Shown: in pieces, positions 1-64,000 of the stretch
Layout of the letters: every line of letters begins with the position of its first letter
How positions within the stretch are numbered: the stretch's first letter is position 1
NCBI RefSeq assembly: GCF_014851585.1
Contig: NZ_JACVAB010000009.1
Location: 62,001-126,000, forward strand
From: Agrobacterium sp. AGB01
GTDB taxonomy: Bacteria > Pseudomonadota > Alphaproteobacteria > Rhizobiales > Rhizobiaceae
DNA length: 64,000 nt
Reading direction: 5' to 3'
Position numbers and translations under genes: made by a program
Notes under the pieces: generated by a model
Databases searched by the model: none
Seen by the model: the letters and a program-made list of their open reading frames with translations, nothing else
Told to the model about the DNA's origin: nothing

Positions 1-961
1 GCGCCTTGCCATCCTGGCTGCGCACCACCGCACGCTGCGGCACGGTAATGGCGTCCTGCCTGACGGCCTGTTCAACCTTTACCCGCACATACATGCCCGG
101 CAGAAGGTCACCATTCGGGTTGGGAAATTCAGCGCGCAGCGTGACCTGTCCGGTGGTGGAATCGACATTGGCACTGGAAAACAGCAGCTTGCCCTTTTCG
201 CCATAGACATCGCCGCCATCAAAAACCAGCTCGACGCTGGCCTGTCCCGGTGCCGGGCTTTCAAGGCGGCCGTCATTGACGGCACGGCGCAGCGCCAGCA
301 GGTCCTGTGCCGACTGGGTAAAGTCGGCGTAAACCGGGTCGATCTGCTGGATAAGGGCGAGGCTGGATGTGCCATCCGCCGTCACCAACGCACCTTCGGT
401 GACAAGTGCGCCACCGATGATTCCGCTGATTGGCGCGCGCACTTCGGTATATTCAAGATTGATCTTGGCTTCGTCCAGTGCTGCCTGCTGCAGCGCGACG
501 TCTGCTTCTGCCTGCGCCAGATTGACGGATGCGGTGTCATAATCAATGCCGCTGGCTACATTGCGTTCACGCAGTGTCGTCTGGCGGGCCAGTTGAACCT
601 TGGCATTGTCTCGGGTTGCCTCGGCGCGGCGCAACGAGGCTTCAGCACTGGCGACCCGTACGCGGAACAATTTCGGGTCGATACGGTAAAGAACATCGTC
701 CTGTTTGACGAAGGTTCCCTGTTCAAAAACGCGTTCCTGCAAAATACCGGAAACACGGGCCCGCACTTCCGAAACGCGGGTTGCGGCCACACGGCCGGGC
801 AACTCGTTGATGACGGGAATGGGGTGCGCCTGCAGCTCAAGCACAGCAACGGCCGGCGGCGGCATGCCTTCCTGCGCCAGTGTACTGGTTGCGGTCAGGG
901 CCAAAAGAGAAGTGGCAATAAGGCACGCCTTCAGGCGCGGCAAATATATGCTGCGGTACAT
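1..961 (-). CDS. RND efflux periplasmic adaptor (membrane fusion protein), 3' end outside window
   Basis: The reading frame starts at ATG 961 and stays open to the left edge, giving 320 residues of a partial protein. An N-terminal signal peptide (hydrophobic segment about 12-28, ending near STLAQ) is followed by the barrel-sandwich/lipoyl half, an alpha-hairpin region rich in Ala, Glu and Gln (about 95-165), the second lipoyl half (EVRAPISGIIGG) and the beta-barrel with the family-typical LLPGMYVRVKVE near the visible end. This is the AcrA/MexA layout. The protein would link an inner-membrane RND pump to an outer-membrane channel. The pump gene is expected beyond the left edge. It lies 43 bp downstream of the TetR gene on the same strand, so repressor and pump probably form one operon. 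The substrate cannot be told. Confidence 0.93.
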   Translation of the reverse strand, partial: MYRSIYLPRLKACLIATSLLALTATSTLAQEGMPPPAVAVLELQAHPIPVINELPGRVAATRVSEVRARVSGILQERVFEQGTFVKQDDVLYRIDPKLFRVRVASAEASLRRAEATRDNAKVQLARQTTLRERNVASGIDYDTASVNLAQAEADVALQQAALDEAKINLEYTEVRAPISGIIGGALVTEGALVTADGTSSLALIQQIDPVYADFTQSAQDLLALRRAVNDGRLESPAPGQASVELVFDGGDVYGEKGKLLFSSANVDSTTGQVTLRAEFPNPNGDLLPGMYVRVKVEQAVRQDAITVPQRAVVRSQDGKA

Positions 962-1004
962 AGTGGTTCCTTTAAATATCGGGATCAGGCCTTAAGGCCC
1001 AAAA

Positions 1005-1562
1005 TTACGTCTGATCGGGATAGGATGTGTAAATCGTTCGCACACCTTCAAGGATCTTGATCTGGTCTTCCGGGCTCCATTGGTAAAAGCCAAACAGCTC
1101 GGTGACGAAAAAGCCGCACAAAGCGAGATAGGACATTAGCGCCGCATGTGGTTTTGGTCCGTCAGCCATCGCCTTGATGTCGGTCAGCGTCCACTCGCGC
1201 ATCTGCCGCTGCAGTTTTTCTTCTGAGGAGACTGACGCGCACACTGCAAGGGCAACCGCACGCTCCGTGTCATCGACCACCCGTGATGCAGCGTTGATGC
1301 GCCCATACAGTTCCGGGTGAGGGGTGTCCGCCGCCGCCTCAACAGCAGCAGACTGCCGTTCCAGCTCCATATTCATCCGGCGATCGATCAGTGCTTCCAG
1401 CAGTGCGCTTTTCGACTTGTGGTCATACACCACGGTCGATTTGCTGACGCCAGCTTCCTGCGCAACCGCATCAATGGACAGGCCGGCTGCGCCAAGCCTC
1501 ACGACGACACGCTCAGCGGCATCGAGAATATCGTCCTTCATGATTTTTCTGGTGCGACCCAC
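1005..1562 (-). CDS. TetR/AcrR-family transcriptional repressor of the efflux operon
   Basis: The protein has 185 residues, the normal size for the family. The N-terminal helix-turn-helix spans about residues 8-54 (ILDAAERVV, then IDAVAQEAGVSKSTVVYDH). The C-terminal half is a helical ligand-binding domain without recognisable specificity. It is first in a minus-strand operon with the membrane fusion gene, so it most likely represses its own operon, with the drug as inducer. Two matching operator-like sites lie just upstream (1595-1637). The N-terminus closely resembles the second TetR protein of this window (32008-32589): both have MGR.R..., LDAAERVV, IDAVA.EAGV.K and the run YDHKSK. The two are therefore paralogues of one subfamily. 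Confidence 0.92.
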   Translation of the reverse strand: MGRTRKIMKDDILDAAERVVVRLGAAGLSIDAVAQEAGVSKSTVVYDHKSKSALLEALIDRRMNMELERQSAAVEAAADTPHPELYGRINAASRVVDDTERAVALAVCASVSSEEKLQRQMREWTLTDIKAMADGPKPHAALMSYLALCGFFVTELFGFYQWSPEDQIKILEGVRTIYTSYPDQT

Positions 1563-1594
1563 AGCGCTCTCCGGATTGTTGTGGGTTTTGATTT

Positions 1595-1637
1595 ACGAAC
1601 GATCGTATTTAAAAGCAATAGAAAAACGACCGTTCGT
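1595..1637. promoter_or_regulatory. Paired inverted operator sites for the TetR repressor
   Basis: ACGAACGATCGT at 1595-1606 recurs, with one mismatch and in inverted orientation, as ACGACCGTTCGT at 1626-1637. The sites lie 33-75 bp upstream of the TetR start. Two copies facing each other in front of an autoregulated tetR gene fit a TetR operator; the protein-site pairing is inferred. Confidence 0.6.
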
Positions 1638-1801
1638 AAAAAAATTATCATCTGTCACTGTGGTGGTTCGGTGATTACCTGCCCGAGGCTGCTGTAGATT
1701 CCAGTGCTGATCTGCAAGTTGCGGTATTCTTGGTGTTGATTGAATTTGCAATCCTTGCGTGCTACGGCGATAATTTTTTTGTGCGCTGGATTCAAACAAG
1801 A

Positions 1802-2839
1802 ATGAATGAACGACTTCAATTGGACTTTCTGACGGGGATGAGGGGCTATGCAGCTCTGGGTGTAGTGCTGTTCCATATTTTCGCAATATTCACTCCCAAC
1901 ATTCACCCGGCTGTTATGGACATTCTTATTCTGGGGCCAAAAGGGGTCATTGTTTTCTTCGTCTTGTCCGCATTTACGATAGCACTGTCGCTAGACGGTC
2001 GCCAAAGTGAATGGTGCTCATATGCAGTGAGGCGATTTTTCCGGATCGCACCAGCGTATTATTTAATGCTGGTAATTGTGCTGTTTGGGCGCGAGTCTTC
2101 CTTTGCTGCACAGTTCAATACACCTTTTGAATTGCGTAGCTTTATCTTTCACTTGAGTTTTTTAAATTGGATAGACTTTCGTCATGCAAACAACGCGCTT
2201 GGTGTGGAATGGACGCTATCGATTGAGGCGTTATATTATATCCTTTTGCCTACATTTATCTGGATTTCGCGTACCGGCCTTGGCGCGGTCTTACTAATTG
2301 TGGTGAGTGTAGGATTTCACCTTCTGACACCAGCACCACCAGTAACTGAGCCTTGGCAGTGGTCTCCATTGCCCTACGCAATTTGTTTCGCCACTGGGGT
2401 AATTGCTTACAAATATTGGAGTGCAATTTCAGAATGGCGCGTATTTAAATCAGGTGTTGTTTTGATTGTAGTGCTAATGGCTGCGATCCTCATCCGGCCA
2501 GTGTTCTCGTTTCCTATGACTATTGTTTGGTGGACGGTAGTCACCTGCGCGCTGTTATTTTCTGGACGGTCTGTGATATCTGAATACATATTTGCAAACA
2601 GGATAGCGCTGTGGTTCGGTGAACGCAGCTACTCATTGTATCTAGTTCATTTGCCTTTGCTAGTAATGATAATCCGTAAACAACATGGAGTAATCGGAGC
2701 GATCGTGACTTTGGCGCTGTCATTGGTTGCTGCTTACTGTCTTCATCGTTGGATTGAGAAGCCAGGAGTATCGCTCGGCCGCATCCTCGTGCAGAGGGCT
2801 TCAAGGATGGCAGAAGTTGGATCTCAACAAAGCCGGTAA
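1802..2839 (+). CDS. Acyltransferase-3 family membrane protein (OafA/Oac type)
   Basis: This is a multi-pass membrane protein of about 345 residues. ATG 1802 is chosen because the mature family motif follows at once (RLQLDFLTGMRGYAALGVVLFH); an upstream ATG at 1730 would add 24 atypical residues. The conserved family features are the RG...H pair of TM1, the FFVLSAF segment of TM2, RRFFRIAPAYY after TM3, VEWTLSIEALYY, and a C-terminal SLYLVHLPLLV helix. Members transfer acetyl or other acyl groups to sugars of O-antigen, exopolysaccharide or Nod factors at the inner membrane. The gene is AT-richer than the phage and core genes. It forms a set with the homologue at 4199 and the secreted protein between them. 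The tail fibre gene is close by, which suggests a surface-modification role. Confidence 0.88.
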   Translation: MNERLQLDFLTGMRGYAALGVVLFHIFAIFTPNIHPAVMDILILGPKGVIVFFVLSAFTIALSLDGRQSEWCSYAVRRFFRIAPAYYLMLVIVLFGRESSFAAQFNTPFELRSFIFHLSFLNWIDFRHANNALGVEWTLSIEALYYILLPTFIWISRTGLGAVLLIVVSVGFHLLTPAPPVTEPWQWSPLPYAICFATGVIAYKYWSAISEWRVFKSGVVLIVVLMAAILIRPVFSFPMTIVWWTVVTCALLFSGRSVISEYIFANRIALWFGERSYSLYLVHLPLLVMIIRKQHGVIGAIVTLALSLVAAYCLHRWIEKPGVSLGRILVQRASRMAEVGSQQSR

Positions 2840-3039
2840 CTCTCCCCCAATTCAAACCGATTTATTTGTCCTTTGCTTGTGTCGATTATCGGCGTCAGGA
2901 GAGAATATCAGAAGCACAGGGCAACTCAGCGCCCTGTGCGTCATGTTTCATGTCTGTGGATTCACGGAGATATCAACCCAAGCATTGCTTACTGCAACGG
3001 ATCTAAATGCAGTGATCGTACAAAAATGATTTGCATACT

Positions 3040-3957
3040 TTATGGCCACATCTCGTGATACAGGTCCGCCAACGTTCCGGCATACCACCAGTCACTGTTG
3101 ACGCCCCAAGTGCCTTGATCTCCTGTGAAATACGTACCGTAAACCTTGCCGTTCCATTCAACAAAGTCGTTGTCTGAGGCGTTAATTCCCTCATATTTGC
3201 CAGGAACCAAAAGTTGCGTGGTGGCCGGATAAGTGGCGTTACCTTGCCAACCCTCGACAGTGACAAAATCCCGCGTGCGACCTACATTGGTCATATATCG
3301 GGTTCCGTCAAACCAGAGCCAAGTGACCATGTACCAGCCGTCCCCGACGTATTTAATCGTCTGGCAGGCGTTATATACTTCAGGTCTCAATGGCTCACCA
3401 ATTGGGGACCACGTCTCAAGATCAGTCGACTGTATAAAGCGCCCGGTAAATGCCTTGAACTCGTTGGTCTCATAGACCATCACGTATTTGTCGGGACCTT
3501 TTGTCACAGAGCAGTTGAACACCGATTTTCCTGCAGGGGCTTGGACCACGACGCTATCGTCACCAGAAAATGTCCATTTATCAGGGTCGATTTTCTGCTT
3601 GCGGATCTCGTTATCCGGTGCCGTCCAGTCAGTAGATCCGAAGACCCATACGTCATTTCCATCCACAAGGAGGCAACCAAGTCCCAAGTCCCAAGGCAGT
3701 TCAGCGACTTTCCAAAATACATTCTTCTCGGGATCATACTGTTCAATGACAATCGCCTTGGTATCGTGCGGCTTGGGGCGCATGAACCCAGCTCGATATA
3801 AATTCTCACCAATAACGAATGGCGTCTGCTCCCAAATGCGGGGCGGTGTTTTTTCGATGAATGGCATTTGGGTATAAGCCAGCGCCGGGCCTGACCAAAC
3901 CATCAAAAGAATAGCTAATGTACGAAAGAGCTGATTCCCGCTAAAAAAGTCGGCCAT
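3040..3957 (-). CDS. Secreted beta-propeller protein, glycoside-hydrolase-like (function unknown)
   Basis: The preferred start is ATG 3957, giving about 305 residues; the longer frame reaches 4092 but has no signal sequence at its start. The N-terminus is a signal peptide (FRTLAILLMVWSGPALA). The rest is rich in Trp, Tyr, Asp and Gly, with repeated beta-strand blocks such as ENVFWKVAELPW, DVWVFGSTDWTAPDNE, KYVMVYETNEF, DGWYMVTWLWFDGTRYMT and DNDFVEWNGKVYGTYFTGDQ. These resemble the blades of five-bladed propellers of the GH43/GH32/sialidase type. No confident catalytic triad can be assigned. The gene sits opposite to and between two acyltransferase genes, so it may act on or bind the polysaccharide they modify; that is inference from position. 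Confidence 0.6.
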   Translation of the reverse strand: MADFFSGNQLFRTLAILLMVWSGPALAYTQMPFIEKTPPRIWEQTPFVIGENLYRAGFMRPKPHDTKAIVIEQYDPEKNVFWKVAELPWDLGLGCLLVDGNDVWVFGSTDWTAPDNEIRKQKIDPDKWTFSGDDSVVVQAPAGKSVFNCSVTKGPDKYVMVYETNEFKAFTGRFIQSTDLETWSPIGEPLRPEVYNACQTIKYVGDGWYMVTWLWFDGTRYMTNVGRTRDFVTVEGWQGNATYPATTQLLVPGKYEGINASDNDFVEWNGKVYGTYFTGDQGTWGVNSDWWYAGTLADLYHEMWP

Positions 3958-4198
3958 ACAAATTCCCTTTTTTGAATAGCGGAAGGATGGTGTTCGCAGA
4001 CCACTCCCCCGATTTAGTAATCTCAGTACCCGCAGAGATTGTGATATCGCTAAAGTCATGTGCCACATCGCATCAACCTGTTTTTCGGTCAAGCCATGTA
4101 GCTAAGAGACCTGCACTAACGTTTGACGCTGACAAATACCGTTCCCTTCCTTATTCTTAGGAATTAGGTTTGCCGCACGCGACAACTCCCGCTATGGG

Positions 4199-5191
4199 AT
4201 GGATATGCGCAAAATTCACTACCTTGATGGCCTCCGGGGCGTTGCAATACTGTTAGTTTTTATGATTCACGCCGGTGGATGGGGTCTTCGATCGCTTGGC
4301 GATATCGGAAACTCCATTGTTGACCACGGTAAATACGGTGTTACCGTATTTTTTGTTGCCTCCGCTTATGTCATTTGCTTGTCCGCATCGCGGGCATTCG
4401 AAGGGCATGATTACAACTGGAAAGCCTTTTACGTCAGGCGATTTTTTCGTATCGCGCCGATGTACTTTCTGACTCTCATAGTCAGCATTCTGGTGCGACA
4501 GCCAGATAATTGGCCGCCCACCGTATCAATCATTTCGCACTTCACCTTTCTGAATGTGCTCTATCCTCGATATGCCAACGACATATTATCGGTTGAGTGG
4601 TCAATAGCTGTTGAAGTCGGGTTCTACGCGATTTTTCCGCTGTTGATCGTTGCCACGAGACGTAGCGTATCAACTGTGGCATGCGCCGCAGCCGTTCTAT
4701 CTGTTCCTGCCGTTTTACACGGAGGATTTAAATTGATAGGCGATGATCTTTTCGAATTCAGACATTACACGCTGCCATGGCACGCTTACGCATTTTTGTG
4801 CGGCGTTTTGGCTTTTCGCTACCGGGATAGCCTAAAGAAACGATGGTATTTGTTCGTTGCGCTTGCTGCTCTGGCAATGCAGTTGATCGTTGGTGAAGGA
4901 TCGTGGAGCGGTCCGGTATTTGCAGCCGTCACTGCCATCGTCGTTATTGACGGTCATCACAACGGCTGGTCTGAGAGGGTGCTGTCGTTCAAGCCGCTGA
5001 CATTCATTGGTGAAATCAGCTTTTCTCTCTATCTGATCCATGCAATTTGCATCTCCACATTCGGCCCGTATCTATCCGTGCCTGCGGCCATTTTGCTGGC
5101 TTTCGTCTGTCAAAGATTCGTTGAGGCTCCATTTCAGTCATGGTCAAAGACTATGTTCAGGAAGCCGTCATCTTCTGCGGCGGCACCCTGA
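4199..5191 (+). CDS. Acyltransferase-3 family membrane protein (OafA/Oac type), second copy
   Basis: The 330-residue multi-pass membrane protein starts MDMRKIHYLDGLRGVAILLV; the DGLRG motif and the following MIHAGG carry the conserved Arg and His of acyltransferase 3. Other family landmarks are TVFFVASAYVICLS, VRRFFRIAPMYFLTL, LSVEWSIAVEVGFYAIFPL and the C-terminal SFSLYLIHAICIS. It resembles the product of the gene at 1802-2839 in each block but is clearly diverged, so these are old paralogues, not a recent duplication. The expected role is O-acylation of a surface glycan. It is the last non-phage gene before the tail fibre end of the virion cluster. Confidence 0.88.
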   Translation: MDMRKIHYLDGLRGVAILLVFMIHAGGWGLRSLGDIGNSIVDHGKYGVTVFFVASAYVICLSASRAFEGHDYNWKAFYVRRFFRIAPMYFLTLIVSILVRQPDNWPPTVSIISHFTFLNVLYPRYANDILSVEWSIAVEVGFYAIFPLLIVATRRSVSTVACAAAVLSVPAVLHGGFKLIGDDLFEFRHYTLPWHAYAFLCGVLAFRYRDSLKKRWYLFVALAALAMQLIVGEGSWSGPVFAAVTAIVVIDGHHNGWSERVLSFKPLTFIGEISFSLYLIHAICISTFGPYLSVPAAILLAFVCQRFVEAPFQSWSKTMFRKPSSSAAAP

Positions 5192-5252
5192 ATAATATCA
5201 AACTTGCATAGGTTGGGGCGTGCGGCATCAATCTGAGGATTGGCCGCGCCGA

Positions 5253-5597
5253 TTATTCGTAATGATCCTGGACATAGACCCAAAGCGTATCCATCTGGTC
5301 GGCAGGGAAGTCCAACAACTGCGACAGCCGCACGACCACGGGATCATCCCTGCGGTAAGACTTGCGTCCCTCGATGTCGAGTTCCGCAAGGTAACGCTCG
5401 TCCGGGTCTTCAATGGCGGCGTAAACATCAGCTTTTTTAAGAGACAGCAGATCCCATGCAGCCTTCCAGAAGGGCACAGGCTCGATTGGCAGGAATGGTT
5501 TGGGGGCTTTCACAGCTTGTTCCTGAAGTGCGCTAAACTCCGCATACTCAGCGGACGTCATTTCACGAAAAATACCGTCAATATATGTCTGTTCCAT
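5253..5597 (-). CDS. Small protein downstream of the tail fibre (putative tail fibre-associated protein)
   Basis: ATG 5597 is preferred: the tail fibre gene ends AGGAGGGGCTGA and this supplies a strong Shine-Dalgarno directly before ATATGG. The product has 114 residues, is acidic, and contains an N-terminal motif IDGIFREMTSAEYAEFSALQ followed by proline-rich and charged segments (EDPDERYLAELDIEGRKSYRR). The size and place, directly behind the tail fibre, are those of tail-fibre assembly chaperones, and the Met-Thr/Glu-rich start with an aromatic patch is reminiscent of them. No sequence motif proves this, so the role is inferred from position. Confidence 0.6.
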   Translation of the reverse strand: MEQTYIDGIFREMTSAEYAEFSALQEQAVKAPKPFLPIEPVPFWKAAWDLLSLKKADVYAAIEDPDERYLAELDIEGRKSYRRDDPVVVRLSQLLDFPADQMDTLWVYVQDHYE

Positions 5598-5598
5598 A

Positions 5599-7380
5599 TC
5601 AGCCCCTCCTGCCTTCGACGATAAGACGTCCACTAAAATTGCCGGAACTCATGTAAATGCGCAGCCCATTGAGTGCCGCAGATGTGGAATGGGCACCGCC
5701 AACCAGAAGGCTGAAATAGGCGTTTCCGCTATCAACTCCCACAGCCTGTCCCGTGTAATATTTTGATTGCCCCTTGGCCTTGTTGAACTCGAAAATCATG
5801 CCTTCGAAGTTGAGATCATAGGTATTGGAAAGGCTTCTATAGCTGGGAGTCAGTGCTCCAACGCCCGACGTGCCTGCATCGTATCCGCTGCTGACGCCAA
5901 TCATGCCGCTGGCCGAGATATAATAATTTGAGTTGATCCACGTCAGGCCGTTATCCGGGCTAAGTATCAGACAGGGAACCGCGTTGTTGACATTCGGGCG
6001 AATTGTGCCGCTGATCCTGATCTGACGAAATGCATCAAGGCCTGTTCTGGTATAGACGGCGACGTTCGATAGATCTTCGCTGTCATCTATAACTTCCCAC
6101 GGCTTCGTGGTCTCAAGTGTTGTAACGCGGGTCCGCACGTCAGCAACGTCATTGACCAGTTGGGCAGCAGTCAACGTGGCCGCATCCAACGGCGTATCAT
6201 AAGCCTTGATGAACCAGGTAACAGTGATGTTGGCTACGCGAGTTTCAGAGGCCATTCTACCGTCCGGACTATCGGTAACGGCAATAGTCGTAGTTGTTGC
6301 TGTTGATCCAAACCCAGCGACTACAGAAGACACAACGTTTTTTATGCCAAAAATAGCCCAAGAAGATTGTCCCACTGTCGGCATAGCGTGTCTATGATCT
6401 TGTAACGCATCCGCCTGAACCGACCCAAAGGCGCGCCCGGCATCACGAAGTGTCTGGCCAGCCCGCCACTGGCGTTTGAACAGTGCGTCATCAGTGGCAG
6501 GGAAGACCGGGTTGCCGGCACCATTGACGGACCAGCCGTTCGCCAAAGCCCATGTCCGTAATTCTGGATAGGCTGCCGTAATTTCAAGGCCCGGAATAAT
6601 CTTGAGATAGCCCGGTGGTGTCGTGGTACCATTGCCGTAGACATCGATGATCGTGCCAATGGGCACGCCGCCATTCAGGTAGGCTTGAGTTGCCCAGTAT
6701 TTCGCGGAATGGTCCGTGCCATCCACAACCCCATCTAATTTGACAGCCCAATCCTGTGCGCGTGCCGACCATTGCGCTGCCGTCGCTGCGGAGCTTGCCG
6801 TCTCAACGGCCGAGGTTTCGGCATCCTGTGCATGGCCTTGCGCGGCATCTCGCGCCTCATGGGCTTGCGTCGCATAACCAGCGGCATTGACGATCATGCC
6901 GGAATTTGGCCCTTTGCCAAGCAGACCACCGACCATCATCAGCGTGTCGCCTTCATCGAGATTATTGGCAATTTTTAAGCCGGACTGACCATAATCCGCC
7001 AGAATGGAGCGATCGGTCTGCTCCTTGATTTGCTGGATTTGCATTGTCAGCAGATCCATACGCACTTCAACCGTCTCGGCGTAATAAGCGCCCTGGTTTT
7101 CGAGATCGGTATCCTGAGTAAACGGCACACCGCGCAGCAGCACGATTTTCTGGCCACTGGCTGGTGCAAAATTCAACACGGCATTGCCGCCGGAATCGTC
7201 CGCGACACCGGTGACGGTAAAATCGTGCTGATGGTTGAGAACAGACTCGCTGCCGTCGGTATCGATAAGAATAACCCGCAAATGTTCGGGCTCATAAATC
7301 TTGAACTGATATTCAAATGCCGTTGTGACGCCGTTACCATTGTAAGGGCCAGAGCGGTTCACTTCGCTGGGTATCGTCAT
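5599..7380 (-). CDS. Podoviral tail fibre / receptor-binding protein
   Basis: The 593-residue protein starts with the T7 gp17-type particle-binding domain (about 1-140: NGVTTAFEYQFKIYEPEHLRV, DFTVTGVADDSGGNAVLNF, VLLRGVPFTQDTDLENQGAY, MDLLTMQIQQ). An Ala/Gln-rich shaft-like stretch follows (about 165-215). From about 235 a collar-like segment begins (GVPIGTIIDVYGNGTTTPPGYLKI ... DHRHAMPTVGQ). The C-terminal part (about 420-593) is Gly/Ser/Tyr-rich beta structure expected to hold the receptor-binding tip. It would mediate host surface recognition. The next gene is translated from its last codons. The nearby acyltransferases could change the glycan that such a fibre binds. Confidence 0.85.
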   Translation of the reverse strand: MTIPSEVNRSGPYNGNGVTTAFEYQFKIYEPEHLRVILIDTDGSESVLNHQHDFTVTGVADDSGGNAVLNFAPASGQKIVLLRGVPFTQDTDLENQGAYYAETVEVRMDLLTMQIQQIKEQTDRSILADYGQSGLKIANNLDEGDTLMMVGGLLGKGPNSGMIVNAAGYATQAHEARDAAQGHAQDAETSAVETASSAATAAQWSARAQDWAVKLDGVVDGTDHSAKYWATQAYLNGGVPIGTIIDVYGNGTTTPPGYLKIIPGLEITAAYPELRTWALANGWSVNGAGNPVFPATDDALFKRQWRAGQTLRDAGRAFGSVQADALQDHRHAMPTVGQSSWAIFGIKNVVSSVVAGFGSTATTTTIAVTDSPDGRMASETRVANITVTWFIKAYDTPLDAATLTAAQLVNDVADVRTRVTTLETTKPWEVIDDSEDLSNVAVYTRTGLDAFRQIRISGTIRPNVNNAVPCLILSPDNGLTWINSNYYISASGMIGVSSGYDAGTSGVGALTPSYRSLSNTYDLNFEGMIFEFNKAKGQSKYYTGQAVGVDSGNAYFSLLVGGAHSTSAALNGLRIYMSSGNFSGRLIVEGRRG

Positions 7381-7429
7381 TGTTTCTCGCGCCTATGGGA
7401 TTTGGCGAACCATAGGCGCAAGAAGGTTG

Positions 7430-10400
7430 TCAGGCTGATCTGGTTGTCAGAAGCTGCATGAGTGAGGTTTCTCCGCCCTTTGTCTGCGGCATGCGCGCCT
7501 CCAGCACCTGGCTGATCTGTGTGGCCGGCAGGCCAAAAGACAGGCCAGTCGTGTTGAGAGTTGCCATCAAACCGGCGGCATCGATGCCGTTGAGGACACC
7601 AGACGCACTGATCATGCCTGCCAGTCTTTTGGTGCCATTGTTGTCCTTGGAACGCTGTCCTTTGCCACGGCGTGGCGCTCCAGTTTTGGGGCTTTCAGCA
7701 TCGCGGAAAAACGGCATGGTCTCGGCAATAGAGAGAGCTGATACTGCATCACCGACTGGAGACTTGCCATGCGCAATAGCCTTCAACACTGCATCGGTGT
7801 AAAACAATGCGGCAATATCAATCGCCAAGGCGATACCCTCGGCAGCATCGTTACTGACCGGCATTCCACCTTGCGGAACACTGTTTTCGCCCGTGCGGGA
7901 TTTTGCTGTCATCAACGCGCCAAGCGCTGTCAGCAGGGTTTCAACCTCTCGTTCTTGGACGCTGGTCATCGCATTGTCAGAGGGTTTTCCATCACGCGAT
8001 GTCTGCAACTGTTTTACCAGCCTGTCGGCATGGCTTATGGCCTTGGCCTCGTTGCGTCGATATGTGTCCAGTCCTTGATGATATCCCGCCAGCCATACCG
8101 GCACCTCCACCATCTGATAGTTCAGTCGTTGCATCATCCAGGTGGAAAGCCCGCCAAGCAGCGTGTTGCTGCCACCGCTGGAGTTTTCGAACGTGCCTTG
8201 CCTGCTGGACATATAGGGTGAAAGCGCCGCCACACGGCGCATCACGCCCGGCCGCAGGGCAGTTTGCAGGTTAACGGCAAACTGCTGCTGACCGATGCCG
8301 GTCATGGCCTCTGACAAACCGGACATCTGTGTCATTGATGACCCCAGTTCCGTGGCAAGGCTAGCCGCGGTAACATTGTTCTTTGCGAAACGCGCTGTTC
8401 CGCTCAACAACGCGGCGCCAGATGTGTCGCCGGTCGCGGCGTCGCGCAGCCACCCCTGCAACATCACATGGTCTGCACCTTGACCAGTCTGGATAAAGGC
8501 GGCCTGAATACGCTCGTCCCGCAACAGGCGGCCAGTGTTTGCCACGACTTCACTGAGTTCCAGATCATGCACCAATTCGTTGACATGGCTGTGCAGCACG
8601 GACATATCAAGCTCGAGCGGCATGGCCGTCTGGCCTTGCTGCTGCCGGCCATGAAGGCCGCTGGTATGCGCCTTGGCAAACTTGCCGGCAACAAGCGCCT
8701 GTGACATATCATCTGTATTGTCGCGCAGCGGGTAATAACCGCCTGCCAGTTTTTTGCCACCAATCACAACAGGCGTTGCGTCCACCCATTGTGGTGTAAC
8801 ACCGGTTACCCGTTTTTCGCGGGCAGCAATGTCCGGCTTGAACGAAGCGGTATAATCCCAGACGGATTGAACAAAATCCGCGTCACGTGCGTCAAGGTAT
8901 TTCAACACGGAAACAACCTGTTGCTCGCTGAACGCTCCGGCAATGGTTTCATCTGTCAGCTGTCTGCGGTTTTCGGCAGTGCCGGTGTTCAGCGCAATGG
9001 CAATCATGTCCCATTTGGAAATTGACGTTCCAAGCGCTGGCACATGCAGGCGCCTGCCCATGTCCTGACGCTCCGCGGGGGAATAGACGTCATATAGTGC
9101 GGCCAGATCGCTCGCGGCCTTTTGTTTGCGTGCCAGTAATCGCCCAGACGCGGCATCGACAGGTGCCTTGATGGCAGCTTGCACGGTGCCCGCTTTTTTT
9201 GATCCATCGAGATCGCGTAGCACAAGGTTGGCATTCATGGCCGGGTCAAGATAAGGGCGAGGGCGCCCATACCCCTTAGTGCCGGCGGTACCTCCAGTAT
9301 CTGCAGCGGCCGGCACCGTACCGTTTCCGATAGACTGCTGAGCGCCCGTTGATGTGTGGGTAAAGGCGCCCAACACGCCGGAAACGGTCTGTTCAAAGTC
9401 GCGTGTCTGCTCGGCATCCACCAGCTTGCCGGCCCGCATTACTATGTGTTGCAGGTTACGGATGCTGTTGACCACGCCACGAAGCGATTGCAGCGGCAGT
9501 TTTTGGTACGGTATGCGCGTGGTGGAGGACATAACCTCGTCGGTTATTGCCAACTCGTTTTCACGACCTGCCGCCTTCATCTGCTCAATAAATACGTCCA
9601 AGCCACCCGTTGCACTTGCCTGCCTGTCTGCCCATGTCCCGAGCTGGTCACTGGCCTGCATGGACTGTGAGGCGTTCAGGTCGTAACGGCCCAGCAGGTC
9701 GTCCATGGCACTGTTGTAGTCTATGCGGCCATTATCGTGAAATGATGCGACGGCAAACTGTTCGCGCCTTTCCGGGGTGTCAACGCTTTGAACATAGCGT
9801 TCCATCTCCTCCACTTCGTGGGCGATTTTCCGGCTCTCGACATAAAGCGCGTGGTTGAGCAGCTGCCGCTTTTTGGCGGTGTAGAGCTTTTTCGCAGTCT
9901 CGTTCTTATCAGCGGATGTGCCGGTTGAGATATCTGCGTCAACGGCGGCATCGCCATTTTGCATCGTCACTGATGTCGCTGGGTCGACCGTTGATCCCGC
10001 GGAAAGCTGTACACCAAGACGCTCCGCTTCCTCTGCTGCACGTCGCTCGGCAGCCAGAAAACGTCTGCTCTCCATCGCGTCTGCCACGGACATGGTCGAC
10101 ATCATGGATACAGCAGATGCATGTGCCTCTTTAAGGGTCGTGTTTTGTGTCGTGTTGGACAAACGGCCAAGCGCTTTCAGCTCTATTTCCAGCAATTGCC
10201 CGCGGCGGTCGTTGTGAATGGCGTCCATGGCTTTTAGGTCGGCGGTGCCGTCATAAAGCGGATCGCCATGGCGCTCGCGCATGATACGCGCTGTCTCGCT
10301 GTCAATCCGGTCGTTGCGGCTCGGCGCCATCACCATGAAACGCAGTAATTCGTCGCCGGAACCATAGCCGAAAATGCTGGCGACATCATCGGGGTCAAGA

Positions 10401-13400
10401 CCACCTTTGTCCGTATAAACGGTCTGGCTGCCACGCGGCAGCAGGCCCAGAATACCATCTCCATAGTGCGCAACCAGCATTGCTTCGTCAAAACGGATAT
10501 CGGCCAGATGATCAGGCATCTCGCCGTCACCGAGCCAGCGGCGGTTGCTCATCAGCTCGGTCGCCCGGTAGTACCCTTCGGTGTTAACCTGCTGTTCCAC
10601 TTGGGCGCGCACCGTTGCCTTTTCTTGTGCGTAGGCTTTGTCCTGTTCACGTCGCACCGGCTGCATCACGCTTTGCAGCATTTCCGCACTTGCTTCGTCC
10701 TCGCTTTGCTGGCGTGTGGCTGTAAATTCGGCATATGCCGCCTCGGAAAGCCCCATGGCTTCTGCGGAGGAAAACACAGGGCCGCTTTCGCCAGCGTCCA
10801 GACGTGCCATTTCCAGCTGGCCGTCACTGACCAGCATGCGGTTAAACACTTCCGCGACCTCGGGGCTGGTTTTCCCGTTAACAGCTGCGCTGTTCACGTA
10901 GGCCGTCGTCAACCATTTTCGAGCGGTTTCAAATGTGCCAGCAAGTTCGGGTGAGGGCACTTTGCCTTCCAGCATGTATGTCTGAAAGTCACGACTGAAC
11001 TGTGTTTGTAGGCCGCTGTCGACTACCGCCGTTTTTGCCGTATTGTCGGTCGAAGCCGTACCAAGAATGGTCGCGCCATCGGTCGCGGCAATGTCGTTGT
11101 TATCAACTGCTTGTGCATCAGCCTCTGCAACGTTCTTTGCGCTTTGACCCCACCAGTCATTCAGCTGGGCCATTGCCGCCACCGCCGTCGGCTCACCCTC
11201 GTCAGCCATGTCCCGGATATAATTGGTGAACTGGCCAACTACGCCTGCAAGACCAGCGCTGGAGAAGGCCGTAATACCACCGGCTCCCATCCCCCCTAAA
11301 GATCGGCTTTCCGATGCGGACGCGCGTTTGCCTCCGGCTTTGTCCTGAGGCAGGGGTTGCACATCACCATTTTCCTGGGGCAGGGCATGGGCTTTGCCGT
11401 CTTCACTGGGCAGTGGTTGTGCATCGCCTTTTTTGACCGGCGTCAATTTAACACCGTCACCGTTCTTGGCGCGTGTGTCATCAGTCGCCGGTTGTGATAA
11501 GGCTTCGAGATCCATGTCGGCCGGATATTTAGCTGGCGCGTCAAAAGTAAATGTTTGCGGACCTGTCTTCTTCAAGTTCATAAAAACCACTGTCCCATCG
11601 AACAATAGTTTACCATAGAGGATAGCTGGCTCGTCGCGGGCGGGTTGACCGCTGGAAATGTCACTCGGCACCACATCAGTTTCGGCGGCTTGATAGGCCT
11701 TTCGATCCTCAATCAGAGCATCACTGAGTGTCTTATTAAAATTTTTGAGATGTTCCTGAGCCTTGGTGTAGGACATGGCGTCCGGCGTAAAACGCATTTG
11801 TTTTTTTATCGCTGCGTTATCGGGGTCGTCTGCTACGCGTCCAGCAAATTTGGCGGTAGAAATTTTTATATCACCACCGCTGCTGCGGGCTTCATCAAAT
11901 TGCTGCCTAGTTAAGCCTATTTTTTCAGCAAGTTCGTAGGGGTCGCGACCCTCTGTTTCCAGCAGGTTGGCCAGTTTATTTGCATCCACGTACATGTTTT
12001 CCGCGGGTGTGCCTTCGGTTGCCTGCTCTACTCGGCGCTCAAACCCCTCGGGGGAGAGCTGTCGAAGGTTAGAATCCTGTGCTTTCTGTGATAATTCATC
12101 TATCACAGAAAGAGTTAAATTGGCTGCCGAAGCTTTTCGTCGATCTATAAATGCCTTAGCTGTGGCTGTACCCATGTTGTGAGGCAAACCCGCCAAATTT
12201 TGAAGTCCAGCTGAGAGAATTTCGCCCCATTTTATATCTTGCCCCGCAGCAAGGCGTGCAAAATATTCGCCAACAGAACCACCAATCACATCTGTTGCTG
12301 ATGAGGAGAACGTCTTGGTGACGACGTTTTTAACGGGCAGTCTATTACCTACGCCTTGTGTAATAACTGACACACCGCCGATAACGACACCTCGAAAAAA
12401 ACCTCTGTTAATAGCGTCTCTCATCAAGTGAGGATCGTCGATGAGGCGTTGAAAATCTTCGGGTTTGCTTAGATTCAAACCCTTTTCAACTAAAAAGTCT
12501 GCGGCCGACTTGTTTCTTTCGGTCATGTAGGATGTGCCGAATTGTAAGCCTGTAATGAAAGCAGGATTTTTAGTTAGGAGCGTAGCTCCTCCAACGACGA
12601 AAAGCTGTGGCGTGGTCTCGCCGAACGTTTCGGCAGACCACACCAGAAACCCGAAAGGATTGTCTATGAGTGTCGACCCAACATTCCCCAATGTCTGGCC
12701 AAATGTAGCATCGTCGACAAACATGGTTTTCTGGGCATCCGTGGCCCAAACGGACTTCGGGGCATTTTTTATTGCCTCCTGATTGGCCGCAACTTTAGCA
12801 CCGTAATATCCGGCACTTTCTTCGTCATTTGTATCGATGAGGTCAGCATAGCGGGCGTCAATGTATCGGGTAGCAGCATTAAAATAGTTGCTCGGAATTA
12901 ATCTAAACCCTCTCTCACCTCTCTCCTCAGACGCTAAGAGCTCGTCAAAAGACATTTGGCGGTCTAGGTGTCTACCCAGCGTAGTTTCAAACAGATGTTG
13001 ATTGTATATTAGGGCTGTACCATCGATCGCCCGAATTCCTGTGTTTACTATCGCTCCCCAAATATTATCGGGTGGTGTAGCTTCGGAGACGCGCTTATCT
13101 GCTTTTGTGGTTTTGTTGTCTTGAGTACTTTCCGAACCATCGTTTGATCTGCGTATAAAAGAGTTAAGATTGCGAGGTTCGCGTTCAAATCCCTCTGCCT
13201 GACGTTCAGTCGATTGCTGCAAAAAATCCGGACTGAAAATAGCGGGAAGCGACTGCGACAAAGCTTGTTTTTCGAAGCGCCTGTTGGCGAGAAACGCAAT
13301 ATCAACATCCCCTGGCCGAGGAGCGCGTACTTTAACGCTGTTGGCAAAGTCATTATCTGAGCTGTGTATAAATGAGTTGAGATCGCGAGGTTCGCGTTCA

Positions 13401-13990
13401 AATCCCTCCGCCTGACGTTCAGTCGATGGCTGCAAAAAATCCGGACTGAAAATAGCGGGAAACGACTGCGACGAAGCTTGCTTTTTGAAGCGACTGTCGA
13501 CAAGAAACGCAATATCCGTCATCCCTGATTGACGGTACATTCTGTTCATATTTTCGGAAAAATCTGCGTCTGGTCTGACGGGGAGCTTACTAGGGGCATT
13601 ATATAAACGCGGTGTACGGTCAGTTTTTGGCGTGACGATAGTGGATATCGTCTCGCCAACTGTGTCCCACCAGGCTAGATCGGGCAGTTCATTTTTGCCC
13701 GAAGCCAGCGCGATCTCATTTCCTTTGACCCATGACGCAAAACGTGGAGATTTTTGTAAAAGGTCGTGAAGCCTTATCTCATCAATCTCGGACTGAAATT
13801 CATCCTCATGTCCAATCAGGAGGTAGAGCGGCGGTTGCTGTTTTCCGGTCACTTGCGCATAGTCTTGTGCGAGCTTGTGCTGTCTCATTATGACATCTGG
13901 ACTTTCGTCCACTGGTTGCGTAGCTGTAACTGGACCAATGCCAGCTTGCGTGTTTTGCTCTTGCGTTTCCGTGTCTGGCTTATTTTCCAA
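7430..13990 (-). CDS. Giant internal virion / DNA-ejection protein (large polyvalent type)
   Basis: A 2186-residue protein, by far the largest in the window. The likely start is TTG 13990, preceded by a good AGGAGAGG site; the nearby ATG is out of frame. The N-terminal third contains a duplicated 71-residue unit (about 159-210 and 230-281). Around residues 640-750 lies a stretch typical of phage large polyvalent proteins (NMYVDANKLANLLE ... SSGGDIKISTAKFAGRVA). A linker of repeated PLP motifs follows at about 850-890. The C-terminal third is helical (FAKNNVTAASLATELGS, WMMQRLNYQMVEVPVWLAGY). In podoviruses the huge protein at this place (T7 gp16 counterpart) travels in the capsid and helps form the conduit for DNA entry. 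No lytic transglycosylase signature was recognised. Confidence 0.8.
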   Translation of the reverse strand: MENKPDTETQEQNTQAGIGPVTATQPVDESPDVIMRQHKLAQDYAQVTGKQQPPLYLLIGHEDEFQSEIDEIRLHDLLQKSPRFASWVKGNEIALASGKNELPDLAWWDTVGETISTIVTPKTDRTPRLYNAPSKLPVRPDADFSENMNRMYRQSGMTDIAFLVDSRFKKQASSQSFPAIFSPDFLQPSTERQAEGFEREPRDLNSFIHSSDNDFANSVKVRAPRPGDVDIAFLANRRFEKQALSQSLPAIFSPDFLQQSTERQAEGFEREPRNLNSFIRRSNDGSESTQDNKTTKADKRVSEATPPDNIWGAIVNTGIRAIDGTALIYNQHLFETTLGRHLDRQMSFDELLASEERGERGFRLIPSNYFNAATRYIDARYADLIDTNDEESAGYYGAKVAANQEAIKNAPKSVWATDAQKTMFVDDATFGQTLGNVGSTLIDNPFGFLVWSAETFGETTPQLFVVGGATLLTKNPAFITGLQFGTSYMTERNKSAADFLVEKGLNLSKPEDFQRLIDDPHLMRDAINRGFFRGVVIGGVSVITQGVGNRLPVKNVVTKTFSSSATDVIGGSVGEYFARLAAGQDIKWGEILSAGLQNLAGLPHNMGTATAKAFIDRRKASAANLTLSVIDELSQKAQDSNLRQLSPEGFERRVEQATEGTPAENMYVDANKLANLLETEGRDPYELAEKIGLTRQQFDEARSSGGDIKISTAKFAGRVADDPDNAAIKKQMRFTPDAMSYTKAQEHLKNFNKTLSDALIEDRKAYQAAETDVVPSDISSGQPARDEPAILYGKLLFDGTVVFMNLKKTGPQTFTFDAPAKYPADMDLEALSQPATDDTRAKNGDGVKLTPVKKGDAQPLPSEDGKAHALPQENGDVQPLPQDKAGGKRASASESRSLGGMGAGGITAFSSAGLAGVVGQFTNYIRDMADEGEPTAVAAMAQLNDWWGQSAKNVAEADAQAVDNNDIAATDGATILGTASTDNTAKTAVVDSGLQTQFSRDFQTYMLEGKVPSPELAGTFETARKWLTTAYVNSAAVNGKTSPEVAEVFNRMLVSDGQLEMARLDAGESGPVFSSAEAMGLSEAAYAEFTATRQQSEDEASAEMLQSVMQPVRREQDKAYAQEKATVRAQVEQQVNTEGYYRATELMSNRRWLGDGEMPDHLADIRFDEAMLVAHYGDGILGLLPRGSQTVYTDKGGLDPDDVASIFGYGSGDELLRFMVMAPSRNDRIDSETARIMRERHGDPLYDGTADLKAMDAIHNDRRGQLLEIELKALGRLSNTTQNTTLKEAHASAVSMMSTMSVADAMESRRFLAAERRAAEEAERLGVQLSAGSTVDPATSVTMQNGDAAVDADISTGTSADKNETAKKLYTAKKRQLLNHALYVESRKIAHEVEEMERYVQSVDTPERREQFAVASFHDNGRIDYNSAMDDLLGRYDLNASQSMQASDQLGTWADRQASATGGLDVFIEQMKAAGRENELAITDEVMSSTTRIPYQKLPLQSLRGVVNSIRNLQHIVMRAGKLVDAEQTRDFEQTVSGVLGAFTHTSTGAQQSIGNGTVPAAADTGGTAGTKGYGRPRPYLDPAMNANLVLRDLDGSKKAGTVQAAIKAPVDAASGRLLARKQKAASDLAALYDVYSPAERQDMGRRLHVPALGTSISKWDMIAIALNTGTAENRRQLTDETIAGAFSEQQVVSVLKYLDARDADFVQSVWDYTASFKPDIAAREKRVTGVTPQWVDATPVVIGGKKLAGGYYPLRDNTDDMSQALVAGKFAKAHTSGLHGRQQQGQTAMPLELDMSVLHSHVNELVHDLELSEVVANTGRLLRDERIQAAFIQTGQGADHVMLQGWLRDAATGDTSGAALLSGTARFAKNNVTAASLATELGSSMTQMSGLSEAMTGIGQQQFAVNLQTALRPGVMRRVAALSPYMSSRQGTFENSSGGSNTLLGGLSTWMMQRLNYQMVEVPVWLAGYHQGLDTYRRNEAKAISHADRLVKQLQTSRDGKPSDNAMTSVQEREVETLLTALGALMTAKSRTGENSVPQGGMPVSNDAAEGIALAIDIAALFYTDAVLKAIAHGKSPVGDAVSALSIAETMPFFRDAESPKTGAPRRGKGQRSKDNNGTKRLAGMISASGVLNGIDAAGLMATLNTTGLSFGLPATQISQVLEARMPQTKGGETSLMQLLTTRSA
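13149..13517. repeat. 213-bp-period direct duplication within the giant virion protein gene
   Basis: The stretch from about 13149 to 13304 is repeated at about 13361 to 13517, with a period of 213 bp (71 codons). A shared anchor is GCGAGGTTCGCGTTCAAATC at 13172 and 13385. Both copies keep the frame and encode DIAFL...RF.KQ, FPAIFSPDFLQ or LPAIFSPDFLQ, and TERQAEGFEREPR. The copies differ by scattered substitutions, many of them silent, so both seem to be under selection as protein. Confidence 0.88.
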
Positions 13991-14017
13991 AACATGCCTC
14001 TCCTGTTTAAATGAGGC

Positions 14018-14773
14018 ATGATTACCGGTGTGATGGTTGTGGGGACGAAGGGGATGGGTATCGCAGTCGCGCGCAGCTTTATGGGCTGGTTGGCGTTATT
14101 GATTTATGCGCTGGCGACCCCGGCATCTGCGCAGTCGGCCCCGGGCGTGCCGCCAGAAGGGTACAAACCTCCAGAATTCTGGAACGGTGTGCGGGCGGGT
14201 GACAGTTACGACAAGGTCAAGTCTTTGGCCGGCTGGTATCAGTGTGGCGAGACACCGCGGCCGAAATTGTGCACTGACATCAAGGGGCCGGACAGCAAGC
14301 CTGAAGTGTACGAACTGGAGTTTCAGAATAACAAGGCATACTTGGGTGCACATTATATTCTCAGTGCGCCGCCGGTATGGTCCACCTACAAGCGGTTTAA
14401 TCCCGTGCAGGACGCCAACACCACGCTGTTGGAAATAGGTTCAAATCCAGATTTCATCGATTTTATCAGCGAGCATTACCACGACAGGGCATCCGGTATT
14501 GTCTCCAAAGCGGCCAGACTTCTGGCACCAGAAAATGACGACAAAATTTACAGCATTACTTATGTCAATCGACCTTTTGTAACTGGAGATTACCGCGATC
14601 AAATTGCTTACCGGGAAATACTTCCTGCTGAAACGTTTGTGATGAAAGTGGGGAAGTTTCTCTGGAAATCGCAGCCAGCTACTCGTCTTCGCGTGACGTT
14701 AAGTCCTGCGGATAGGAAAATACTGTTCCCTGAATATTGCATAGACAATTGCAAATCATGGAAATTGCGCTGA
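14018..14773 (+). CDS. Exported protein of unknown function, plus-strand cassette inside the tail operon
   Basis: A frame of up to 251 residues. ATG 14018 is the longest start; ATG 14033 or 14054 are equally possible because none has a clear ribosome site. The N-terminus has a signal peptide (GWLALLIYALATPASAQ), and the mature part is about 210 residues with four Cys residues arranged as C...C in the first third (YQCGETPRPKLC) and YCIDNCKSW at the end. The paired cysteines suggest a periplasmic disulphide-bonded domain. No family was recognised. It is transcribed against the surrounding phage genes, together with the small membrane protein downstream, and looks like a moron or host-derived cassette. 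Confidence 0.7.
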   Translation: MITGVMVVGTKGMGIAVARSFMGWLALLIYALATPASAQSAPGVPPEGYKPPEFWNGVRAGDSYDKVKSLAGWYQCGETPRPKLCTDIKGPDSKPEVYELEFQNNKAYLGAHYILSAPPVWSTYKRFNPVQDANTTLLEIGSNPDFIDFISEHYHDRASGIVSKAARLLAPENDDKIYSITYVNRPFVTGDYRDQIAYREILPAETFVMKVGKFLWKSQPATRLRVTLSPADRKILFPEYCIDNCKSWKLR

Positions 14774-14821
14774 AACGACAGGTACGTTGTTTAATAATGC
14801 CAAAAAATGGGGGAAGCATCG

Positions 14822-15154
14822 ATGAGTGATATGGCTGAAGACATCACAGCAAAAAGAAATTGGAGAGCGGCACGACGCGGAGTGTTGTTGAAACTCGCTG
14901 TGTTGGCGGCTGTCTCACAACTTGTTGTCATGGTTGTCGTAGGACATGTCCCAGCCAATTATCCCAACATGGGCAGGTATCTGGGAAGTCAGGTAGGCTC
15001 GGCGATTGCTTTCTTTCTCTTCGGTTTTGTTGGCTTCCTTATCACGCGGTGTATTCGCTACCGTAGCGGCGTGGCAGATGCTGGTCTAGTTACCGGCGCA
15101 ATATTTACTGTCGTCAGTGCTTATGCGGCAATGCAGGGCATGCTGAATGATTAG
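14822..15154 (+). CDS. Small membrane protein of unknown function (second cassette gene)
   Basis: ATG 14822 (MSDMAEDITAKRNWRAARRG) gives 110 residues; an upstream start at 14807 would add five. The protein has a short basic cytoplasmic N-terminus, then three hydrophobic segments (about 22-42, 58-78 and 84-105), the middle one GSAIAFFLFGFVGFLITRCI. It follows the exported protein by about 50 bp and is closed by a strong hairpin. No family was recognised. Membrane-plus-periplasmic pairs carried by prophages often act in superinfection exclusion or envelope modification, but nothing in the sequence proves this. Confidence 0.68.
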   Translation: MSDMAEDITAKRNWRAARRGVLLKLAVLAAVSQLVVMVVVGHVPANYPNMGRYLGSQVGSAIAFFLFGFVGFLITRCIRYRSGVADAGLVTGAIFTVVSAYAAMQGMLND

Positions 15155-15165
15155 GTACTAATTTT

Positions 15166-15199
15166 AAACGGCCTCGGACAGTGGTGTCCAAGGCCGTTT
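15166..15199. terminator. Strong bidirectional hairpin terminator
   Basis: AAACGGCCTCGGACA at 15166-15180 pairs with TGTCCAAGGCCGTTT at 15185-15199, with one mismatch and a 4-base loop. The stem is bordered by T-runs in both directions (ATTTT before, TTTAATTT after). It ends the plus-strand cassette. On the minus strand it could reduce read-through from the 660-codon gene into the 2186-codon gene. Confidence 0.82.
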
Positions 15200-15264
15200 A
15201 ATTTCGGGATGTGTTGCGTCGTCCGGGTAGGGGGATTTGCGGGTAGTGGTGGCCAATAGGCGCG

Positions 15265-17247
15265 CTACATCCCGCTGTTGTCCAAATACATCCGCCGCAA
15301 CAGATCATCCATAAACGTCCTGATATCTTTGTTTTTGCTGATGTTGTCCTTGTTTGATGTCCCCGGTTCCGCAATGTAGCCGTAAAGCTCCCGCTGTAAG
15401 TCGGCGAGGCGCTTGTAGTCTTGCTCTGTCATCTGCGCCGGAACTTTGACAAAACGCCCATCTTCAAGCCTCTTGAACGTAATCGCCAGAATGCGGCTAT
15501 GCTCGCGTGCTTTCTGCGGGTCGGTGCGTGCCAACTCTTTCCAGCTTGTGACAATTGCCCAGTCTTCGTCGGAAAGATTTTGACGATCATTAAACAGATC
15601 AGACTGCGCAAATTCCAACGGGTCATTCGCAAATTGACGCTGCAATTCGTAAAATCTGCGACTGGCTGTCCGTGGTTGCCCGTTTTTTTGCACGGTTTCG
15701 CTGTGGTCCTGAAGCAACTTTACGCCGAGAGGACCGATAATAAGTTGTTCTTCCGGCGACATTTTCAAAGGGTCAAACCCGTTGTTTGCGGAAATCTGTG
15801 TCATCCCAGATTGCATGATCTCATCGCGCTTATCGTCGATGTTTTTCTGCCCGGTGGTGTAGCTCGTATCGATTGTTTTGCCGGTGGCGGCCCGCTCTTC
15901 GGCATCCCCAATCGCGTCCAGGCTTTGGGCGAGATATGTAATCCCCGGCATGTTGTAATTTGGCAGCTCCACCCGCCGCGCGTCGACATTGCGGGCCGTA
16001 CGAAACCCCAACAGGCTTCGGGAACTCGTCACCCTTGTTGATACCTGGCCGGGTCGGTCGCTTTGTCCGGCAATCATCAGAATGTTGCCATTTCGGTCAT
16101 GTCCCTGAAAAAAGCCGACCTCGGTAGAGCCACTCTCGCCAGATACGACAACGATATCGCCTGGTCGCGGACTGTTGGTCGCCACGCCAAAGTTCAGAAA
16201 TGTTTTGGCTGAAGTGGCCTGCGCGCCATCTGTCAGGGGCGAACCAAGAACATTCTTGACGATATCGACAGACCACGGGGTTGGCGCCGCGTTGCCCGTT
16301 GCATTCTTGCTGAAGTTGGCAAGCGCTTCGAGTGCAAGATGGCGGCCCGACGTGTAGCGCAGATAATCCACTGCCGTGGTTGGTCGAAGCAGTGCAGGGC
16401 TGTCTGGCGGCAATGGTGCGCCGGTGGCAATGTCGACGGAGTTGCGTGTTGCTTTTGCATTCAACACAGCGGGTTTCATTCGCTCCTGCAGGGCAGTTTT
16501 GTCTTTTTCCAAAAGCCGTTCTGAGTGATCCTGCATGTATTTTTCCGCCGCGATCGGATCTGTCTCAGCAATTCGTGTGACGATCCTCGTGAACGCGTCG
16601 GACTGATACTCCGCTTTTTTCCGCTCAATGGTTTCCTTGTCCCAGTTCAGCAATAGGCCAGCTTTTTCGACTGTATCCGCAACCTTTCCCAGTCTCATTT
16701 CGAGTTTGCGGGGCACCAGCCTGTCTTCAACCGCATCATTGATATGACTTTCTATACTGCCGTCGAAAGCGTCGGTAACGGCGGTTTTCTGCTGCCCAAG
16801 GGCATGGTTGATAACGCTCACACCAGTGTCCCGTCGTGTCTCCCGTGACGAGCGCTCGTAAATATCGCGTGCGCCCGGCGGCAACCCTTTGCTGATGTCG
16901 CCATGTTTCTTCTCGGCTTCCTTTTCAAAAGCCGGCCGTGCTTCAATAGCCGCTTTGCCGGTGAGCGATAGAAAACCGCCGGGGCCGTGCAGGGCATTAC
17001 GGTTCCAGTTCGAAAATTCAGTCGTTGCTTCTTTTGCCCTGGTCTCGTCATCAAGCTTTTTCAGGCGAAGGGCGGCTTCATTGAGATTGGTGGCTGCGGT
17101 TTCCATGCCCTTGCCAAGTGCCTGCATGCCACGGCCAACACCCGCGCCAAATGCATCGGCATCGGCGCGGGTTGTGAAGTTTTCGGAATATTCGGGGCGA
17201 AGCGCAACGCGCTGTTGTGTGTCCTGGTAAAGAGGAACAGTCGGCAT
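15265..17247 (-). CDS. Phage internal virion protein with degenerate NlpC/P60-like (TIGR02594-type) domain
   Basis: A 660-residue protein at the place of T7 gp15. The N-terminal half (about 30-275) is helical and rich in Glu, Lys and Ala, suggesting coiled coil. Residues about 322-416 have the block pattern of TIGR02594-type peptidoglycan hydrolases: TPW.., RPGDIVVVS at 361-369, .VGFFQG at 377-382, and SLLGFR at 411-416. The usual catalytic Cys after TPW is Ser326, and the His before VGF is Glu376, so the domain should be inactive. The C-terminal third is again helical. It probably belongs to the ejected core. It ends 18 bp before the gene start of its upstream neighbour's transcript frame is reached, so all these genes lie in one transcript. 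Confidence 0.78.
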   Translation of the reverse strand: MPTVPLYQDTQQRVALRPEYSENFTTRADADAFGAGVGRGMQALGKGMETAATNLNEAALRLKKLDDETRAKEATTEFSNWNRNALHGPGGFLSLTGKAAIEARPAFEKEAEKKHGDISKGLPPGARDIYERSSRETRRDTGVSVINHALGQQKTAVTDAFDGSIESHINDAVEDRLVPRKLEMRLGKVADTVEKAGLLLNWDKETIERKKAEYQSDAFTRIVTRIAETDPIAAEKYMQDHSERLLEKDKTALQERMKPAVLNAKATRNSVDIATGAPLPPDSPALLRPTTAVDYLRYTSGRHLALEALANFSKNATGNAAPTPWSVDIVKNVLGSPLTDGAQATSAKTFLNFGVATNSPRPGDIVVVSGESGSTEVGFFQGHDRNGNILMIAGQSDRPGQVSTRVTSSRSLLGFRTARNVDARRVELPNYNMPGITYLAQSLDAIGDAEERAATGKTIDTSYTTGQKNIDDKRDEIMQSGMTQISANNGFDPLKMSPEEQLIIGPLGVKLLQDHSETVQKNGQPRTASRRFYELQRQFANDPLEFAQSDLFNDRQNLSDEDWAIVTSWKELARTDPQKAREHSRILAITFKRLEDGRFVKVPAQMTEQDYKRLADLQRELYGYIAEPGTSNKDNISKNKDIRTFMDDLLRRMYLDNSGM

Positions 17248-17255
17248 TTAAAACC

Positions 17256-17768
17256 TCACTTGATAAGACCTATTTCTACGGCCTGGTTGTAGGCACTGCC
17301 GGCACCGCCCAGAATGGTGCCGCCGGCAGACAGGAAACCTTCCTTCTTGGCGGCGCTGGCGCGCATGCGGTCCAGTGTTGCGCCAGCGCGCTGGTTGGTA
17401 GCCTGCATGTTGTAGGCATAGGCCTCGCGGTGGGAATTGGTGCGAATGTTCAGCGCGTCGATCTCGCCCATTTTTGCGGTGTCGATAATCGTGTCGAGCG
17501 GCGAGCCGAAGGTCAGGTCAACGCCATTGGCGGCCATTGCAGCGCGCTGGCGGCCCGCAAGCTGCGCGGTCTGCATGCGTTTCTGCTGCTCTTCCTGCTT
17601 GCCGCGCTCCAGCGCGTCCTTCGCCTGTTTGTCGGAAATTTTCGCATTCATTTCCGCAATCTGGGCGTTGTAATTGCTCGCCGCCGCAGTTGCCTTTGAT
17701 TGCTGAATTTGTCCGGCGGCACCCATCAGGGTGGACCCTATCATCAACGTCAGTCCAAGATCACACAT
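17256..17768 (-). CDS. T7 gp14-like virion core protein
   Basis: ATG 17768 overlaps the stop of the upstream gene (ATGTGTGA), and gives 170 residues starting MCDLGLTLMIGSTLMGAAGQ. The layout is typical of the short core protein family: an N-terminal hydrophobic helix, an Ala/Gln/Lys-rich helix (residues about 28-75, NYNAQIAEMNAKISDKQAKD), the conserved AANGVDLTFGSPLDTI segment, and a Gly/Ala-rich C-terminus (LSAGGTILGGAGSAY). Such proteins (T7 gp14, ejection proteins) leave the capsid first and form a pore in the outer membrane. Translational coupling to the gp13-like gene supports membership of the same module. Confidence 0.82.
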   Translation of the reverse strand: MCDLGLTLMIGSTLMGAAGQIQQSKATAAASNYNAQIAEMNAKISDKQAKDALERGKQEEQQKRMQTAQLAGRQRAAMAANGVDLTFGSPLDTIIDTAKMGEIDALNIRTNSHREAYAYNMQATNQRAGATLDRMRASAAKKEGFLSAGGTILGGAGSAYNQAVEIGLIK

Positions 17769-18228
17769 CGGCTGCCTCCATTTCGAAAAGCCGGAATTGA
17801 TGCCCGCCAATGTCGACCGGCTCGAGCAGCCGGAAACCCAGCCATTCCAGCCAGCGAATGGAAACCGTGTTGCGGGCATCCACAAAGTTTCTCAGCACGG
17901 AATAACGCTGCAACAGTTGGTTTGGCCAACCGCTGGAGATGCGCAGAAAGGCGCGGAAGTTTTGCTCCACCGCGTCGGTGCCCAGCAGCCAGGGCGCGCC
18001 AACACCGGCCAGAATGTTGATGTCGCCCACGCCGCCCATTACCTCCGGTTTGCCGTCGAACAGTGCTGTCCAGCAGCAGGAGGATTTGCGGTAGGAAAAG
18101 GAAAGGGCGGCAAGCGGTGTGTGGCCGGATGCGGCAAAAACCTCATCACGGTCTGCCTGTCGCATACGTGCGGCAATGCTGGCGACATGGCAGGGTGCAG
18201 CCTGGACTATCTCGACATTAGCGGCCAA
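17761..18228 (-). CDS. T7 gp13-like protein with GNAT acetyltransferase fold
   Basis: 155 residues. The C-terminal part (FVDARNTVSIRWLEWLGFRL, residues about 115-134) is the characteristic last helix and strand of GNAT acetyltransferases, as found in T7 gp13 and its relatives (DUF2833). The central region has the GVGDINILAGVGAPWLLGT segment that is also conserved in these phage proteins. T7 gp13 is needed for making infectious particles but is not a major component. The start at 18228 overlaps the end of tail tubular B by 11 bp, and its stop overlaps the gp14-like start, so translation is coupled on both sides. Confidence 0.8.
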   Translation of the reverse strand: MAANVEIVQAAPCHVASIAARMRQADRDEVFAASGHTPLAALSFSYRKSSCCWTALFDGKPEVMGGVGDINILAGVGAPWLLGTDAVEQNFRAFLRISSGWPNQLLQRYSVLRNFVDARNTVSIRWLEWLGFRLLEPVDIGGHQFRLFEMEAADV

Positions 18229-20317
18229 GGGTCACGTCCGGCATCAAGGCAAGAATAGTCATGGGCAACGGGTCAAACTGCTTCACCCACAGGCTGCCGC
18301 TGTTATTCCAGTCCCAATAGGGGGTAATGCGCACATCGCCGGTGTAAAGCTGTATGGCCTCGTTCCAGGCCTCGTCACGGCGTTGTTTATATTCCACCAG
18401 CTTGTCGCTGTTGCGGTCACCATCTTCCGGCCCGGTGAAAATGCCGCGTGTGTTTTCCACACGCATTGTCACTTCACTCACCGTCTTGGCGCGGCCCTGC
18501 ACGGTGCCAAGGCCCTGTACCTGGCCAAGGTCCAGATCCAGCGTTTCAATCGCTGCCGTCATCGGCAGACCAATATGCACCTTGGCGGCGGCGTTCTGCA
18601 ATCTCACTGTTCCACCTGTCACGGTCAGATTGCGCACCACATTGCCGTCGGCAAGCGCCACCACCTGCTGTCCTTCCAGATGGGAAAGTCCGCTTATCGT
18701 CTGCGTTGGCGCACCGCTGTAGGTCAGGCCGCAATCGACGAAAAACGCATCTTCCACACTGCTGAAGGAACGGGAATGCAGTCGTTCTATGTAACGTTTT
18801 GTTTGGCCATTGATGGTCCGGCGTACAATGAAATAGGGAACGTCTTCGCCGTTTTCCTCAATGACAGTCACATCTTCAAAATGGGCATCGCCGTGAGCGC
18901 CGCTTTCATGCCGTGTCCAGGCCCATACATCCTGTTCCTTCATATAGGTCAGGGAAACCAGCGCCCCGTCATCCAGCACCACCCACACAATGGAATCCGG
19001 CGCCTGGGCATAATCCCATGCGGCAATTTCCCGGTCCTTGAACAGGTGGCGGGCCAGAATGGTCAAATCCTTGCCCACATAGCTGTCCTGCGTATAGTCG
19101 TAGGAAAAATCTCTGATGACCCCGCCCAAGCGCTGCGCAAACAACACAGTGTTGCCCACGACGATTGGCTGCACACGGGCCGCACCACGGTATCCCTGGT
19201 TATCGAGTTTCAGGGCGGAGGGCGAAATCGCATCGGCTGCAGAACCGCCCGTCACGATCCATTCGGAACCGGAGGTCAACAGCAGCAGACCGCGCACTGA
19301 AATCATCGAGCGTATTTCGTTGACCTGCCTTACACGAATACGGAAGGTCACCGCATCGCTGGCCTTGGCGGGAGACGACACACCAAAATTCTCATAATTG
19401 GCCGATTGGCTGAGCCATACCGCCTGCGGATCATTTTTGGTTGAGGCAAAGGCCAGCCGCTGTTCGATAAAGGTCACACAGCGCGGATAGCTGCCAGCCT
19501 CGTTAAACGGGTTTCGGCCCGACTGTGGCGTGTCGGAAAGGTCGGGCGTGATGTTTTCATCATCAAAAGAAACACCGGTCGTGCCACCAATATAGCCATA
19601 CACACCATTGTCATTGCGGTACACGATGTAACGCACTGCTTTGGGCACAGCGGTCCAGGCCACGCGGTTTATGCCACCTTGCAGTGACAGGTCGTTGACA
19701 ACAGAACCGGAGGCGGAAGGCAGGCTTTCCTCGCCGCTGTCTGCCACGGCGGACACCACGTAACGATAGGTGGTTGCCACATAGCCGGTCTTGCCTGCCG
19801 TATTGCCCGGTGCCGTCACGGTAATTGCGCCTGCTGGTGCATTGATCAGCGGCTTGAACTCAACCGGTGTCAGCGTCCAGTTATCGTCCGCAAGGCGGCC
19901 AAGTTTTCGCACCGGGTGGTCGACATGGCACAGGTAGAGAACATCAGCTTCCTGGACGAATACCAGATCCTTCACCTCGGCCGATGTGTAGGTCGTCACT
20001 ACTTCATACGGGGTCGCACCGGAGAGAATGAGACCACCGTCGCGGAAAATCCGTATGTAGGTGTGGCCAAATTCCAGGACATAGGTCTGTTCGGTATTGA
20101 ACTGGAATTTGATCAGCCGCGCCGGCTTTGCGCTGTCGCGTATTTCGTGCACGAACTCAAATCCGGCCCGGTTGGACACGCCGCCATGCGGGTGCACAAA
20201 TACATTCAGTGCCGTGCGAAGGCCGCTGGTATATTTGGCCAGATCGTTGCGGGCGCCAAGGGCAGGGGAAAGCTCACCGCCGGTGAACGAGGGTTGATAG
20301 GCGCGTAAATCAGCCAT
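18218..20317 (-). CDS. Tail tubular protein B-like (nozzle) protein
   Basis: 699 residues, close to the size of T7 gp12 relatives in BPP-1-like podoviruses. It opens with ADLRAYQPSFTGGELSPALGAR, a start signature shared by nozzle proteins of this group. NVFVHPHGGVSNRAGFEFV follows, and then alternating beta-rich segments with Gly/Asp turns (YRYVVSAVADSGEESLPSA, a fibronectin-like strand set at about 190-245). Motifs such as YPRCVTFIEQRLAFA and SQSANYENFGVSSPAKASDAV are also typical. The protein forms the tube tip of the short tail. It overlaps tail tubular A by 8 bp and the gp13-like gene by 11 bp. Confidence 0.85.
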   Translation of the reverse strand: MADLRAYQPSFTGGELSPALGARNDLAKYTSGLRTALNVFVHPHGGVSNRAGFEFVHEIRDSAKPARLIKFQFNTEQTYVLEFGHTYIRIFRDGGLILSGATPYEVVTTYTSAEVKDLVFVQEADVLYLCHVDHPVRKLGRLADDNWTLTPVEFKPLINAPAGAITVTAPGNTAGKTGYVATTYRYVVSAVADSGEESLPSASGSVVNDLSLQGGINRVAWTAVPKAVRYIVYRNDNGVYGYIGGTTGVSFDDENITPDLSDTPQSGRNPFNEAGSYPRCVTFIEQRLAFASTKNDPQAVWLSQSANYENFGVSSPAKASDAVTFRIRVRQVNEIRSMISVRGLLLLTSGSEWIVTGGSAADAISPSALKLDNQGYRGAARVQPIVVGNTVLFAQRLGGVIRDFSYDYTQDSYVGKDLTILARHLFKDREIAAWDYAQAPDSIVWVVLDDGALVSLTYMKEQDVWAWTRHESGAHGDAHFEDVTVIEENGEDVPYFIVRRTINGQTKRYIERLHSRSFSSVEDAFFVDCGLTYSGAPTQTISGLSHLEGQQVVALADGNVVRNLTVTGGTVRLQNAAAKVHIGLPMTAAIETLDLDLGQVQGLGTVQGRAKTVSEVTMRVENTRGIFTGPEDGDRNSDKLVEYKQRRDEAWNEAIQLYTGDVRITPYWDWNNSGSLWVKQFDPLPMTILALMPDVTLGR

Positions 20318-20936
20318 GGCTGCGCACCGTCAGGAAATCGGTAGACGTGTCGGATGTCTGGCGCACCTGGTTGACATCAGCCTGTTCGGCCGCCGCCTGC
20401 ATGGTTCTGGCAATGGTCAGCGCATCAGCGCGGATCTTGGGGTCGCGCGTCAATGGCATCGCCAGTCGCACCGCCAGGTGCCAGGAAAGCGCCTCTATGA
20501 ACAGCGGCGAAAACCGTGTCGGGTCCGTCAGGCGGGCGGTGTAGCGCAAAAGGCAGGGCGACAAATTGCAATACAGCGTGTCACCCTCAATCTCGTAAGG
20601 ATACTGCGCTTCGCGCTCATGGTGCGCACCGGCAAAGGCCATATCCGGCGCACCGTCATCTTCCGCGTAAACCGGCCTTATCCAGCGCACCTGCAGGCAG
20701 TCGGAAGGCCGCATATAGGCATGTTGCCACACGCCCGGCTTGTCATTGGTTATCTCGCCCAAAGAAAGCGTTTTTCGTGCCGCCTTCCAGGGGTAGGATT
20801 GCAACAGCATATCGCGTGTCTGCGTATAAAACTGGTTGCAAGCGCGGGCTTCCGCGCTCTTTTCCGTTAAGTCATTGATGTTGTCTTTGCCCACATTGGA
20901 AAGGGCAAGATTGCAAATAGAAACGACCGAAGCCAT
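20310..20936 (-). CDS. Tail tubular protein A-like (head-tail adaptor) protein
   Basis: 208 residues, the size of T7 gp11-type adaptors. Family landmarks are ICNLALSNVGKDNINDL near the start, ARACNQFYTQTRDMLLQSYPW at about 31-51, RPSDCLQVRWI at about 76-86, and a helical C-terminus (EALSWHLAVRLAMPLTRD). It forms the ring between portal and nozzle. A ribosome site AAAGAGG stands a short distance before the ATG. This is the first gene of the left block. In related phages it follows the small proteins behind the capsid gene directly. Here the next 20.4 kb upstream hold non-phage genes. Confidence 0.87.
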   Translation of the reverse strand: MASVVSICNLALSNVGKDNINDLTEKSAEARACNQFYTQTRDMLLQSYPWKAARKTLSLGEITNDKPGVWQHAYMRPSDCLQVRWIRPVYAEDDGAPDMAFAGAHHEREAQYPYEIEGDTLYCNLSPCLLRYTARLTDPTRFSPLFIEALSWHLAVRLAMPLTRDPKIRADALTIARTMQAAAEQADVNQVRQTSDTSTDFLTVRSHG

Positions 20937-21114
20937 GGACCAACCTCTTTTGTTGGCCCATGCTTACAAGCGCAATGGTTGTCACGCTGACATTGAGGGA
21001 AATAGACAGGTCAAAACCGGGGCAGGGCTCCAGTCAGGCAAAAACGCAAACGTGCCAAATGAAATCATGACCCGCTGAAAACGGGCCTGATGGGGACAGC
21101 CGCAAGCCTTGCTG

Positions 21115-21276
21115 TCAGACGTAGTTGCCAATCTGCCCGATCTTGTACTTGATGTGCAGGTTGGGGATAACGCCAGCCGTGTGCGCTGCGCGGTAGACAT
21201 CACGTGATACGTGATAAACACCGCCCCAGAACAGGAGGCAGGACAGGGTTGCAATAATGTAGACCTGTAACCGCAT
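21115..21276 (-). CDS. Small single-pass membrane protein, hypothetical
   Basis: ATG 21276 gives 53 residues: a short start (MRLQVY), one transmembrane helix (IIATLSCLLFWGGVYHV) and a polar tail with YRAAHTAGVIPNLHIKYKIG. An upstream start at 21351 would add 25 residues without membrane character. AGAAAAGATAAG before the ATG is a weak ribosome site. It has no recognised relative and may be a fortuitous frame. It is the first gene beyond tail tubular A on the insert side. Confidence 0.4.
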   Translation of the reverse strand: MRLQVYIIATLSCLLFWGGVYHVSRDVYRAAHTAGVIPNLHIKYKIGQIGNYV

Positions 21277-21424
21277 TTGCTTATCTTTTCTGATATCTCC
21301 GGCAGCATTGTGATGCTGTGCCGTCAATATCTCTCCTCGCCCCAATGTCAATATCTGGCGAAATCCTCCTCCCGCCAGTATTAACCAGACTCATAGCGGT
21401 TTATCGGCCAAATTGCACGAATAA

Positions 21425-21445
21425 TATGTGCCAAATTGGCACATA
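21425..21445. promoter_or_regulatory. 21-bp perfect dyad, probable regulator binding site
   Basis: TATGTGCCAA at 21425-21434 is mirrored exactly by TTGGCACATA at 21436-21445 around a central A. A degenerate partner GCCAAATTGCAC lies 7 bp to the left (21407-21418). The stem has no T-run, so an operator is more likely than a terminator. It lies in the non-coding gap behind the 21852-23183 membrane gene. The binding protein is unknown. Confidence 0.55.
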
Positions 21446-21539
21446 CTAAAGAATAGGGTTAGCGTCTAAACTTCATGCGGGCATGGTGTCGCTCGCTACA
21501 CTTAAAGGTTTTTTGCCGAGCAAACGGCGTTGTTGGTGG

Positions 21540-21800
21540 TCACCTCCACGCGTAGCCACGCTGGCACCGGCCGCACGCTGGCCTAAACACCGCCTCAAAG
21601 GTGCAGGTCTTAGATATCTTCATCCAGCGCCTTGCAAACCTTTTCGCGTTCGACAGGGTCGCTGTGTAGCGTGGATCATAGTCGTCGAAACACAGCGTGA
21701 TATGGTCGTTCAGACGCCAAAATTTAGGGCCAAATAGTGCAATGACCTTAAACACCGCGAGACAGAGCAGCAGAAACATTATCTTGATAAATCGAACCAA
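21540..21800 (-). CDS. Short hypothetical protein with N-terminal membrane segment
   Basis: A frame of 86 residues from TTG 21800, or 79 from ATG 21779. It begins with a strongly hydrophobic helix (MFLLLCLAVFKVIALFG) followed by a polar region with LNDHITLCFDDYDPRY. The last third looks random in composition, so the frame may be the broken 5' part of a longer gene. It follows the membrane gene at 21852 on the same strand. There is no clear ribosome site and no recognised family. Confidence 0.3.
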   Translation of the reverse strand: MVRFIKIMFLLLCLAVFKVIALFGPKFWRLNDHITLCFDDYDPRYTATLSNAKRFARRWMKISKTCTFEAVFRPACGRCQRGYAWR

Positions 21801-21851
21801 GCGTGCCTCGTGATGTCAAGGTTGCATACAGCAAAACATCAGTTTGATACG

Positions 21852-23183
21852 CTAAACTTGATCGCAAGTCGCCTTGCTGATCACGACGTCGCCAGCGGGC
21901 TTGCTGTCTTCTAACGTTGAAACCAGCCGCAACGTCAAGCCGATCGACAGCATGGCCTTGACGTAAGGTGTCTGGCACCAGTTTTTCTCCATGTCCCGTC
22001 TCGTTTTCTCAGACAGATTGGCGGGCACGGTGAAATGTTTGATATATGTCTTATCGCGGTAAGTGGCGTGGGTTAAGGTTACGCCATCGCCCGTCGTTTG
22101 CTGGTTCCCGGACAGTTGCCGTGTTTCGTCCGCAGCTTTTTCCTCCATTCTCTTGTCGAAGGATGTGCTCCATTCCTCGCACAATGCGGGATTGGCAGAT
22201 ACCTCTCCCAGGGCCTTGCCCTCGGTGTCTACAAACACGTTCGTCCTCGTCAGGCCCAATTCAAAAAGCAATGTTGGGCTTGTCGGACTACAGGTGTTGA
22301 ACATCTGAAAATCCATGACGCTTTCACTCAGCGTGAAGTCGGTGCTCGATATCTCATAAACAGATATCAGCCGATCGGCCTCGGCCTCCATGCGTATTAA
22401 CGTCATGAGATCACTGAGTTGCTGTGGCACTGGGGTTTGCAGCACAATCTGTTTCAGCATCGGTTCGAAGTCGAATCTGCCTGCCTGCCCGTTGCTGCCA
22501 CTGTTGCTAACAGTGTTGCTGACAGGCTTATCAACTGTGTCACTCACTGCGTCCTTGGCGGCGTTGCCGAAAGTATCGTTTGTACTGTCAATGTTTTGGA
22601 CTGCGGGTTGCTTCTGGGCAGTCTTTTTAACTGTCATGCCAGTATTATTGGCTGTCGTGCCAGTCTCGGCGGTCTCGCTAGCTACCTCCGAGAGGTGCTT
22701 TTCCATGGTTCTGCCGGTGGAAAATAACATAAGCCCGATGAAAACGATGGCTGCATTCGCAATAAACCCGCCTGAGCCAGTCTTTTTCGGGGTCATGGAT
22801 TTGGCGAAGAGAAGAAAGAGGTTCGCAATAGGAATAATAGAAAGAAACCACAGACCCCTCGTGTCATAGGCATCATTCGCGCGTGCCGCTGAAAATATGC
22901 CAAGCAACCCGCCAGCCAGCGCGGTACACACGAAATAGCTGCCAATTATTTGCCCGGAATAGCCGTCCCGTATCGCAGTCGGCAAATCAGTCAGGATCGA
23001 AACGCTGCCGGCCATCAAAACAAACGTAAAACCAAGCGACAGAAAATAGGGGGCTCTGTGCAGCTTCCATTCGAGTTTGGTCGCCGCGACCGCAAGCCCA
23101 GCCGAGGCAGCGAATATTGCCCAGACCAGCATATAGGTGCCGGTCTCTCCCAGCGACATTATTTGATATGCCAGTTCTTCCAT
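21852..23183 (-). CDS. Multi-pass membrane protein of unknown family; relative of the 39854-41059 gene
   Basis: ATG 23183 (MEELAYQIMSLGETG) gives 443 residues; the longer frame lacks a plausible start. Five hydrophobic segments occupy the first 170 residues, with a loop LLGIFSAARANDAYDTRGLW between the third and fourth. A Ser/Thr/Val/Asn-rich linker follows, with repeated DT.DKPVSNTVSNSG-like wording. The soluble C-terminal domain ends MEKNWCQTPYVKAMLSIGLTLRL. The same order and the loop wording FSAAR..DAY plus the ending M.KNWC...Y..ML..G recur in the gene at 39854-41059, so they form one family. That family is unknown to me. It is the first larger gene on the left side of the inserted segment. 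Confidence 0.72.
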   Translation of the reverse strand: MEELAYQIMSLGETGTYMLVWAIFAASAGLAVAATKLEWKLHRAPYFLSLGFTFVLMAGSVSILTDLPTAIRDGYSGQIIGSYFVCTALAGGLLGIFSAARANDAYDTRGLWFLSIIPIANLFLLFAKSMTPKKTGSGGFIANAAIVFIGLMLFSTGRTMEKHLSEVASETAETGTTANNTGMTVKKTAQKQPAVQNIDSTNDTFGNAAKDAVSDTVDKPVSNTVSNSGSNGQAGRFDFEPMLKQIVLQTPVPQQLSDLMTLIRMEAEADRLISVYEISSTDFTLSESVMDFQMFNTCSPTSPTLLFELGLTRTNVFVDTEGKALGEVSANPALCEEWSTSFDKRMEEKAADETRQLSGNQQTTGDGVTLTHATYRDKTYIKHFTVPANLSEKTRRDMEKNWCQTPYVKAMLSIGLTLRLVSTLEDSKPAGDVVISKATCDQV

Positions 23184-23596
23184 GCCGCCAGTCCCCAATT
23201 CAAGGTTGTGGTAATACCTTGCCAAAAAAAGTGCAAGACCTTGAAAACAATGGGCTGTTGTCTGTTGATGCGCATATGGTGTGCGGAAAAAACAGCTCTT
23301 GTGTGCCGGCCGCTTCAACGCAGACCTTGTCAGGGAAATGCAGAATGCCGTGGCAGCACCGTGTTCGCCGAAATAACAACGTGGTCAGCCATATTTCAGG
23401 TTGCAATGCAGATTGACTATCGCGCGATCCTGTAGTGTAGATCGGTCGTTATGCCATGTGACGACATGCGATAGGGCAAGCATGTCGCGCAAAATGCTGA
23501 GTGGTCTTATGGCTGCGGCAGTGTGCGAACAAAGAGAAATGGCGGGTTGCGCAGAAATGATCAGACGCAGCACGTTTTGAGAGAGTTGGGGGCTGA
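23184..23596. other. Non-coding gap between divergent genes
   Basis: This stretch lies between the minus-strand membrane gene and the plus-strand lipoprotein gene and should hold both promoters. Short frames on both strands lack starts with ribosome sites and have no recognisable content. A ribosome site GAGAGTTGGGGG stands near the lipoprotein start. I see no clear repeat or RNA gene. Confidence 0.5.
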
Positions 23597-23980
23597 ATGA
23601 AAAAGTTTGTGATGGTGCTGGCTTGCGGGCTGGCCATTTCTTCCTGTGCTAAAAGACCTGATGCCATTGTGCCAGTGGACATTCCAATGGCGGCTTATGG
23701 CAATCTGGATTGTCAGGGACTTTCGCGCGAATACCTGCAAGAACTTGAAGTTCTGGCAACTGTATCAAAACAGCAAAATGACGCGGCCACGGGTGATGCG
23801 TTTGGCGTGTTCCTTATTGGCGTTCCAATGTCCAGCGTGGCCGGTGGAGATAAGGAAGGCAAGGTTGCCGTCGCCAAGGGCAAGGTTAATGCGCTTGAAT
23901 CCAGCATGAAAGCTAAAGGCTGCAACGTACCTGCAGCGCCGAAGTCTAAAGGCACGAGACCTGCAACGCACAGGACTTAA
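23597..23980 (+). CDS. Small outer-membrane-type lipoprotein of unknown function
   Basis: 127 residues. The signal peptide ends in a lipobox-like LAISSC with Cys17 as the lipidation site. The mature part carries the pattern Y..LDCQGLSREYLQELEVL, QQNDAATGDAFGVFLIG.P, GGDKEG.VA..KG.V.ALE, and a terminal KGCN. I recognise this wording from a lipoprotein family widespread in Rhizobiales and Rhodobacterales, whose role is unknown to me. The gene stands alone, divergent from the membrane gene at 21852. Confidence 0.82.
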   Translation: MKKFVMVLACGLAISSCAKRPDAIVPVDIPMAAYGNLDCQGLSREYLQELEVLATVSKQQNDAATGDAFGVFLIGVPMSSVAGGDKEGKVAVAKGKVNALESSMKAKGCNVPAAPKSKGTRPATHRT

Positions 23981-24213
23981 CATCTGCCATTGGCAATGAC
24001 GGGCGATGGATTGCAACGCAAATTCATGCCCGTTTACCGCCGGCTGTTTCATTCGGTTGGGCTGGTTTCCCCTATATTCGTTAGTCTTGATGCCTGTGAC
24101 ACTGCGTTTCCGAGCAGGAAAATTCCGCGTGATCTCCCCCTTTACAGGTTCCGATAAAAAGCTAATGTATGCAACTTAAGGGCGATTTATTATTGTCGAA
24201 AAAGGTTGTTTAC

Positions 24214-24618
24214 GTGTATTTGAGATTTGTGCGCCAGACATCAATGCCGGGAGCGAGAAGCCGTGAAGGCTTTTTTGTTGCCGCATATGAATTGTCCAGA
24301 AACACCAATCTGGATGAAACCACATATAACCACGTCACCGAACTTCTCGTGTGGTTTGGCGGAAATCTCGCGGCACCCAAAAAGTTCAGTCGCACCACCT
24401 CAAAAGGGCATTACCGCCGCATGGACACGCCGGGCCTCAGCTGGTTCAAGCCGAGCGCGCAGCTGCATGTGAAAAAGGCATTTGAACTGAAAGCCTTGCT
24501 GGATGAACACGGCCACGCCATCGAGGTTCTCAAGGCCCGCCGCCCGGGTTATGTGGTGTTTGAAGACAGGCATCAGATCGTGGCCGAACCTTTTGCGGAT
24601 GACCACTGGTTTGCGTAA
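24214..24618 (+). CDS. Conserved hypothetical protein (rhizobial MYLRFV-type family)
   Basis: GTG 24214 is chosen because the family usually begins with YLRF; AAGG stands just upstream. An ATG at 24169 would add 15 atypical residues. The product has 134 residues. It shows the pattern REG.FVAAYEL near the start, HVTELLVWFGGNL in the middle, then FSRTTSKGHYRR and LSWFKPSAQLHVKKAFEL, and closes with RPGYVVFEDRHQIVAEPFAD. This looks like a small soluble protein family I associate with Rhizobiales genomes; no biochemical role is known to me. Confidence 0.75.
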   Translation: MYLRFVRQTSMPGARSREGFFVAAYELSRNTNLDETTYNHVTELLVWFGGNLAAPKKFSRTTSKGHYRRMDTPGLSWFKPSAQLHVKKAFELKALLDEHGHAIEVLKARRPGYVVFEDRHQIVAEPFADDHWFA

Positions 24619-24638
24619 CACACCGCGTTGGTTGCGTA

Positions 24639-24995
24639 TTAGCTGGTGGGTGAGGTCACGCTGAAATAGGCCACAAAGTCCGGGTCGCTGACCCTGTTTC
24701 CGGCATCGTCGGTATAGATGCCCGGTTCTGCTCTTTCAAAAACTTCAAGCAACGGCGGCAGGTTAAATTCATCCTCTTCGTCATCACTTTCGGGCTTGAG
24801 TGTTATTCCCATGTGGCGATCAACGGTTCTGATGTAGCCGTGAATTTGCTGTTCTCTGGTTACCGTGCCGTCCGGTTCCCGGTAGGTAATGCCAATAACA
24901 ACCAAAGACCCAAGCAACTCGTCGGCAAACTCCTGATCCCAGTCGTCATCCGTATCTTCCGTATCGTCGGTATCAACCCAGCCTTCGCGCGACAT
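24639..24995 (-). CDS. Acidic hypothetical protein
   Basis: 118 residues with a very acidic N-terminus (TDDTEDTDDDWDQEFADELL) and a second acidic patch (PESDDEEDEFNLPP). The centre, LLGSLVVIGITYREPDGTVTREQQIHGYI, looks like a small beta-barrel or Sm-like fold. The ATG at 24995 is preceded by a good AGGA site. It is convergent with the 24214 gene. No family was recognised, and immunity or inhibitor proteins often have this charge pattern, but no toxin partner is visible. Confidence 0.65.
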   Translation of the reverse strand: MSREGWVDTDDTEDTDDDWDQEFADELLGSLVVIGITYREPDGTVTREQQIHGYIRTVDRHMGITLKPESDDEEDEFNLPPLLEVFERAEPGIYTDDAGNRVSDPDFVAYFSVTSPTS

Positions 24996-25145
24996 TCCAG
25001 ATTCCTGTTTTCTGTGCAGCTATATAGGGTTGCATGGTTGCTTGAATTGATCAACCTTTGCGGTTTCAACGCCGCCAACGCTCATGCCCGGTTGTTTGCA
25101 TGTTCTCGCCGGGATAACAAGTCCAGCTGCAATCAGGATAATGCA

Positions 25146-25475
25146 ATGCCTCCACTTTCGATCCAGCCCCGCATCAAACTATCCCGTCTGAGGGATATCG
25201 GCTGGAGCCATTGGGATCCGATCGGTCTGCTGGTCGAGGGAAAGCACTGGAATGACGAGGATGCAAAACCGTTTGCGGATGAATATGACAGCTATCTGAT
25301 TGCTGCTGCCGGAATGCTCAGACGTGGTGCGCCGGACCAGGAGGTCGTCGACTTCCTGCTACAGATCGAAACCGACCATATGGCGCTGACAGAGGCGCCA
25401 GATAGTCTCGCCAGAGCAAAAGCAACCGTTGTCGCTATCAAGGCCGATGATGAACTCTGGACATATCCCGAATAA
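25146..25475 (+). CDS. Conserved hypothetical protein
   Basis: ATG 25146 (MPPLSIQPRIKLSRLRDIGW) gives 109 residues; the longer frame to 24813 runs across the opposite gene and is not credible. The protein has WSHWDPIGLL, a segment KPFADEYDSYLIAAAGMLRRG and VVDFLLQIETDHMAL. This suggests a small helical soluble protein of the type found beside colicin-immunity-like or DUF-only genes in Rhizobiales. I do not recognise the family with certainty. Confidence 0.68.
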   Translation: MPPLSIQPRIKLSRLRDIGWSHWDPIGLLVEGKHWNDEDAKPFADEYDSYLIAAAGMLRRGAPDQEVVDFLLQIETDHMALTEAPDSLARAKATVVAIKADDELWTYPE

Positions 25476-25501
25476 ACAACTCCTCTACCGGGGCGGATTG
25501 C

Positions 25502-25921
25502 CTAAAACGGCTTTAAGCCAACCAGCAGTACTATCACGGCCTCAAGCACGATAATGGCCGGTGCCGCATGTCGCAAAGGGCCGGGCAGGGTGCGCCCAGG
25601 GTCGGCCACAAGACGACGCAAATTGCCGGACAGCGTGCCGTGTATTCCTGACAGCACAAACACCAGGATAAATTTGGCAATGAACCAGCCGCTGGAATAC
25701 CAGCCACCCATGAATGCCAGTGTCAGCCCCAGTGCCCAAACGGCAAACATGGCCGGTGTGGTCACACGCTGGTCCCAACGGTGAATGGCGGCAAAAAACG
25801 CCGGATTGCGTTGCGCACTGTCAGGGCCGGCGGAACGCAGCGTTACCGCAACAACCAGCATGCCGCCCGTCCACAGAATGACGGCAATGATATGCAGAAA
25901 CCGCAGCCACAAATAGTCCAT
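25502..25921 (-). CDS. CopD/HemJ-like four-helix membrane protein
   Basis: 139 residues with four predicted membrane helices. The first, YLWLRFLHIIAVILWTGGML, carries the His of CopD/HemJ-like proteins (LH.....WTGG). A second His (IHRWDQRV) starts the second helix, and IHGTLSGNLRRLV follows the third. The family includes copper-resistance CopD domains and HemJ-type protoporphyrinogen oxidases. This short stand-alone form is usually uncharacterised. It is last in a minus-strand run that begins with an ArsR-type repressor at 26870. Confidence 0.72.
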   Translation of the reverse strand: MDYLWLRFLHIIAVILWTGGMLVVAVTLRSAGPDSAQRNPAFFAAIHRWDQRVTTPAMFAVWALGLTLAFMGGWYSSGWFIAKFILVFVLSGIHGTLSGNLRRLVADPGRTLPGPLRHAAPAIIVLEAVIVLLVGLKPF

Positions 25922-25933
25922 TGCTCAGCACCT

Positions 25934-26266
25934 TCAAACCGCACCTGTAAGCATCGCCTGTCGGCGCGCTAACATACGCTCATTCATAAAAGCGCCAAAG
26001 GGTATCATCGCCGCAATCATCATCTGCATGCGCTCCCTGCGCGACCAATCGCTGCCGGCAAGGTTGTTCATCAACATCCAGACATAGGCGACAAAGGCCA
26101 ACCCGTGAATGGGCCCCATAATCTTCGTGGCAACTGGCAAACCGGCCATATGTTTCAAAGGTACGGCAACCAGCACCAGCGCCAGCAATGTCGTGCCTTC
26201 AAGAATGGAAATCATGCGCAAACGGCGCAGCGCCACCAGCTCTTCTGCATTGCCCGGCATACGCAT
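25934..26266 (-). CDS. DUF3817-like integral membrane protein
   Basis: 110 residues. The wording LRRLRMISILEGTTLLALVLVAVPLKHMAG, then GPIHGLAFVAYVWML and a last helix MMIAAMIPFGAF, fits the DUF3817 family (three helices, His in IHG). The function of the family is unknown. Its ATG overlaps the stop of the upstream small gene (TGATG), and the CopD-like gene follows after 12 bp, so the four genes from 26870 to 25502 should be one transcript. Confidence 0.82.
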   Translation of the reverse strand: MRMPGNAEELVALRRLRMISILEGTTLLALVLVAVPLKHMAGLPVATKIMGPIHGLAFVAYVWMLMNNLAGSDWSRRERMQMMIAAMIPFGAFMNERMLARRQAMLTGAV

Positions 26267-26529
26267 CAGCCCACATCCTTCAGCAGCTTTTCAACCTCGC
26301 CAAGCCGCGCTTCAGTGGCCGCTGTCTTGGCCTGTAATGCCACCAGCACCGCCGTTTGCTGTTCCTGCGCGGCAACGGCCCGCTCGGCAAGTTTCCGGTA
26401 GGCCTCATTATCCAGGTGTGTCAGCCGTGCCGTCCGGCCCGCCACGAAATATTTCATCGCGAAGATCAGCAGGATCGTCGCCAGCAACAGCGCTGGCAAA
26501 GTAAAGAAATCGAAGTTGACACGGCCCAT
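26266..26529 (-). CDS. Small membrane-anchored coiled-coil protein
   Basis: ATG 26529 is preferred, with AAAGGA just upstream; the frame could extend five codons. The product has 87 residues: one membrane helix near the start (FFTLPALLLATILLIFAMKYF) and a charged helical tail rich in Ala, Glu and Gln (AERAVAAQEQQTAVLVALQA). It resembles the short PspB-like or DUF-type single-span proteins that sit in small repressor-led operons. It overlaps the DUF3817 gene and directly follows the ArsR gene. Confidence 0.7.
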   Translation of the reverse strand: MGRVNFDFFTLPALLLATILLIFAMKYFVAGRTARLTHLDNEAYRKLAERAVAAQEQQTAVLVALQAKTAATEARLGEVEKLLKDVG

Positions 26530-26540
26530 GGCTAATCCTT

Positions 26541-26870
26541 TCACGTCTCGGTTTTATTGGCTGCATCGCTGAGTGAAAGTGCTGCCGCGGCAATGGCTTG
26601 CGGGGTCAGCGTCACGGAAAATGCAGTCGGTTCGTAATAATTCAGTGCCTTGCCATCGGGGGCGATCTCGTGCTGACCACGCACAAGTCCTGCTTCCTCG
26701 AGCTTGCGAAGGTGAAGATGGGTCAGCGGCCGGCTCAGACCAATGTCGCGGGCAAGCTGGCTCACATAAATCCGGCCCTCATTTTGCAGGGCGGCAATAA
26801 TGCGCAGGCGGTGGGGGTTGGCCAACGCTGCAAGCATCATCAGTAACTGGTCGCCATTGTCGTGATTCAC
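26541..26870 (-). CDS. ArsR-type winged-helix transcriptional regulator
   Basis: 109 residues. The winged helix covers about residues 8-75 (LAALANPHRLRIIAAL, VSQLARDIGLSRPLTHLHLRKL). There are no metal-binding cysteines, so a small molecule or redox signal is more likely than a metal. It is first of a four-gene operon with three membrane proteins. Two copies of a palindromic site stand 14-65 bp before its start, which points to autoregulation of the operon. Confidence 0.85.
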   Translation of the reverse strand: MNHDNGDQLLMMLAALANPHRLRIIAALQNEGRIYVSQLARDIGLSRPLTHLHLRKLEEAGLVRGQHEIAPDGKALNYYEPTAFSVTLTPQAIAAAALSLSDAANKTET

Positions 26871-26883
26871 AATTCATCCCACC

Positions 26884-26935
26884 TGTCAGAAATTTCTTAC
26901 ATGTGGGGAATGTTACCTGTCAATAATTTCTTACG
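26884..26935. promoter_or_regulatory. Two operator copies before the ArsR-type operon
   Basis: TGTCAGAAATTTCTTACA at 26884-26901 is a near-perfect palindrome (TGTnAGAAATTTCTnACA). TGTCAATAATTTCTTACG at 26918-26935 is a second, weaker copy, 34 bp away in the same orientation. Both are embedded in a longer direct repeat starting ACCTGTCA. Placement before the regulator gene makes an operator pair the natural reading. Confidence 0.7.
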
Positions 26936-27002
26936 GGTGGTGGTGCGGCCAGAGAATAGCCATGCAGGAATCTGAAATGAGATAGCAATGGGGAAGGGCA
27001 TT

Positions 27003-28196
27003 TTACCGCCGCATGGCATATTCCGAACTCATGCGGTCGAAAGTTTGCGCCACGTCGCGCACGCCGGTGTGCATCATCTCAAGAAATTTGACTTGTGTTT
27101 CACTGTCGGATTTTTCCGGCAGGAATTTTTTGTGAATGAGTATTGTGAGTGCAGCCCATGTTATGGTCACGTCGCTATCAAGAACCTGTCTTCCATGTTT
27201 CTTGGCTTCGTAGTTGCGCACTTGTCCCAGCACATTCTCTACTTGCCTGAGATCATCGATCGTCATCACGGTCAGTTTCTGGCCATGCCGTTTGATGAAA
27301 CCCTTGACCTTTTGTTCGGTACTTTTGACTTCCAGCAACATGTCGACGAGTGCCTGATATTGTTTTGTATAACGAAAGTCAGGACCACATGCCTGGTCAA
27401 AAAATGAGACAGCGCAGAGATAGGCCAGTTGGCATGTCAGCTTCTCCAGAATGAACTGTCGCATACGCGCCATCTCTCTCGTCGTTTGCTGTTGGCTGTC
27501 GAGACCACCATCGTCTTTGAGTGAGGGGATTACCTCTGGCAATGCCGCCAGAAAATGCGCGCGTAAACGCGTGACACTTGGAAAACCGACTGCCGCGTGC
27601 GCATTCAGCAAATGCAAATACTTCTCGTGCGCGATGAAAATCGTCTCGCCAGGCTCGATCTGATCCGACGCGCCAGGCTCGATCTGATCCGACGCGCCAG
27701 GCTCGATCTGATCCGACGCGCCAGGCTCGATCTGATCCGACGCGCCAGGCTCGATCTGATCCGACGCGCCAGGCTCGACCTGATCCAACGCGGCAAGCTT
27801 GACCTGATCCGAGGCACTAAGCTTTGGAAGTTCGAGAAGGTATTTGTGGTAAGAATCCCGCAGCAGCAGTGCATTTGTCAGTGCCAGCATCATCCAGCAG
27901 AACAGGCCAAGCGACATGTATGTGAATTCGTAGCGTAAGGCGACAATGGCTCCAAGCCCGCCTGCGGCCACAGTCCAAAGTACAAACCTGCGGTCGACTG
28001 GAGAGGTCTTGTTTTTCCTGACCCACAAAATCGGCAGGATTGGGCCGGAATTCAACAACGGCCACACCAGCGGAAGCGCTGAATAGCTCTCTGGTCCCCA
28101 GATTTCGCTAGCGATCAAGTAAGCTAATTGCAAACTCAGGACAGCCCATGCTGCCATGATCAGATAACTAACGTTTACATTCCCGACATTAAACAT
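27003..28196 (-). CDS. Membrane protein with tandem 8-residue repeats, unknown function
   Basis: ATG 28196 (MFNVGNVNVSYLIMAAW) gives 397 residues and matches the start of the tandem neighbour. The N-terminal ~130 residues hold about four membrane helices (YLIMAAWAVLSLQLAYLIA ... LGLFCWMMLALTNALLL). Then come five perfect ASDQIEPG repeats with two degenerate ones before them. The cytosolic part is helical, with VMTIDDLRQVENVLGQVRN and FLPEKSDSETQVKFLEMM. It is a paralogue of the next gene (28218-29273), nearly identical in the C-terminal half. Neither family nor role was recognised. Confidence 0.7.
   Translation of the reverse strand: MFNVGNVNVSYLIMAAWAVLSLQLAYLIASEIWGPESYSALPLVWPLLNSGPILPILWVRKNKTSPVDRRFVLWTVAAGGLGAIVALRYEFTYMSLGLFCWMMLALTNALLLRDSYHKYLLELPKLSASDQVKLAALDQVEPGASDQIEPGASDQIEPGASDQIEPGASDQIEPGASDQIEPGETIFIAHEKYLHLLNAHAAVGFPSVTRLRAHFLAALPEVIPSLKDDGGLDSQQQTTREMARMRQFILEKLTCQLAYLCAVSFFDQACGPDFRYTKQYQALVDMLLEVKSTEQKVKGFIKRHGQKLTVMTIDDLRQVENVLGQVRNYEAKKHGRQVLDSDVTITWAALTILIHKKFLPEKSDSETQVKFLEMMHTGVRDVAQTFDRMSSEYAMRR
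27648..27815. repeat. 24-bp minisatellite, five perfect and two degenerate units, in frame
   Basis: The unit GCCAGGCTCGATCTGATCC plus GACGC repeats exactly five times from 27648 to 27767. Two diverged units follow to 27815. One unit is eight codons, so copy-number change keeps the frame and would lengthen or shorten the Asp/Glu-rich linker of the encoded membrane protein. The tandem paralogue lacks the array. Confidence 0.95.
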
Positions 28197-28200
28197 TCCG

Positions 28201-28209
28201 CCCCCCCCC
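28201..28209. repeat. Nine-G homopolymer next to a start codon
   Basis: Nine C on the plus strand, that is G9 on the coding strand, lie 4 bases upstream of ATG 28196, in the ribosome-site region. The paralogue has only G5 at the same place before ATG 29273. Long G tracts slip during replication, so this one could vary the spacing or strength of the ribosome site. Confidence 0.85.
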
Positions 28210-28217
28210 AAAGTCTC

Positions 28218-29273
28218 TCATCGCCGCACTGCATATTCCGAACTCATGCGCGCGAAGGTTTGGCCGACATCGCGCATACCGGTCCGCATCATCTCGAACA
28301 TCTTGGCCTGCGTGTCACTGTCGAATTTTTCCGGCAGGAATTGTCTGTGAACGAGTAGTGTGCGTGCGGCCCATGTCACGGTCAGGTCGCTATCGAGCAC
28401 CTGTCTTCCATGTTCCTTGGCGTCATCGTTGCGCACTTGTCCCAGCACATGCTCCACTTCCCTAAGATCATCAATCGTCATCACGGTCAGTTTCTTGCCA
28501 CGCCGTTTGATGACACCTTTGACCTCTTGTTCGGTGCTTTTGATCTGCAGCAACATTTTGACGAGCGCCTGATATTGTTTCTTACCGCGAAAGTCAGGGC
28601 CACATACCCGGTCAAAAAACGAGATGGCGCAGAGATAGGCCAGTTCGCATGTCAGCTTCTCCAGAATGAACTGTCTCATACGGGCCGTCTCTCTTGTCGT
28701 CAGGTGTTGGCTGTCACTGCCACCATCGTCCTTGAGAGAGGGGATAACCTCTGGCAATGCCTCCAGAAAATGCGCGCGTAAACGCATGACACTTGGGAAA
28801 CCGACAGCTGCCTGAGCACTGAGCAAATGCAGATATTTTTCGTACTCAATGACGATTTTCTCGAGGTGCTCTGTATTTTCCAGTGCTTTAACGAGCTTCT
28901 CCAATTCCAACTGGATTATGTAGTCATCGCCTTTCGGCCACTGCAGCGCGCACATGAATGCCATCATCATCCAGCCGAAAAGGCCAATGGCCGTATAGGT
29001 AAATTCGTAGCGCAGGGCGACAATGGCTCCAAGCCCACCCAAACCTACAATCCACATTACAAACTGCCGACCGGCAGGGGTTTTCAGGTCGGTACTTACC
29101 CAGAGAAACGGCATCAAAGGACCGGACATTAGGCCCAACCATATCCAGAACTTCGCAATGGAACTGTCTGGGCCCCAGTTTTCGATGGCGATGAGGTAAG
29201 CCAAAAGCAAACTCAGGACAGCCCAAGCCGCGGTGATGAGATAACCAACCTTTACATTCCCGGCTTTAAACAT
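28218..29273 (-). CDS. Membrane protein, tandem paralogue without the repeat array
   Basis: ATG 29273 gives 351 residues (MFKAGNVKVGYLITAAWAVL). The start context GGGGGCGGAATGTTTAA is shared with the neighbour at 28196, which fixes both starts. About four membrane helices occupy the first 125 residues; the soluble part carries the same blocks as the paralogue (SAQAAVGFPSVMRLRAHFLE, LTVMTIDDLREVEHVLGQVR). It lacks the ASDQIEPG array. The stop lies 22 bp before the paralogue start, so the two are co-transcribed. Duplication followed by repeat growth in one copy is the simplest history. The function is unknown. Confidence 0.7.
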   Translation of the reverse strand: MFKAGNVKVGYLITAAWAVLSLLLAYLIAIENWGPDSSIAKFWIWLGLMSGPLMPFLWVSTDLKTPAGRQFVMWIVGLGGLGAIVALRYEFTYTAIGLFGWMMMAFMCALQWPKGDDYIIQLELEKLVKALENTEHLEKIVIEYEKYLHLLSAQAAVGFPSVMRLRAHFLEALPEVIPSLKDDGGSDSQHLTTRETARMRQFILEKLTCELAYLCAISFFDRVCGPDFRGKKQYQALVKMLLQIKSTEQEVKGVIKRRGKKLTVMTIDDLREVEHVLGQVRNDDAKEHGRQVLDSDLTVTWAARTLLVHRQFLPEKFDSDTQAKMFEMMRTGMRDVGQTFARMSSEYAVRR

Positions 29274-29469
29274 TCCGCCCCCAAGCTGCTCTCGGGCAAT
29301 ATGAAGGCTGCTCCTTACAAATTTGGAAACATTGCAAGGGTTTACGCACAACAGCTCGCACATGCCTTGGGCAAAATCCCATGCCAGAATGATAAAAGAC
29401 CCGCATTGCTGCGAGCCTTATTGTCTGGTTGATGCTGCTATTATCGTGATGCCTTGAAGATGGCGGGCC

Positions 29470-30453
29470 TTACACCGCCACGCCCTGCACGGCATGGGCC
29501 AACGGCTCCAGCAAATCCATCTCCTCTGGTGTGAGGGTAATGGATGTCGCCGCAATATTCTCCTCCAGCCGGTGGCGCTTGCGTGTGCCGGGAATGGGCA
29601 CTGTTTTTACGTTCAGGCGTTTTGCCTGCCCATAAAGCCATGCCAGTGCAAGTTGGGCTGGAGTAATGCCCTTGGCGCCAGCAACTGCTTCAATCTCGCC
29701 AACCAACCGTATATTGGCACCCCGGTTTTCCGCCGAAAAACGTGGAAAATACTGCCTGGCGTCACCATCGGTCAGCCCATTGGCAAAGCTCTGTCCGGTC
29801 AACATGCCCCGGCCAAGCGGCGAGTAGGGAACGATGGTGATATCAAGTTCCGCCGCTGCCGGCACAACATGGCGTTCAATGTCGCGGGTAAAGATAGACC
29901 ATTCCGATTGCAGCGCCGAAATGGGATGAATGGCATGGGCAGCCCGCAACTCAGCCTCGCTGACGGCGCAAAGACCCAGCCATTTCACCTTGCCCTCACG
30001 CACCAGGTCAGCCATCGCGCCAATGGAATCGTCAAGCGGCACGGTATCATTGCGGCGGTGCATGTAATAGAGGTCGATAACCTCGACACCTAAGCGTTTG
30101 AGCGAACCTTCCACGGCTGCTCGAATGAACTCCGGCCGGTTGTCAATGCTCCAGTCATCCGGCGTTTGTGGCGTGCGCGTGTAACCGAACTTGGTGGCAA
30201 TGATAACCTTGTCCCTGATCGTCTTAATGAAAGGCGCCAGAAACTCTTCGTTGGCGCCAATGCCATACATGTCAGCCGTGTCAAACAGGCTGACACCCAG
30301 CTCCAGTGCGTGTTCCAGCGTGGCGCGGGATTCAACCTCATCGCTCTTGCCATAAAATTCGCTCATGCCCATGCAGCCCAGTCCCTGAATGCCAATCATT
30401 GGGCCGGTCTGTCCAAGCTGCAGCTGCGGAATAGGGGTTGTTTTACCTATCAT
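29470..30453 (-). CDS. Aldo/keto reductase (general stress/YghZ-like type)
   Basis: ATG 30453 with GGAG upstream gives 327 residues, normal for the family. The TIM-barrel signature is complete: start LGQTGPMIGIQGLGCMGMSE, DTADMYG with the catalytic Asp and Tyr (about 58-64), the Lys in VIIATKFGY, and the His in DLYYMHRRND. The C-terminal cofactor loop is VPIPGTRKRHRLEEN, the NADPH-binding signature. It should reduce aldehydes or ketones with NADPH. A MerR regulator is transcribed divergently from a shared 67-bp gap, so it probably controls this gene. Confidence 0.92.
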   Translation of the reverse strand: MIGKTTPIPQLQLGQTGPMIGIQGLGCMGMSEFYGKSDEVESRATLEHALELGVSLFDTADMYGIGANEEFLAPFIKTIRDKVIIATKFGYTRTPQTPDDWSIDNRPEFIRAAVEGSLKRLGVEVIDLYYMHRRNDTVPLDDSIGAMADLVREGKVKWLGLCAVSEAELRAAHAIHPISALQSEWSIFTRDIERHVVPAAAELDITIVPYSPLGRGMLTGQSFANGLTDGDARQYFPRFSAENRGANIRLVGEIEAVAGAKGITPAQLALAWLYGQAKRLNVKTVPIPGTRKRHRLEENIAATSITLTPEEMDLLEPLAHAVQGVAV

Positions 30454-30520
30454 GTCGGGTCTCCACATTGTGACAGATAAGGTTTATAAGTGTGGAGTAT
30501 GCTCCATGGTCAAGGGTTTA

Positions 30521-30919
30521 ATGATGTTGATTTCGCAGTTCGCCAAACAGACCGGCCTGCCGGTCGATACGATCAGGTTCTACATTGCCAAGGGCCTGTT
30601 GAGACCTGAGCGTAGCGTCAAGGGTGGCTCCAACCCGTACCAGGTCTTTGGTGAGCAGGATGTGACAACGGCACGCATGATCCGCCTGCAACAGACGCTT
30701 GGTTATTCGTTGGGTGAAATCCTGGCGCTTAATGAGGAGTACCGCGCCGGTGAACATTCGCCCGAGCGAACCCTAGAGGTTCTGCAGTCGCAGATCGCCA
30801 GGCTGGAAGAGAAAAAGGCCGCACTGGATGCGGCCCTGTCATTCCTGCGGGGTAAGGTGGCGTGGATCAACAGTGGTAAACCGGATGATGCGCCACGCCT
30901 TGAAGATTATCAGTGCTGA
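30521..30919 (+). CDS. MerR-family regulator
   Basis: ATG 30521 is chosen, as AAGGG stands 5 bases upstream; ATG 30506 is possible. The product has 132 residues. The MerR winged helix opens with LISQFAKQTGLPVDTIRFYIAKGLL and continues through YQVFGEQDVTTARMIRLQQTLGYSLGEI. A coiled-coil dimer helix follows (LEVLQSQIARLEEKKAALDAALSFL). It has no metal-binding Cys motif apart from the terminal Cys, so a redox or drug-type signal is more likely than a metal. The imperfect dyad GGAGTATGCTCC overlaps the region before its start, as expected for MerR promoters shared with a divergent target. Confidence 0.88.
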   Translation: MMLISQFAKQTGLPVDTIRFYIAKGLLRPERSVKGGSNPYQVFGEQDVTTARMIRLQQTLGYSLGEILALNEEYRAGEHSPERTLEVLQSQIARLEEKKAALDAALSFLRGKVAWINSGKPDDAPRLEDYQC

Positions 30920-31935
30920 GCTGCGCGCAACTCGGCAAGCCCTTCCTCGCGTGAGATCACAGGGGCATAACCCAGTTCACGTTGCGCCTTGCCAATGGTG
31001 AATGACACTTCAACCGCCGATGTTGCATAGGCCTGCAAGGTCAAGGGTGGAATGATCTTGCCGCGAGACATCGCGCCCAGCAGATCACCAATCGCAGCGA
31101 CGATCCGCACCACACCACGCGGTACGGTTTTATCAGGCACCGTCAGCCCTTGTGTTTCCACCAGTGCCGATACCATCTGGCGGAACGGCACTGGCTCGCC
31201 ATCGGAAATGAAGTAGACTTCGCCGCCGCGGCCCTTGCCAAGCGCCAGTTCAACCGCCGTGCAGAGATTGCCGATATGGGTGGTTGAGGTCAGGTAGGTG
31301 CCGCCACCAATCCAAGCAAACTTGCCGGATTGCACGGCCTGCACCAACGCGGGCAGGGCGGTGGTGTCATCGCGGCCCCAGATGAAACGCGGGCGCAGCA
31401 CCACAACCGGCATATCCTGTGTGCTGGTCGCCAGCGCCAAACGTTCGGCTGCCGCTTTTGTGCGGGAATAACCTCCGGCCGGTTTACGCGGCAACGGTGT
31501 GGTTTCATCGGCATTGATGATCGGCTTGCCGGTGGCGAGAACGGATTCCGTGCTCAGATGGATCACCTTTTTGATGCCGGCCTTTCGTGCCGCATCCATC
31601 ACCGCACGAGTACCATCTTCGTTCACCCGCCGCTGTTTTGCCGTTGCCGGTCCATGGTCCGTGTCGGCCGCCGCATGGATCAGGCTATCACAACCGGCCA
31701 TGTTTGCCGCAAGGTTGCCGTCCAGAATGTCTGCCGTCACCGCTGTTGCGCCAAGGCTGCGCACAAGTCGTGCTGCTGCGTCATTGCGGACCAGCGCCGT
31801 CACGGCAATATTGCGGGCGGTAAAATGGCGGATAAGGTTGCGGCCCACATAACCGCTGGCTCCGGTCAGGAACAGGCGTTGAAATTGGGCGTGTTTATCC
31901 GTGGCCGCGTCGGCTGCGGCAATATTGTCAGTCAT
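30910..31935 (-). CDS. NAD(P)-dependent epimerase/dehydratase (extended SDR)
   Basis: 341 residues. The Rossmann motif is FLTGASGYVGRNLIRHF near the N-terminus. SLIHAAADTDHGPA follows the second strand. The active site has the serine (VIHLSTESVLA) and the YxxxK motif (GYSRTKAAAERL). The C-terminal part has VYFISDGEPVPFRQMVSAL. This is the 3-beta-hydroxysteroid dehydrogenase-like / dihydroflavonol reductase-like group of extended SDRs. The substrate is unknown. It is 72 bp downstream of the TetR gene on the same strand and is the probable regulated target. Its 3' end overlaps the MerR gene by 10 bp. Confidence 0.88.
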   Translation of the reverse strand: MTDNIAAADAATDKHAQFQRLFLTGASGYVGRNLIRHFTARNIAVTALVRNDAAARLVRSLGATAVTADILDGNLAANMAGCDSLIHAAADTDHGPATAKQRRVNEDGTRAVMDAARKAGIKKVIHLSTESVLATGKPIINADETTPLPRKPAGGYSRTKAAAERLALATSTQDMPVVVLRPRFIWGRDDTTALPALVQAVQSGKFAWIGGGTYLTSTTHIGNLCTAVELALGKGRGGEVYFISDGEPVPFRQMVSALVETQGLTVPDKTVPRGVVRIVAAIGDLLGAMSRGKIIPPLTLQAYATSAVEVSFTIGKAQRELGYAPVISREEGLAELRAAQH

Positions 31936-32007
31936 GTCATTTACCTCAAAGGGAAGTTAGGTCAGCTTGCTGCCGTGTCGGCACGGCAGGAATTGTCAGT
32001 CTGTGGT

Positions 32008-32589
32008 TCAGGAGGGCCTGTCAGGAAGGTCGGCCTCCTGGGTGTCCACGCTCACAAGCCAGTTTATCTCACGAAGAACCCTGTCGCGTTCCTCGCGGGT
32101 GAAGTGATGGAAATCCAGATGCTCAAGAAATTTCAGCCCCTCCAGTGCCAGATAGGCCAGCAATGCGCCGCGGGGCGCAGGTGAGGTTTCCTCGATCCGG
32201 CTGATGGTGCGGGCTTGATTGTCTTTCATCTTGGCGCGCAAACCTTCATCCAGTGCAAGGGCTGCACTCAGGTTCAGCGCAACGGCGCGAAACTCTTCCG
32301 GTGGCGGTTCGGCAGCCGCTAAAATGCGCCCACGAATGGCGCGGTCCTTGGGATCATCGAGCCTGCTTTCAATGCCGGCATGGTGGGCGTTGTCACGCTC
32401 AAAGGCGCGGTCAACAACCGCCTCAACCAGCGCCTGTTTGGACTTGTGGTCGTAAAGGACACTCGCCTTGTTGACGCCAGCCTCTTTTGCCACGGCGTCA
32501 ATCGTCAGGTTGGCTGCTCCGTCACGTCCCACAACACGCTCGGCCGCATCCAGCACAGCCTGCTGGTCGATAACCCGTTTCCTGCCCAT
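32008..32589 (-). CDS. TetR-family repressor (paralogue of the one at 1005)
   Basis: ATG 32589 (MGRKRVIDQQAVLDAAERVV) gives 193 residues. The helix-turn-helix reads LTIDAVAKEAGVNKASVLYDHK. It shares most of its DNA-binding half with the TetR at 1005-1562. The C-terminal domain is diverged, so the inducers probably differ. It is followed by the epimerase gene and preceded by a long dyad at 32604-32633. It should repress its own transcript and the epimerase. Confidence 0.9.
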   Translation of the reverse strand: MGRKRVIDQQAVLDAAERVVGRDGAANLTIDAVAKEAGVNKASVLYDHKSKQALVEAVVDRAFERDNAHHAGIESRLDDPKDRAIRGRILAAAEPPPEEFRAVALNLSAALALDEGLRAKMKDNQARTISRIEETSPAPRGALLAYLALEGLKFLEHLDFHHFTREERDRVLREINWLVSVDTQEADLPDRPS

Positions 32590-32603
32590 TTGTACCACTC
32601 ATA

Positions 32604-32633
32604 TTTATTTCCAACCAGATGGTTATAAATAAA
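32604..32633. promoter_or_regulatory. TetR operator dyad
   Basis: TTTATTTCCAACC at 32604-32616 and GGTTATAAATAAA at 32621-32633 are inverted repeats with two mismatches around AGAT. It lies 14 bp before the TetR start, the usual operator place. The core is unlike the site before the other TetR gene. Confidence 0.65.
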
Positions 32634-32852
32634 CTGAGATCAATGTGTCAAGCCTGGGGAGGTGAGGCGAAAGAGGCGTCGTTCGGGCCAAAGAGCACGA
32701 GACGAATAATATGCGGAAGAAGAGGCTTATGCTGGCAGCCGTGCCATAATCGCCGGAGACAGCTGAATGTGCAGGGCAAAGAGTGATAAAAAAACGGCTG
32801 TCATGGTCATGCCAATGACAGCCGCTTTGATCTTGTTATCAGGTCGCTCGCA

Positions 32853-33557
32853 TCAGACCGAACGCGTCAAACCGCCATCCACCTTCAGGTTCTGGCCGGT
32901 AATGTAACCGGCGCCTTCGGAAACCAGGAAGGAGATCGTCGCGGCAATTTCCGCACTTGTGCCGTAACGTTTCATTGGCACCGCATCGCGGCGCTGTTCT
33001 GTGGCAGGCAGGCTGTCGATCCAGCCTGGCAGCACGTTGTTGATGCGGATGTTGTCAGCCGCGTAAGTGTCTGCGTAGATCTTGGTGTAGGAGGCAAGTC
33101 CGGCACGGAACACCGCGGAAGTCGGGAACATCGCCGCCGGTTCAAATGCCCATGCGGTCGAAATATTGACGATCGCGCCAGACTTCTGTGCCTGCATGAT
33201 CGGCGTCACCAGCCGCACCGGGCGGATCACATTCATCAGGTACACATCAAGTCCGGTGTGCCATTGTTCATCGGTAATTTCGGTAATCGCCGCACGCGGC
33301 CCGTGGCCGGCACTGTTGACCAGCGCATCGACACGGCCCCATTTTTCCATGGTCGCATCAACCAGTCGTTTCAGGTCGTCATTGGACTGGTTGGAACCGG
33401 TCACGCCAATGCCGCCCAGTTCGGCGGCCAGTGCCTCGCCCTTGCCGGAGGAGGAAATAATGGCAACCTTGTAGCCATCGGCAGCAAGCCGTCTTGCCGC
33501 TTCTGCTCCCATGCCACTGCCGCCAGCGGTGATAATTGCCGTTTTTTCTACTGCCAT
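32853..33557 (-). CDS. Atypical short-chain dehydrogenase/reductase lacking the YxxxK motif
   Basis: ATG 33557 (MAVEKTAIITAGGSGMG) gives 234 residues; AAGGAAAA stands upstream. The cofactor loop is TAGGSGMG, the Asn-Ser-Ala-Gly segment lies at 81-84, and the Ser is in VNIST. In the position of YxxxK the sequence reads MFPTSAVFRAGLASYTK: Phe replaces Tyr and the Lys is missing. The C-terminus INNVLPGWIDSL and GAGYITGQNLKVDGG is typical. It may use another mechanism or be a non-catalytic member. The LysR gene at 33677 is divergent and likely regulates it. Confidence 0.85.
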   Translation of the reverse strand: MAVEKTAIITAGGSGMGAEAARRLAADGYKVAIISSSGKGEALAAELGGIGVTGSNQSNDDLKRLVDATMEKWGRVDALVNSAGHGPRAAITEITDEQWHTGLDVYLMNVIRPVRLVTPIMQAQKSGAIVNISTAWAFEPAAMFPTSAVFRAGLASYTKIYADTYAADNIRINNVLPGWIDSLPATEQRRDAVPMKRYGTSAEIAATISFLVSEGAGYITGQNLKVDGGLTRSV

Positions 33558-33676
33558 GGTCGTTTTCCTTCCAGAACATGCGTGTTCATTGATATCAGCT
33601 GAAATGAGTTTTATCATTGTAAAGCTTGGGCTAGCCAATCAGTTCTTTTGAATTTTGACTGTAGAAAATCTATCGT

Positions 33677-34582
33677 ATGAACAATCCATCCGGAAAACTT
33701 CCCTCGTTGAATGGCCTCAAAGCCTTTGAGGCCGCCGCACGCCATCTGAACTTCCGGCTGGCTGCGGAAGAACTGGGCGTGACGCAGGGCGCGGTTGCCC
33801 AGCAGGTGCGCGGGTTGGAGGCCGAGCTTGGTCTACAATTGTTCGAGCGCCTGCCGCGCACGCTGGCGCTGACGGGGGAAGGGCGCGCCTACATTGCCGA
33901 TATCAGGCGGGCCTTTGAAATCATCACCCGCGCAACGGCGGACCTGCGCCCGCAACCGGTGCGGCTGGCCATCAGCACGACGCCGACGTTTGCTTCCAAA
34001 TGGCTTATCCCGCGCCTGCCGGAACTGACAGCCCGCCATCCGGAACTGGATATCCACATCGTCGCGACGGACCGTATATCGAATTTCCAGATTGATGGTG
34101 TTGATCTGGCCGTCCGCCACGGCGTGCCGCCCTTCGGGCCGGGGCTGGCGTCTCAACTGCTCTTCCGCCAGGAAATCATTGCGGCCTGCAGCCCTCTGGT
34201 CCTGCGGGAGCGCGGCGCACCCGCCACCATCGCTGAACTCTCTGCTTTTGCGTTGTTGCAGGATGCCCATAATTTCTGGCCGGAGTTTATCGAACAGCAT
34301 TTTGGTGCCGCCGCCGCCCCGCATGACATGCAGGGCTTCCGCCGCATCAGCTTCAACCAGACATCGCATGCCATTGACGCGGCGGTGGCCGGGCAGGGCA
34401 TCGTGCTTGCCACGCGCAATTTCATCACAACCGATCTGACGGAAAAGCGATTGATGCAGATTGGCCAGTGGGTGCTGCAAGGCCCATCGGATTTTTATCT
34501 CGTCTGGCCAAGACACCGCAAATCGGACGCATTGGATGCAGTTAAAAACTGGATGATCTCAGCCGCCCAGTTGGCAGAATAA
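33677..34582 (+). CDS. LysR-family regulator, GcvA-like
   Basis: 301 residues. The helix-turn-helix covers LPSLNGLKAFEAAARHLNFRLAAEELGVTQGAVAQQVRGLE in two steps of the usual pattern. The effector domain starts after about residue 90 with PVRLAISTTPTFASKWLIPRLPELTARHPELDI, the GcvA subgroup wording. The gene is divergent from the atypical SDR across a 119-bp gap, so activation of that gene is the simple prediction. No effector can be read from sequence. Confidence 0.92.
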   Translation: MNNPSGKLPSLNGLKAFEAAARHLNFRLAAEELGVTQGAVAQQVRGLEAELGLQLFERLPRTLALTGEGRAYIADIRRAFEIITRATADLRPQPVRLAISTTPTFASKWLIPRLPELTARHPELDIHIVATDRISNFQIDGVDLAVRHGVPPFGPGLASQLLFRQEIIAACSPLVLRERGAPATIAELSAFALLQDAHNFWPEFIEQHFGAAAAPHDMQGFRRISFNQTSHAIDAAVAGQGIVLATRNFITTDLTEKRLMQIGQWVLQGPSDFYLVWPRHRKSDALDAVKNWMISAAQLAE

Positions 34583-34659
34583 ACGCATTGGCACCACAAT
34601 GCAGAAGGAATATTCCCGCCCATCTGGCGCAACTGATCGCCGCGTGACGTGCCTAAAAG

Positions 34660-34680
34660 AAGCAGCCACTTCGGCTGCTT
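34660..34680. terminator. Bidirectional hairpin terminator
   Basis: AAGCAGCC at 34660-34667 pairs with GGCTGCTT at 34673-34680 around a 5-base loop. It has TTCT after it and AAAAG before it. It separates the convergent LysR and HD-domain genes. Confidence 0.8.
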
Positions 34681-34707
34681 TTCTCGTCCTTGGCTGTCAG
34701 CGCCGTA

Positions 34708-35394
34708 TTATTCTGCCGCAGGGGAAAGAGGATTATCCGCAAGCGTTTCCGGCAGAAACTCGCGTTTGACACCTTCATGGATCAGTGTCTGGGCTGCGTC
34801 CCAAAGGCGGCTCGATGACTTGCCGATTGGCGTCTTGCGCTCCAGCACCAGATCCCGGTGTACGCCGGGCGAATGCCATGTGCCACCGCTGGTGAAGAAA
34901 TTGTGCAGCAGCGGCTGCAACCGGTCTATGGCGCGGGCAAAACGGGCATCTGCCGTCGTGCGGGCTTCAAACTCGTCCCAATAGGCACGGAACTCTTTGC
35001 ACTGGTCTTCCGGCAGCAGGCCAAACAGCCGGTCGGCCGCCAGCTTTTCGCGCTCTTCCTGATCCTGCATCGCCACGGAGTCATAAATGAACGTGTCGCC
35101 GGCATCGATCTCGACAACGTCGTGGATCAGGATCATTTTCAACACGCGCGTCAGGTCTATTGTCTCATCGGCATATTCGGCAAGAATGACCGCCATCATC
35201 GCCAGCTGCCAGGTATGCTCCGCGTCGTTTTCGCGCCGGGAAATATCCAGCAGCGGCGTTCTGCGCAGCACGGTTTTCAGCTTTTCAACTTCAAGAATGA
35301 AGCGCAGCTGCTTGGCCAGCCGGGCATCGCCAAACAACGCCTCCATATCGGCATCGTCAAGCGACAGCGGTTTCAGTTTGGGATCGAACGTCAT
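34708..35394 (-). CDS. HD-domain hydrolase (YfbR/HDDC2-like nucleotidase type)
   Basis: 228 residues. The metal-binding HD signature is visible as R..ENDAEHTWQLAMMA (His with the preceding Arg, about residues 52-67) and IHDVVEIDAGDTF (HD at about 89-90), and the far Asp lies in FARAIDRLQPLLHN. This is the arrangement of small HD phosphohydrolases such as 5'-deoxynucleotidase YfbR and HDDC2. It should release phosphate from nucleotides in the cytosol. It is a single gene without a clear operon partner; the DUF982 gene starts 317 bp further upstream on the same strand. Confidence 0.88.
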   Translation of the reverse strand: MTFDPKLKPLSLDDADMEALFGDARLAKQLRFILEVEKLKTVLRRTPLLDISRRENDAEHTWQLAMMAVILAEYADETIDLTRVLKMILIHDVVEIDAGDTFIYDSVAMQDQEEREKLAADRLFGLLPEDQCKEFRAYWDEFEARTTADARFARAIDRLQPLLHNFFTSGGTWHSPGVHRDLVLERKTPIGKSSSRLWDAAQTLIHEGVKREFLPETLADNPLSPAAE

Positions 35395-35465
35395 GCATCA
35401 CCTTGAATGTTTGCGCAGCAAGTAGGGCAGGGCCATTGGCAGATTTGGCGACCAAAAACTGGGGC

Positions 35466-35711
35466 CTATTCCTTGATTTCAATCTCTGCTTCAATGGCCG
35501 CAGCAATAAAGGCAAGCCTTGCTTCTTCAACGGTCTTTTTGCCTTTCAGCGCAGCTTCAATAACCAGCAGCGCCTTGTCCAGCGCTTCGCCTTCCTCCAG
35601 CGGCCAGTCTTCAATCAGCGCCCAGGATGCTTCCTGAAGGTTGCTGATGGTGGTGAATTTGCCTGGTTCTTCCAGTGCCAAAGTCACGCTCTTGTTCCAG
35701 TTTTTGCTCAT
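35466..35711 (-). CDS. DUF982 small protein
   Basis: ATG 35711 (MSKNWNKSVTLALEEPGKF) gives 81 residues; the longer frame is not credible. The pattern W...VTL.LE.PGKF.TI.....A.W.L...WP.EEGEALDKAL.V....L.G...VE.AR.AFI.AA is that of DUF982, a family almost confined to Rhizobiales. Its role is unknown. This is one of the better taxonomic markers in the window. Confidence 0.88.
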   Translation of the reverse strand: MSKNWNKSVTLALEEPGKFTTISNLQEASWALIEDWPLEEGEALDKALLVIEAALKGKKTVEEARLAFIAAAIEAEIEIKE

Positions 35712-35914
35712 CGGGTGGCCTCCAGTCTGATTTGAAATGCCCCATAGCATTGAATGGCAGTCGTGACGATGGGGGAGCATTTTGACCGGATTATATTCTT
35801 CTGCTGGAAAATGCCGACATCATGTGAGCAAGCGATCATGTACGGGGTCATATGACCTTGACAGGAGAAGGTTCACGACTACACGACGGGTAATTGTATG
35901 ACGGGAGTAGAAAC

Positions 35915-36853
35915 GTGAAAACTTTAGCGCTGGTATCGACATTTGTCGGAAAAACATTCGCGGCATGGGTGGTTTTATTTGCAGTTCTTGGATTTTTCTT
36001 TCCAGACACTTTCAAGCAGATCGGACCATGGATTGTCACCCTTTTGTCCATCATCATGTTCGGCATGGGTCTGACGCTGTCGCTTGATGATTTCCGCGAA
36101 GTGGTCAAACGTCCATTCGACGTGACAGTTGGCGTACTCGGCCAGTTTTTGATCATGCCGCTGCTTGCCGTGCTGTTGACGATCATCATCCCAATGCCGC
36201 CTGAGGTTGCTGCGGGTGTCATTCTGGTTGGCTGCTGCCCGGGCGGTACTTCATCCAACGTCATGACCTATCTGTCCAAGGGCGATGTGGCGCTGTCGGT
36301 TGCCTGCACGTCCGTCACCACGCTTGCCGCGCCTATCGTCACGCCGTTCCTGGTGTGGCTATTTGCCAGCCAGTATCTGCCGGTGGATGGTTGGGCCATG
36401 TTCATGAGCATCATCAAGGTGGTCATGGTGCCGCTTGCTCTGGGTGCAATCCTGCAAAAAATCCTGCCTGGTGTGGTGAAGGCAGCGGTTCCAGCCCTGC
36501 CATTGGTCAGTGTTATCGGTATCGTGCTCATTGTCTCGGCCGTGGTTGGCGCTTCCAAGGCTTCCATCGTCCAGTCCGGTCTGCTGATCTTCGTAGTCGT
36601 CATACTCCATAACGGCTTGGGTTATTTGCTGGGCTTTTTCGCAGCAAAGGCAACGGGTCTCTCGTTGGCAAAGCGCAAGGCCATTGCGATCGAGGTTGGC
36701 ATGCAAAATTCCGGACTGGGCGCAGCGCTCGCAACCGCTTATTTCTCACCGCTTGCAGCCGTTCCAAGCGCCATCTTCAGCGTCTGGCACAATATATCTG
36801 GCGCACTTCTGGCGAACTGGTTCTCCGGCCGCACGGAAAACGAAAGCAAATAG
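35915..36853 (+). CDS. Bile acid:sodium symporter family (BASS) transporter
   Basis: GTG 35915 is chosen because GGGAG stands 7 bases upstream; an in-frame TTG at 35894 has none. The product has 312 residues and about nine or ten membrane helices. Characteristic blocks are IIMFGMGLTLSLDDF, LVGCCPGGTSSNVMTYLSKGDVALSV (the crossover motif with GG.SSN) and IEVGMQNSGLGAALA. Bacterial members of the BASS family carry organic anions such as pantoate, pyruvate or bile salts with sodium. The substrate is not visible. A terminator closes the gene, and nhaA follows. Confidence 0.9.
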   Translation: MKTLALVSTFVGKTFAAWVVLFAVLGFFFPDTFKQIGPWIVTLLSIIMFGMGLTLSLDDFREVVKRPFDVTVGVLGQFLIMPLLAVLLTIIIPMPPEVAAGVILVGCCPGGTSSNVMTYLSKGDVALSVACTSVTTLAAPIVTPFLVWLFASQYLPVDGWAMFMSIIKVVMVPLALGAILQKILPGVVKAAVPALPLVSVIGIVLIVSAVVGASKASIVQSGLLIFVVVILHNGLGYLLGFFAAKATGLSLAKRKAIAIEVGMQNSGLGAALATAYFSPLAAVPSAIFSVWHNISGALLANWFSGRTENESK

Positions 36854-36902
36854 CGTTGCAACGCGGTTGAGAAGCATCCGCGCCAACGCATGTGAGTGAT
36901 CA

Positions 36903-36929
36903 GGCGCGTCGCATGCGGCGCGCCTTTTT
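36903..36929 (+). terminator. Rho-independent terminator of the symporter gene
   Basis: GGCGCGTCGC at 36903-36912 pairs, with one mismatch, with GCGGCGCGCC at 36915-36924 and is followed by TTTTTC. The stem is GC-rich, as in a typical intrinsic terminator. It lies 50 bp past the symporter stop. Confidence 0.82.
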
Positions 36930-37119
36930 CTTTGCCGCCAGGCACAGTCGGCGGATCACGAGACTGTTATTTGATCGTGATCGAGGCTGCTCCGGTTTTT
37001 CTGGAAACCGGATAGTTGCTTGGCTATACACTTTCCAACAGTGCGTGCTGCGTGCACTGCGGGATTCCCCGAAATCGACGGAGACTAAGATCAACTTCCA
37101 ACCAAGGGAGCGTGAACCT

Positions 37120-38319
37120 GTGTCTTCGACATTAAAGCAAGGTCGCATCAACTCTACCCTTCGTAAATTCCTCGACAGCGGGTCCTCCAGCGGCCTCGTG
37201 CTGATGGCGGTTGCCTTGTTGGCCATCATCATTGCCAACTCGCCGCTGGCAGAGGCTTATTTCAGTCTGCTGCATGTCTATCTTGGGCCGCTTAGTGTCC
37301 AGCACTGGATCAACGATGCCCTGATGGCGGTGTTTTTCCTCATGGTCGGTCTGGAGATCAAACGTGAGATGATGGATGGCCAGCTAAACAGCTGGCACCG
37401 GCGTGTGCTGCCGGGTGCGGCTGCCGCTGGCGGCATGGCATTTCCGGCATTGTTTTACGTGCTGTTCAACAAGGACAATCCGGCTGCATTGCAAGGTTGG
37501 GCCATTCCGGCCGCAACCGACATCGCCTTTGCCCTGGGCGTTATTTCGCTGTTGGGTTCGCGTGTACCCGCCTCGTTGAAGATATTTCTTGCAGCCTTGG
37601 CCATCATTGACGACCTCGGTGCAGTCATCATCATTGCGCTGTTTTACACTGAAAATCTGAACCTGCTGGCCCTTGCCGGGGCATTGTTCATCCTGGGCAA
37701 TCTGTTCCTGTTCAACAGAATGAAGGTCAGGCAACTCTGGCCTTATCTGGCTTTGGGGGCAGTCCTGTGGTTGCTGGTGTTTATATCGGGCATTCACGCG
37801 ACGCTGGCCGGTGTCATGCTGGCGCTCACCATTCCCCTGAAGCTGACCCCCGGTACACCAGAGGCAACACCGGAGGAATCGCCCCTCCATCGTCTTGAAC
37901 ATGGGTTGCATAAGCCGGTGGCATTTTTCGTGGTGCCGGTCTTCGGTTTTGCCAATGCCGGTGTGTCGCTGTCTGGCCTCAGCCTCGGCGTGTTTTCAGA
38001 ACCGGTCACCATGGGCGTGGCAGTGGGTCTTGTTCTCGGCAAACTGGTCGGTGTTCTCGGTGTTGTCGCACTTCTGGTCAAACTGCGTTGGGCACAACTT
38101 CCGGCGCATGCAAGCTGGGGGCAAATGACTGGCACGGCCTTCCTGTGCGGTATCGGCTTCACCATGTCGTTGTTCATCGGCCTCCTGGCCTTTGATGATC
38201 CGGCTTTGCAGGACCATGTGAAGATCGGCATTCTCTTGGGCTCGCTGGTATCAGGCACCGTGGGCGCGACGATCCTGGCGCTCTCCGGACGCAGGGTTCC
38301 AGTTGTCAGAGCAGCCTGA
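37120..38319 (+). CDS. nhaA: Na+/H+ antiporter NhaA
   Basis: GTG 37120 is chosen: AAGGGAG stands upstream and the next residues (SSTLKQGRINSTLRKFLDSGSSSG) match the NhaA start. The frame upstream to 36892 is only an open stretch. The product has 399 residues and about 12 membrane helices. Diagnostic are DALMAVFFLMVGLEIKREMMDG, the ion site with two adjacent Asp (LAALAIIDDLGAVIIIALFYT) and GTAFLCGIGFTMSLFI. It exchanges cytosolic sodium for protons and controls pH and salt balance. It follows the sodium-coupled BASS carrier, a possible functional pairing. Confidence 0.96.
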   Translation: MSSTLKQGRINSTLRKFLDSGSSSGLVLMAVALLAIIIANSPLAEAYFSLLHVYLGPLSVQHWINDALMAVFFLMVGLEIKREMMDGQLNSWHRRVLPGAAAAGGMAFPALFYVLFNKDNPAALQGWAIPAATDIAFALGVISLLGSRVPASLKIFLAALAIIDDLGAVIIIALFYTENLNLLALAGALFILGNLFLFNRMKVRQLWPYLALGAVLWLLVFISGIHATLAGVMLALTIPLKLTPGTPEATPEESPLHRLEHGLHKPVAFFVVPVFGFANAGVSLSGLSLGVFSEPVTMGVAVGLVLGKLVGVLGVVALLVKLRWAQLPAHASWGQMTGTAFLCGIGFTMSLFIGLLAFDDPALQDHVKIGILLGSLVSGTVGATILALSGRRVPVVRAA

Positions 38320-38332
38320 AAACTCAATGGAT

Positions 38333-38364
38333 CGACCGCCCATGTCTACGGCATGCGGCGGTCG
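38333..38364. terminator. Hairpin downstream of nhaA, possible terminator
   Basis: CGACCGCC at 38333-38340 and GGCGGTCG at 38357-38364 form a perfect 8-bp stem with a 16-base loop, 14 bp after the nhaA stop. There is no T-run, so termination is uncertain. Confidence 0.45.
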
Positions 38365-38483
38365 TTACCCGGTTGACGTCACCCACCGACCTCACAGAAA
38401 TGTCAGGTCAACGTGACCGCAGTCTGAGGAACGAACACAGCAATAGCGCATTGGTTTTTTGGATAGAATGAAAGGAGATCCCC

Positions 38484-39023
38484 ATGCCAAACTCGAGACG
38501 AACCACTCTGCGCGTGCTTGATAATGCCGAAGTAGAGCTTGTCGAGGCCTCCCGCCATCCCTCCATAAACGAACTTTCCGACAGTGAGCTGCAGCAGTTG
38601 CGCAAGAACCTGCGGGAACGCCGCGATCGTGCCCGCGACATTGCCAATCGCACACGCCGCGAAATGCGTGGCAAGTCGGCGCGTGATGATGGCAAGGCGG
38701 CCAAAACAGATGCCGGCATTCGCGAACGGCTGTCTATCCTTGCTAATGCCGTGCAGCGCACCAATCAGGAACATGCCCGTCGTCAGCGTTTTGAAGGACG
38801 TGGTGAGTTGAAGCGTAACGCCGAAAAGGCGCTGGAAATGCGTCGCGCCGCCGCAAGTCCCATCAACAGACCAACCTCGCGCCGTGCTGACAAGGGCATG
38901 CGCGCCATTCCCAATGAGCGCGCGGAAGATCTGGTCAACCGAATGGAGCTGGGGCGTGTATCGCAATTTGTCCGCGACAGTCAGGCCAAGCGTGACAAAC
39001 GCCATGAAGAGGCAGGCGTGTAA
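38484..39023 (+). CDS. Highly charged coiled-coil hypothetical protein
   Basis: 179 residues, ATG 38484 with AAAGGAG upstream. The protein is about one third Arg, Lys, Glu and Asp. It has a helical core (SINELSDSELQQLRKNLRERRDRARDIANRTRREMRGK, positions about 27-64) and continues helical to NRMELGRVSQFVRDSQAKRDKR. Such Arg-rich, coiled-coil proteins occur in rhizobial genomes without a known role; nucleic acid or DNA-binding packing would fit the charge. The gene stands alone, with a terminator downstream. Confidence 0.7.
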   Translation: MPNSRRTTLRVLDNAEVELVEASRHPSINELSDSELQQLRKNLRERRDRARDIANRTRREMRGKSARDDGKAAKTDAGIRERLSILANAVQRTNQEHARRQRFEGRGELKRNAEKALEMRRAAASPINRPTSRRADKGMRAIPNERAEDLVNRMELGRVSQFVRDSQAKRDKRHEEAGV

Positions 39024-39105
39024 CGACGCATCTGAACATGCGGCGCATTCGCTTTGCTGCTCATTATTTCCTGGCAGTAAATTACAGTCGTTCATAGCAC
39101 AACTT

Positions 39106-39137
39106 TCACCCTGCCTCTCCTTGGAGACGCAGGGTGA
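39106..39137. terminator. Hairpin terminator after the charged protein gene
   Basis: TCACCCTGC at 39106-39114 pairs with GCAGGGTGA at 39129-39137, and the inner CTCC/GGAG extends the stem. CTTTTGTTT follows on the plus strand. Confidence 0.75.
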
Positions 39138-39271
39138 CTTTTGTTTGGTGTGCATGTCACGCCGCGTGGCGTGGCGTGTCCTGTGCCCGGTTTCTTGAGC
39201 CTGCGGCCCCAATACGCTACCTGCAGCACCGTCCTGAAAAATCCCGCAGTCGAATGATGAAGGAGATGCCT

Positions 39272-39835
39272 ATGAACCCGCACGATACCCGCCCGCGTAT
39301 TCATCTGACAGGCGCATCCTGCTCGGGCGTTTCGACATTGGGGTCCGCTCTGTCAGCGCATTACGGCGTGGCGCAATTTGATGTCGATGACTTCTACTGG
39401 ATGCCGACTGATCCGCCATTCACCACCAAACGCCCGCCACAAGACCGGGTAAAGCTCATTCAGGCGCAGCAGCGTCAAAGCAATGGCTGGGTGCTGACCG
39501 GGTCCTGCATGGGCTGGGGCAATGCCATGCTTGGCGATGTCGATCTCATCCTTTTCCTGCACACGCCAACTGCCATCCGGTTGCAAAGGCTGGATGCGCG
39601 CGAGGCCGCCCGTTATGGCAAACGTATTCTGCCGGACGGGGACATGCATGTTCAACACATGGCATTTTGCGATTGGGCGTCCCGTTACGATGACCCGACC
39701 TTTTCCGGTCGCAACATCGCCCAGCATGAGGAATGGCTGGCAGAACAATCCGCCCCGGTTCTGCGCCTTGATGGTGCCTTGCCGACCGCAGAACTGATGC
39801 AACAGGTGGCAAGCGCACTGACGAAGAACATTTGA
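39272..39835 (+). CDS. P-loop small-molecule kinase (adenylate/shikimate-kinase-like)
   Basis: ATG 39272 is chosen, since GAAGGAG stands 8 bases upstream; the frame opens earlier. The product has 187 residues. The Walker A-type loop is HLTGASCSGVSTLGSAL (about 11-27), with the Asp-rich lid start FDVDDFYWMPTDPPF behind it. The strand VDLILFLHTPTAIRLQRLDAREAARYG resembles the base-binding part of AAA-type and cytidylate-like small kinases. It belongs to the uncharacterised kinase group often annotated as adenylate kinase or shikimate kinase-like. It is the last gene before the membrane protein at the right end of the insert. Confidence 0.75.
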   Translation: MNPHDTRPRIHLTGASCSGVSTLGSALSAHYGVAQFDVDDFYWMPTDPPFTTKRPPQDRVKLIQAQQRQSNGWVLTGSCMGWGNAMLGDVDLILFLHTPTAIRLQRLDAREAARYGKRILPDGDMHVQHMAFCDWASRYDDPTFSGRNIAQHEEWLAEQSAPVLRLDGALPTAELMQQVASALTKNI

Positions 39836-39853
39836 CGACGCATGACAGTGGTG

Positions 39854-41059
39854 TCAGCTGTCAGTGTCAATTCCGCATTCAATGACATTGACGTCAACAG
39901 TTTCCAAGGGACGTCCACTTTTGGTTTCAAACTGACCACGAATGGTCACGCCTTTGCGAAGCATCGATTTGTATTCTTCGCGGTTACACCAGTTTTTCCG
40001 CATCACGTCCTTTGCCAGCGCCGGCACAGGATCAGGGGAAAATATCGTGATGGTGTAAACCCGGTTCGCATAGCTGGCACCTGATATGCCCAACTCGCCA
40101 TTGGTGGTGGCAAAGGTTTTTTCTGCCTTGGCGCGTTCTGCCATTTCGGCATCAATCTTCAGGTTGTCGAGGTTGCAACCCACGGCGTCGGCATTGGCAC
40201 TGCGCACAATATTGCCTGTGCGGTCCAGCAGCTCGCCTTGCAGCGTGGCGCCAAATGCAAACAGCTCTTTATAGTCGTTTGCGTTGCACCAGGTAAATTC
40301 CGTCAAATCTTGCCATTGCTGCCGCTCGGCCTCATTGTCGTTCCCAATCCGGTAGCGATAGATCAGGGTATAACCATCCGCTACAACGGCGGTCAGCCTG
40401 ACATTTCTGTCGAAGTTTTGTGGAATGGTGCGGGATGCCCCATAACGTTTCAGGGCCGCTTGTATCGCTTCGCTTTGTGTTTGCGGTTCTGGCGGCGGAG
40501 GGGGCGGAGGAGGCGGCTGTGCGGCCTGCAGCGCCAGACTGAAACTGAATTGTTCGAAACGCTTCTCGGCAATACGATCCAGCTGCGTCGCAGAAATCAG
40601 AACGCCCAAACCGGCCAGCGTCATGATGATGTTTGTTAAAATCGTGTCGTCAATCGGCTTGGTCTTTTCCTGACCTTTGTCGAACACAAGCGCGAGATTG
40701 GCAACGGGCATCAGGCCCATCAACCATCGGTCATTTTCCCCATAGGCATCGCGGGAACGCGCTGCCGAAAACAGGCCGGCCACAGCGCCAGCGAGCATCA
40801 TCATGGCAATGTGTGTGCCAACGATAACATGGGCATAGCCATGTTCGATTGCCAGCTGTTCCGGCAGGTAGAGCAGGGTAGAAGCGTAAAGTATGACAAA
40901 GACCAGACAGCAGCCGAAGAAATAAGCGCCACCGCCAATTTTCCATGTCGGTTTTGTTATCGCAAGGATTGCCCAGGCTGAAAACACCATCACGGGCCAC
41001 GACCACAAAATCCTCATGAACATGCTGAGCTCAAGCAGCTCGCGTGCGAATTCTTCCAT
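39854..41059 (-). CDS. Multi-pass membrane protein of unknown family; relative of the 21852-23183 gene
   Basis: ATG 41059 with AGAGGGG upstream gives 401 residues. About five membrane helices fill the first 175 residues, with the loop VAGLFSAARSRDAYGENDRWL; then a nine-proline run (about 185-195) and a soluble domain in two similar halves, each with a W or NWCN(A/R)..YK motif (FTWCNANDYKELFAFGATL and KNWCNREEYKSMLRKGVTI). The C-terminus VIEC and internal Cys residues suggest a disulphide, so this part may face the periplasm. The order and key wording match the gene at 21852-23183. It is the last gene of the insert before the head block. Confidence 0.72.
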   Translation of the reverse strand: MEEFARELLELSMFMRILWSWPVMVFSAWAILAITKPTWKIGGGAYFFGCCLVFVILYASTLLYLPEQLAIEHGYAHVIVGTHIAMMMLAGAVAGLFSAARSRDAYGENDRWLMGLMPVANLALVFDKGQEKTKPIDDTILTNIIMTLAGLGVLISATQLDRIAEKRFEQFSFSLALQAAQPPPPPPPPPEPQTQSEAIQAALKRYGASRTIPQNFDRNVRLTAVVADGYTLIYRYRIGNDNEAERQQWQDLTEFTWCNANDYKELFAFGATLQGELLDRTGNIVRSANADAVGCNLDNLKIDAEMAERAKAEKTFATTNGELGISGASYANRVYTITIFSPDPVPALAKDVMRKNWCNREEYKSMLRKGVTIRGQFETKSGRPLETVDVNVIECGIDTDS

Positions 41060-41184
41060 GGCCACACCCCTCTATTCCCGGTTGTGTGGTACGGCCTTGC
41101 GCATAAAATCGCAAGTCTGGGCGGGTGGCGGCAGTTAATTTCTGGCTAGGGGATAAGCACGGCTGCAACCCTCTCAACCGTCTT

Positions 41185-41260
41185 CCTAGGGCTTGTCCCT
41201 AGGATCTAAGCCGGTGCCTGATATGCAACGTGGTTGGATTCTCGCCACAAGGGCGAGAAT
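41185..41260. repeat. Two alphaproteobacterial-type intergenic palindromes
   Basis: CCTAGGG-CTTGT-CCCTAGG at 41185-41203 and ATTCTCGCC-ACAAG-GGCGAGAAT at 41238-41260. The loops CTTGT and ACAAG are complementary, so the two are inverted members of one type. This wording is common in intergenic DNA of Rhizobiales. They lie at the right joint of the split cluster. Confidence 0.72.
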
Positions 41261-41326
41261 GACGACGGCGATTGTGGTCTCTGACAGTCGCGGTCGTGCT
41301 CGTACAGAACACGGCTTCAACAGAAA

Positions 41327-41355
41327 CGGGCGGCCTTGAACAAACAAGCCGCCCG
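41327..41355 (-). terminator. Terminator of the head-gene block
   Basis: CGGGCGGC and CTTG at 41327-41338 pair with CAAG and CCGCCCG at 41345-41355, with one bulged base. Read on the minus strand the stem is followed by TTTCTGTT. It stands 31 bp past the last head gene, so transcription of the head block probably stops here. Confidence 0.72.
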
Positions 41356-41385
41356 TATGGAACTGTGTCTGCAGGCACTAGTGCC

Positions 41386-41670
41386 TTAAGCGTCGTCACC
41401 CTGCGCAGGCAGCCAGTCCGGTGGCGGGCCGCCCAGCGCTTCGGCAACGCCGTTACCCTGCGGCTGTTCGGCTATCGCGGCCGTCGGCTTCGGTTTCGGC
41501 TTTGCCTTTGTGGCCTGTGGCACCGTTACCGGTTGCGCATCAGCGGCATCCACCCATTTCGGGCGGCGCTTTTCATCCTGCCAAAGCGCGTCGGAAATCG
41601 TAAAAACCTCGCCGGTTTCGCGGATTTCCCCGTCAATGTAACCACGCGTGTTGGCAACCACCTTAACCAT
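41386..41670 (-). CDS. Small phage protein behind the Bbp16-like gene
   Basis: 94 residues. The N-terminal half is a compact domain (MVKVVANTRGYIDGEIRETGEVFTISDALWQDEKRRPKWVDAADAQPV) of the small-barrel kind seen in phage structural accessory proteins. The rest is a Lys/Pro/Ala-rich tail ending WLPAQGDDA. Its start overlaps the stop of the Bbp16-like gene by 8 bp. No function is known; it is last in the head block, before the terminator. Confidence 0.72.
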   Translation of the reverse strand: MVKVVANTRGYIDGEIRETGEVFTISDALWQDEKRRPKWVDAADAQPVTVPQATKAKPKPKPTAAIAEQPQGNGVAEALGGPPPDWLPAQGDDA

Positions 41671-42073
41671 TCGAAGGGTTGCCCATGGTCACACCGGCGG
41701 TAATGCGGCCGGTGGTCGGCGCCGTGCCTGTCACCGTATAGTTCAGGCGTACATACCGTTCCGCCGTGCCGCGCGGCAGAAAGTCCGGCAGAACCACCTT
41801 GCCCGCTTTCAACTCTGCCACCGGCACGGCCTGCGACCACACGACCTTAGGCGAGGCGAAGGCCGGCGCATCATCGGTCTGCAGCGCAATTGTCAGTGTT
41901 GTCAGGTTGTTGAAATCTTCCACCACCTGCAGGCGCAGCGGGACAGGCTTGCCCTGGCCAACATCGCGTACAACGCCGCCGGCAATGGGTGAAAGGTCGA
42001 GAATGTTGGTCGAGGCTGCCGTGGCAGTAATCGCCTGGGCATTGGAAAGCAGGCTCTGAGTATCGAAAATCAT
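41663..42073 (-). CDS. Bbp16-like capsid accessory protein
   Basis: 136 residues with the family wording MIFDTQSLLSNAQAITATAASTNILDL, then GQGKPVPLRLQVVEDFNNLTTLTIALQTDD, and a C-terminal beta-strand set ERYVRLNYTVTGT. This matches the Bbp16-type small protein encoded directly after the capsid gene in Bordetella phage BPP-1 relatives, where a role in decorating or stabilising the head is likely. Spacing to the capsid gene is 81 bp. Confidence 0.82.
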   Translation of the reverse strand: MIFDTQSLLSNAQAITATAASTNILDLSPIAGGVVRDVGQGKPVPLRLQVVEDFNNLTTLTIALQTDDAPAFASPKVVWSQAVPVAELKAGKVVLPDFLPRGTAERYVRLNYTVTGTAPTTGRITAGVTMGNPSNG

Positions 42074-42154
42074 GCGTTTTCCCCGTGATAGGTGTCAAAG
42101 CAAAAGAAGGGAGAAGGTGCCCGCCGCCTTTGGCGGCAGGCCTTAAGGGTGCCG

Positions 42155-43195
42155 TTACAGCGCCACTGCCGGAACCGGCGCTTCGGTGCTGAGCAGCGAG
42201 TCCGCAATCCGGATTGGAATGTTGCGGTAGGTGGTCACTTCTTCGCCTTCCAGTGTCGCAGACTTCAGCGGCACGGTGTTGGCGCGTCCCGTCGTCAGGC
42301 CACGGTCGGTGGACTGTTCGTCGAGAATTTCCATGACCTGGCGGTTCATGTAACACACGGTGCGGCCGCCCTTGGCGTTGATGCCGTAAGTCATGTACAG
42401 GCGGTAATAGGCCTGTCGCAGCAGCTTCCACAGGTCGACATTGCCGGCCATCATGTCGGACACATCGATATTGGCGATACGCGCCATGTAACGATAATCC
42501 TTCACAAAGGCACCCATGTGCCATTCAAAGGCGGTGACCTTGGCGTAATAGGTGTTGCCGTCATCGTCTTTTACCGGCTCTTCGCCCTTGTCCATCACTT
42601 CCACGCCGGCCTTGGTGCCTTCGGGGTAGAGCAGGGAAGCGGCATGGTCTGCCCATGTCACAAACCAGATGGAGGTGTTGTCGCCACCGGTGCCACCGGC
42701 ATTGATCACCTGGTTGGCGGCGTTAGGGCGCGTCGGGTCGGGGATGTTGCTATTATAGGCGCTGAAACGGGGCGCAAAACCCTTGAACTTCTCCGGTGTC
42801 TTGTCCGTGTCGTGGTAGAAAAGGCCGGTTGCCATTTCCTGGTTCATCGCTTCCAGGAAGGGCGCGCTATCGACCAGTCGCTGCTTGGCCGGGTCCGGCG
42901 CAAGCTTCAACAGGCGGGTGTCGATTTCAGAGCGCGCTTCCAGAAAACCTGTGGTGTCATCCACCTGCTGCAGCGTGCTCTTGGATTTCTGCACGCCCTT
43001 GTACAGTCGGCCCCAGCCAGCGGACGGCAGACCGGTGCGAATGGAGTGACGGTGAATGCCCTTGAGGTTGCACTGCGTGGCAATCGCATCTTTCAGGATG
43101 GGGTTGTTCTGCGCCAGCAGTTCAAGAACGATGCCCTCGCCAGAGGCTTTGTGGGCGTCAATGAGGGTAGGTACGGTGCTACCAATGATAGCCAT
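42155..43195 (-). CDS. Major capsid protein (BPP-1-like podovirus type)
   Basis: 346 residues. The start MAIIGSTVPTLIDAHKASGE, the central MNQEMATGLFYHDTDKTPEKFKGFAPRF, and the ending TTYRNIPIRIADSLLSTEA are wording I associate with capsid proteins of the Bordetella BPP-1 group and related podoviruses, which fold as HK97-type shells. It lies between scaffold and Bbp16-like genes, as expected. The sequence is intact, with no frame break. Confidence 0.88.
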   Translation of the reverse strand: MAIIGSTVPTLIDAHKASGEGIVLELLAQNNPILKDAIATQCNLKGIHRHSIRTGLPSAGWGRLYKGVQKSKSTLQQVDDTTGFLEARSEIDTRLLKLAPDPAKQRLVDSAPFLEAMNQEMATGLFYHDTDKTPEKFKGFAPRFSAYNSNIPDPTRPNAANQVINAGGTGGDNTSIWFVTWADHAASLLYPEGTKAGVEVMDKGEEPVKDDDGNTYYAKVTAFEWHMGAFVKDYRYMARIANIDVSDMMAGNVDLWKLLRQAYYRLYMTYGINAKGGRTVCYMNRQVMEILDEQSTDRGLTTGRANTVPLKSATLEGEEVTTYRNIPIRIADSLLSTEAPVPAVAL

Positions 43196-43198
43196 GTG

Positions 43199-43960
43199 TT
43201 ATTTGCCCTTCGGTGCGTCGTTTGGAAAAAGAAGGTGAGCGGTTTCGGCCTTTCTGCCCCCGCCGTCTGCGCCTCCCGTTGGTGGGTTGTCCTCCCGGAT
43301 CATCGATCCGACCTTTGCGAATATGCGGATAAGCTCGGGATGGTTGCCGCCGCCACTGGCGTTGAGGTATTCCCTCAAGGCGGGCGTGCCGAGCGTGGAA
43401 AGTGCGCGCTGGGCGCTGGAAACCGTGCCCTGCCATTTGTGGCCGCCAATGTCGCGGTCGCGTCGGGCCTCGTCGGCCCAGCCCTGAACACGGTTGGCCC
43501 AGTTTTCCGCCTGCGCCGCACCACGTCGTGATTGTGTTTCAATGAACTTGTCGGCCAGTTGCTGTGCCTGGCGTGTCGTCAGGCCCAGCTCCTTGAAGTC
43601 GCTGCCCATCGCATCCAGCAGTTCCTGGTCCACCTCCACGCCGTCAGGCATGGTGAGCGTATATTTGCCGTCGTCGGGAACCGTATCGTCAGGGTCTTTG
43701 GTGGCATCATCCTTTGTGGCGTTGTCGCCGTCCTTGCCTTTGCCATTGCCATCTGATGTATCGCCGCCGAAATCATCTTCACGATCGTCGTCGTCAAAGT
43801 CGCCATTAGCATTGCCAGCCGCATTGGCCTTATCATCGGGAAACAGCACGGCCTCGGGTGAGGGCGCATTGGCCTCGTTACCACCGCCGCCAAAGCTGTC
43901 GCCTTCGGCACTGAACAGCAATGCGGCGCGGCCCAGCCACCTGTTACGCATCAACGTCAT
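43199..43960 (-). CDS. Scaffolding protein
   Basis: ATG 43960 (MTLMRNRWLGRAALLFSAEG) overlaps the end of the Bbp19-like gene and gives 253 residues. An acidic, disordered N-terminal third (FDDDDREDDFGGDTSDGNG, then DGDNATKDDATKDPDD) leads to a helical segment with VEVDQELLDAMGSDFKELGLTTRQAQQLADKFIE, and a short basic or polar end. A disordered acidic front plus helical capsid-binding tail directly before the capsid gene is the standard scaffold pattern. Confidence 0.82.
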   Translation of the reverse strand: MTLMRNRWLGRAALLFSAEGDSFGGGGNEANAPSPEAVLFPDDKANAAGNANGDFDDDDREDDFGGDTSDGNGKGKDGDNATKDDATKDPDDTVPDDGKYTLTMPDGVEVDQELLDAMGSDFKELGLTTRQAQQLADKFIETQSRRGAAQAENWANRVQGWADEARRDRDIGGHKWQGTVSSAQRALSTLGTPALREYLNASGGGNHPELIRIFAKVGSMIREDNPPTGGADGGGRKAETAHLLFPNDAPKGK

Positions 43961-44297
43961 AGTCTTCGCCTTCCTCGCTGTCGGCACGGCGTTTCGCCGC
44001 CACCTTTTCTGCTTCCTTGAAATCAGCGATCGCCAGCAACAGCTTCGGGTACATGGTGGGGTCGATGCTATCGAGCTTGGCGATCAGCGTTCGCCCGGCC
44101 CCCTGCCTGCCGAGGATGTAGTTCGTTGCGTTGGTCAGTTCCCCGGAATAGGCATCGCGGTAAACAGCGCATTGTTCCAGCATCCAGAACAGCACACGCT
44201 TGCCGGCTTCGAGGGCAAAGACGTCACGAAACGCCGTCGTGATTTCATCACGCTCCGGGGTATGGGGGTGAGATGGTTGTTCGTTAAAATGGTCCAT
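43944..44297 (-). CDS. Bbp19-like phage head protein
   Basis: 117 residues: RDEITTAFRDVFALEAGKRVLFWMLEQCAVYRDAYSGELTNATNYILGRQGAGRTLIAKL matches the Bbp19-type domain (helical, with a W and the GR.GAG...I segment) encoded between portal and scaffold in the BPP-1 group. The acidic tail EEGEDYDVDA follows. Its start shares one base with the portal stop. The precise role in head assembly is unknown. Confidence 0.82.
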   Translation of the reverse strand: MDHFNEQPSHPHTPERDEITTAFRDVFALEAGKRVLFWMLEQCAVYRDAYSGELTNATNYILGRQGAGRTLIAKLDSIDPTMYPKLLLAIADFKEAEKVAAKRRADSEEGEDYDVDA

Positions 44298-45982
44298 TAG
44301 CCTAGTCCAAGCTGGCGCAGCAGCGCGTTGCCATTGGGGTTTTCATTGGCGCTGGCCAAAAGTTCTGCGGCCTGTGCACCCTGGTTCAGCGCCGGTGCCA
44401 TGGTCGCGGCCATTTCGGCACTTTGCTGCGCCTGCGCCTGTTGCGCGCGTTGTTCACGCAGCGCCGCCACCTTGTCATCGGCAAGGATCATGGAAGGCGG
44501 CGCACCGATAGCCTCGATGTAAAGGTCAATCGCCTCGTCGGCATCCAGCTTGTCCAGTGCTTCCGGTCGTGCCCCGGCCAGCTGGCCAATAAAGGCCACA
44601 CCGCGCTCAATCGGCCCGGTGGAAACTGCCTGCTGCGCCTGCGCCAGGGTGGAGATATATTCCACTTTCAGTTCCAGCCCCTGCAGCTCCTCCGGTGGCG
44701 GCGGCAGTTCGTCGCGCGCCACCAGAATGTCATAGGTCCGGTCAATGGTTGGGCCCAGCTGGTCGCCAAACACGTTTTCCAGCACAGGTCCCAGCTGCAA
44801 CAGCTGTTCTTCCTTGCGCTGCGTCAGTTCAAACTGGTTGCGCGGCTGCACGCCTTCCATGTTGGTAATGGCAAAAAACAGATCGGCAAAAAACGTCCGG
44901 TCAATGCGGATCTGCGTTTCCCGGATGTCTTCGCGCAGTTCGGAAAGGCTCAGGTTCACTTCCATCGCCGGGCGAAAACCCTTGCCAGCGGGGTCGTCAA
45001 CATAGTTCACCGCACCCGGCAACAGCGAGTTGGGGCTGTTCTGCATGGAGGTTGGCGCGTTCATCGGCGGGCGTACCTTTTTGTCGATGCCCTCCAGCTT
45101 GCGCATCTGCTCCAGCTGCAACATCTTGATGTCGGCCAGCGCCTTTTGCCCCGGCGAAAGGGAATAATGGTCGTCGTCGGAAAGCTCCCAGGCCGGCGCA
45201 ATGATCGGGTTGCTGTCAAAGCCGCTTTCTTCCAAAAGCTCGGTGCCGATTTCGTCCACCCAGTAATTGGAAAGGAACGGCTTGTTGCGCTTGTCGCGCA
45301 TCGTCTCGTCGCGGTCGTAACGCGGCTCAATCGCGTGGTAGACGTCAAAACATTCGGAATATTTGGCCGTGTCATACAGGCCCCGAATGCGCTGCGGCAC
45401 CTGCTCGTAGCCGAAGCGCTCGACAATGCGCTGCACGTTCCAGCGAAACACCCGGTACAGCGTCGTCGCGCGGCCCTTGTGGTTGCGCGCCAGCCAGAAC
45501 CGGCCATGCACCAGCTGCTGCACGCGAATAACCGTTTCCTCGTCTTCCACCAGAATGGCAACCGACTGGCCAAACTGGCCAAGGTCGCCATACCCCACAT
45601 GAAAGGCACGGTAGAGGTTGGAGGCGGCAAACACCTCGCGCATCTTGTCCTGCACGGCGGCCAGATAGGCCTTTACTGCATCCACCTTTTTCAAGCTTGG
45701 ATCAAAGGTCGTCAGCCGGAACCATGGCCGGGCAGGCGATGTCAGGCCGGAATGCATGCCAGATTTCAGCGTGTCGCAGGCATGTGTGCCGGTGCTGTCA
45801 ATAATCTTGGCGCGGGTGCGCGGCCCGTCGCGGTCGCCCCCAAGGCGCAACCGGGTCGGTTCAATGTAATCGGCCAGCGACCGCCATTCCGCTTCCCAAG
45901 GCTGGCGAAGCTGCTTCAGCTCTTCCAGGCGGCGACGGTGGTAGGCAATCTGGCTTTCGTCGGTTCGGCGGGTGTCTGCCAT
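44297..45982 (-). CDS. Portal protein (head-to-tail connector)
   Basis: 561 residues, normal for podoviral portals. It starts ADTRRTDESQIAYHRRRLEELKQLRQPWEAEW, followed by SLADYIEPTRLRLGGD, GTHACDTLKSGMHSGLTSPARPWFRL and LGQFGQSVAILVEDEETVIRV. The channel-loop helix region includes MRKLEGIDKKVRPPMNAP, and the C-terminus is Gln/Ala-rich. These are the landmarks of Head_tail_connector-type portals. The protein forms the dodecameric ring for DNA packaging. Packaging would need a terminase from elsewhere. Confidence 0.9.
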   Translation of the reverse strand: MADTRRTDESQIAYHRRRLEELKQLRQPWEAEWRSLADYIEPTRLRLGGDRDGPRTRAKIIDSTGTHACDTLKSGMHSGLTSPARPWFRLTTFDPSLKKVDAVKAYLAAVQDKMREVFAASNLYRAFHVGYGDLGQFGQSVAILVEDEETVIRVQQLVHGRFWLARNHKGRATTLYRVFRWNVQRIVERFGYEQVPQRIRGLYDTAKYSECFDVYHAIEPRYDRDETMRDKRNKPFLSNYWVDEIGTELLEESGFDSNPIIAPAWELSDDDHYSLSPGQKALADIKMLQLEQMRKLEGIDKKVRPPMNAPTSMQNSPNSLLPGAVNYVDDPAGKGFRPAMEVNLSLSELREDIRETQIRIDRTFFADLFFAITNMEGVQPRNQFELTQRKEEQLLQLGPVLENVFGDQLGPTIDRTYDILVARDELPPPPEELQGLELKVEYISTLAQAQQAVSTGPIERGVAFIGQLAGARPEALDKLDADEAIDLYIEAIGAPPSMILADDKVAALREQRAQQAQAQQSAEMAATMAPALNQGAQAAELLASANENPNGNALLRQLGLG

Positions 45983-45985
45983 GTC

Positions 45986-46222
45986 TCAGGCTCCAAGCAA
46001 TGTCTTTTTGCCATCCATGCCGGAAAGCGTCGGTGACAGCGTGTTGGCAAAAGTGCCAACGCCGGTACCTGAGGTCAGAATGGTGCTGGCAGAACCACGA
46101 ATGCGGTCGGAGGTGCGCCGCGCCGCAGAACTCTGGCCCACGGCATAATCTGGCGTCTTCTGCTGCGCGTATTCCGGCGGCGCCTGAACAGTCGGGGTTT
46201 TCGGGGTCTTGAACATGCACAT
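45986..46222 (-). CDS. Small phage protein ending KKTLLGA
   Basis: ATG 46222 (MCMFKTPKTPTVQAPPEYAQ) gives 78 residues. The ending GMDGKKTLLGA, with STILTSGTGVGTF before it and a Pro-rich front, is a pattern I know from short proteins encoded just upstream of portals, or with core proteins, in podoviruses. Three bases separate it from the portal start. The role is unknown. Confidence 0.72.
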   Translation of the reverse strand: MCMFKTPKTPTVQAPPEYAQQKTPDYAVGQSSAARRTSDRIRGSASTILTSGTGVGTFANTLSPTLSGMDGKKTLLGA

Positions 46223-46227
46223 GAGCG

Positions 46228-46650
46228 TTATCCAATGTTGAGAAGAATGAGGATGAACACGGCAACCGGCACACCGGTATTGATGCCGCAAAGGGTCGCA
46301 TGCAGGGCGCCATGCGCCCGCCGACCGGATGAAAGTTTTGGGAGGTTTGCAGGGGATTTCGCGGCCAGATTGTCAGCCACAACAGCACCGGCAACGGGCA
46401 GGGTGGAAAACATCGCAAGCCACAGGAAGAAATTGTCAGTGCTGAACAGCCACAACAGCAGGCAAACGCAAAACAGCATCACGCAGAACAATCGGCCATT
46501 GGTTGCGGCATTCTGCCGACGGGCAATACTCACCGCCAGCACGTCACGCACCGCAACAGGGCTCTTGAATTTTATATCAATGTTGCTGCTGCTGTTGTCT
46601 GTCTGGCCGCTATCAGTCTGACCATTTTCACTGGCCTGCCCATAATCCAT
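46228..46650 (-). CDS. Small membrane protein at the head of the phage block
   Basis: ATG 46650, with GGAG 8 bases upstream, gives 140 residues; ATG 46680 is possible. A polar N-terminal region of about 50 residues precedes two or three hydrophobic segments (LFCVMLFCVCLLLWLF, FFLWLAMFSTLPVAGAVV) and a last helix PVAVFILILLNIG. It has a holin-like size and shape but charge and loop features are not decisive. The stop lies 5 bp before the next gene, so it is part of the phage transcript. Confidence 0.62.
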   Translation of the reverse strand: MDYGQASENGQTDSGQTDNSSSNIDIKFKSPVAVRDVLAVSIARRQNAATNGRLFCVMLFCVCLLLWLFSTDNFFLWLAMFSTLPVAGAVVADNLAAKSPANLPKLSSGRRAHGALHATLCGINTGVPVAVFILILLNIG

Positions 46651-47007
46651 AAATCCCGCTCCACCGGCCACATCGGCCATCGAGTGGAGTGTTAGCGGTC
46701 AATGGTTGTGAGGGTGGAATGGGGGGGCGTTGTGCTGTTGAAGTTGGTTTGCAATCTCTTGCGTTAATATACCTGGCTAGCATTCAAGTTTTAAGAAGAT
46801 GGATTGCTGACAGAGTTTTGCTTATCTAAATCGGTCGCATCCCGTGCGAAGAATAGCTACAGGGTAGCCCTTAGATAGCCGTTCGCAAAGATTTACAGAT
46901 TAGACGTATCTGCTGACATAAATTCAAACGCTTTTCACCCTTGAGATTATCAGTCAAACTGATATGCAACCAGTAAGTGTCAACTTACTCTCTACTATGA
47001 GCGATCA
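46651..47007. other. Gap between the phage block and the ATPase operon
   Basis: An AT-rich non-coding stretch that should hold the divergent promoters. Two perfect dyads stand before the ATPase gene (listed separately). No terminase fragment, tRNA or attachment-site core could be recognised on either strand. Confidence 0.55.
46948..46989. promoter_or_regulatory. Two perfect dyads before the ATPase operon
   Basis: TATCAGT-CAA-ACTGATA at 46948-46964 and AGTAAGT-GTCA-ACTTACT at 46972-46989, the second starting 8 bp after the first. They end 18 bp before ATG 47008. They may be operators, as found before controller-regulated modification genes, or RNA hairpins that affect start access. No controller gene is visible. 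Confidence 0.55.
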
Positions 47008-48909
47008 ATGTCAAGCACATCTGAAGCTGAACCTGAGCTGCCTCTAGCTGGCAAGATCGAAGAGAGCGCCCATACAAGGCGACCCGTAGAGGGTAATTTA
47101 AAAACAAATGATCGCATTATTGCGCGCGTTACTGACGGAATTTATCGAGAGCCGTGGTCTGCCTTCAGGGAGATGATCTCAAACGCGTACGACGCTGATG
47201 CTACATCGGTTTCGATCGACTGTGACTACCCATTTTTTAAAGAAATCCGTATCACGGATAACGGTAATGGAATGGATGAACACATTATCGGGGACCTTCT
47301 CGAGAATATTGGTGGTAGCTCTAAGCGGACCGCTCGCGGAAAAACACTGGGAACTGCTAATACTACAGATCCCACGCGGAGCCCGGCGGGTAGAAAGCTT
47401 ATTGGCAAGATTGGTATTGGTCTTTTCGCCGTTGCCCAGCTTACCCAGCAATTCCAGATTATAAGTAAACGAAAGGGAGACAGCAAAAGAGTATCTGCGT
47501 CGATACGTCTTCACACCTATCAAGAAGACAGCTTAATTGATGAGCAAGACGCATCTAACTACGTCAGCGGCACCTATAGTGTGCTAGCAGAAGAAACGAC
47601 GGATGTGGATATTCATGGGACAACAATAATTCTGACCGGAATTCGTCCTGCCATCAGAGAAAAATTACAGAGCCAAGACATATGGTCTGCGATTGATGAG
47701 CACAACATGGATGATGGCACCGGACTTATCGATGTCGTCCTGCCTCCGCGATTTAACATTGGTCGACTCGATGAAAAGGGTCATCTCGTTAAACCTCCCG
47801 AGCTACCTTGGTCATCGACGGACTCGCCTGAGAAAAAGTTTCAGCAACTGGTAGAGGCCGCAATCTCGACAACGCGATCATCGAAAGAGCAAGCCAACCT
47901 TGCCCATTTTGATAACTATCTGAAAATGATCTGGCGGATCAGCGTAGCCTCTCCAGTCGCTTACATACACGGTCATCCCTTCGACCTGCGGGAAACGGAT
48001 GGATATGATCTGTACGAAATTTCGAACAAGAAAAAAGGTGCAGCCAACCGCGTAGATATCGGGGACCAAACCATCCGTGAGGCGTTTGATATGGTCGCAG
48101 GTAATGCGAGTTCACTACCATTCTCCGTGTGCATCGATTCGGTTGAGTTGCGTAGACCAATTCAGCTTCCAAAGGAATTGGCGTCGACGTCTCGATTAGA
48201 GCGGCCGCTTATATTTGTGGGCAAAGTAAGTACCGATTTCGGAGGCGCAACGGCGGAACGATCTGGCGGGAGGCTGTCATTCGAGGCTTACCTTTATTGG
48301 AACACACGGATCGTTCCCAAAGAGAATATTGGGTCGATAGTTCGTGTAAATGACGCTAGCGGTACTCTCTTCGATCCCGAATTTCTGGGCTATCAGGTTT
48401 CAGAACAGACCCGTAAGAAGCAAATCACTTGCGAGATATTTGTCACGGAGGGGTTGGACGGAGCGCTGAATATTGACCGTGAATCGTTTAATACGAGCAA
48501 TCCGCACTACCTTTATATTCAGAGGTGGCTTCATAGCGCTTTTAGACAATTTGCTACCATGCATAAAAGGTTGGGTAAGCAGGCCAAAAATGTAGATTCA
48601 TCTTTGGTGCAACCTAAGGAATACTATGAAAAGTCGGCGGCGATCTGGACAAAGATGCGTGGTGACGAGTTCCCGCCTCCACCCATATTAAGGTCAAGCT
48701 CGCTATCACCTCACGATGATTTTGTCGTGGGCGATATTCCCGTGTCTCTCCAGATACGCGAAAATATGCCACCCGCATCAAAGAAAACAGAGCTTATCGA
48801 TGCCGTGTCAATAGTTCTTGATGCCCATGGTGTCTTAGAGAGACTGACGGATGAGGGACGAGCCGAACTGATTTTCGACCTGGTCTCGATCTTAGAGAGT
48901 GCCGAATGA
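47008..48909 (+). CDS. GHKL (HATPase_c_3) ATPase of a candidate defence/modification locus
   Basis: 633 residues. The N-terminal Bergerat ATP-binding fold is complete. The N box is FREMISNAYDADAT (Glu55, Asn59, Asp62), the G1 box is ITDNGNGM (82-89), and the glycine-rich lid is GRKLIGKIGIGLFA (128-141). This layout, with an AxxA-type lid loop and long middle part, is that of Hsp90/MORC/MutL-type ATPases of the HATPase_c_3 group, which often accompany restriction-modification genes. The C-terminal 300 residues carry no recognised domain and probably act as transducer. It shares ATGA with the next gene, so the two products are made together. A clear ribosome site is absent; the leader contains the dyads listed above. 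Confidence 0.85.
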   Translation: MSSTSEAEPELPLAGKIEESAHTRRPVEGNLKTNDRIIARVTDGIYREPWSAFREMISNAYDADATSVSIDCDYPFFKEIRITDNGNGMDEHIIGDLLENIGGSSKRTARGKTLGTANTTDPTRSPAGRKLIGKIGIGLFAVAQLTQQFQIISKRKGDSKRVSASIRLHTYQEDSLIDEQDASNYVSGTYSVLAEETTDVDIHGTTIILTGIRPAIREKLQSQDIWSAIDEHNMDDGTGLIDVVLPPRFNIGRLDEKGHLVKPPELPWSSTDSPEKKFQQLVEAAISTTRSSKEQANLAHFDNYLKMIWRISVASPVAYIHGHPFDLRETDGYDLYEISNKKKGAANRVDIGDQTIREAFDMVAGNASSLPFSVCIDSVELRRPIQLPKELASTSRLERPLIFVGKVSTDFGGATAERSGGRLSFEAYLYWNTRIVPKENIGSIVRVNDASGTLFDPEFLGYQVSEQTRKKQITCEIFVTEGLDGALNIDRESFNTSNPHYLYIQRWLHSAFRQFATMHKRLGKQAKNVDSSLVQPKEYYEKSAAIWTKMRGDEFPPPPILRSSSLSPHDDFVVGDIPVSLQIRENMPPASKKTELIDAVSIVLDAHGVLERLTDEGRAELIFDLVSILESAE

Positions 48910-50147
48910 ACACTACTGATGATGACGATTTCAGCGATTCCGTTTTGCCTCCCGAAGCTTCCCCGCTTGCGTCGCCTGAACCTCTACAGTTCGAGCCATG
49001 GCATAAGCCGCGCAAGCAATACGTGCGGGTTGAGCAGTGGCTACGGCATGTCGAAGGCATCTTTCGGACTTTAGGACCACAAAGTTTTGTTGACGGTGAG
49101 CCGTTACGATACATGACATTGCCGGGTCCAGATCTGCTTGACATACGAATGGTCGCGGATTTTTGTTCCAGTAAATCAATCAAATTGCGGTATACCGGTT
49201 TTTGTCACTCGACTGACACTGAGGAGCGTAGACTTCGGCAAAATGTCAATGAATTCTCTTTAACTCACAAAGAGTCGGTCGTTAGCAGTTCAAAGGTTGT
49301 TCGCTCGCGGCTGCAGGACGTGGGCATTAAGAACTCTGAGGCGGCTATTGAGATGGTCAAGGGTGGGCCTTTTGACATAATCAACATTGATGCTTGCGAG
49401 CCGCTAGCAGGAGATGACGAGAATGCCTCTGGACGTCTTGTTGATGCAATTCGCTCGATTACTGCGTACCAACTTGCGAACCGCCGGAAGTCCTGGATAC
49501 TTTTTTTAACGACGCCAATACAAGCTGACTCTATATCGAAAAGTAGTATGGCTGCGCTCAATGAGCAGGTTGTAATAAACACGAAGAATGATGAGTTGTT
49601 TGCAGAAGAGCTTTCCACTCGTTTCGAAACTGGAGAGGATGTTGCAGCGTACCTAGACCGTGTTTCTAAAGACAATGGCGACGTTCTGTTATCTGTTTTC
49701 TCACTTGGTATATCCAAGTGGCTTATCCACTTGGCGGAGCAAGCCACGTTTAAAGTGAAGAAACTAAAAGGCTACAGCTATTCGATGTTTCGCAAGCCCC
49801 CGTATGACGCGAATATGGTTTCACTATGCTTCCTTTTTGAGCCTAACGAAATCGTTATCCAAGATGGGACCGGATTGACTGGAAACCCGCCAGCTATAGC
49901 TGCTAACGGAGATCCGGCCATATCATTACATGTGCGGGCGTTGAGAAAGTCATTCGAAATCGAGAATCTCGATACTAAATTACGCGCAAATAAGTCTCTC
50001 CACGACGAAATGGTGGCGCAAAGCAAGGAAATTCTTAAGAGAGTCGGTTATCCTGTTGACGATGCAGTCGCCGGTTACGATGCATGGTTGGTTACTAAGG
50101 AGCAGATTTTCAGCGACGAAAATCAACCTGAGAAACAATTGATTTAG
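48906..50147 (+). CDS. Unknown partner of the GHKL ATPase, possible methyltransferase-like Rossmann fold
   Basis: 413 residues. The start overlaps the ATPase stop (ATGA), which argues for a stoichiometric complex. Acidic N-terminal residues precede QWLRHVEGIFRTLG. The segment MTLPGPDLLDIRMVADFC (70-87), followed by KLRYTGF and later GPFDIINIDACEP (154-166), has the spacing of motif I, II and IV strands of class I methyltransferase-like folds, but the usual catalytic motif is not evident. The C-terminal half (GYSYSMFRKPPYDANMVSLCFLFEPN) is unclassified. No nuclease motif was recognised. The gene converges with the C5 methyltransferase gene, overlapping it by 38 bp at the 3' ends. Confidence 0.65.
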   Translation: MNTTDDDDFSDSVLPPEASPLASPEPLQFEPWHKPRKQYVRVEQWLRHVEGIFRTLGPQSFVDGEPLRYMTLPGPDLLDIRMVADFCSSKSIKLRYTGFCHSTDTEERRLRQNVNEFSLTHKESVVSSSKVVRSRLQDVGIKNSEAAIEMVKGGPFDIINIDACEPLAGDDENASGRLVDAIRSITAYQLANRRKSWILFLTTPIQADSISKSSMAALNEQVVINTKNDELFAEELSTRFETGEDVAAYLDRVSKDNGDVLLSVFSLGISKWLIHLAEQATFKVKKLKGYSYSMFRKPPYDANMVSLCFLFEPNEIVIQDGTGLTGNPPAIAANGDPAISLHVRALRKSFEIENLDTKLRANKSLHDEMVAQSKEILKRVGYPVDDAVAGYDAWLVTKEQIFSDENQPEKQLI

Positions 50148-51159
50148 CAACTGCGTAAGCTAGAGGAGGGGGGACGGCTTCGCTGACCTGCTTGACCTGG
50201 GAGGAAAGCGATCCTTGTAGGACGGTTTCACGAGGGAAGCCTTGAAGTATCATTGCTTCCAAAACGCTAAGTCTTCTAGTGCAGCTCGGGTGAATATGAA
50301 CTTCACGATTGCCGTATGACGCAGTGTAACTTGGTTTATCCCAACTAAGCGTTTTGAAGCTCCGTTTTCCAACGAAACCCTCTACCAGTTCACCTGAGCC
50401 AAACTTCGGAGATTTCGGTGTCATACACCAGTGGTTCGGATGAAAAGGAATGTCGCCGTCTTTCAGCGTACGATTATAGAATGTCGGCTCAGGCAAATCT
50501 CCAATTGCCAAGCGAACAGTCTTAAATTCACTCGACTTCTGAGGTGCAATCCATTCAGAGCGGCTGAAATTCTTATTTAAAGCGACAAGAAAAAGACGTT
50601 TACGATTTTGTGGAACATCATAGTTTACGGCATCCAATGTTGTAATAGTTACAAAGAAGCCGTTTTTTTTCAGTCGCTCTTTTTCCAGCGCTAAAATATC
50701 GCCTCCACGACTCCCGGCAAGCGCGGGTACGTTTTCCATGACGATAAAGCTCAACGGCTTTCGCTTGTGGAGCGACAGGGCAATATCGAAGAACCGATGG
50801 ACGAGTTGATTACGAGGATCATGCTGTCCACCATACCTGTTGGCTAAAGAGAAGCCCTGGCAGGGCGGTCCGCCTATAACTCCGACGGGAGCAAACTCAT
50901 TGCCGAAATGGCTATCAAGATTTTCAACTGATAGAGAAAATATGTCCTGTTCTATGGCTTTGCCGCGTGGAAAAGACCTAGACCATGACGCTAGACTGTC
51001 TTTGCGCTTATCATAGGCGAGAGAAGTTACAAAGCCTGCTTGGTGAAATCCTAAATCTAGACCGCCAGACCCGCAAAACAGACTCAGAAGATTGGCTTGG
51101 GATTCACTCGGCAAAGAACTCTTTGCCAATTTAGGTGAGATTGTATTCATTCGGGCCAC
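50110..51159 (-). CDS. C5-cytosine DNA methyltransferase
   Basis: 349 residues (start 51159; ATG 51150 also possible). All key motifs are present in order: motif I LLSLFCGSGGLDLGF, motif IV GGPPCQGFS with catalytic Cys100, motif VI ENVP (142-145), motif VIII QNRKRLF, then a target recognition region of about 195-285, and motifs IX/X near RLSVLEAMILQGFP and QVSEAVPPPLA. It transfers methyl from S-adenosylmethionine to C5 of cytosine within a target that cannot be read from sequence. It faces the ATPase pair tail to tail. A restriction enzyme is not seen beside it unless the 48906 gene is one. Confidence 0.93.
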   Translation of the reverse strand: MARMNTISPKLAKSSLPSESQANLLSLFCGSGGLDLGFHQAGFVTSLAYDKRKDSLASWSRSFPRGKAIEQDIFSLSVENLDSHFGNEFAPVGVIGGPPCQGFSLANRYGGQHDPRNQLVHRFFDIALSLHKRKPLSFIVMENVPALAGSRGGDILALEKERLKKNGFFVTITTLDAVNYDVPQNRKRLFLVALNKNFSRSEWIAPQKSSEFKTVRLAIGDLPEPTFYNRTLKDGDIPFHPNHWCMTPKSPKFGSGELVEGFVGKRSFKTLSWDKPSYTASYGNREVHIHPSCTRRLSVLEAMILQGFPRETVLQGSLSSQVKQVSEAVPPPLAYAVAKSIVSQVDFRR

Positions 51160-51513
51160 TCCTGCGGACGTTAGTTGATCCGAGTTTACCTAGTTGCCTT
51201 ACTGGATAGAGTAGCCCTCAGACTAGAGTAGCGTGGTTAGCAGAGTCGTCTACTGCTGAAAAGCCATCTCCGGGGAAAACCACATCCGTTGGTGATATTG
51301 TCCTACATTCTTGGGTGTCAGGTGATGGTAAATTCCTTATGGCATGCGAATTCTTATCTGTATGGCTGTGAACGGTTGTCAGTGTCGAAGCATTTGATTG
51401 CCTGAACGGTATTAGGAAAGTCACCCATTGATGATACGGCGGCCCTGCGATGTCATGTAGAAAGCCACACTCCATAACATCGTCTCGATCACCACACTTG
51501 ACTCCATCACAAC
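51160..51513. other. Gap between methyltransferase and arsR, no confident gene
   Basis: A minus-strand open frame ends at 51218 and passes across this region and the arsR gene. Its part inside the gap would read MECGFLHDIAGPPYHQWV from an internal Met. It lacks a ribosome site and the rest looks like arsR antisense. A promoter for the methyltransferase is expected near 51170-51200. Confidence 0.5.
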
Positions 51514-51533
51514 ATATCCAATAATCTGGATAT
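51514..51533. promoter_or_regulatory. ArsR operator directly before the arsR start
   Basis: ATATCCA at 51514-51520 and TGGATAT at 51527-51533 form a perfect dyad with a 6-base spacer. It touches ATG 51534, so there is no room for a ribosome site. Either the transcript is leaderless or a later start is used. Confidence 0.7.
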
Positions 51534-51887
51534 ATGGATAACACATCAGCAATAACGGCGCTTGGCGCCTTGGCCCAGCCCACCAGGCTGGACACATTTC
51601 GTCTTCTTGTCCGGCATGAGCCGGAAGGCGTTCCGGCCGGTGAGCTGGCGCGCCTTCTCGACGTGCCGCAAAACACCATGTCCGCCCATCTGGCCACCCT
51701 GTCGCGGGCCGGGCTGGCGCGGGGAGAGCGGCACAGCCGCTCGATCATTTACCGGGCAGATCTGCAAGGTTTGAAAGAGCTGACCCTGTTTCTCCTGAAG
51801 GATTGTTGTGGCGGCTCGGCCGAGCTTTGCGCACCGCTAATTGCCGAATTGACGCCTTGCTGTGTGCCAGAGGCAAAACCGTGCTGA
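51534..51887 (+). CDS. arsR: Arsenic-responsive repressor ArsR
   Basis: 117 residues. The winged helix covers about 8-80 (LGALAQPTRLDTFRLLVRHEPEGVPAGELARLLDVPQNTMSAHLATL). The C-terminus carries five cysteines in DCCGGSAELCAPL and ELTPCCVPEAKPC, the pattern of the atypical arsenite-binding ArsR of alphaproteobacteria. It should leave the operator when arsenite binds. The downstream acr3-arsC-arsH genes are its targets. The start codon is directly behind the operator. Confidence 0.93.
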   Translation: MDNTSAITALGALAQPTRLDTFRLLVRHEPEGVPAGELARLLDVPQNTMSAHLATLSRAGLARGERHSRSIIYRADLQGLKELTLFLLKDCCGGSAELCAPLIAELTPCCVPEAKPC

Positions 51888-52076
51888 ACAGGGTTTATCC
51901 GGTTCAGGTTGCTGCATTCGCACAATCTCACCGAAAACCACCTCAGGCGTTTTGACAACGAGGACCCACCCAAGATCACCGTGCGCCGACACCATGGCGC
52001 TCATGGCCGTGTGTTCATTTTCACCGGGTCACGCTCTTTGCTGTGGCCCGCATAACAACTCCGGAAACTCCGCCTG

Positions 52077-53123
52077 ATGTCGACTTTTGAACGTTATCTC
52101 ACCATCTGGGTTTTTCTCTGCATCATCGTGGGTGTTTCCCTCGGCCATCTGTTGCCCGGCGTGTTCCACTTCGTTGGTGCGCTGGAAGTTGCCAAGGTCA
52201 ATTTGCCCGTTGCCATTCTGATATGGCTGATGATTATCCCGATGTTGATCAAGATCGACTTCCGCTCATTGGCGCAGGTCGGCATCTATTGGCGCGGCAT
52301 CGGCGTCACACTGTTTATCAACTGGGCGGTTAAACCATTTTCCATGGCGCTGTTGGCATGGTTGTTTATCGGCTGGCTGTTCCGGCCGTATCTGCCGGGT
52401 CATCAGATCGATTCCTACATTGCCGGGCTTATCATTCTGGCAGCGGCCCCCTGTACCGCCATGGTCTTTGTGTGGAGCAACCTTACACGCGGTGAACCGC
52501 TGTTCACGCTGTCTCAGGTCGCCGTCAATGACGCGATCATGATTGTGGCTTTTGCGCCCATTGTCGGCTTGCTGCTGGGCCTGTCGGCCATCACCGTGCC
52601 GTGGGACACGCTCATTCTGTCTGTCGGTCTTTACATCATTATGCCTGTTATCATCGCGCAGGTTTTGCGTGCCCGCTTGACGCGGGATGGAACGACCATG
52701 GCACTGGATGCGACGCTTGCAAAGCTGCAGCCGCTGTCGCTCATTGCTTTGCTGGTTACACTTGTCCTGCTGTTTGGTTTTCAGGGGCAGCAGATCATCG
52801 CGCAGCCCATGATCATTGCGCTGCTGGCCGTTCCCATTCTCATTCAGGTCTATTTCAATTCGGCGCTGGCATATCTTTTGAACCGTCTAGTGGGTGAGCG
52901 CCATTGCGTTGCCGGCCCATCGGCACTCATTGGTGCCAGCAACTTCTTTGAGCTTGCGGTTGCTGCGGCCATCAGCCTGTTCGGGTTTCACTCCGGCGCA
53001 GCACTGGCAACCGTGGTCGGCGTGCTCATCGAGGTTCCGGTCATGCTGACCGTCGTCTGGGCCGTAAACCGCAGCAAACACTGGTACGACGCTTCGCCCG
53101 CCGTCGGCAGAAACAAAGCTTGA
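52077..53123 (+). CDS. acr3: Arsenite efflux transporter, ACR3 family
   Basis: 348 residues and ten membrane helices. The wording LTIWVFLCIIVGVSLGHLLPG, LIWLMIIPMLIKIDF and the helix 4 segment LAAAPCTAMVFVWSNLTRG with the essential Cys is specific for ACR3; GASNFFELAVAAAISLFG is the second conserved block. It pumps arsenite or antimonite out with the proton gradient. A 189-bp gap with no gene separates it from arsR. arsC follows after about 15 bp. Confidence 0.96.
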   Translation: MSTFERYLTIWVFLCIIVGVSLGHLLPGVFHFVGALEVAKVNLPVAILIWLMIIPMLIKIDFRSLAQVGIYWRGIGVTLFINWAVKPFSMALLAWLFIGWLFRPYLPGHQIDSYIAGLIILAAAPCTAMVFVWSNLTRGEPLFTLSQVAVNDAIMIVAFAPIVGLLLGLSAITVPWDTLILSVGLYIIMPVIIAQVLRARLTRDGTTMALDATLAKLQPLSLIALLVTLVLLFGFQGQQIIAQPMIIALLAVPILIQVYFNSALAYLLNRLVGERHCVAGPSALIGASNFFELAVAAAISLFGFHSGAALATVVGVLIEVPVMLTVVWAVNRSKHWYDASPAVGRNKA

Positions 53124-53138
53124 AAGAAGGACATGATC

Positions 53139-53561
53139 ATGGACGCCAAGATTTATCACAACCCGGCCTGCGGCACGTCCCGCAACGTGCTGGCCTTGAT
53201 CCGCGCCGCTGGCTTTGAGCCTGACGTGATTGACTATCTCAGCAACCCGCCATCGCGCCAGCAGCTGGAAAAGCTCATCTCGGATGCTGGCTTGACCGTC
53301 CGTCAGTCGGTGAGAGAGAAGGGCACGCCTTACGCAGATTTGGGGCTGGATAATCCTGAAATCACCGACAGCCAGTTGCTGGATGCCATGCTGCAGCACC
53401 CCATCCTCATCAACCGTCCCTTTGTCGTCACGTCCTTGGGCACACGGCTCGCCCGGCCGTCCGAGCTGGTGCTGGACATCCTGCCGAACAGTTTCAGCGG
53501 CGCCTTCTTCAAGGAAGATGGCGAACAGGTTCTTGATCAGGAAGGAAAGCGCCTTGGCTGA
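53139..53561 (+). CDS. arsC: Arsenate reductase ArsC (glutaredoxin-dependent)
   Basis: ATG 53139 is preferred because AAGG stands 8 bases before it; ATG 53133 is nearly as possible. The product has 140 residues. The active site reads [13 protein letters not shown] with the catalytic Cys, and the anion-binding arginines lie in LINRPFVV and GTRLARPSE. It belongs to the Spx/ArsC fold that uses glutathione and glutaredoxin to reduce arsenate to arsenite, which ACR3 exports. It overlaps the start of arsH. Confidence 0.95.
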
Positions 53562-54276
53562 TTTAATGTCTGATCTTTTCCCCGCTCTGCAGGCGCAACA
53601 TCTCCACCAGCCAGACCTCGATGCCCTGCGTCCGGCCTTTTCCACGCACAAGCCGCGCATTCTCATCCTTTACGGCTCGCTGCGCGACGTGTCTTACAGC
53701 CGCTTGTTGGCAAAAGAGGCTGGCCGTCTGCTGGAGGAACTGGGCTGCGAGGTCAAAATCTTTGATCCTGCCGGCCTGCCATTGCCGGATGAAGCGCCGG
53801 TCAGCCACCCCAAGGTGCAGGAATTGCGGCATTTGACGCAGTGGTCGGAAGGCCAGGTCTGGGTCAGCCCGGAGCGTCACGGCGCCATGACCGGCATCAT
53901 GAAGGCGCAGATAGACTGGATTCCGCTATCGCTTGGCTCCATTCGCCCCACACAGGGAAAAACCCTTGCCGTCATGGAAGTGTCCGGCGGCAGCCAATCG
54001 TTTAATGCGGTCAACCAGATGCGCATTCTCGGCCGCTGGATGCGGATGATCACCATTCCCAACCAGTCATCGGTCGCCAGGGCCTATCAGGAATTTGATG
54101 CCGATGGCCGCATGAAACCATCATCCTATTACGACCGGGTGGTGGATGTCTGCGAAGAACTGGTCAAGTTCACGCTTCTCACGCGGGATGCATCGGCCTA
54201 CCTGACCGACCGTTACAGCGAGCGCAAGGAACAGGCGCTGGAGCTGGAAAAACGCGTGTCTCTCAAGTCGATATAA
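53554..54276 (+). CDS. arsH: Organoarsenical oxidase-type flavoprotein ArsH
   Basis: TTG 53554 has GAAGGAAAG 4-7 bases upstream; ATG 53566 is the alternative. The longer open frame from 53383 lies inside arsC and is not credible. The product has 240 residues. The FMN site is [23 protein letters not shown], followed by [20 protein letters not shown] and the C-terminal helix typical of ArsH. It is an NADPH:FMN reductase that oxidises trivalent organoarsenicals or reduces peroxide. It is the last gene of the operon, closed by a strong terminator. Confidence 0.93.
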
Positions 54277-54281
54277 ACAAA

Positions 54282-54308
54282 AAACCGGGGCGAATTTCGC
54301 CCCGGTTT
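54282..54308. terminator. Perfect bidirectional terminator between arsH and the SulP gene
   Basis: AAACCGGGGCGA at 54282-54293 and TCGCCCCGGTTT at 54297-54308 form a perfect 12-bp stem with a 3-base loop. A-rich and T-rich borders serve both convergent genes. Confidence 0.93.
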
Positions 54309-54331
54309 CATCGCTCAAACAGTCACTTGGT

Positions 54332-55819
54332 TTAGTGCAGTGAGGCGCTGGCCGCTTCTCGCTCCGCCTTGTCGTGCAGGGCGTAGCGGTCAATCATGTC
54401 GGCGCTGGCGCGGTTAAAGCCGATAACTTCGACATCCGTGCCGTTGCGGCGGAATTTGATCACCACCTTGTCCAGTGCGCCAACTGCGGTAATGTCCCAC
54501 AGATGCGCCTGGCTCACATCGATCTTCACCTTGTCGGCCGGTGTCGCAAAGTCGAATGCTTCTATGAAACTTTCCGCCGAGGCAAAGAAAATCTGCCCCT
54601 CAACCGTATAGGTCACGGTGCCATTTGTGTCTTTCGGTGACGTCTTGACGCTGAACAGTTTGGCCACCTTTCCGGCAAAGAAAATGCCTGACAACATCAC
54701 GCCCACAATCACGCCCTTGGCGAGATCATGGGTAATGAGAACCGTGGCAACGGTCGCCAGCATCACGATGGAGGAGGAAAGCGGGTTTTTCCGCAGGTCC
54801 AGCACCGAGCGCCATTTGAAGGTGCCGATCGATACCATGATCATCACCGCCACCAGCGCGGCCATCGGAATAATGCGCACCAGGTCATTTAGCGCCACGA
54901 TCAGAAACAGCAGAAACGCACCGGCCACAAAGGTGGAAAGGCGTCCACGCCCGCCGGAGGACACGTTGATGACCGACTGGCCAATCATCGCGCAGCCGCC
55001 CATGCCGCCAATAAAGGCCGACGCTATGTTGCTGGCACCCTGGCCAAGGCATTCCTGGCTTTTGTTGCTGGGCGTGTCGGTCATGTCATCAACAATCTGC
55101 GCCGTCAGCAGGCTTTCCAGCAGGCCAACCGCCGCAAGCGTTATGGAGTAGGGGAAAATGATCTGCAGCGTTTCCAGCGTAAACGGCACGTCAGGTATCA
55201 TGAAGTGAGGCAGGCTGTCGGGCAGGGCGCCAAGGTCACCCACCGTGCGCACATCCATGCCGGTAAACCACACGATGAGGGTAATGATGACGATGGAAAC
55301 CAGCGGCGAGGGCACCGCCTTGGTGATGTAAGGAAACAGGTAGATGATGGCCAGACCACCGGCAATCATCACATAGGTGGCAACAGGCACGCCAATCAGC
55401 TCCGGCAACTGCGCCATGAAGATCAGCACGGCCAGTGAATTGACAAAACCCGTGATGACCGAGCGGGAAACAAAGCGCATCACCCGGCCAATTTTGGCAA
55501 GCCCGGCAATGATCTGGATGATGCCCATCAGAATGGTGGCGGCAAACAGATATTGCAGGCCGTGTTCTTTCACCAGCGTCACCATAACCACGGCGGTTGC
55601 GGCGGTGGCGGCAGAAATCATGCCCGGGCGGCCGCCGGTAATGGCGCTCACACAGGCAATGGCAAATGAGGCATAAAGGCCAACGCGTGGGTCAACGCCG
55701 GCAATAACGGAAAAGCCGATAGCCTCTGGAATAAGCGCAAGCGCCACGACAATGCCGGAGAGAATATCGCCACGAATGTTCGAGAACCATTCCCGACGGT
55801 AGGCTGAAAAATTGATCAT
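54332..55819 (-). CDS. SulP-family anion transporter with STAS domain
   Basis: ATG 55819 ([22 protein letters not shown]) gives 495 residues; the longer frame has no support. The membrane part has about 12 helices, with the SulP signature [41 protein letters not shown] and [17 protein letters not shown] near the end are the STAS domain. The family transports sulfate, bicarbonate or other anions. The neighbouring arsenic genes are unrelated in function. The substrate is not visible from the sequence. Confidence 0.93.
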
Positions 55820-56013
55820 GATTTTGGTTTTCACAGTAAGGGGCAACGGGCCAAACCGAAGTCGGGTCCATAAACAATGATGAAGTTGCGTTGCTGTGTT
55901 GTCTGGCGGATCGGCGGCCAGAAGAGCCACCCGGAATTTCACCGGGTCCTTGTGGATGTGCCTCATTAGCGTGGATCACGGGCGGATGCAACTGAGCGTG
56001 TGCAGACCGTCCG

Positions 56014-56571
56014 TCAGTTCACCATGGTGTTTTTCACACGCACTGAGGCGCGTGTGTACCAGACCCAAAGACCGACAAAGAAGACTTGCGGAAACAGCTC
56101 GCCGAGGTCGCCTACGGTCAACAAATCGGAAAAACCACCGCCCAGCAGGCTACCGGCAATGGCGAGGCCGAGGATGAACAGCACTGGCGTTAACAGCCAT
56201 TGATAGAAAAACAGATCAACGAAGATCCGCTTTTTGTTGAGGCCCGCCCAAAGAACGGTCAACCCAAGCGCCAACTGCACAATGTTCATGGCAACGTCGG
56301 TAAAAATGACAAAGCTTATGTTGGGAACGTCCCACAGTCCGTCATAACCTTTGAAATTTAGATGCGCCGAAAGTACGATGTTCAAAATGCCCAAGGTCTG
56401 CAGCACCAGCAATAAGGCCAACCAGCCGCCAATGCCCTCAAGCTCCGAGTTGCCCTTGGTGGGGTCCGTATTGTCCGTGGTCCGCGCGCTACGCGATTTT
56501 CTGACAATCACCGCTATGCCGCCAATGATGGCCAGCAGAATGATCCAGTGCCAGATAGAAAAAGCGCCCAT
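56014..56571 (-). CDS. DUF2569-like membrane protein
   Basis: 185 residues. A short first helix (MGAFSIWHWIILLAIIGGIAVIV) precedes a soluble loop and the segment LEGIGGWLALLLVLQTLGILNI, which has the GGWL..L pattern of DUF2569. Three more helices follow. The next gene upstream (56597-57133) has the same layout, so the two are tandem paralogues. The function of the family is unknown; a small helical sensor or transporter is possible. Confidence 0.78.
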   Translation of the reverse strand: MGAFSIWHWIILLAIIGGIAVIVRKSRSARTTDNTDPTKGNSELEGIGGWLALLLVLQTLGILNIVLSAHLNFKGYDGLWDVPNISFVIFTDVAMNIVQLALGLTVLWAGLNKKRIFVDLFFYQWLLTPVLFILGLAIAGSLLGGGFSDLLTVGDLGELFPQVFFVGLWVWYTRASVRVKNTMVN

Positions 56572-56596
56572 AATTCCCCCAACTGACGGCTGTCCG

Positions 56597-57133
56597 TCAG
56601 TTCACCATTGTGTTTTTCACGCGCACCGAAACGCGTATGTACCAGAGCCATAGACCGCCAATCACAAGATTGATGACGAGCTGCAGAATGACGGGACCAG
56701 TCAGCATTCCTTCAATTGGCACTTGAAGAGCTGCAGAGACAATGGCGGCGTCTAAAGCAAATGCCAGCGGTGGAGCCAGCCACTGCAGAAAGAACAGGCG
56801 CTTGAACGCGTGTTTTTTTCTAAGAAGTGCAACGGTCGTCACAATAGTCAGCGCCACCAGGGCCAGAGTAATGGCAGTTTCGACGTTAATTGCCACGCGT
56901 GCGCCGGGTATATGAGCGATACCCTCATACTCTTTCGACATCTGTGCCGCGCGTCCAAGTGTTTTGATGGTGACGAAAATCTGCCAAATGGCCAGAACCA
57001 CCAACCAGCCTCTGATGCCGCGTAGTTCAAGCTTGCCATCCGGTCCAAGTTTGCGAGACGCCGCAATGATCCAGGTGATGCCGCCGATAAAGATAAGCAG
57101 AATGATCCAATGCCAGATAGAAAAAGAGCCCAT
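56597..57133 (-). CDS. DUF2569-like membrane protein, tandem paralogue
   Basis: ATG 57133 (MGSFSIWHWIILLIFIGGITWII) gives 178 residues; the frame upstream has no start signal. The segment LELRGIRGWLVVLAIWQIFV carries the DUF2569 pattern. Both paralogues end with the same wording LWYIRVSVRVKNTMVN or its close variant LWVWYTRASVRVKNTMVN. The stop is 25 bp before the partner start, so they are co-transcribed. No function is known. Confidence 0.78.
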   Translation of the reverse strand: MGSFSIWHWIILLIFIGGITWIIAASRKLGPDGKLELRGIRGWLVVLAIWQIFVTIKTLGRAAQMSKEYEGIAHIPGARVAINVETAITLALVALTIVTTVALLRKKHAFKRLFFLQWLAPPLAFALDAAIVSAALQVPIEGMLTGPVILQLVINLVIGGLWLWYIRVSVRVKNTMVN

Positions 57134-57252
57134 GATTCCCCCCGAATTATCGCCGCAACCATCTATTGCAATCGCGCGTGAAACACAAACGTGGGGATGT
57201 GTGTGCGTTGGGTTTGTGCGGTATCGGACAGACCGTTGGCTCAATCCTTGGT

Positions 57253-58119
57253 TCAGGCATGCACGTGGCAATAGGCCTCAAACTCCCGTGCCACGGCCGT
57301 TCTGTGCCTTTCCTTGTGGCGCAGCAGGGTAAAGCGGCGCGGCGGCAAGTCAAAATCCAGCACCTGCAACTGGCCGTTTTCCAGGAAAGGCGACACGATC
57401 ATCTGTGAAAGTGCGGTCACGCAGCCGCCCTGCAAAACGGCCGTTAATAGCGCCTCGTTGGAGGGCAGCACAAAACGTATGTCGAGTGCACGCGGGTCGA
57501 TGGCTTGCTCTTTCAGCGCCTGTTCCAACACGGACCGTGTGCCGGAACCCTGTTCGCGCATGATCCATTTCAGCGACGTCAGCGCATCATCTGGCTGTGT
57601 GGCGCCGGCCTTGGACACCACCACCAACTTGTCGCTGGTGATCGTGGCGGTGGAAAGCAGCGGCTCATCCAGCGCACCTTCAATAAAGCCCAGTTCCGCA
57701 TCGCCATTGATCACAGCTGCCGCAACAGTTGCGGTATTGCCAATCGTCATGTTCAGCTGAATGCCGGGATAGCTGGCGGAAAACCCCAAGAGCCGCGAAG
57801 GCAGCCAGTAATTGGCAATGGTCTGGCTGGCCTGAACATCCAGGCTGCCGGTGTTCAGCTTGCCAAGCTCTGCCAGCACTGCCTCGGTTTCTTTCACCCG
57901 CGCCAGCGTTTCCTTGGCTTCTTTCAGCAACACTCTGCCTTCTCGGGTCAACTGAATGCCGCGCCCAACCCGGTCAAACAGTTTGACGGCATAAAACGTC
58001 TCCAGCGCCTTGATGGAGGCGCTGACGGCAGAAGGCGTCAGCCGCAGCGCATTGGCGGCCTGCGTCAGGTGTTGCCGTTCTGCGGTGGCGACAAAAATTA
58101 CCAGCTGTTCAAAGGTCAT
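57253..58119 (-). CDS. LysR-family regulator (CysB/YeiE-like group)
   Basis: ATG 58119 gives 288 residues; the TTG two codons upstream lacks support. The helix-turn-helix reads LVIFVATAERQHLTQAANALRLTPSAVSASIKALE. The effector domain starts with GSLDVQASQTIANYWLP, the wording of YeiE-type sulfur/sulfite regulators. It is divergent from the YeiH-type exporter gene across a 104-bp gap, and this pairing (YeiE with YeiH) is well known, so regulation of the exporter is likely. Confidence 0.9.
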   Translation of the reverse strand: MTFEQLVIFVATAERQHLTQAANALRLTPSAVSASIKALETFYAVKLFDRVGRGIQLTREGRVLLKEAKETLARVKETEAVLAELGKLNTGSLDVQASQTIANYWLPSRLLGFSASYPGIQLNMTIGNTATVAAAVINGDAELGFIEGALDEPLLSTATITSDKLVVVSKAGATQPDDALTSLKWIMREQGSGTRSVLEQALKEQAIDPRALDIRFVLPSNEALLTAVLQGGCVTALSQMIVSPFLENGQLQVLDFDLPPRRFTLLRHKERHRTAVAREFEAYCHVHA

Positions 58120-58223
58120 AGGCAATCGTTCGTTTTTATCGAATGAAATGTCAAATATTATTCGATATACGCAAACGAAGTGGATGAATATTCTCTCATA
58201 AGTAAGTGATTTGGGAGTTTATT

Positions 58224-59237
58224 TTGTCTGTTCGGTCTGCGTTGGAAATCGGTCCCGGTCTTGTTCTCGCGGTTGGCATCACATTTGCCGCGCAGGGGCT
58301 GGTTGCGGTTGAAAAGGCCGTGCTGGGTCATGAACTGGTGGATGCCCTGGTCATTGCCATCATTCTTGGCACGCTGCTGCACACCTGTTTCGGCCTTGCG
58401 CCGTTCCTCAAGGCTGGCGTCGATTTCTCCGCCAAGTTCGTGTTGGAAATTGCCATTGTGCTGCTGGGTGCGTCCGTCAGCCTTTCCACCATTGCCGATG
58501 CCGGCAGCCTGATGATTGGCGTGGTGGCCTGCACGGTTATCCTGTCGCTGATTGCCAGTTACAGCCTCTGTCGTTTGCTGGGCCTGCCGGACCAGCTGGC
58601 AACGCTGGTTGCCTGCGGCACCTCCATCTGCGGCAATTCGGCCATTGTCGCCGCAGCCCCGGTCATCGGTGCAAAGTCGGATGATGTCGCAGCCTCCATT
58701 GCCTTTACCGCCGCCCTTGGCGTGGTGGTCGTGCTGCTGCTGCCATCGCTGTTTCCGGTTTTCCCGGTCAGTGAATGGCAATATGGCGTTTTTGCCGGCA
58801 TGACGGTTTATGCCGTGCCACAGGTGCTGGCCGCCACCGCACCGGTCGGTGCCGCCAGTGTGCAGATCGGCACGCTGGTCAAGCTGATGCGCGTGTTGAT
58901 GCTGGGGCCGGTCGTGCTACTGTTGCGCCTGTTCAAGGGCGGTGCCGCCATGCAAGGGGAACGGCTGTCACTTGCCCGTCTGGTGCCGTGGTTCATCATT
59001 GGCTTTTTCCTCACCATGGGCCTGCGCAGCCTTGCCATCATTCCTGATACTGCCGTGGATGTCGCCAAGGGCAGCTCGGCCATTCTCACCACAGTGTCCA
59101 TGGCGGCCCTTGGTCTGTCGGTCAACATGCGCACGGTCTTTGCTTCCGGCGGCCGGGTGCTGGTGGCCGGCATCCTGTCGCTTGCCGCTTTGGGTGCACT
59201 CGGTGTTGCCGGGCTGATGATGTTTCATGCGCAATAA
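58224..59237 (+). CDS. YeiH-type putative sulfate/sulfonate exporter family protein
   Basis: TTG 58224 is preferred since GGGAG stands 6 bases before it; GTG 58206 would add six residues. The product has 337 residues and about ten membrane helices. Typical are FVLEIAIVLLGASVSLSTIADAG, LVACGTSICGNSAIVAAAPVIGAKSDD and VKLMRVLMLGPVVLLLRLF. The family (UPF0324/YeiH) is annotated as exporting sulfate or organosulfur compounds, with little direct proof. The divergent LysR partner supports a link to sulfur control. Confidence 0.9.
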   Translation: MSVRSALEIGPGLVLAVGITFAAQGLVAVEKAVLGHELVDALVIAIILGTLLHTCFGLAPFLKAGVDFSAKFVLEIAIVLLGASVSLSTIADAGSLMIGVVACTVILSLIASYSLCRLLGLPDQLATLVACGTSICGNSAIVAAAPVIGAKSDDVAASIAFTAALGVVVVLLLPSLFPVFPVSEWQYGVFAGMTVYAVPQVLAATAPVGAASVQIGTLVKLMRVLMLGPVVLLLRLFKGGAAMQGERLSLARLVPWFIIGFFLTMGLRSLAIIPDTAVDVAKGSSAILTTVSMAALGLSVNMRTVFASGGRVLVAGILSLAALGALGVAGLMMFHAQ

Positions 59238-59459
59238 GCGTATCTGAAACAAGGGCAGGGGCGTTCTGCCGCCCCGGCGGAATTGACAAAGTCAGGGGAA
59301 AATGGTTTTCCGGTGGTCAAGGTTTCGTGCACCTGCCGCCTGCAGACGTAATGTCCCGGTGAAGCCCGATTTAAAAACCCTTCTCACCCTCGATGCATTT
59401 CGTTGGTGGCAAAGCAGGCTCCCATCACATCTCGAAATGCCTCATCTGAGGAGTGAGTG

Positions 59460-60845
59460 ATGTCGCAAAGACCATCACCGGATAATCATTTTCTGACCGC
59501 GCCCTTGGGCAAGGTCTTCGCCATAACAGCCATTCCCATGGCTGTGGTCATGACCATGAACGGCCTGCTCGGCATCACCGATGCCGCTTTTCTCGGCCAT
59601 TTTGTCGGGGCAGATGCCATTACCGCCGTTGGCATATCCTTTCCCGTGCTCATGCTGGCCATTGCCCTTTCGACACTGGTCAGCAGCGGCATGTCCAGCA
59701 TGTTTGCCCGCCAGCTTGGACGTGGCGCCCGGGCAGACGCCGCGGCCACCTTTGCCAGCGCCCACGGTCTTGCACTGGTTCTGGGCCTGGTACTTGCGCT
59801 GTTGTTTCTGCTGGGCGGTCCGGCATTTGCCCGCCATATGGCCGGTGCCGATCCTGTCGTGGCAGGCATGGTCTGGCAATTCCTCATGATATCGCTGGCC
59901 GGCAGCCCGGTTCAGTTCGTGCTGGCCTTGCATGCCGATGCCTGGCGCAATGAAGGGCGGGCTGGCAGCATGGCATTACTGTCGCTGGGCGTCACCGCGC
60001 TCAACATTCTGCTCAACTACGTGCTTATCGTGTTGTGCGGTTTGGGCGTGGCCGGGTCGGCAGGCAGCACGGTGCTGGCGCAAATCATTGGCCTTGCGCT
60101 GTTGCTGGAAGGGCGCAGACGCAGCCCCACCTTGCTGCCGCTCTCCAGCCTGTGGCAGCACGGCTGGTTTGGCAACTGGCGGCAATTTGTGGCGCTTGGC
60201 GCACCGGTCAGTCTCAGCTTCATTGGCATGGCTTTTACCGCAACCTGCGTGCTGGCCGTTTTGTCGCAACAAAGCGAGATACAACAGGGGCAGGCGCAAT
60301 TGCACACCATTGCCGCCTATGGTGTCATCACCCGCATTCTCGGTTTTGCCTTCCTGCCCATGATGGCGCTTGGCCTGTCCATGCAAAGCATCGCCGGTAA
60401 CAATGTCGGTGCCGGGCTTTATCATCGTGCCAGACGCGTGGCGGCCATTGCCGCCACCACGGCCCTTGTTTACGGCGCGGTGGTGGAACTTTTGTTGCTG
60501 CGCCAATCCCACGCGGTGGCGTCAATCTTCATGACGGACATGCAGGTTATCGCGGAAGTCAGCCGCATAGTGCGGCCAATGATGGCGCTTTACCTGCTGT
60601 CAGGGCCGGTCTTTATGTTCGGGCTTTATTGTCAGGCCATTGGCCAACCCGCCAGGGCGGGTCTGCTTACCCTGACCAAATCCTTCATCCTGTTGCCCGG
60701 TCTCATCATTGCATTGGCCTTGCTGACCGCGGCAAATTCCATCTGGTTTGCCTATCCGGCAGCAGAGGCCATCGTCACGGCAATCGCCATCTGGCTGCTT
60801 GTAAAAACATACAATCGGGCCGCACGGCTCGGGGCCGTCAGCTAG
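59460..60845 (+). CDS. MATE-family multidrug efflux transporter
   Basis: ATG 59460 follows a GAGGAG ribosome site and gives 461 residues with 12 membrane helices. The first half has MAVVMTMNGLLGITDAAFLGHFVGADAITAVGISFP and SSGMSSMFARQLGRG, the second half repeats it (ALGLSMQSIAGNNVGAGLYHRARRVAA). This two-fold symmetry is that of NorM-type MATE exporters, which expel cationic drugs with sodium or protons. The gene is single. A hairpin follows. Confidence 0.93.
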   Translation: MSQRPSPDNHFLTAPLGKVFAITAIPMAVVMTMNGLLGITDAAFLGHFVGADAITAVGISFPVLMLAIALSTLVSSGMSSMFARQLGRGARADAAATFASAHGLALVLGLVLALLFLLGGPAFARHMAGADPVVAGMVWQFLMISLAGSPVQFVLALHADAWRNEGRAGSMALLSLGVTALNILLNYVLIVLCGLGVAGSAGSTVLAQIIGLALLLEGRRRSPTLLPLSSLWQHGWFGNWRQFVALGAPVSLSFIGMAFTATCVLAVLSQQSEIQQGQAQLHTIAAYGVITRILGFAFLPMMALGLSMQSIAGNNVGAGLYHRARRVAAIAATTALVYGAVVELLLLRQSHAVASIFMTDMQVIAEVSRIVRPMMALYLLSGPVFMFGLYCQAIGQPARAGLLTLTKSFILLPGLIIALALLTAANSIWFAYPAAEAIVTAIAIWLLVKTYNRAARLGAVS

Positions 60846-60865
60846 CGGGGCAGGTGGATTTGACC

Positions 60866-60891
60866 TCCGGCGGCGGTTCGCTGCCGCCGGA
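60866..60891. terminator. Hairpin after the MATE gene, possible terminator
   Basis: TCCGGCGGC at 60866-60874 and GCCGCCGGA at 60883-60891 form a 9-bp GC-rich stem with an 8-base loop, 20 bp past the stop. No T-run follows. Confidence 0.45.
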
Positions 60892-61125
60892 ACCCGGGCA
60901 AATCGCTGCGACCAAATGTCAACTGCCAACGCCCGCCATTGCGGGCGGGGCAAAATTGCTTACTTTGTAACGTCTTAAAATTGCAAAATGAGTCGTTGCA
61001 CAAGCCTTGCCGTTTGTACGCAAGACTACAAATCTTAAGAGACCAAGGTCTGCGGTGACAGCACGCGTTCCTCCTGCTAACAAACTGAATATGAAGTGTA
61101 ATGGGCCACGGAGCGCCACTGCCAG

Positions 61126-62973
61126 ATGATGACATCAGACGCGGAATATAACGGGCAAGACGGTGTCTTCGCCTTCATTGGTTCAGGCGGGCTGGCAGGT
61201 CAACTCATCCGTTCCATTGACTGGGCAGCAACATCTGTCGGAGATGCGTCGACTTGGCCCGCAGCCTTGAAGGCCGCGTTGTCCATATGCCTCGGTTCCA
61301 GCGCACCCTGTGCGGTGTTGTGGGGCGCGGAAAACATACTGTTTTACAACGACCCATATGTCACGGTACTGGCAGAGCGCCATCCCGCCGCCATGGGAAA
61401 ACCTGTAACCGATGTCTGGCCGGAATTGTTTCCTGCCGTGGGCGAAAAGCTGAAGCGCGTCATGGCAGGCGAAGGCCAAAATGAGCGTCGCCATCCGATG
61501 ACATTCAGCCGTGCAGGCATAAGCGTTGAGACCTTTTGGGACTACGCCTACGCCCCGATCAGAACCGAAACCGGCAGCATTGGTGGCATCTTCATCAACG
61601 TTTCTGAAGTCACGGATGTTGTGCTGAATGAACGTCGCCTGACCCGGCTTGCCCAGCAACAGCAGACGATGTTCCAGACGATGCCGGGTTTTGTCGCCGT
61701 TCTCAGCGGTGAAAACCATGTCTATGAATATGCCAATGATGCGTACCGCGATATTACCGGTGGACGGGACCTTATCGGCCTTCCGGCGAAGCTGGCACTG
61801 CCTGAACTGGAAGGACAGGGCGTCTTCGAAGTACTGGACCGGGTCTATGCCGAGGGCAATGCATTTTCCGCCTCCGGCATGAAGGTCAGGCTTGGAGGCG
61901 AGGCGAAGGATCGATTTATCGATTTCGTGTTTCAGGCACTGCATGACGAAACCGGCAATGTCACTGGCATATTCGTGGGTGGCCATGAAGTGACCGCCCA
62001 TATCGAAGCCCAGCGCGCCTTGTCCGTTCGTGAGCAGGAGTTGCAAACACTCACCGATGCGCTGCCGGTTCTGATCTCCTATGTCGACAAGGAAGAGCGC
62101 TACCAGTTCGTCAACAAGTTCTATGAGACCTGGTTTCCAAGAAAGCGGGAATCGCTCATCGGCAAGACCTTGCTTGAGGTGGTTGGGCCGGATGCCTACG
62201 CCAAGGTCAAACACTGGATTGATGCGGCGCTGGCCGGTGAGCGCCTGCATTTCGAACAGCGCATGCCATATTCAACGACCTCGCACCGCGACATCAGCGT
62301 GGAGTATATTCCGCGTGTCAGCGGCAGTGGCAAGGTTGAAGGCTTTTATACGCTGGTGCAGGACATCTCGGAAATCAAGGCGGTGGAAGCCCGCCAGCGC
62401 GAACTTACCAACGAGCTTTCCCATCGCATCAAGAACTCGCTGGCCATGGTGCAGGCCATTGTCAGCCAATCTTTGCGCAATGCCGATGACACCAGCCTGG
62501 CACAGGAGGTCATCTCCGCACGGCTTTCTGCCATGTCCCGCGCGCAGGATATCCTGACGAATACCAACTGGGCATCGGCAGATATCCGCGAAGTGCTGGA
62601 TATGGCGCTGAAACCCTATCTCGGTGGCGGTGACCGCTTTTCCTTTGTTGGTCCGTCCATCCGTCTTTCGGCGCAGCAGGGGCTGGGATTATCGCTGGCA
62701 ATTCATGAGCTTGCCACCAATGCCACCAAATATGGCTCACTGTCGGTCATTGAAGGAACCATAGAAATTCAGTGGTCGGTCAGCGAGGATGGCGATTTCG
62801 TCTTTGACTGGGTGGAAGTGGGCGGTCCCGCCGTCGTCGCACCGAAGAAAAAGGGCTTTGGCTCGCGACTGATAGAGCGCAGCGTTGCTCCGTATTTTGA
62901 AGGTGCCTGCACCTTGTCCTACCTGCCGTCAGGTGTACGATTTAATCTGGTCGGCAAAATCCTTCACGAATGA
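61126..62973 (+). CDS. PAS-domain HWE-family sensor histidine kinase
   Basis: 615 residues, cytosolic (no membrane helix). Two or three PAS-like domains occupy the first 430 residues (about 55-175, 180-300 and 305-425; the third starts LQTLTDALPVLISYVDKEERYQFVNKFYETWF). The kinase core has the HWE markers: phospho-acceptor ELSHRIKNSLAMVQAIVSQSLR, then RLSAMSRAQDIL, the N box LGLSLAIHELATNATKYGSLS and the late GFGSRLIERSV. HWE kinases are typical of Rhizobiales and often act in general stress response. No response regulator lies beside it, so the partner is encoded elsewhere. Confidence 0.93.
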   Translation: MMTSDAEYNGQDGVFAFIGSGGLAGQLIRSIDWAATSVGDASTWPAALKAALSICLGSSAPCAVLWGAENILFYNDPYVTVLAERHPAAMGKPVTDVWPELFPAVGEKLKRVMAGEGQNERRHPMTFSRAGISVETFWDYAYAPIRTETGSIGGIFINVSEVTDVVLNERRLTRLAQQQQTMFQTMPGFVAVLSGENHVYEYANDAYRDITGGRDLIGLPAKLALPELEGQGVFEVLDRVYAEGNAFSASGMKVRLGGEAKDRFIDFVFQALHDETGNVTGIFVGGHEVTAHIEAQRALSVREQELQTLTDALPVLISYVDKEERYQFVNKFYETWFPRKRESLIGKTLLEVVGPDAYAKVKHWIDAALAGERLHFEQRMPYSTTSHRDISVEYIPRVSGSGKVEGFYTLVQDISEIKAVEARQRELTNELSHRIKNSLAMVQAIVSQSLRNADDTSLAQEVISARLSAMSRAQDILTNTNWASADIREVLDMALKPYLGGGDRFSFVGPSIRLSAQQGLGLSLAIHELATNATKYGSLSVIEGTIEIQWSVSEDGDFVFDWVEVGGPAVVAPKKKGFGSRLIERSVAPYFEGACTLSYLPSGVRFNLVGKILHE

Positions 62974-63006
62974 TCTTGGCTGACTGCCGATGTCGGAGAA
63001 ACTGTC

Positions 63007-63495
63007 ATGAACGAACCGCAGAGCGGCCACCGGTTAAACGATGCGGTGAAAACGGATATTGAAAACTCCGTTCTCTGCTGGCTGGCCACTGTCGATGCCG
63101 ATGGCACGCCCAATGTCAGCCCCAAGGAAATCTTTGGCTCTTATGGGGACGACCATATTGTGGTGGCAGATATTGCCTCCACCCACACGGTGCGCAATCT
63201 TCACGCCCATGCAACCGCCTGCGTCAGCTTTGTTGATGTGTTTCGCCAGCGCGGGTTCAAGATTGTCGGCACAGCCAGAATAATTGCGCCTGATGACCCG
63301 GATTTTGCTGATCTAGGCGCAGACTTGCTGCGCATGGCGGGCGGTGATTTCCCCATCCGCCATGTCATCGCCATCAAGATCAGCCGTATTTCCCGCATCT
63401 GGGCACCCAGCTACAAACTGTTTCCGGAACGCAGCGAACAGCAGCGCATGCAAGGCGCCTACGATACCTATGGTGTCGCGCCCATCCAGAAATAA
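63007..63495 (+). CDS. Pyridoxamine 5'-phosphate oxidase-family (FMN-binding split barrel) protein
   Basis: 162 residues. The split-barrel pattern is ENSVLCWLATVDADGTPNVSPKEIFGS, VADIASTHTVRNLHAHATACVSFVDVF and RGFKIVGTARII. The family binds FMN or F420 and covers oxidases and general flavin-dependent reductases; true PNPOx enzymes are longer. The gene is 34 bp downstream of the HWE kinase stop and may be co-transcribed with it, though the roles seem unrelated. The peroxiredoxin follows. Confidence 0.88.
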   Translation: MNEPQSGHRLNDAVKTDIENSVLCWLATVDADGTPNVSPKEIFGSYGDDHIVVADIASTHTVRNLHAHATACVSFVDVFRQRGFKIVGTARIIAPDDPDFADLGADLLRMAGGDFPIRHVIAIKISRISRIWAPSYKLFPERSEQQRMQGAYDTYGVAPIQK

Positions 63496-63537
63496 GCACT
63501 GTCTTCAGGCAGACCTCGAAGAGGAAGGATTACGGTA

Positions 63538-64000
63538 ATGACAACACCAGCCCCACTGGATGATGGCGCAGCGTCCCACCTTAAGGGTATGGCCGTGCCT
63601 GAACTCACACTGCCAGCCACCGATGGTACAAGCGTTTCCCTCAACCAGCCCGGCCTGACGGTCATCTATGCCTATCCGCGCACCAGCCCGCCGGATGGCG
63701 CAGCACTTGATGGCTGGGACACCATACCCGGCGCCCGAGGCTGCACACCGCAGTCCTGCGCCTTCCGTGATCATTTTGCAGAGCTGAAACAACTCGGCGC
63801 ATCAAGGGTGTTTGGCCTTTCAACCCAGACAACGGACTACCAGAAAGAGGCCGTCGAAAGGCTGCATCTGCCATTTCCCTTGTTGTCGGATAGCGGTCTG
63901 TCTCTGGCGGATGCCTTGCGCCTGCCAACCTTTGACGCGGCTGGCCTGACACTTTTTAAACGTCTGACCATGATCATCGAAAATGGCCGCATCGCCCATG
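63538..64000 (+). CDS. Peroxiredoxin (AhpC/TSA-like), 3' end outside window
   Basis: ATG 63538 with GAGGAAGGA upstream; the frame stays open to the right edge and gives about 154 residues. The thioredoxin-like fold starts LKGMAVPELTLPATDGTSVSLNQPG and LTVIYAYPRTSPPDG. The peroxidatic Cys is expected in the segment ARGCTPQSCAFRDHFAELKQLGASRVFGLSTQT. This matches the two-cysteine peroxiredoxin group with GCTPQSC. It reduces peroxides in the cytosol with thiols. The C-terminus is not visible. Confidence 0.9.
   Translation, partial: MTTPAPLDDGAASHLKGMAVPELTLPATDGTSVSLNQPGLTVIYAYPRTSPPDGAALDGWDTIPGARGCTPQSCAFRDHFAELKQLGASRVFGLSTQTTDYQKEAVERLHLPFPLLSDSGLSLADALRLPTFDAAGLTLFKRLTMIIENGRIAH

Follow-up and report, generated by a model that had tools for sequence, protein, structure and literature searches.

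A podovirus-derived virion gene set dispersed among cellular genes in Agrobacterium and Rhizobium, probably a gene transfer agent

Podoviral head and tail/ejection blocks (BPP-1/epsilon15-like), both on the minus strand and with open frames, are separated by 20.4 kb of DNA in Agrobacterium sp. AGB01, within the window of 64,000 nucleotides that was analysed. The dispersed set to which these blocks belong is, judging from its sequence, probably a gene transfer agent (GTA) of podoviral ancestry, and a domesticated, co-regulated podovirus is considered a rather probable explanation for it. Domesticated DNA-moving phages are best known from the RcGTA and BaGTA lineages. Among the explanations offered in the sequence-only reading of this locus, the one in which virion genes have been kept as a dispersed set is best supported, by the recurrence in other species of the modules with their order and strand, by purifying selection and by a promoter-like element at most module starts.

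The head block (46650 to 41386) and the tail/ejection block (20936 to 5253) had been described as lying on the same strand with intact frames, which is borne out by PHROG matches at 46291-41663 (phrog_831, phrog_332, phrog_458, phrog_212, phrog_427) and 20936-5253 (phrog_394, phrog_376, phrog_308, phrog_418, phrog_10475, phrog_9880, phrog_1640). The features of the locus, in the direction of the blocks, are:

46228..46680, minus: first open reading frame of the head block, 150 aa, without PHROG family
45986..46291, minus: small head-block gene (phrog_831), present in split relatives
44297..45982, minus: portal protein (phrog_332, 3.6e-151; 90% amino acid identity in G028)
43944..44297, minus: small head-block gene (phrog_528)
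43199..43987, minus: scaffold/protease (phrog_458, annotated protease)
42155..43195, minus: major capsid protein of epsilon15 gp7 type (phrog_212, NF045672; 98% amino acid identity in G028 and G062)
41663..42073, minus: gene in the Bbp16 position (phrog_427)
41386..41670, minus: last small head-block gene, present in split relatives
20983..41385, no strand: head-to-tail spacer of cellular genes (family matches)
23597..23980, plus: 127-aa spacer gene, found again behind the head block in Rhizobium G063 and G064, and in G069 (L145)
20310..20936, minus: tail tube A (phrog_394)
18218..20317, minus: tail tube B (phrog_376, 2.4e-221)
17761..18228, minus: gp13-like internal virion protein (phrog_308)
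17256..17885, minus: gp14-like internal virion protein (phrog_418, T7_gp14)
15265..17247, minus: internal protein with endolysin-like N-terminus (phrog_10475)
14807..15154, plus: 115-aa protein inserted behind the tail module, adjoining it in G028 and G062 too
14018..14773, plus: 251-aa protein, its gene oriented divergently to that of the ejection protein; same neighbour in G028, G062, G063 and G065
7430..13990, minus: ejection/internal protein, 2186 aa (phrog_9880)
5599..7380, minus: tail fibre (phrog_1640)
5253..5633, minus: small phage gene after the fibre (phrog_14311)

The capsid belongs to the NCBIfam equivalog MCP_gp7_epsi_15 (303.8 bits, cut-off 75), and the 150-aa first frame is weakly matched by tblastn ahead of the portal in two contiguous prophages (G014, G005). 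The genes between the head block and tail tube A had been taken for ordinary cellular genes, and family matches agree (Na/H antiporter, HD, aldo/keto reductase, short-chain dehydrogenase, epimerase, LysR, TetR, ArsR-type and UPF0093, with further cellular families and some genes without family). The late operon had been read as lying in two pieces; the 20.4-kb split is real, but the tail block is itself broken by the two plus-strand genes at 14018-15154, for which no Pfam match was found. Similarly, the virion blocks are as described, but the set extends past the window: TerS and TerL are on another contig of the genome (C3), and holins, an HTH regulator, HNH, primase and endolysin are at C24:47967-55896, left of the window and 11-19 kb beyond the fibre. 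The modules are TerS-TerL, head, tail, ejection protein, fibre, holins and regulator-primase-endolysin. No close DNA match was found in E. coli genomes.

Comparison with related genomes, proposed in the sequence-only reading, revealed both that the split recurs and that uninterrupted relatives with an integrase exist. The split, with module order and strand identical to those of the window genome (G000), is present in two other genomes of the genus Agrobacterium (G028, G062) and in Rhizobium, and virion genes are also split in a separate Pleomorphomonas clade. TerL, head and tail lie on one contig, in constant order and strand, in Rhizobium G063, G064, G065 and G068 and in Pleomorphomonas G078, G081 and G083. 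Rhizobium sp. BK196 and R. mesosinicum HU56 are among the strains with the dispersed set. Among the head-block genomes searched, tail tube B was found in 23 of 23 and TerL in 24 of 24. An assembly artefact, or two unrelated prophages, is extremely improbable as the source of the arrangement: the window comes from a draft assembly of 24 contigs and nothing else speaks in its favour, while the artefact is ruled out by other assemblies, in which single contigs, one of them 3.3 Mb long in G062, show the same arrangement. Two unrelated half-prophages are ruled out by congruent trees of three separated modules, the same 14 split genomes forming one clade for TerL (100/99), portal (89/97) and tail tube B (100/100). 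The same trees give no support to the suggestion that two defective relatives flank a chromosomal segment. The capsid alone differs in its closest relative, the window capsid grouping with contiguous prophages in a tree discordant with the others.

The closest contiguous relatives are prophages of Phyllobacterium sp. 628 and Mesorhizobium muleiense (portal 62-66%, capsid 69-71%, TerL 79-80% amino acid identity), which share the module order of the dispersed set but, unlike it, span about 42-48 kb and carry integrase, helicase, RecE and RecT. From TerS to endolysin, the dispersed set spans 175 kb in G028, 157 kb in G062, 145 kb in G063 and 128 kb in G064, about 3-4 times the span of contiguous relatives with homologous capsids; the split set is not contiguous, unlike the genome of an ordinary temperate podovirus, and may be too large to be packaged whole. 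Similarity to known phages is more distant: tail tube B is 42.5% identical to that of BPP-1 over its length (genome 42.5 kb) and, among the phages listed, closest to that of Microcystis phage Mel-JY33 (48%); the portal matches phiV10-like phages (42-43% over 85%), and the best capsid match among the phages listed is Vibrio phage MZH0603 (49.6%). Those listed from the BPP-1/epsilon15/phiV10 group have single genomes of about 39-47 kb, whereas in the dispersed set cellular genes separate the modules by tens of kb. Because contiguous relatives with integrase exist, insertion of host DNA into a prophage, another of the explanations first offered, is the likely origin of the set.

It is unlikely, but the modules might also be the conserved backbone of a large island of 130-175 kb, which would collect cargo between them and be mobilized in one piece by a route other than whole packaging. 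Conserved backbone and variable spacers would fit such an island: between G063 and G064, colinearity is 100% for TerS-TerL, head and tail, 91% for HTH-lysin, 35-51% for spacers and 84% for the flank, and the ivp-fibre-ejection-holin stretch is spacer-like (just 37%). Cellular genes are reshuffled between G000 and G028/G062 with module order constant, and dusA, known as an integration site, adjoins the integrase in the Phyllobacterium copy and lies near the endolysin end in Rhizobium. Distribution within the genus is patchy as well. However, the Mesorhizobium integrase had no match at 1e-6 in the split regions, nor in 40-kb regions of the contiguous prophages of G014 and G005, and G063 and G064 have common flanking DNA past both ends (blocks of 6.6 kb and 14 kb), as in vertical descent.

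Inheritance of the set appears patchy: of 39 genomes of the genus only 3 carry it, and by rpoB the sister of G028/G062 is not G000. A portal profile search of 394 genomes of the same family gave 21 matches, strong in three (G000, G014, G195). Distances of rpoB and modules are correlated over 23 genomes (Mantel r 0.65-0.82), unevenly within groups, and within 11 Rhizobium-group genomes the correlation is weak (tail tube B, r 0.13, p 0.18; capsid, r 0.27, p 0.08). By rpoB, G063 is closer to G074 (0.923) than to G000 (0.843), yet G074 is the more distant from G063 in portal, tail tube B, TerL and capsid.

In the genes tested, frames are intact and under purifying selection. The dN/dS values, in a set of phage genes that leaves out the ejection protein, internal protein and fibre, are mostly 0.02-0.25, and between G000 and G028 they are 0.075 for portal, 0.081 for tail tube B, 0.017 for capsid, 0.10 for TerL, 0.13 for both endolysin and primase, and 0.09-0.10 for two holins. 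A value of 0.78 for gp14 over 35 codons was set aside, as it falls in an uncertain start overlapping gp13; the true start of the gp14-like protein is probably at about codon 40. Losses elsewhere would be in keeping with a prophage that rearrangement has broken and that is simply in decay: the ejection protein is lost in two of seven genomes examined, being shortened to 113 aa in G062, where the fibre is absent, and absent from the 170 kb examined in G064; in Rhizobium R634 the capsid match is in two frames. Decay is quite unlikely; against it stand the open frames and low dN/dS that physically separate modules show across genus-level divergence, and the promoter-like elements at separate module starts. 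Some other use of the particle encoded by the dispersed set, such as DNA-free killing, a decoy or superinfection defence, is very unlikely. Fibre, internal and ejection proteins are the most changed between G000 and G028 (36-45% identity), as in strain competition, other virion genes over 200 aa having 73-98% identity (scaffold excepted, 70%). However, a DNA-free particle would not need TerL, portal and capsid, all of which are retained under constraint.

Co-regulation of a domesticated set is suggested by a common promoter-like element, ACAACCAT-N6-7-CTA, which most module starts have some 50 bp upstream. In the window it is found at four places:

46688..46709, minus: head block, ACAACCATTGACCGCTAAC, with spacing one base less than the others (pattern scan, PWM 12.3)
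20961..20982, minus: tail tube A (start-based test)
14019..14040, minus: ejection protein (held out of the motif model)
7409..7430, minus: fibre (held out of the motif model)

The element was recovered at held-out starts of the ejection protein, a holin and the fibre, and none of 19 internal-gene controls from five split genomes fell below p 0.13. When five whole genomes were scanned, the pattern matched 24 times; 13 of these matches precede modules, and 6 of the 24 precede held-out modules. The head-block element is the weakest of the set, and the head start of G000 gave p 0.38 in the start-based test, the site having fallen outside the tested stretch. In that test, no element was detected at primase and regulator starts. 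Neither the Phyllobacterium sp. 628 nor the Mesorhizobium muleiense contiguous prophage has the element before tail tube A, nor does the Mesorhizobium prophage have it before the ejection protein. A further motif match in G000, at C3:39515, precedes a short ORF and a 567-aa ORF.

GTAs are defined by caudoviricete-derived proteins, packaging of mostly random host DNA, an endogenized genome often at multiple loci that cannot be fully packaged, mostly vertical inheritance with host co-diversification, and delivery of DNA to other cells (PMC9662315). Caudoviricete-derived proteins are present here (PHROG, Pfam and NCBIfam matches), and the genome is endogenized at multiple loci, over 128-175 kb in G028, G062, G063 and G064 and on two contigs in G000. 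BaGTA (Bartogtaviriformidae, Bartonella) similarly combines phage-derived structural genes with a kept phage replication module, other genes lying between, its distance to its origin being a median of 32 kb and at most 91 kb (PMC3610622; PMC9662315). Here, however, the virion operon itself is in several modules; the systems are compared by their organization. In RcGTA (Rhodogtaviriformidae), too, the genes are spread over a number of chromosomal loci (five in R. capsulatus), but it has a 49-nm tail (PMC9662315), whereas the families here are T7/BPP-1/epsilon15-like podoviral ones. No earlier description of this system was found in titles and abstract openings of the papers listed from the GTA, podovirus and Rhizobium/Agrobacterium literature, most subscription journals and preprints being outside that scope.

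The proposed course begins with an old BPP-1/epsilon15-like temperate podovirus that would no longer be inheritable as a phage, its genome having been opened by cellular genes into modules that the cell lineage keeps. One regulator may turn the modules on together, after which particles would assemble and package about one headful of any DNA that TerL/TerS accepts. Holins and endolysin would release the particles, and the DNA might then reach neighbouring cells, as in a GTA. A further proposal is possible but doubtful: that this is a new podovirus-derived GTA class in Hyphomicrobiales, arisen at least twice (Agrobacterium/Rhizobium and Pleomorphomonas), the fragments of its broken late operon each rewired with a copy of the phage late promoter and its kept primase marking a local origin that would amplify, and so favour the spread of, inter-module cellular genes. 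Altogether, a nearly complete set of virion genes kept in pieces by a soil bacterium, most pieces apparently with the same promoter-like element, suggests that the cell has made an old virus into a device for moving DNA. The set would add a short-tailed phage lineage to the candidates; as both contiguous relatives and intermediate arrangements are there to compare it with, the steps from phage to device (mobility loss, operon opening and a promoter per fragment) may be readable, and the promoter-like element might provide a genome-wide handle for finding the regulator and further members of the regulon.

In Agrobacterium sp. AGB01 (5.62-Mb assembly of 24 contigs; the window spans C24:62001-126000), podoviral particle genes are distributed over separate modules. 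Profile matches in the window bear out both the head block and the tail/ejection block described by the sequence-only reading, with the stretch between them made up for the most part of cellular genes.

Modules in AGB01 (unprefixed coordinates are window positions)
46291-41386: head block, phage family matches
20936-5253: tail/ejection/fibre block, phage family matches
C24:47967-55896, outside the window: HTH regulator, HNH, primase (852 aa), endolysin GH108, three small holin-position genes (one with a holin family match, weak)
Contig C3, about 21.3-23.7 kb, outside the window: TerS/TerL

Adjoining the head block, 47008-51159 encodes an HATPase protein that weakly matches a type II restriction enzyme, a neighbouring 413-aa protein and a C5 cytosine methylase, likely a restriction-modification set, with no match in the region examined of G028, another Agrobacterium-genus genome. 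A sul1 RNA motif scores over its gathering score at 55897-55952, minus strand. Two proteins without Pfam matches, one at each edge of the head-tail spacer (21852-23318, 39854-41065), match one gene row in G028 (215.1-218.0 kb) and, weakly, Pleomorphomonas G080; they are possibly recurring spacer cargo.

The head-tail split is not accidental, as the same arrangement is found in G028, in its congener G062 and on single contigs elsewhere.

Modules in G028 and in G063 (Rhizobium group)
G028, 124.5 kb: TerL
G028, 132.3-137.2 kb: head block
G028, 237.9-243.7 kb: tail
G028, 264.9-272.2 kb: ejection protein and fibre
G063, single contig: TerL 264 kb, head 310 kb, tail 370 kb

G062, about 97% identical to G028 and colinear with it, retains 113 residues of the ejection protein and has lost the fibre. 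The capsid was detected in 8 of 39 genus genomes, three of them split (98-100% aa identity) and five at 41-42%, with portal and tail genes a few kb apart. Scanning an 84,980-species collection with two portal peptide patterns yielded 30 loci, 11 of which (five Rhizobium, six Rhizobiales AFS isolates) have a head block whose flank, short in some cases, holds neither TerL nor tail genes. TerL is close to the head at those Pleomorphomonas loci whose flank extends far enough, and the tail is absent from the flank. Tail tube A lies 4-7 kb beyond the head block in Rhizobium R634, R635 and J15, and was not found within 7 kb past it in R. vallis. Contiguous sets occur in Phyllobacterium, Mesorhizobium, A. 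cavarae, A. tumefaciens and two MAGs. Whole-genome searches recovered tail tube B (TTB) in 23/23 genomes and TerL in 24/24, and TerL, head and tail follow in this order on one strand of one contig in the Rhizobium-group genomes G063, G064, G065 and G068 and in Pleomorphomonas G078, G081 and G083 (portal to TTB about 44-95 kb in these three). In the same family, a genome of 1.5 Mb also has a close portal relative, at G195:C34:106412-108064 (L240; E 6e-193).

The proposal that both halves belong to one phage lineage is upheld by the TerL, portal and TTB trees (29 proteins each), in which 14 split genomes (3 Agrobacterium-genus, 11 Rhizobium/AFS) form one clade (100/99, 89/97 and 100/100, respectively), but not by the capsid tree, which discordantly places the window's capsid with Phyllobacterium/Mesorhizobium (100/98). 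Dispersal probably arose twice, because the portal tree joins Pleomorphomonas to the contiguous Mesorhizobium copy (99/96); the corresponding fork of the TerL tree lacks resolution.

The contiguous Mesorhizobium (G085) and Phyllobacterium (G084) copies carry integrase, helicase, RecE, RecT and polymerase exonuclease genes, with no match to these in the split regions examined. The contiguous G014 and G005 prophage regions have none either, which limits what this comparison can show. The gene adjoining the Phyllobacterium integrase is presumably dusA, judging by its sequence. PMC4482086 gives dusA as a known integration site. It lies 1-5 kb off the endolysin in G063, G064 and G074, and about 50 kb beyond TerS, not by the endolysin, in G062. 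An FAH-like gene stands on the endolysin side in G028, G062, G063 and G064, and was not found there in the AGB01 contigs.

Values of dN/dS, computed for genes of the terminase, head, tail, holin and regulator-primase-endolysin modules, were mostly 0.02-0.25; exceptions reached 0.36 (G028 vs G063), 0.42 (R634 capsid, which matches in two frames) and 0.54 (gp13, one Pleomorphomonas pair). In a set of 23 genomes, module distances correlated with rpoB distances (r 0.65-0.82, p 0.001); inside groups the correlation was uneven. G063 and G064 have flanking blocks in common, and coverage between them is 100% for TerS-TerL, head and tail, 91% for HTH-lysin and 84% for the flank, vs 37% for internal protein to holin and 35-51% for spacers. 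Between AGB01 and G028/G062, module order is constant and cellular genes are reshuffled. Given this low spacer coverage and reshuffling, turnover is quicker in the spacers than in either the flank or the modules for packaging, head and tail.

Upstream alignment revealed, ahead of both TerS and tail tube A, a promoter-like element, ACAACCAT-N6-7-CTA. A matrix built from 17/25 sites was then tested on held-out modules; its p values are single-test, with 18 genes tried in up to nine regions. Sites 45-55 bp upstream of the start were found for the ejection protein (p 0.0019 in AGB01, 0.0005 in G062, 0.0016 in G063), the higher-scoring holin of two (0.0029 in AGB01, 0.0018 in G028, 0.006 in G062, 0.0013 in G063, 0.0011 in G064) and the fibre (0.016-0.025 in AGB01, G028, G063 and G064). 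The G028 ejection-protein site is the second best of 220 kb, its p of 0.60 having come from a misplaced start, and the best match in G065 and, by a small margin, G068 precedes the ejection protein. Among internal-gene controls (portal, capsid, TTB, internal protein), 0/19 tests in five split genomes fell below p 0.13. There were also misses and equivocal cases: the head block gave p 0.38, 0.024, 0.022, 0.041 and 0.062, with a variant at window 46709; HNH gave 0.012-0.020 in three genomes, from extrapolated starts; and the endolysin gave 0.49 in AGB01 and 0.47 in G064 vs 0.008 in G063. The matrix test was negative upstream of primase and regulator and, for G028 and G062, upstream of the first of the holins.

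In contiguous G084 and G085 the element precedes TerS (0.004, 0.012) and was not found upstream of tail tube A; in G085 the ejection protein lacks it as well (the G084 start is misplaced). G084 also has it ahead of fibre and endolysin, and, as a further equivocal case, a match within the scaffold gene gives p 0.003 before capsid. R634, whose set is nearly contiguous, shows it ahead of tail tube A (0.002) and close to the head block (0.0013). Over whole genomes, ACAACCWTYNNNNNSNTA matches 24 sites across five genomes (AGB01 11, G028 4, G062 5, G063 2, G064 2), counts that are not independent, G028 and G062 being near copies, vs 16 for its reversed control; 13 of the 24 precede modules, six of these held-out ones. 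A strong copy at L096:19515 (AGB01 C3:39515), 16 kb from TerL, precedes two ORFs, a short one and an unassigned one of 567 aa. The minus-strand match at window 49283-49300 falls within an ORF of the plus strand and is probably chance.

In a contiguous late operon few late promoters would suffice, and fragments kept in use would each need one. One element per fragment, as expected of fragments in use, is seen for tail, ejection and holin. With a head of the size seen in its relatives, the set would not be packageable whole, and the target of selection would therefore be the cell lineage or individual parts. BaGTA (PMC9662315, PMC3610622), with variable genes situated round a phage-derived origin, is a possible parallel in arrangement. 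A gene transfer agent would best explain why TerS/TerL and the genes for head, tail and lysis have been retained.
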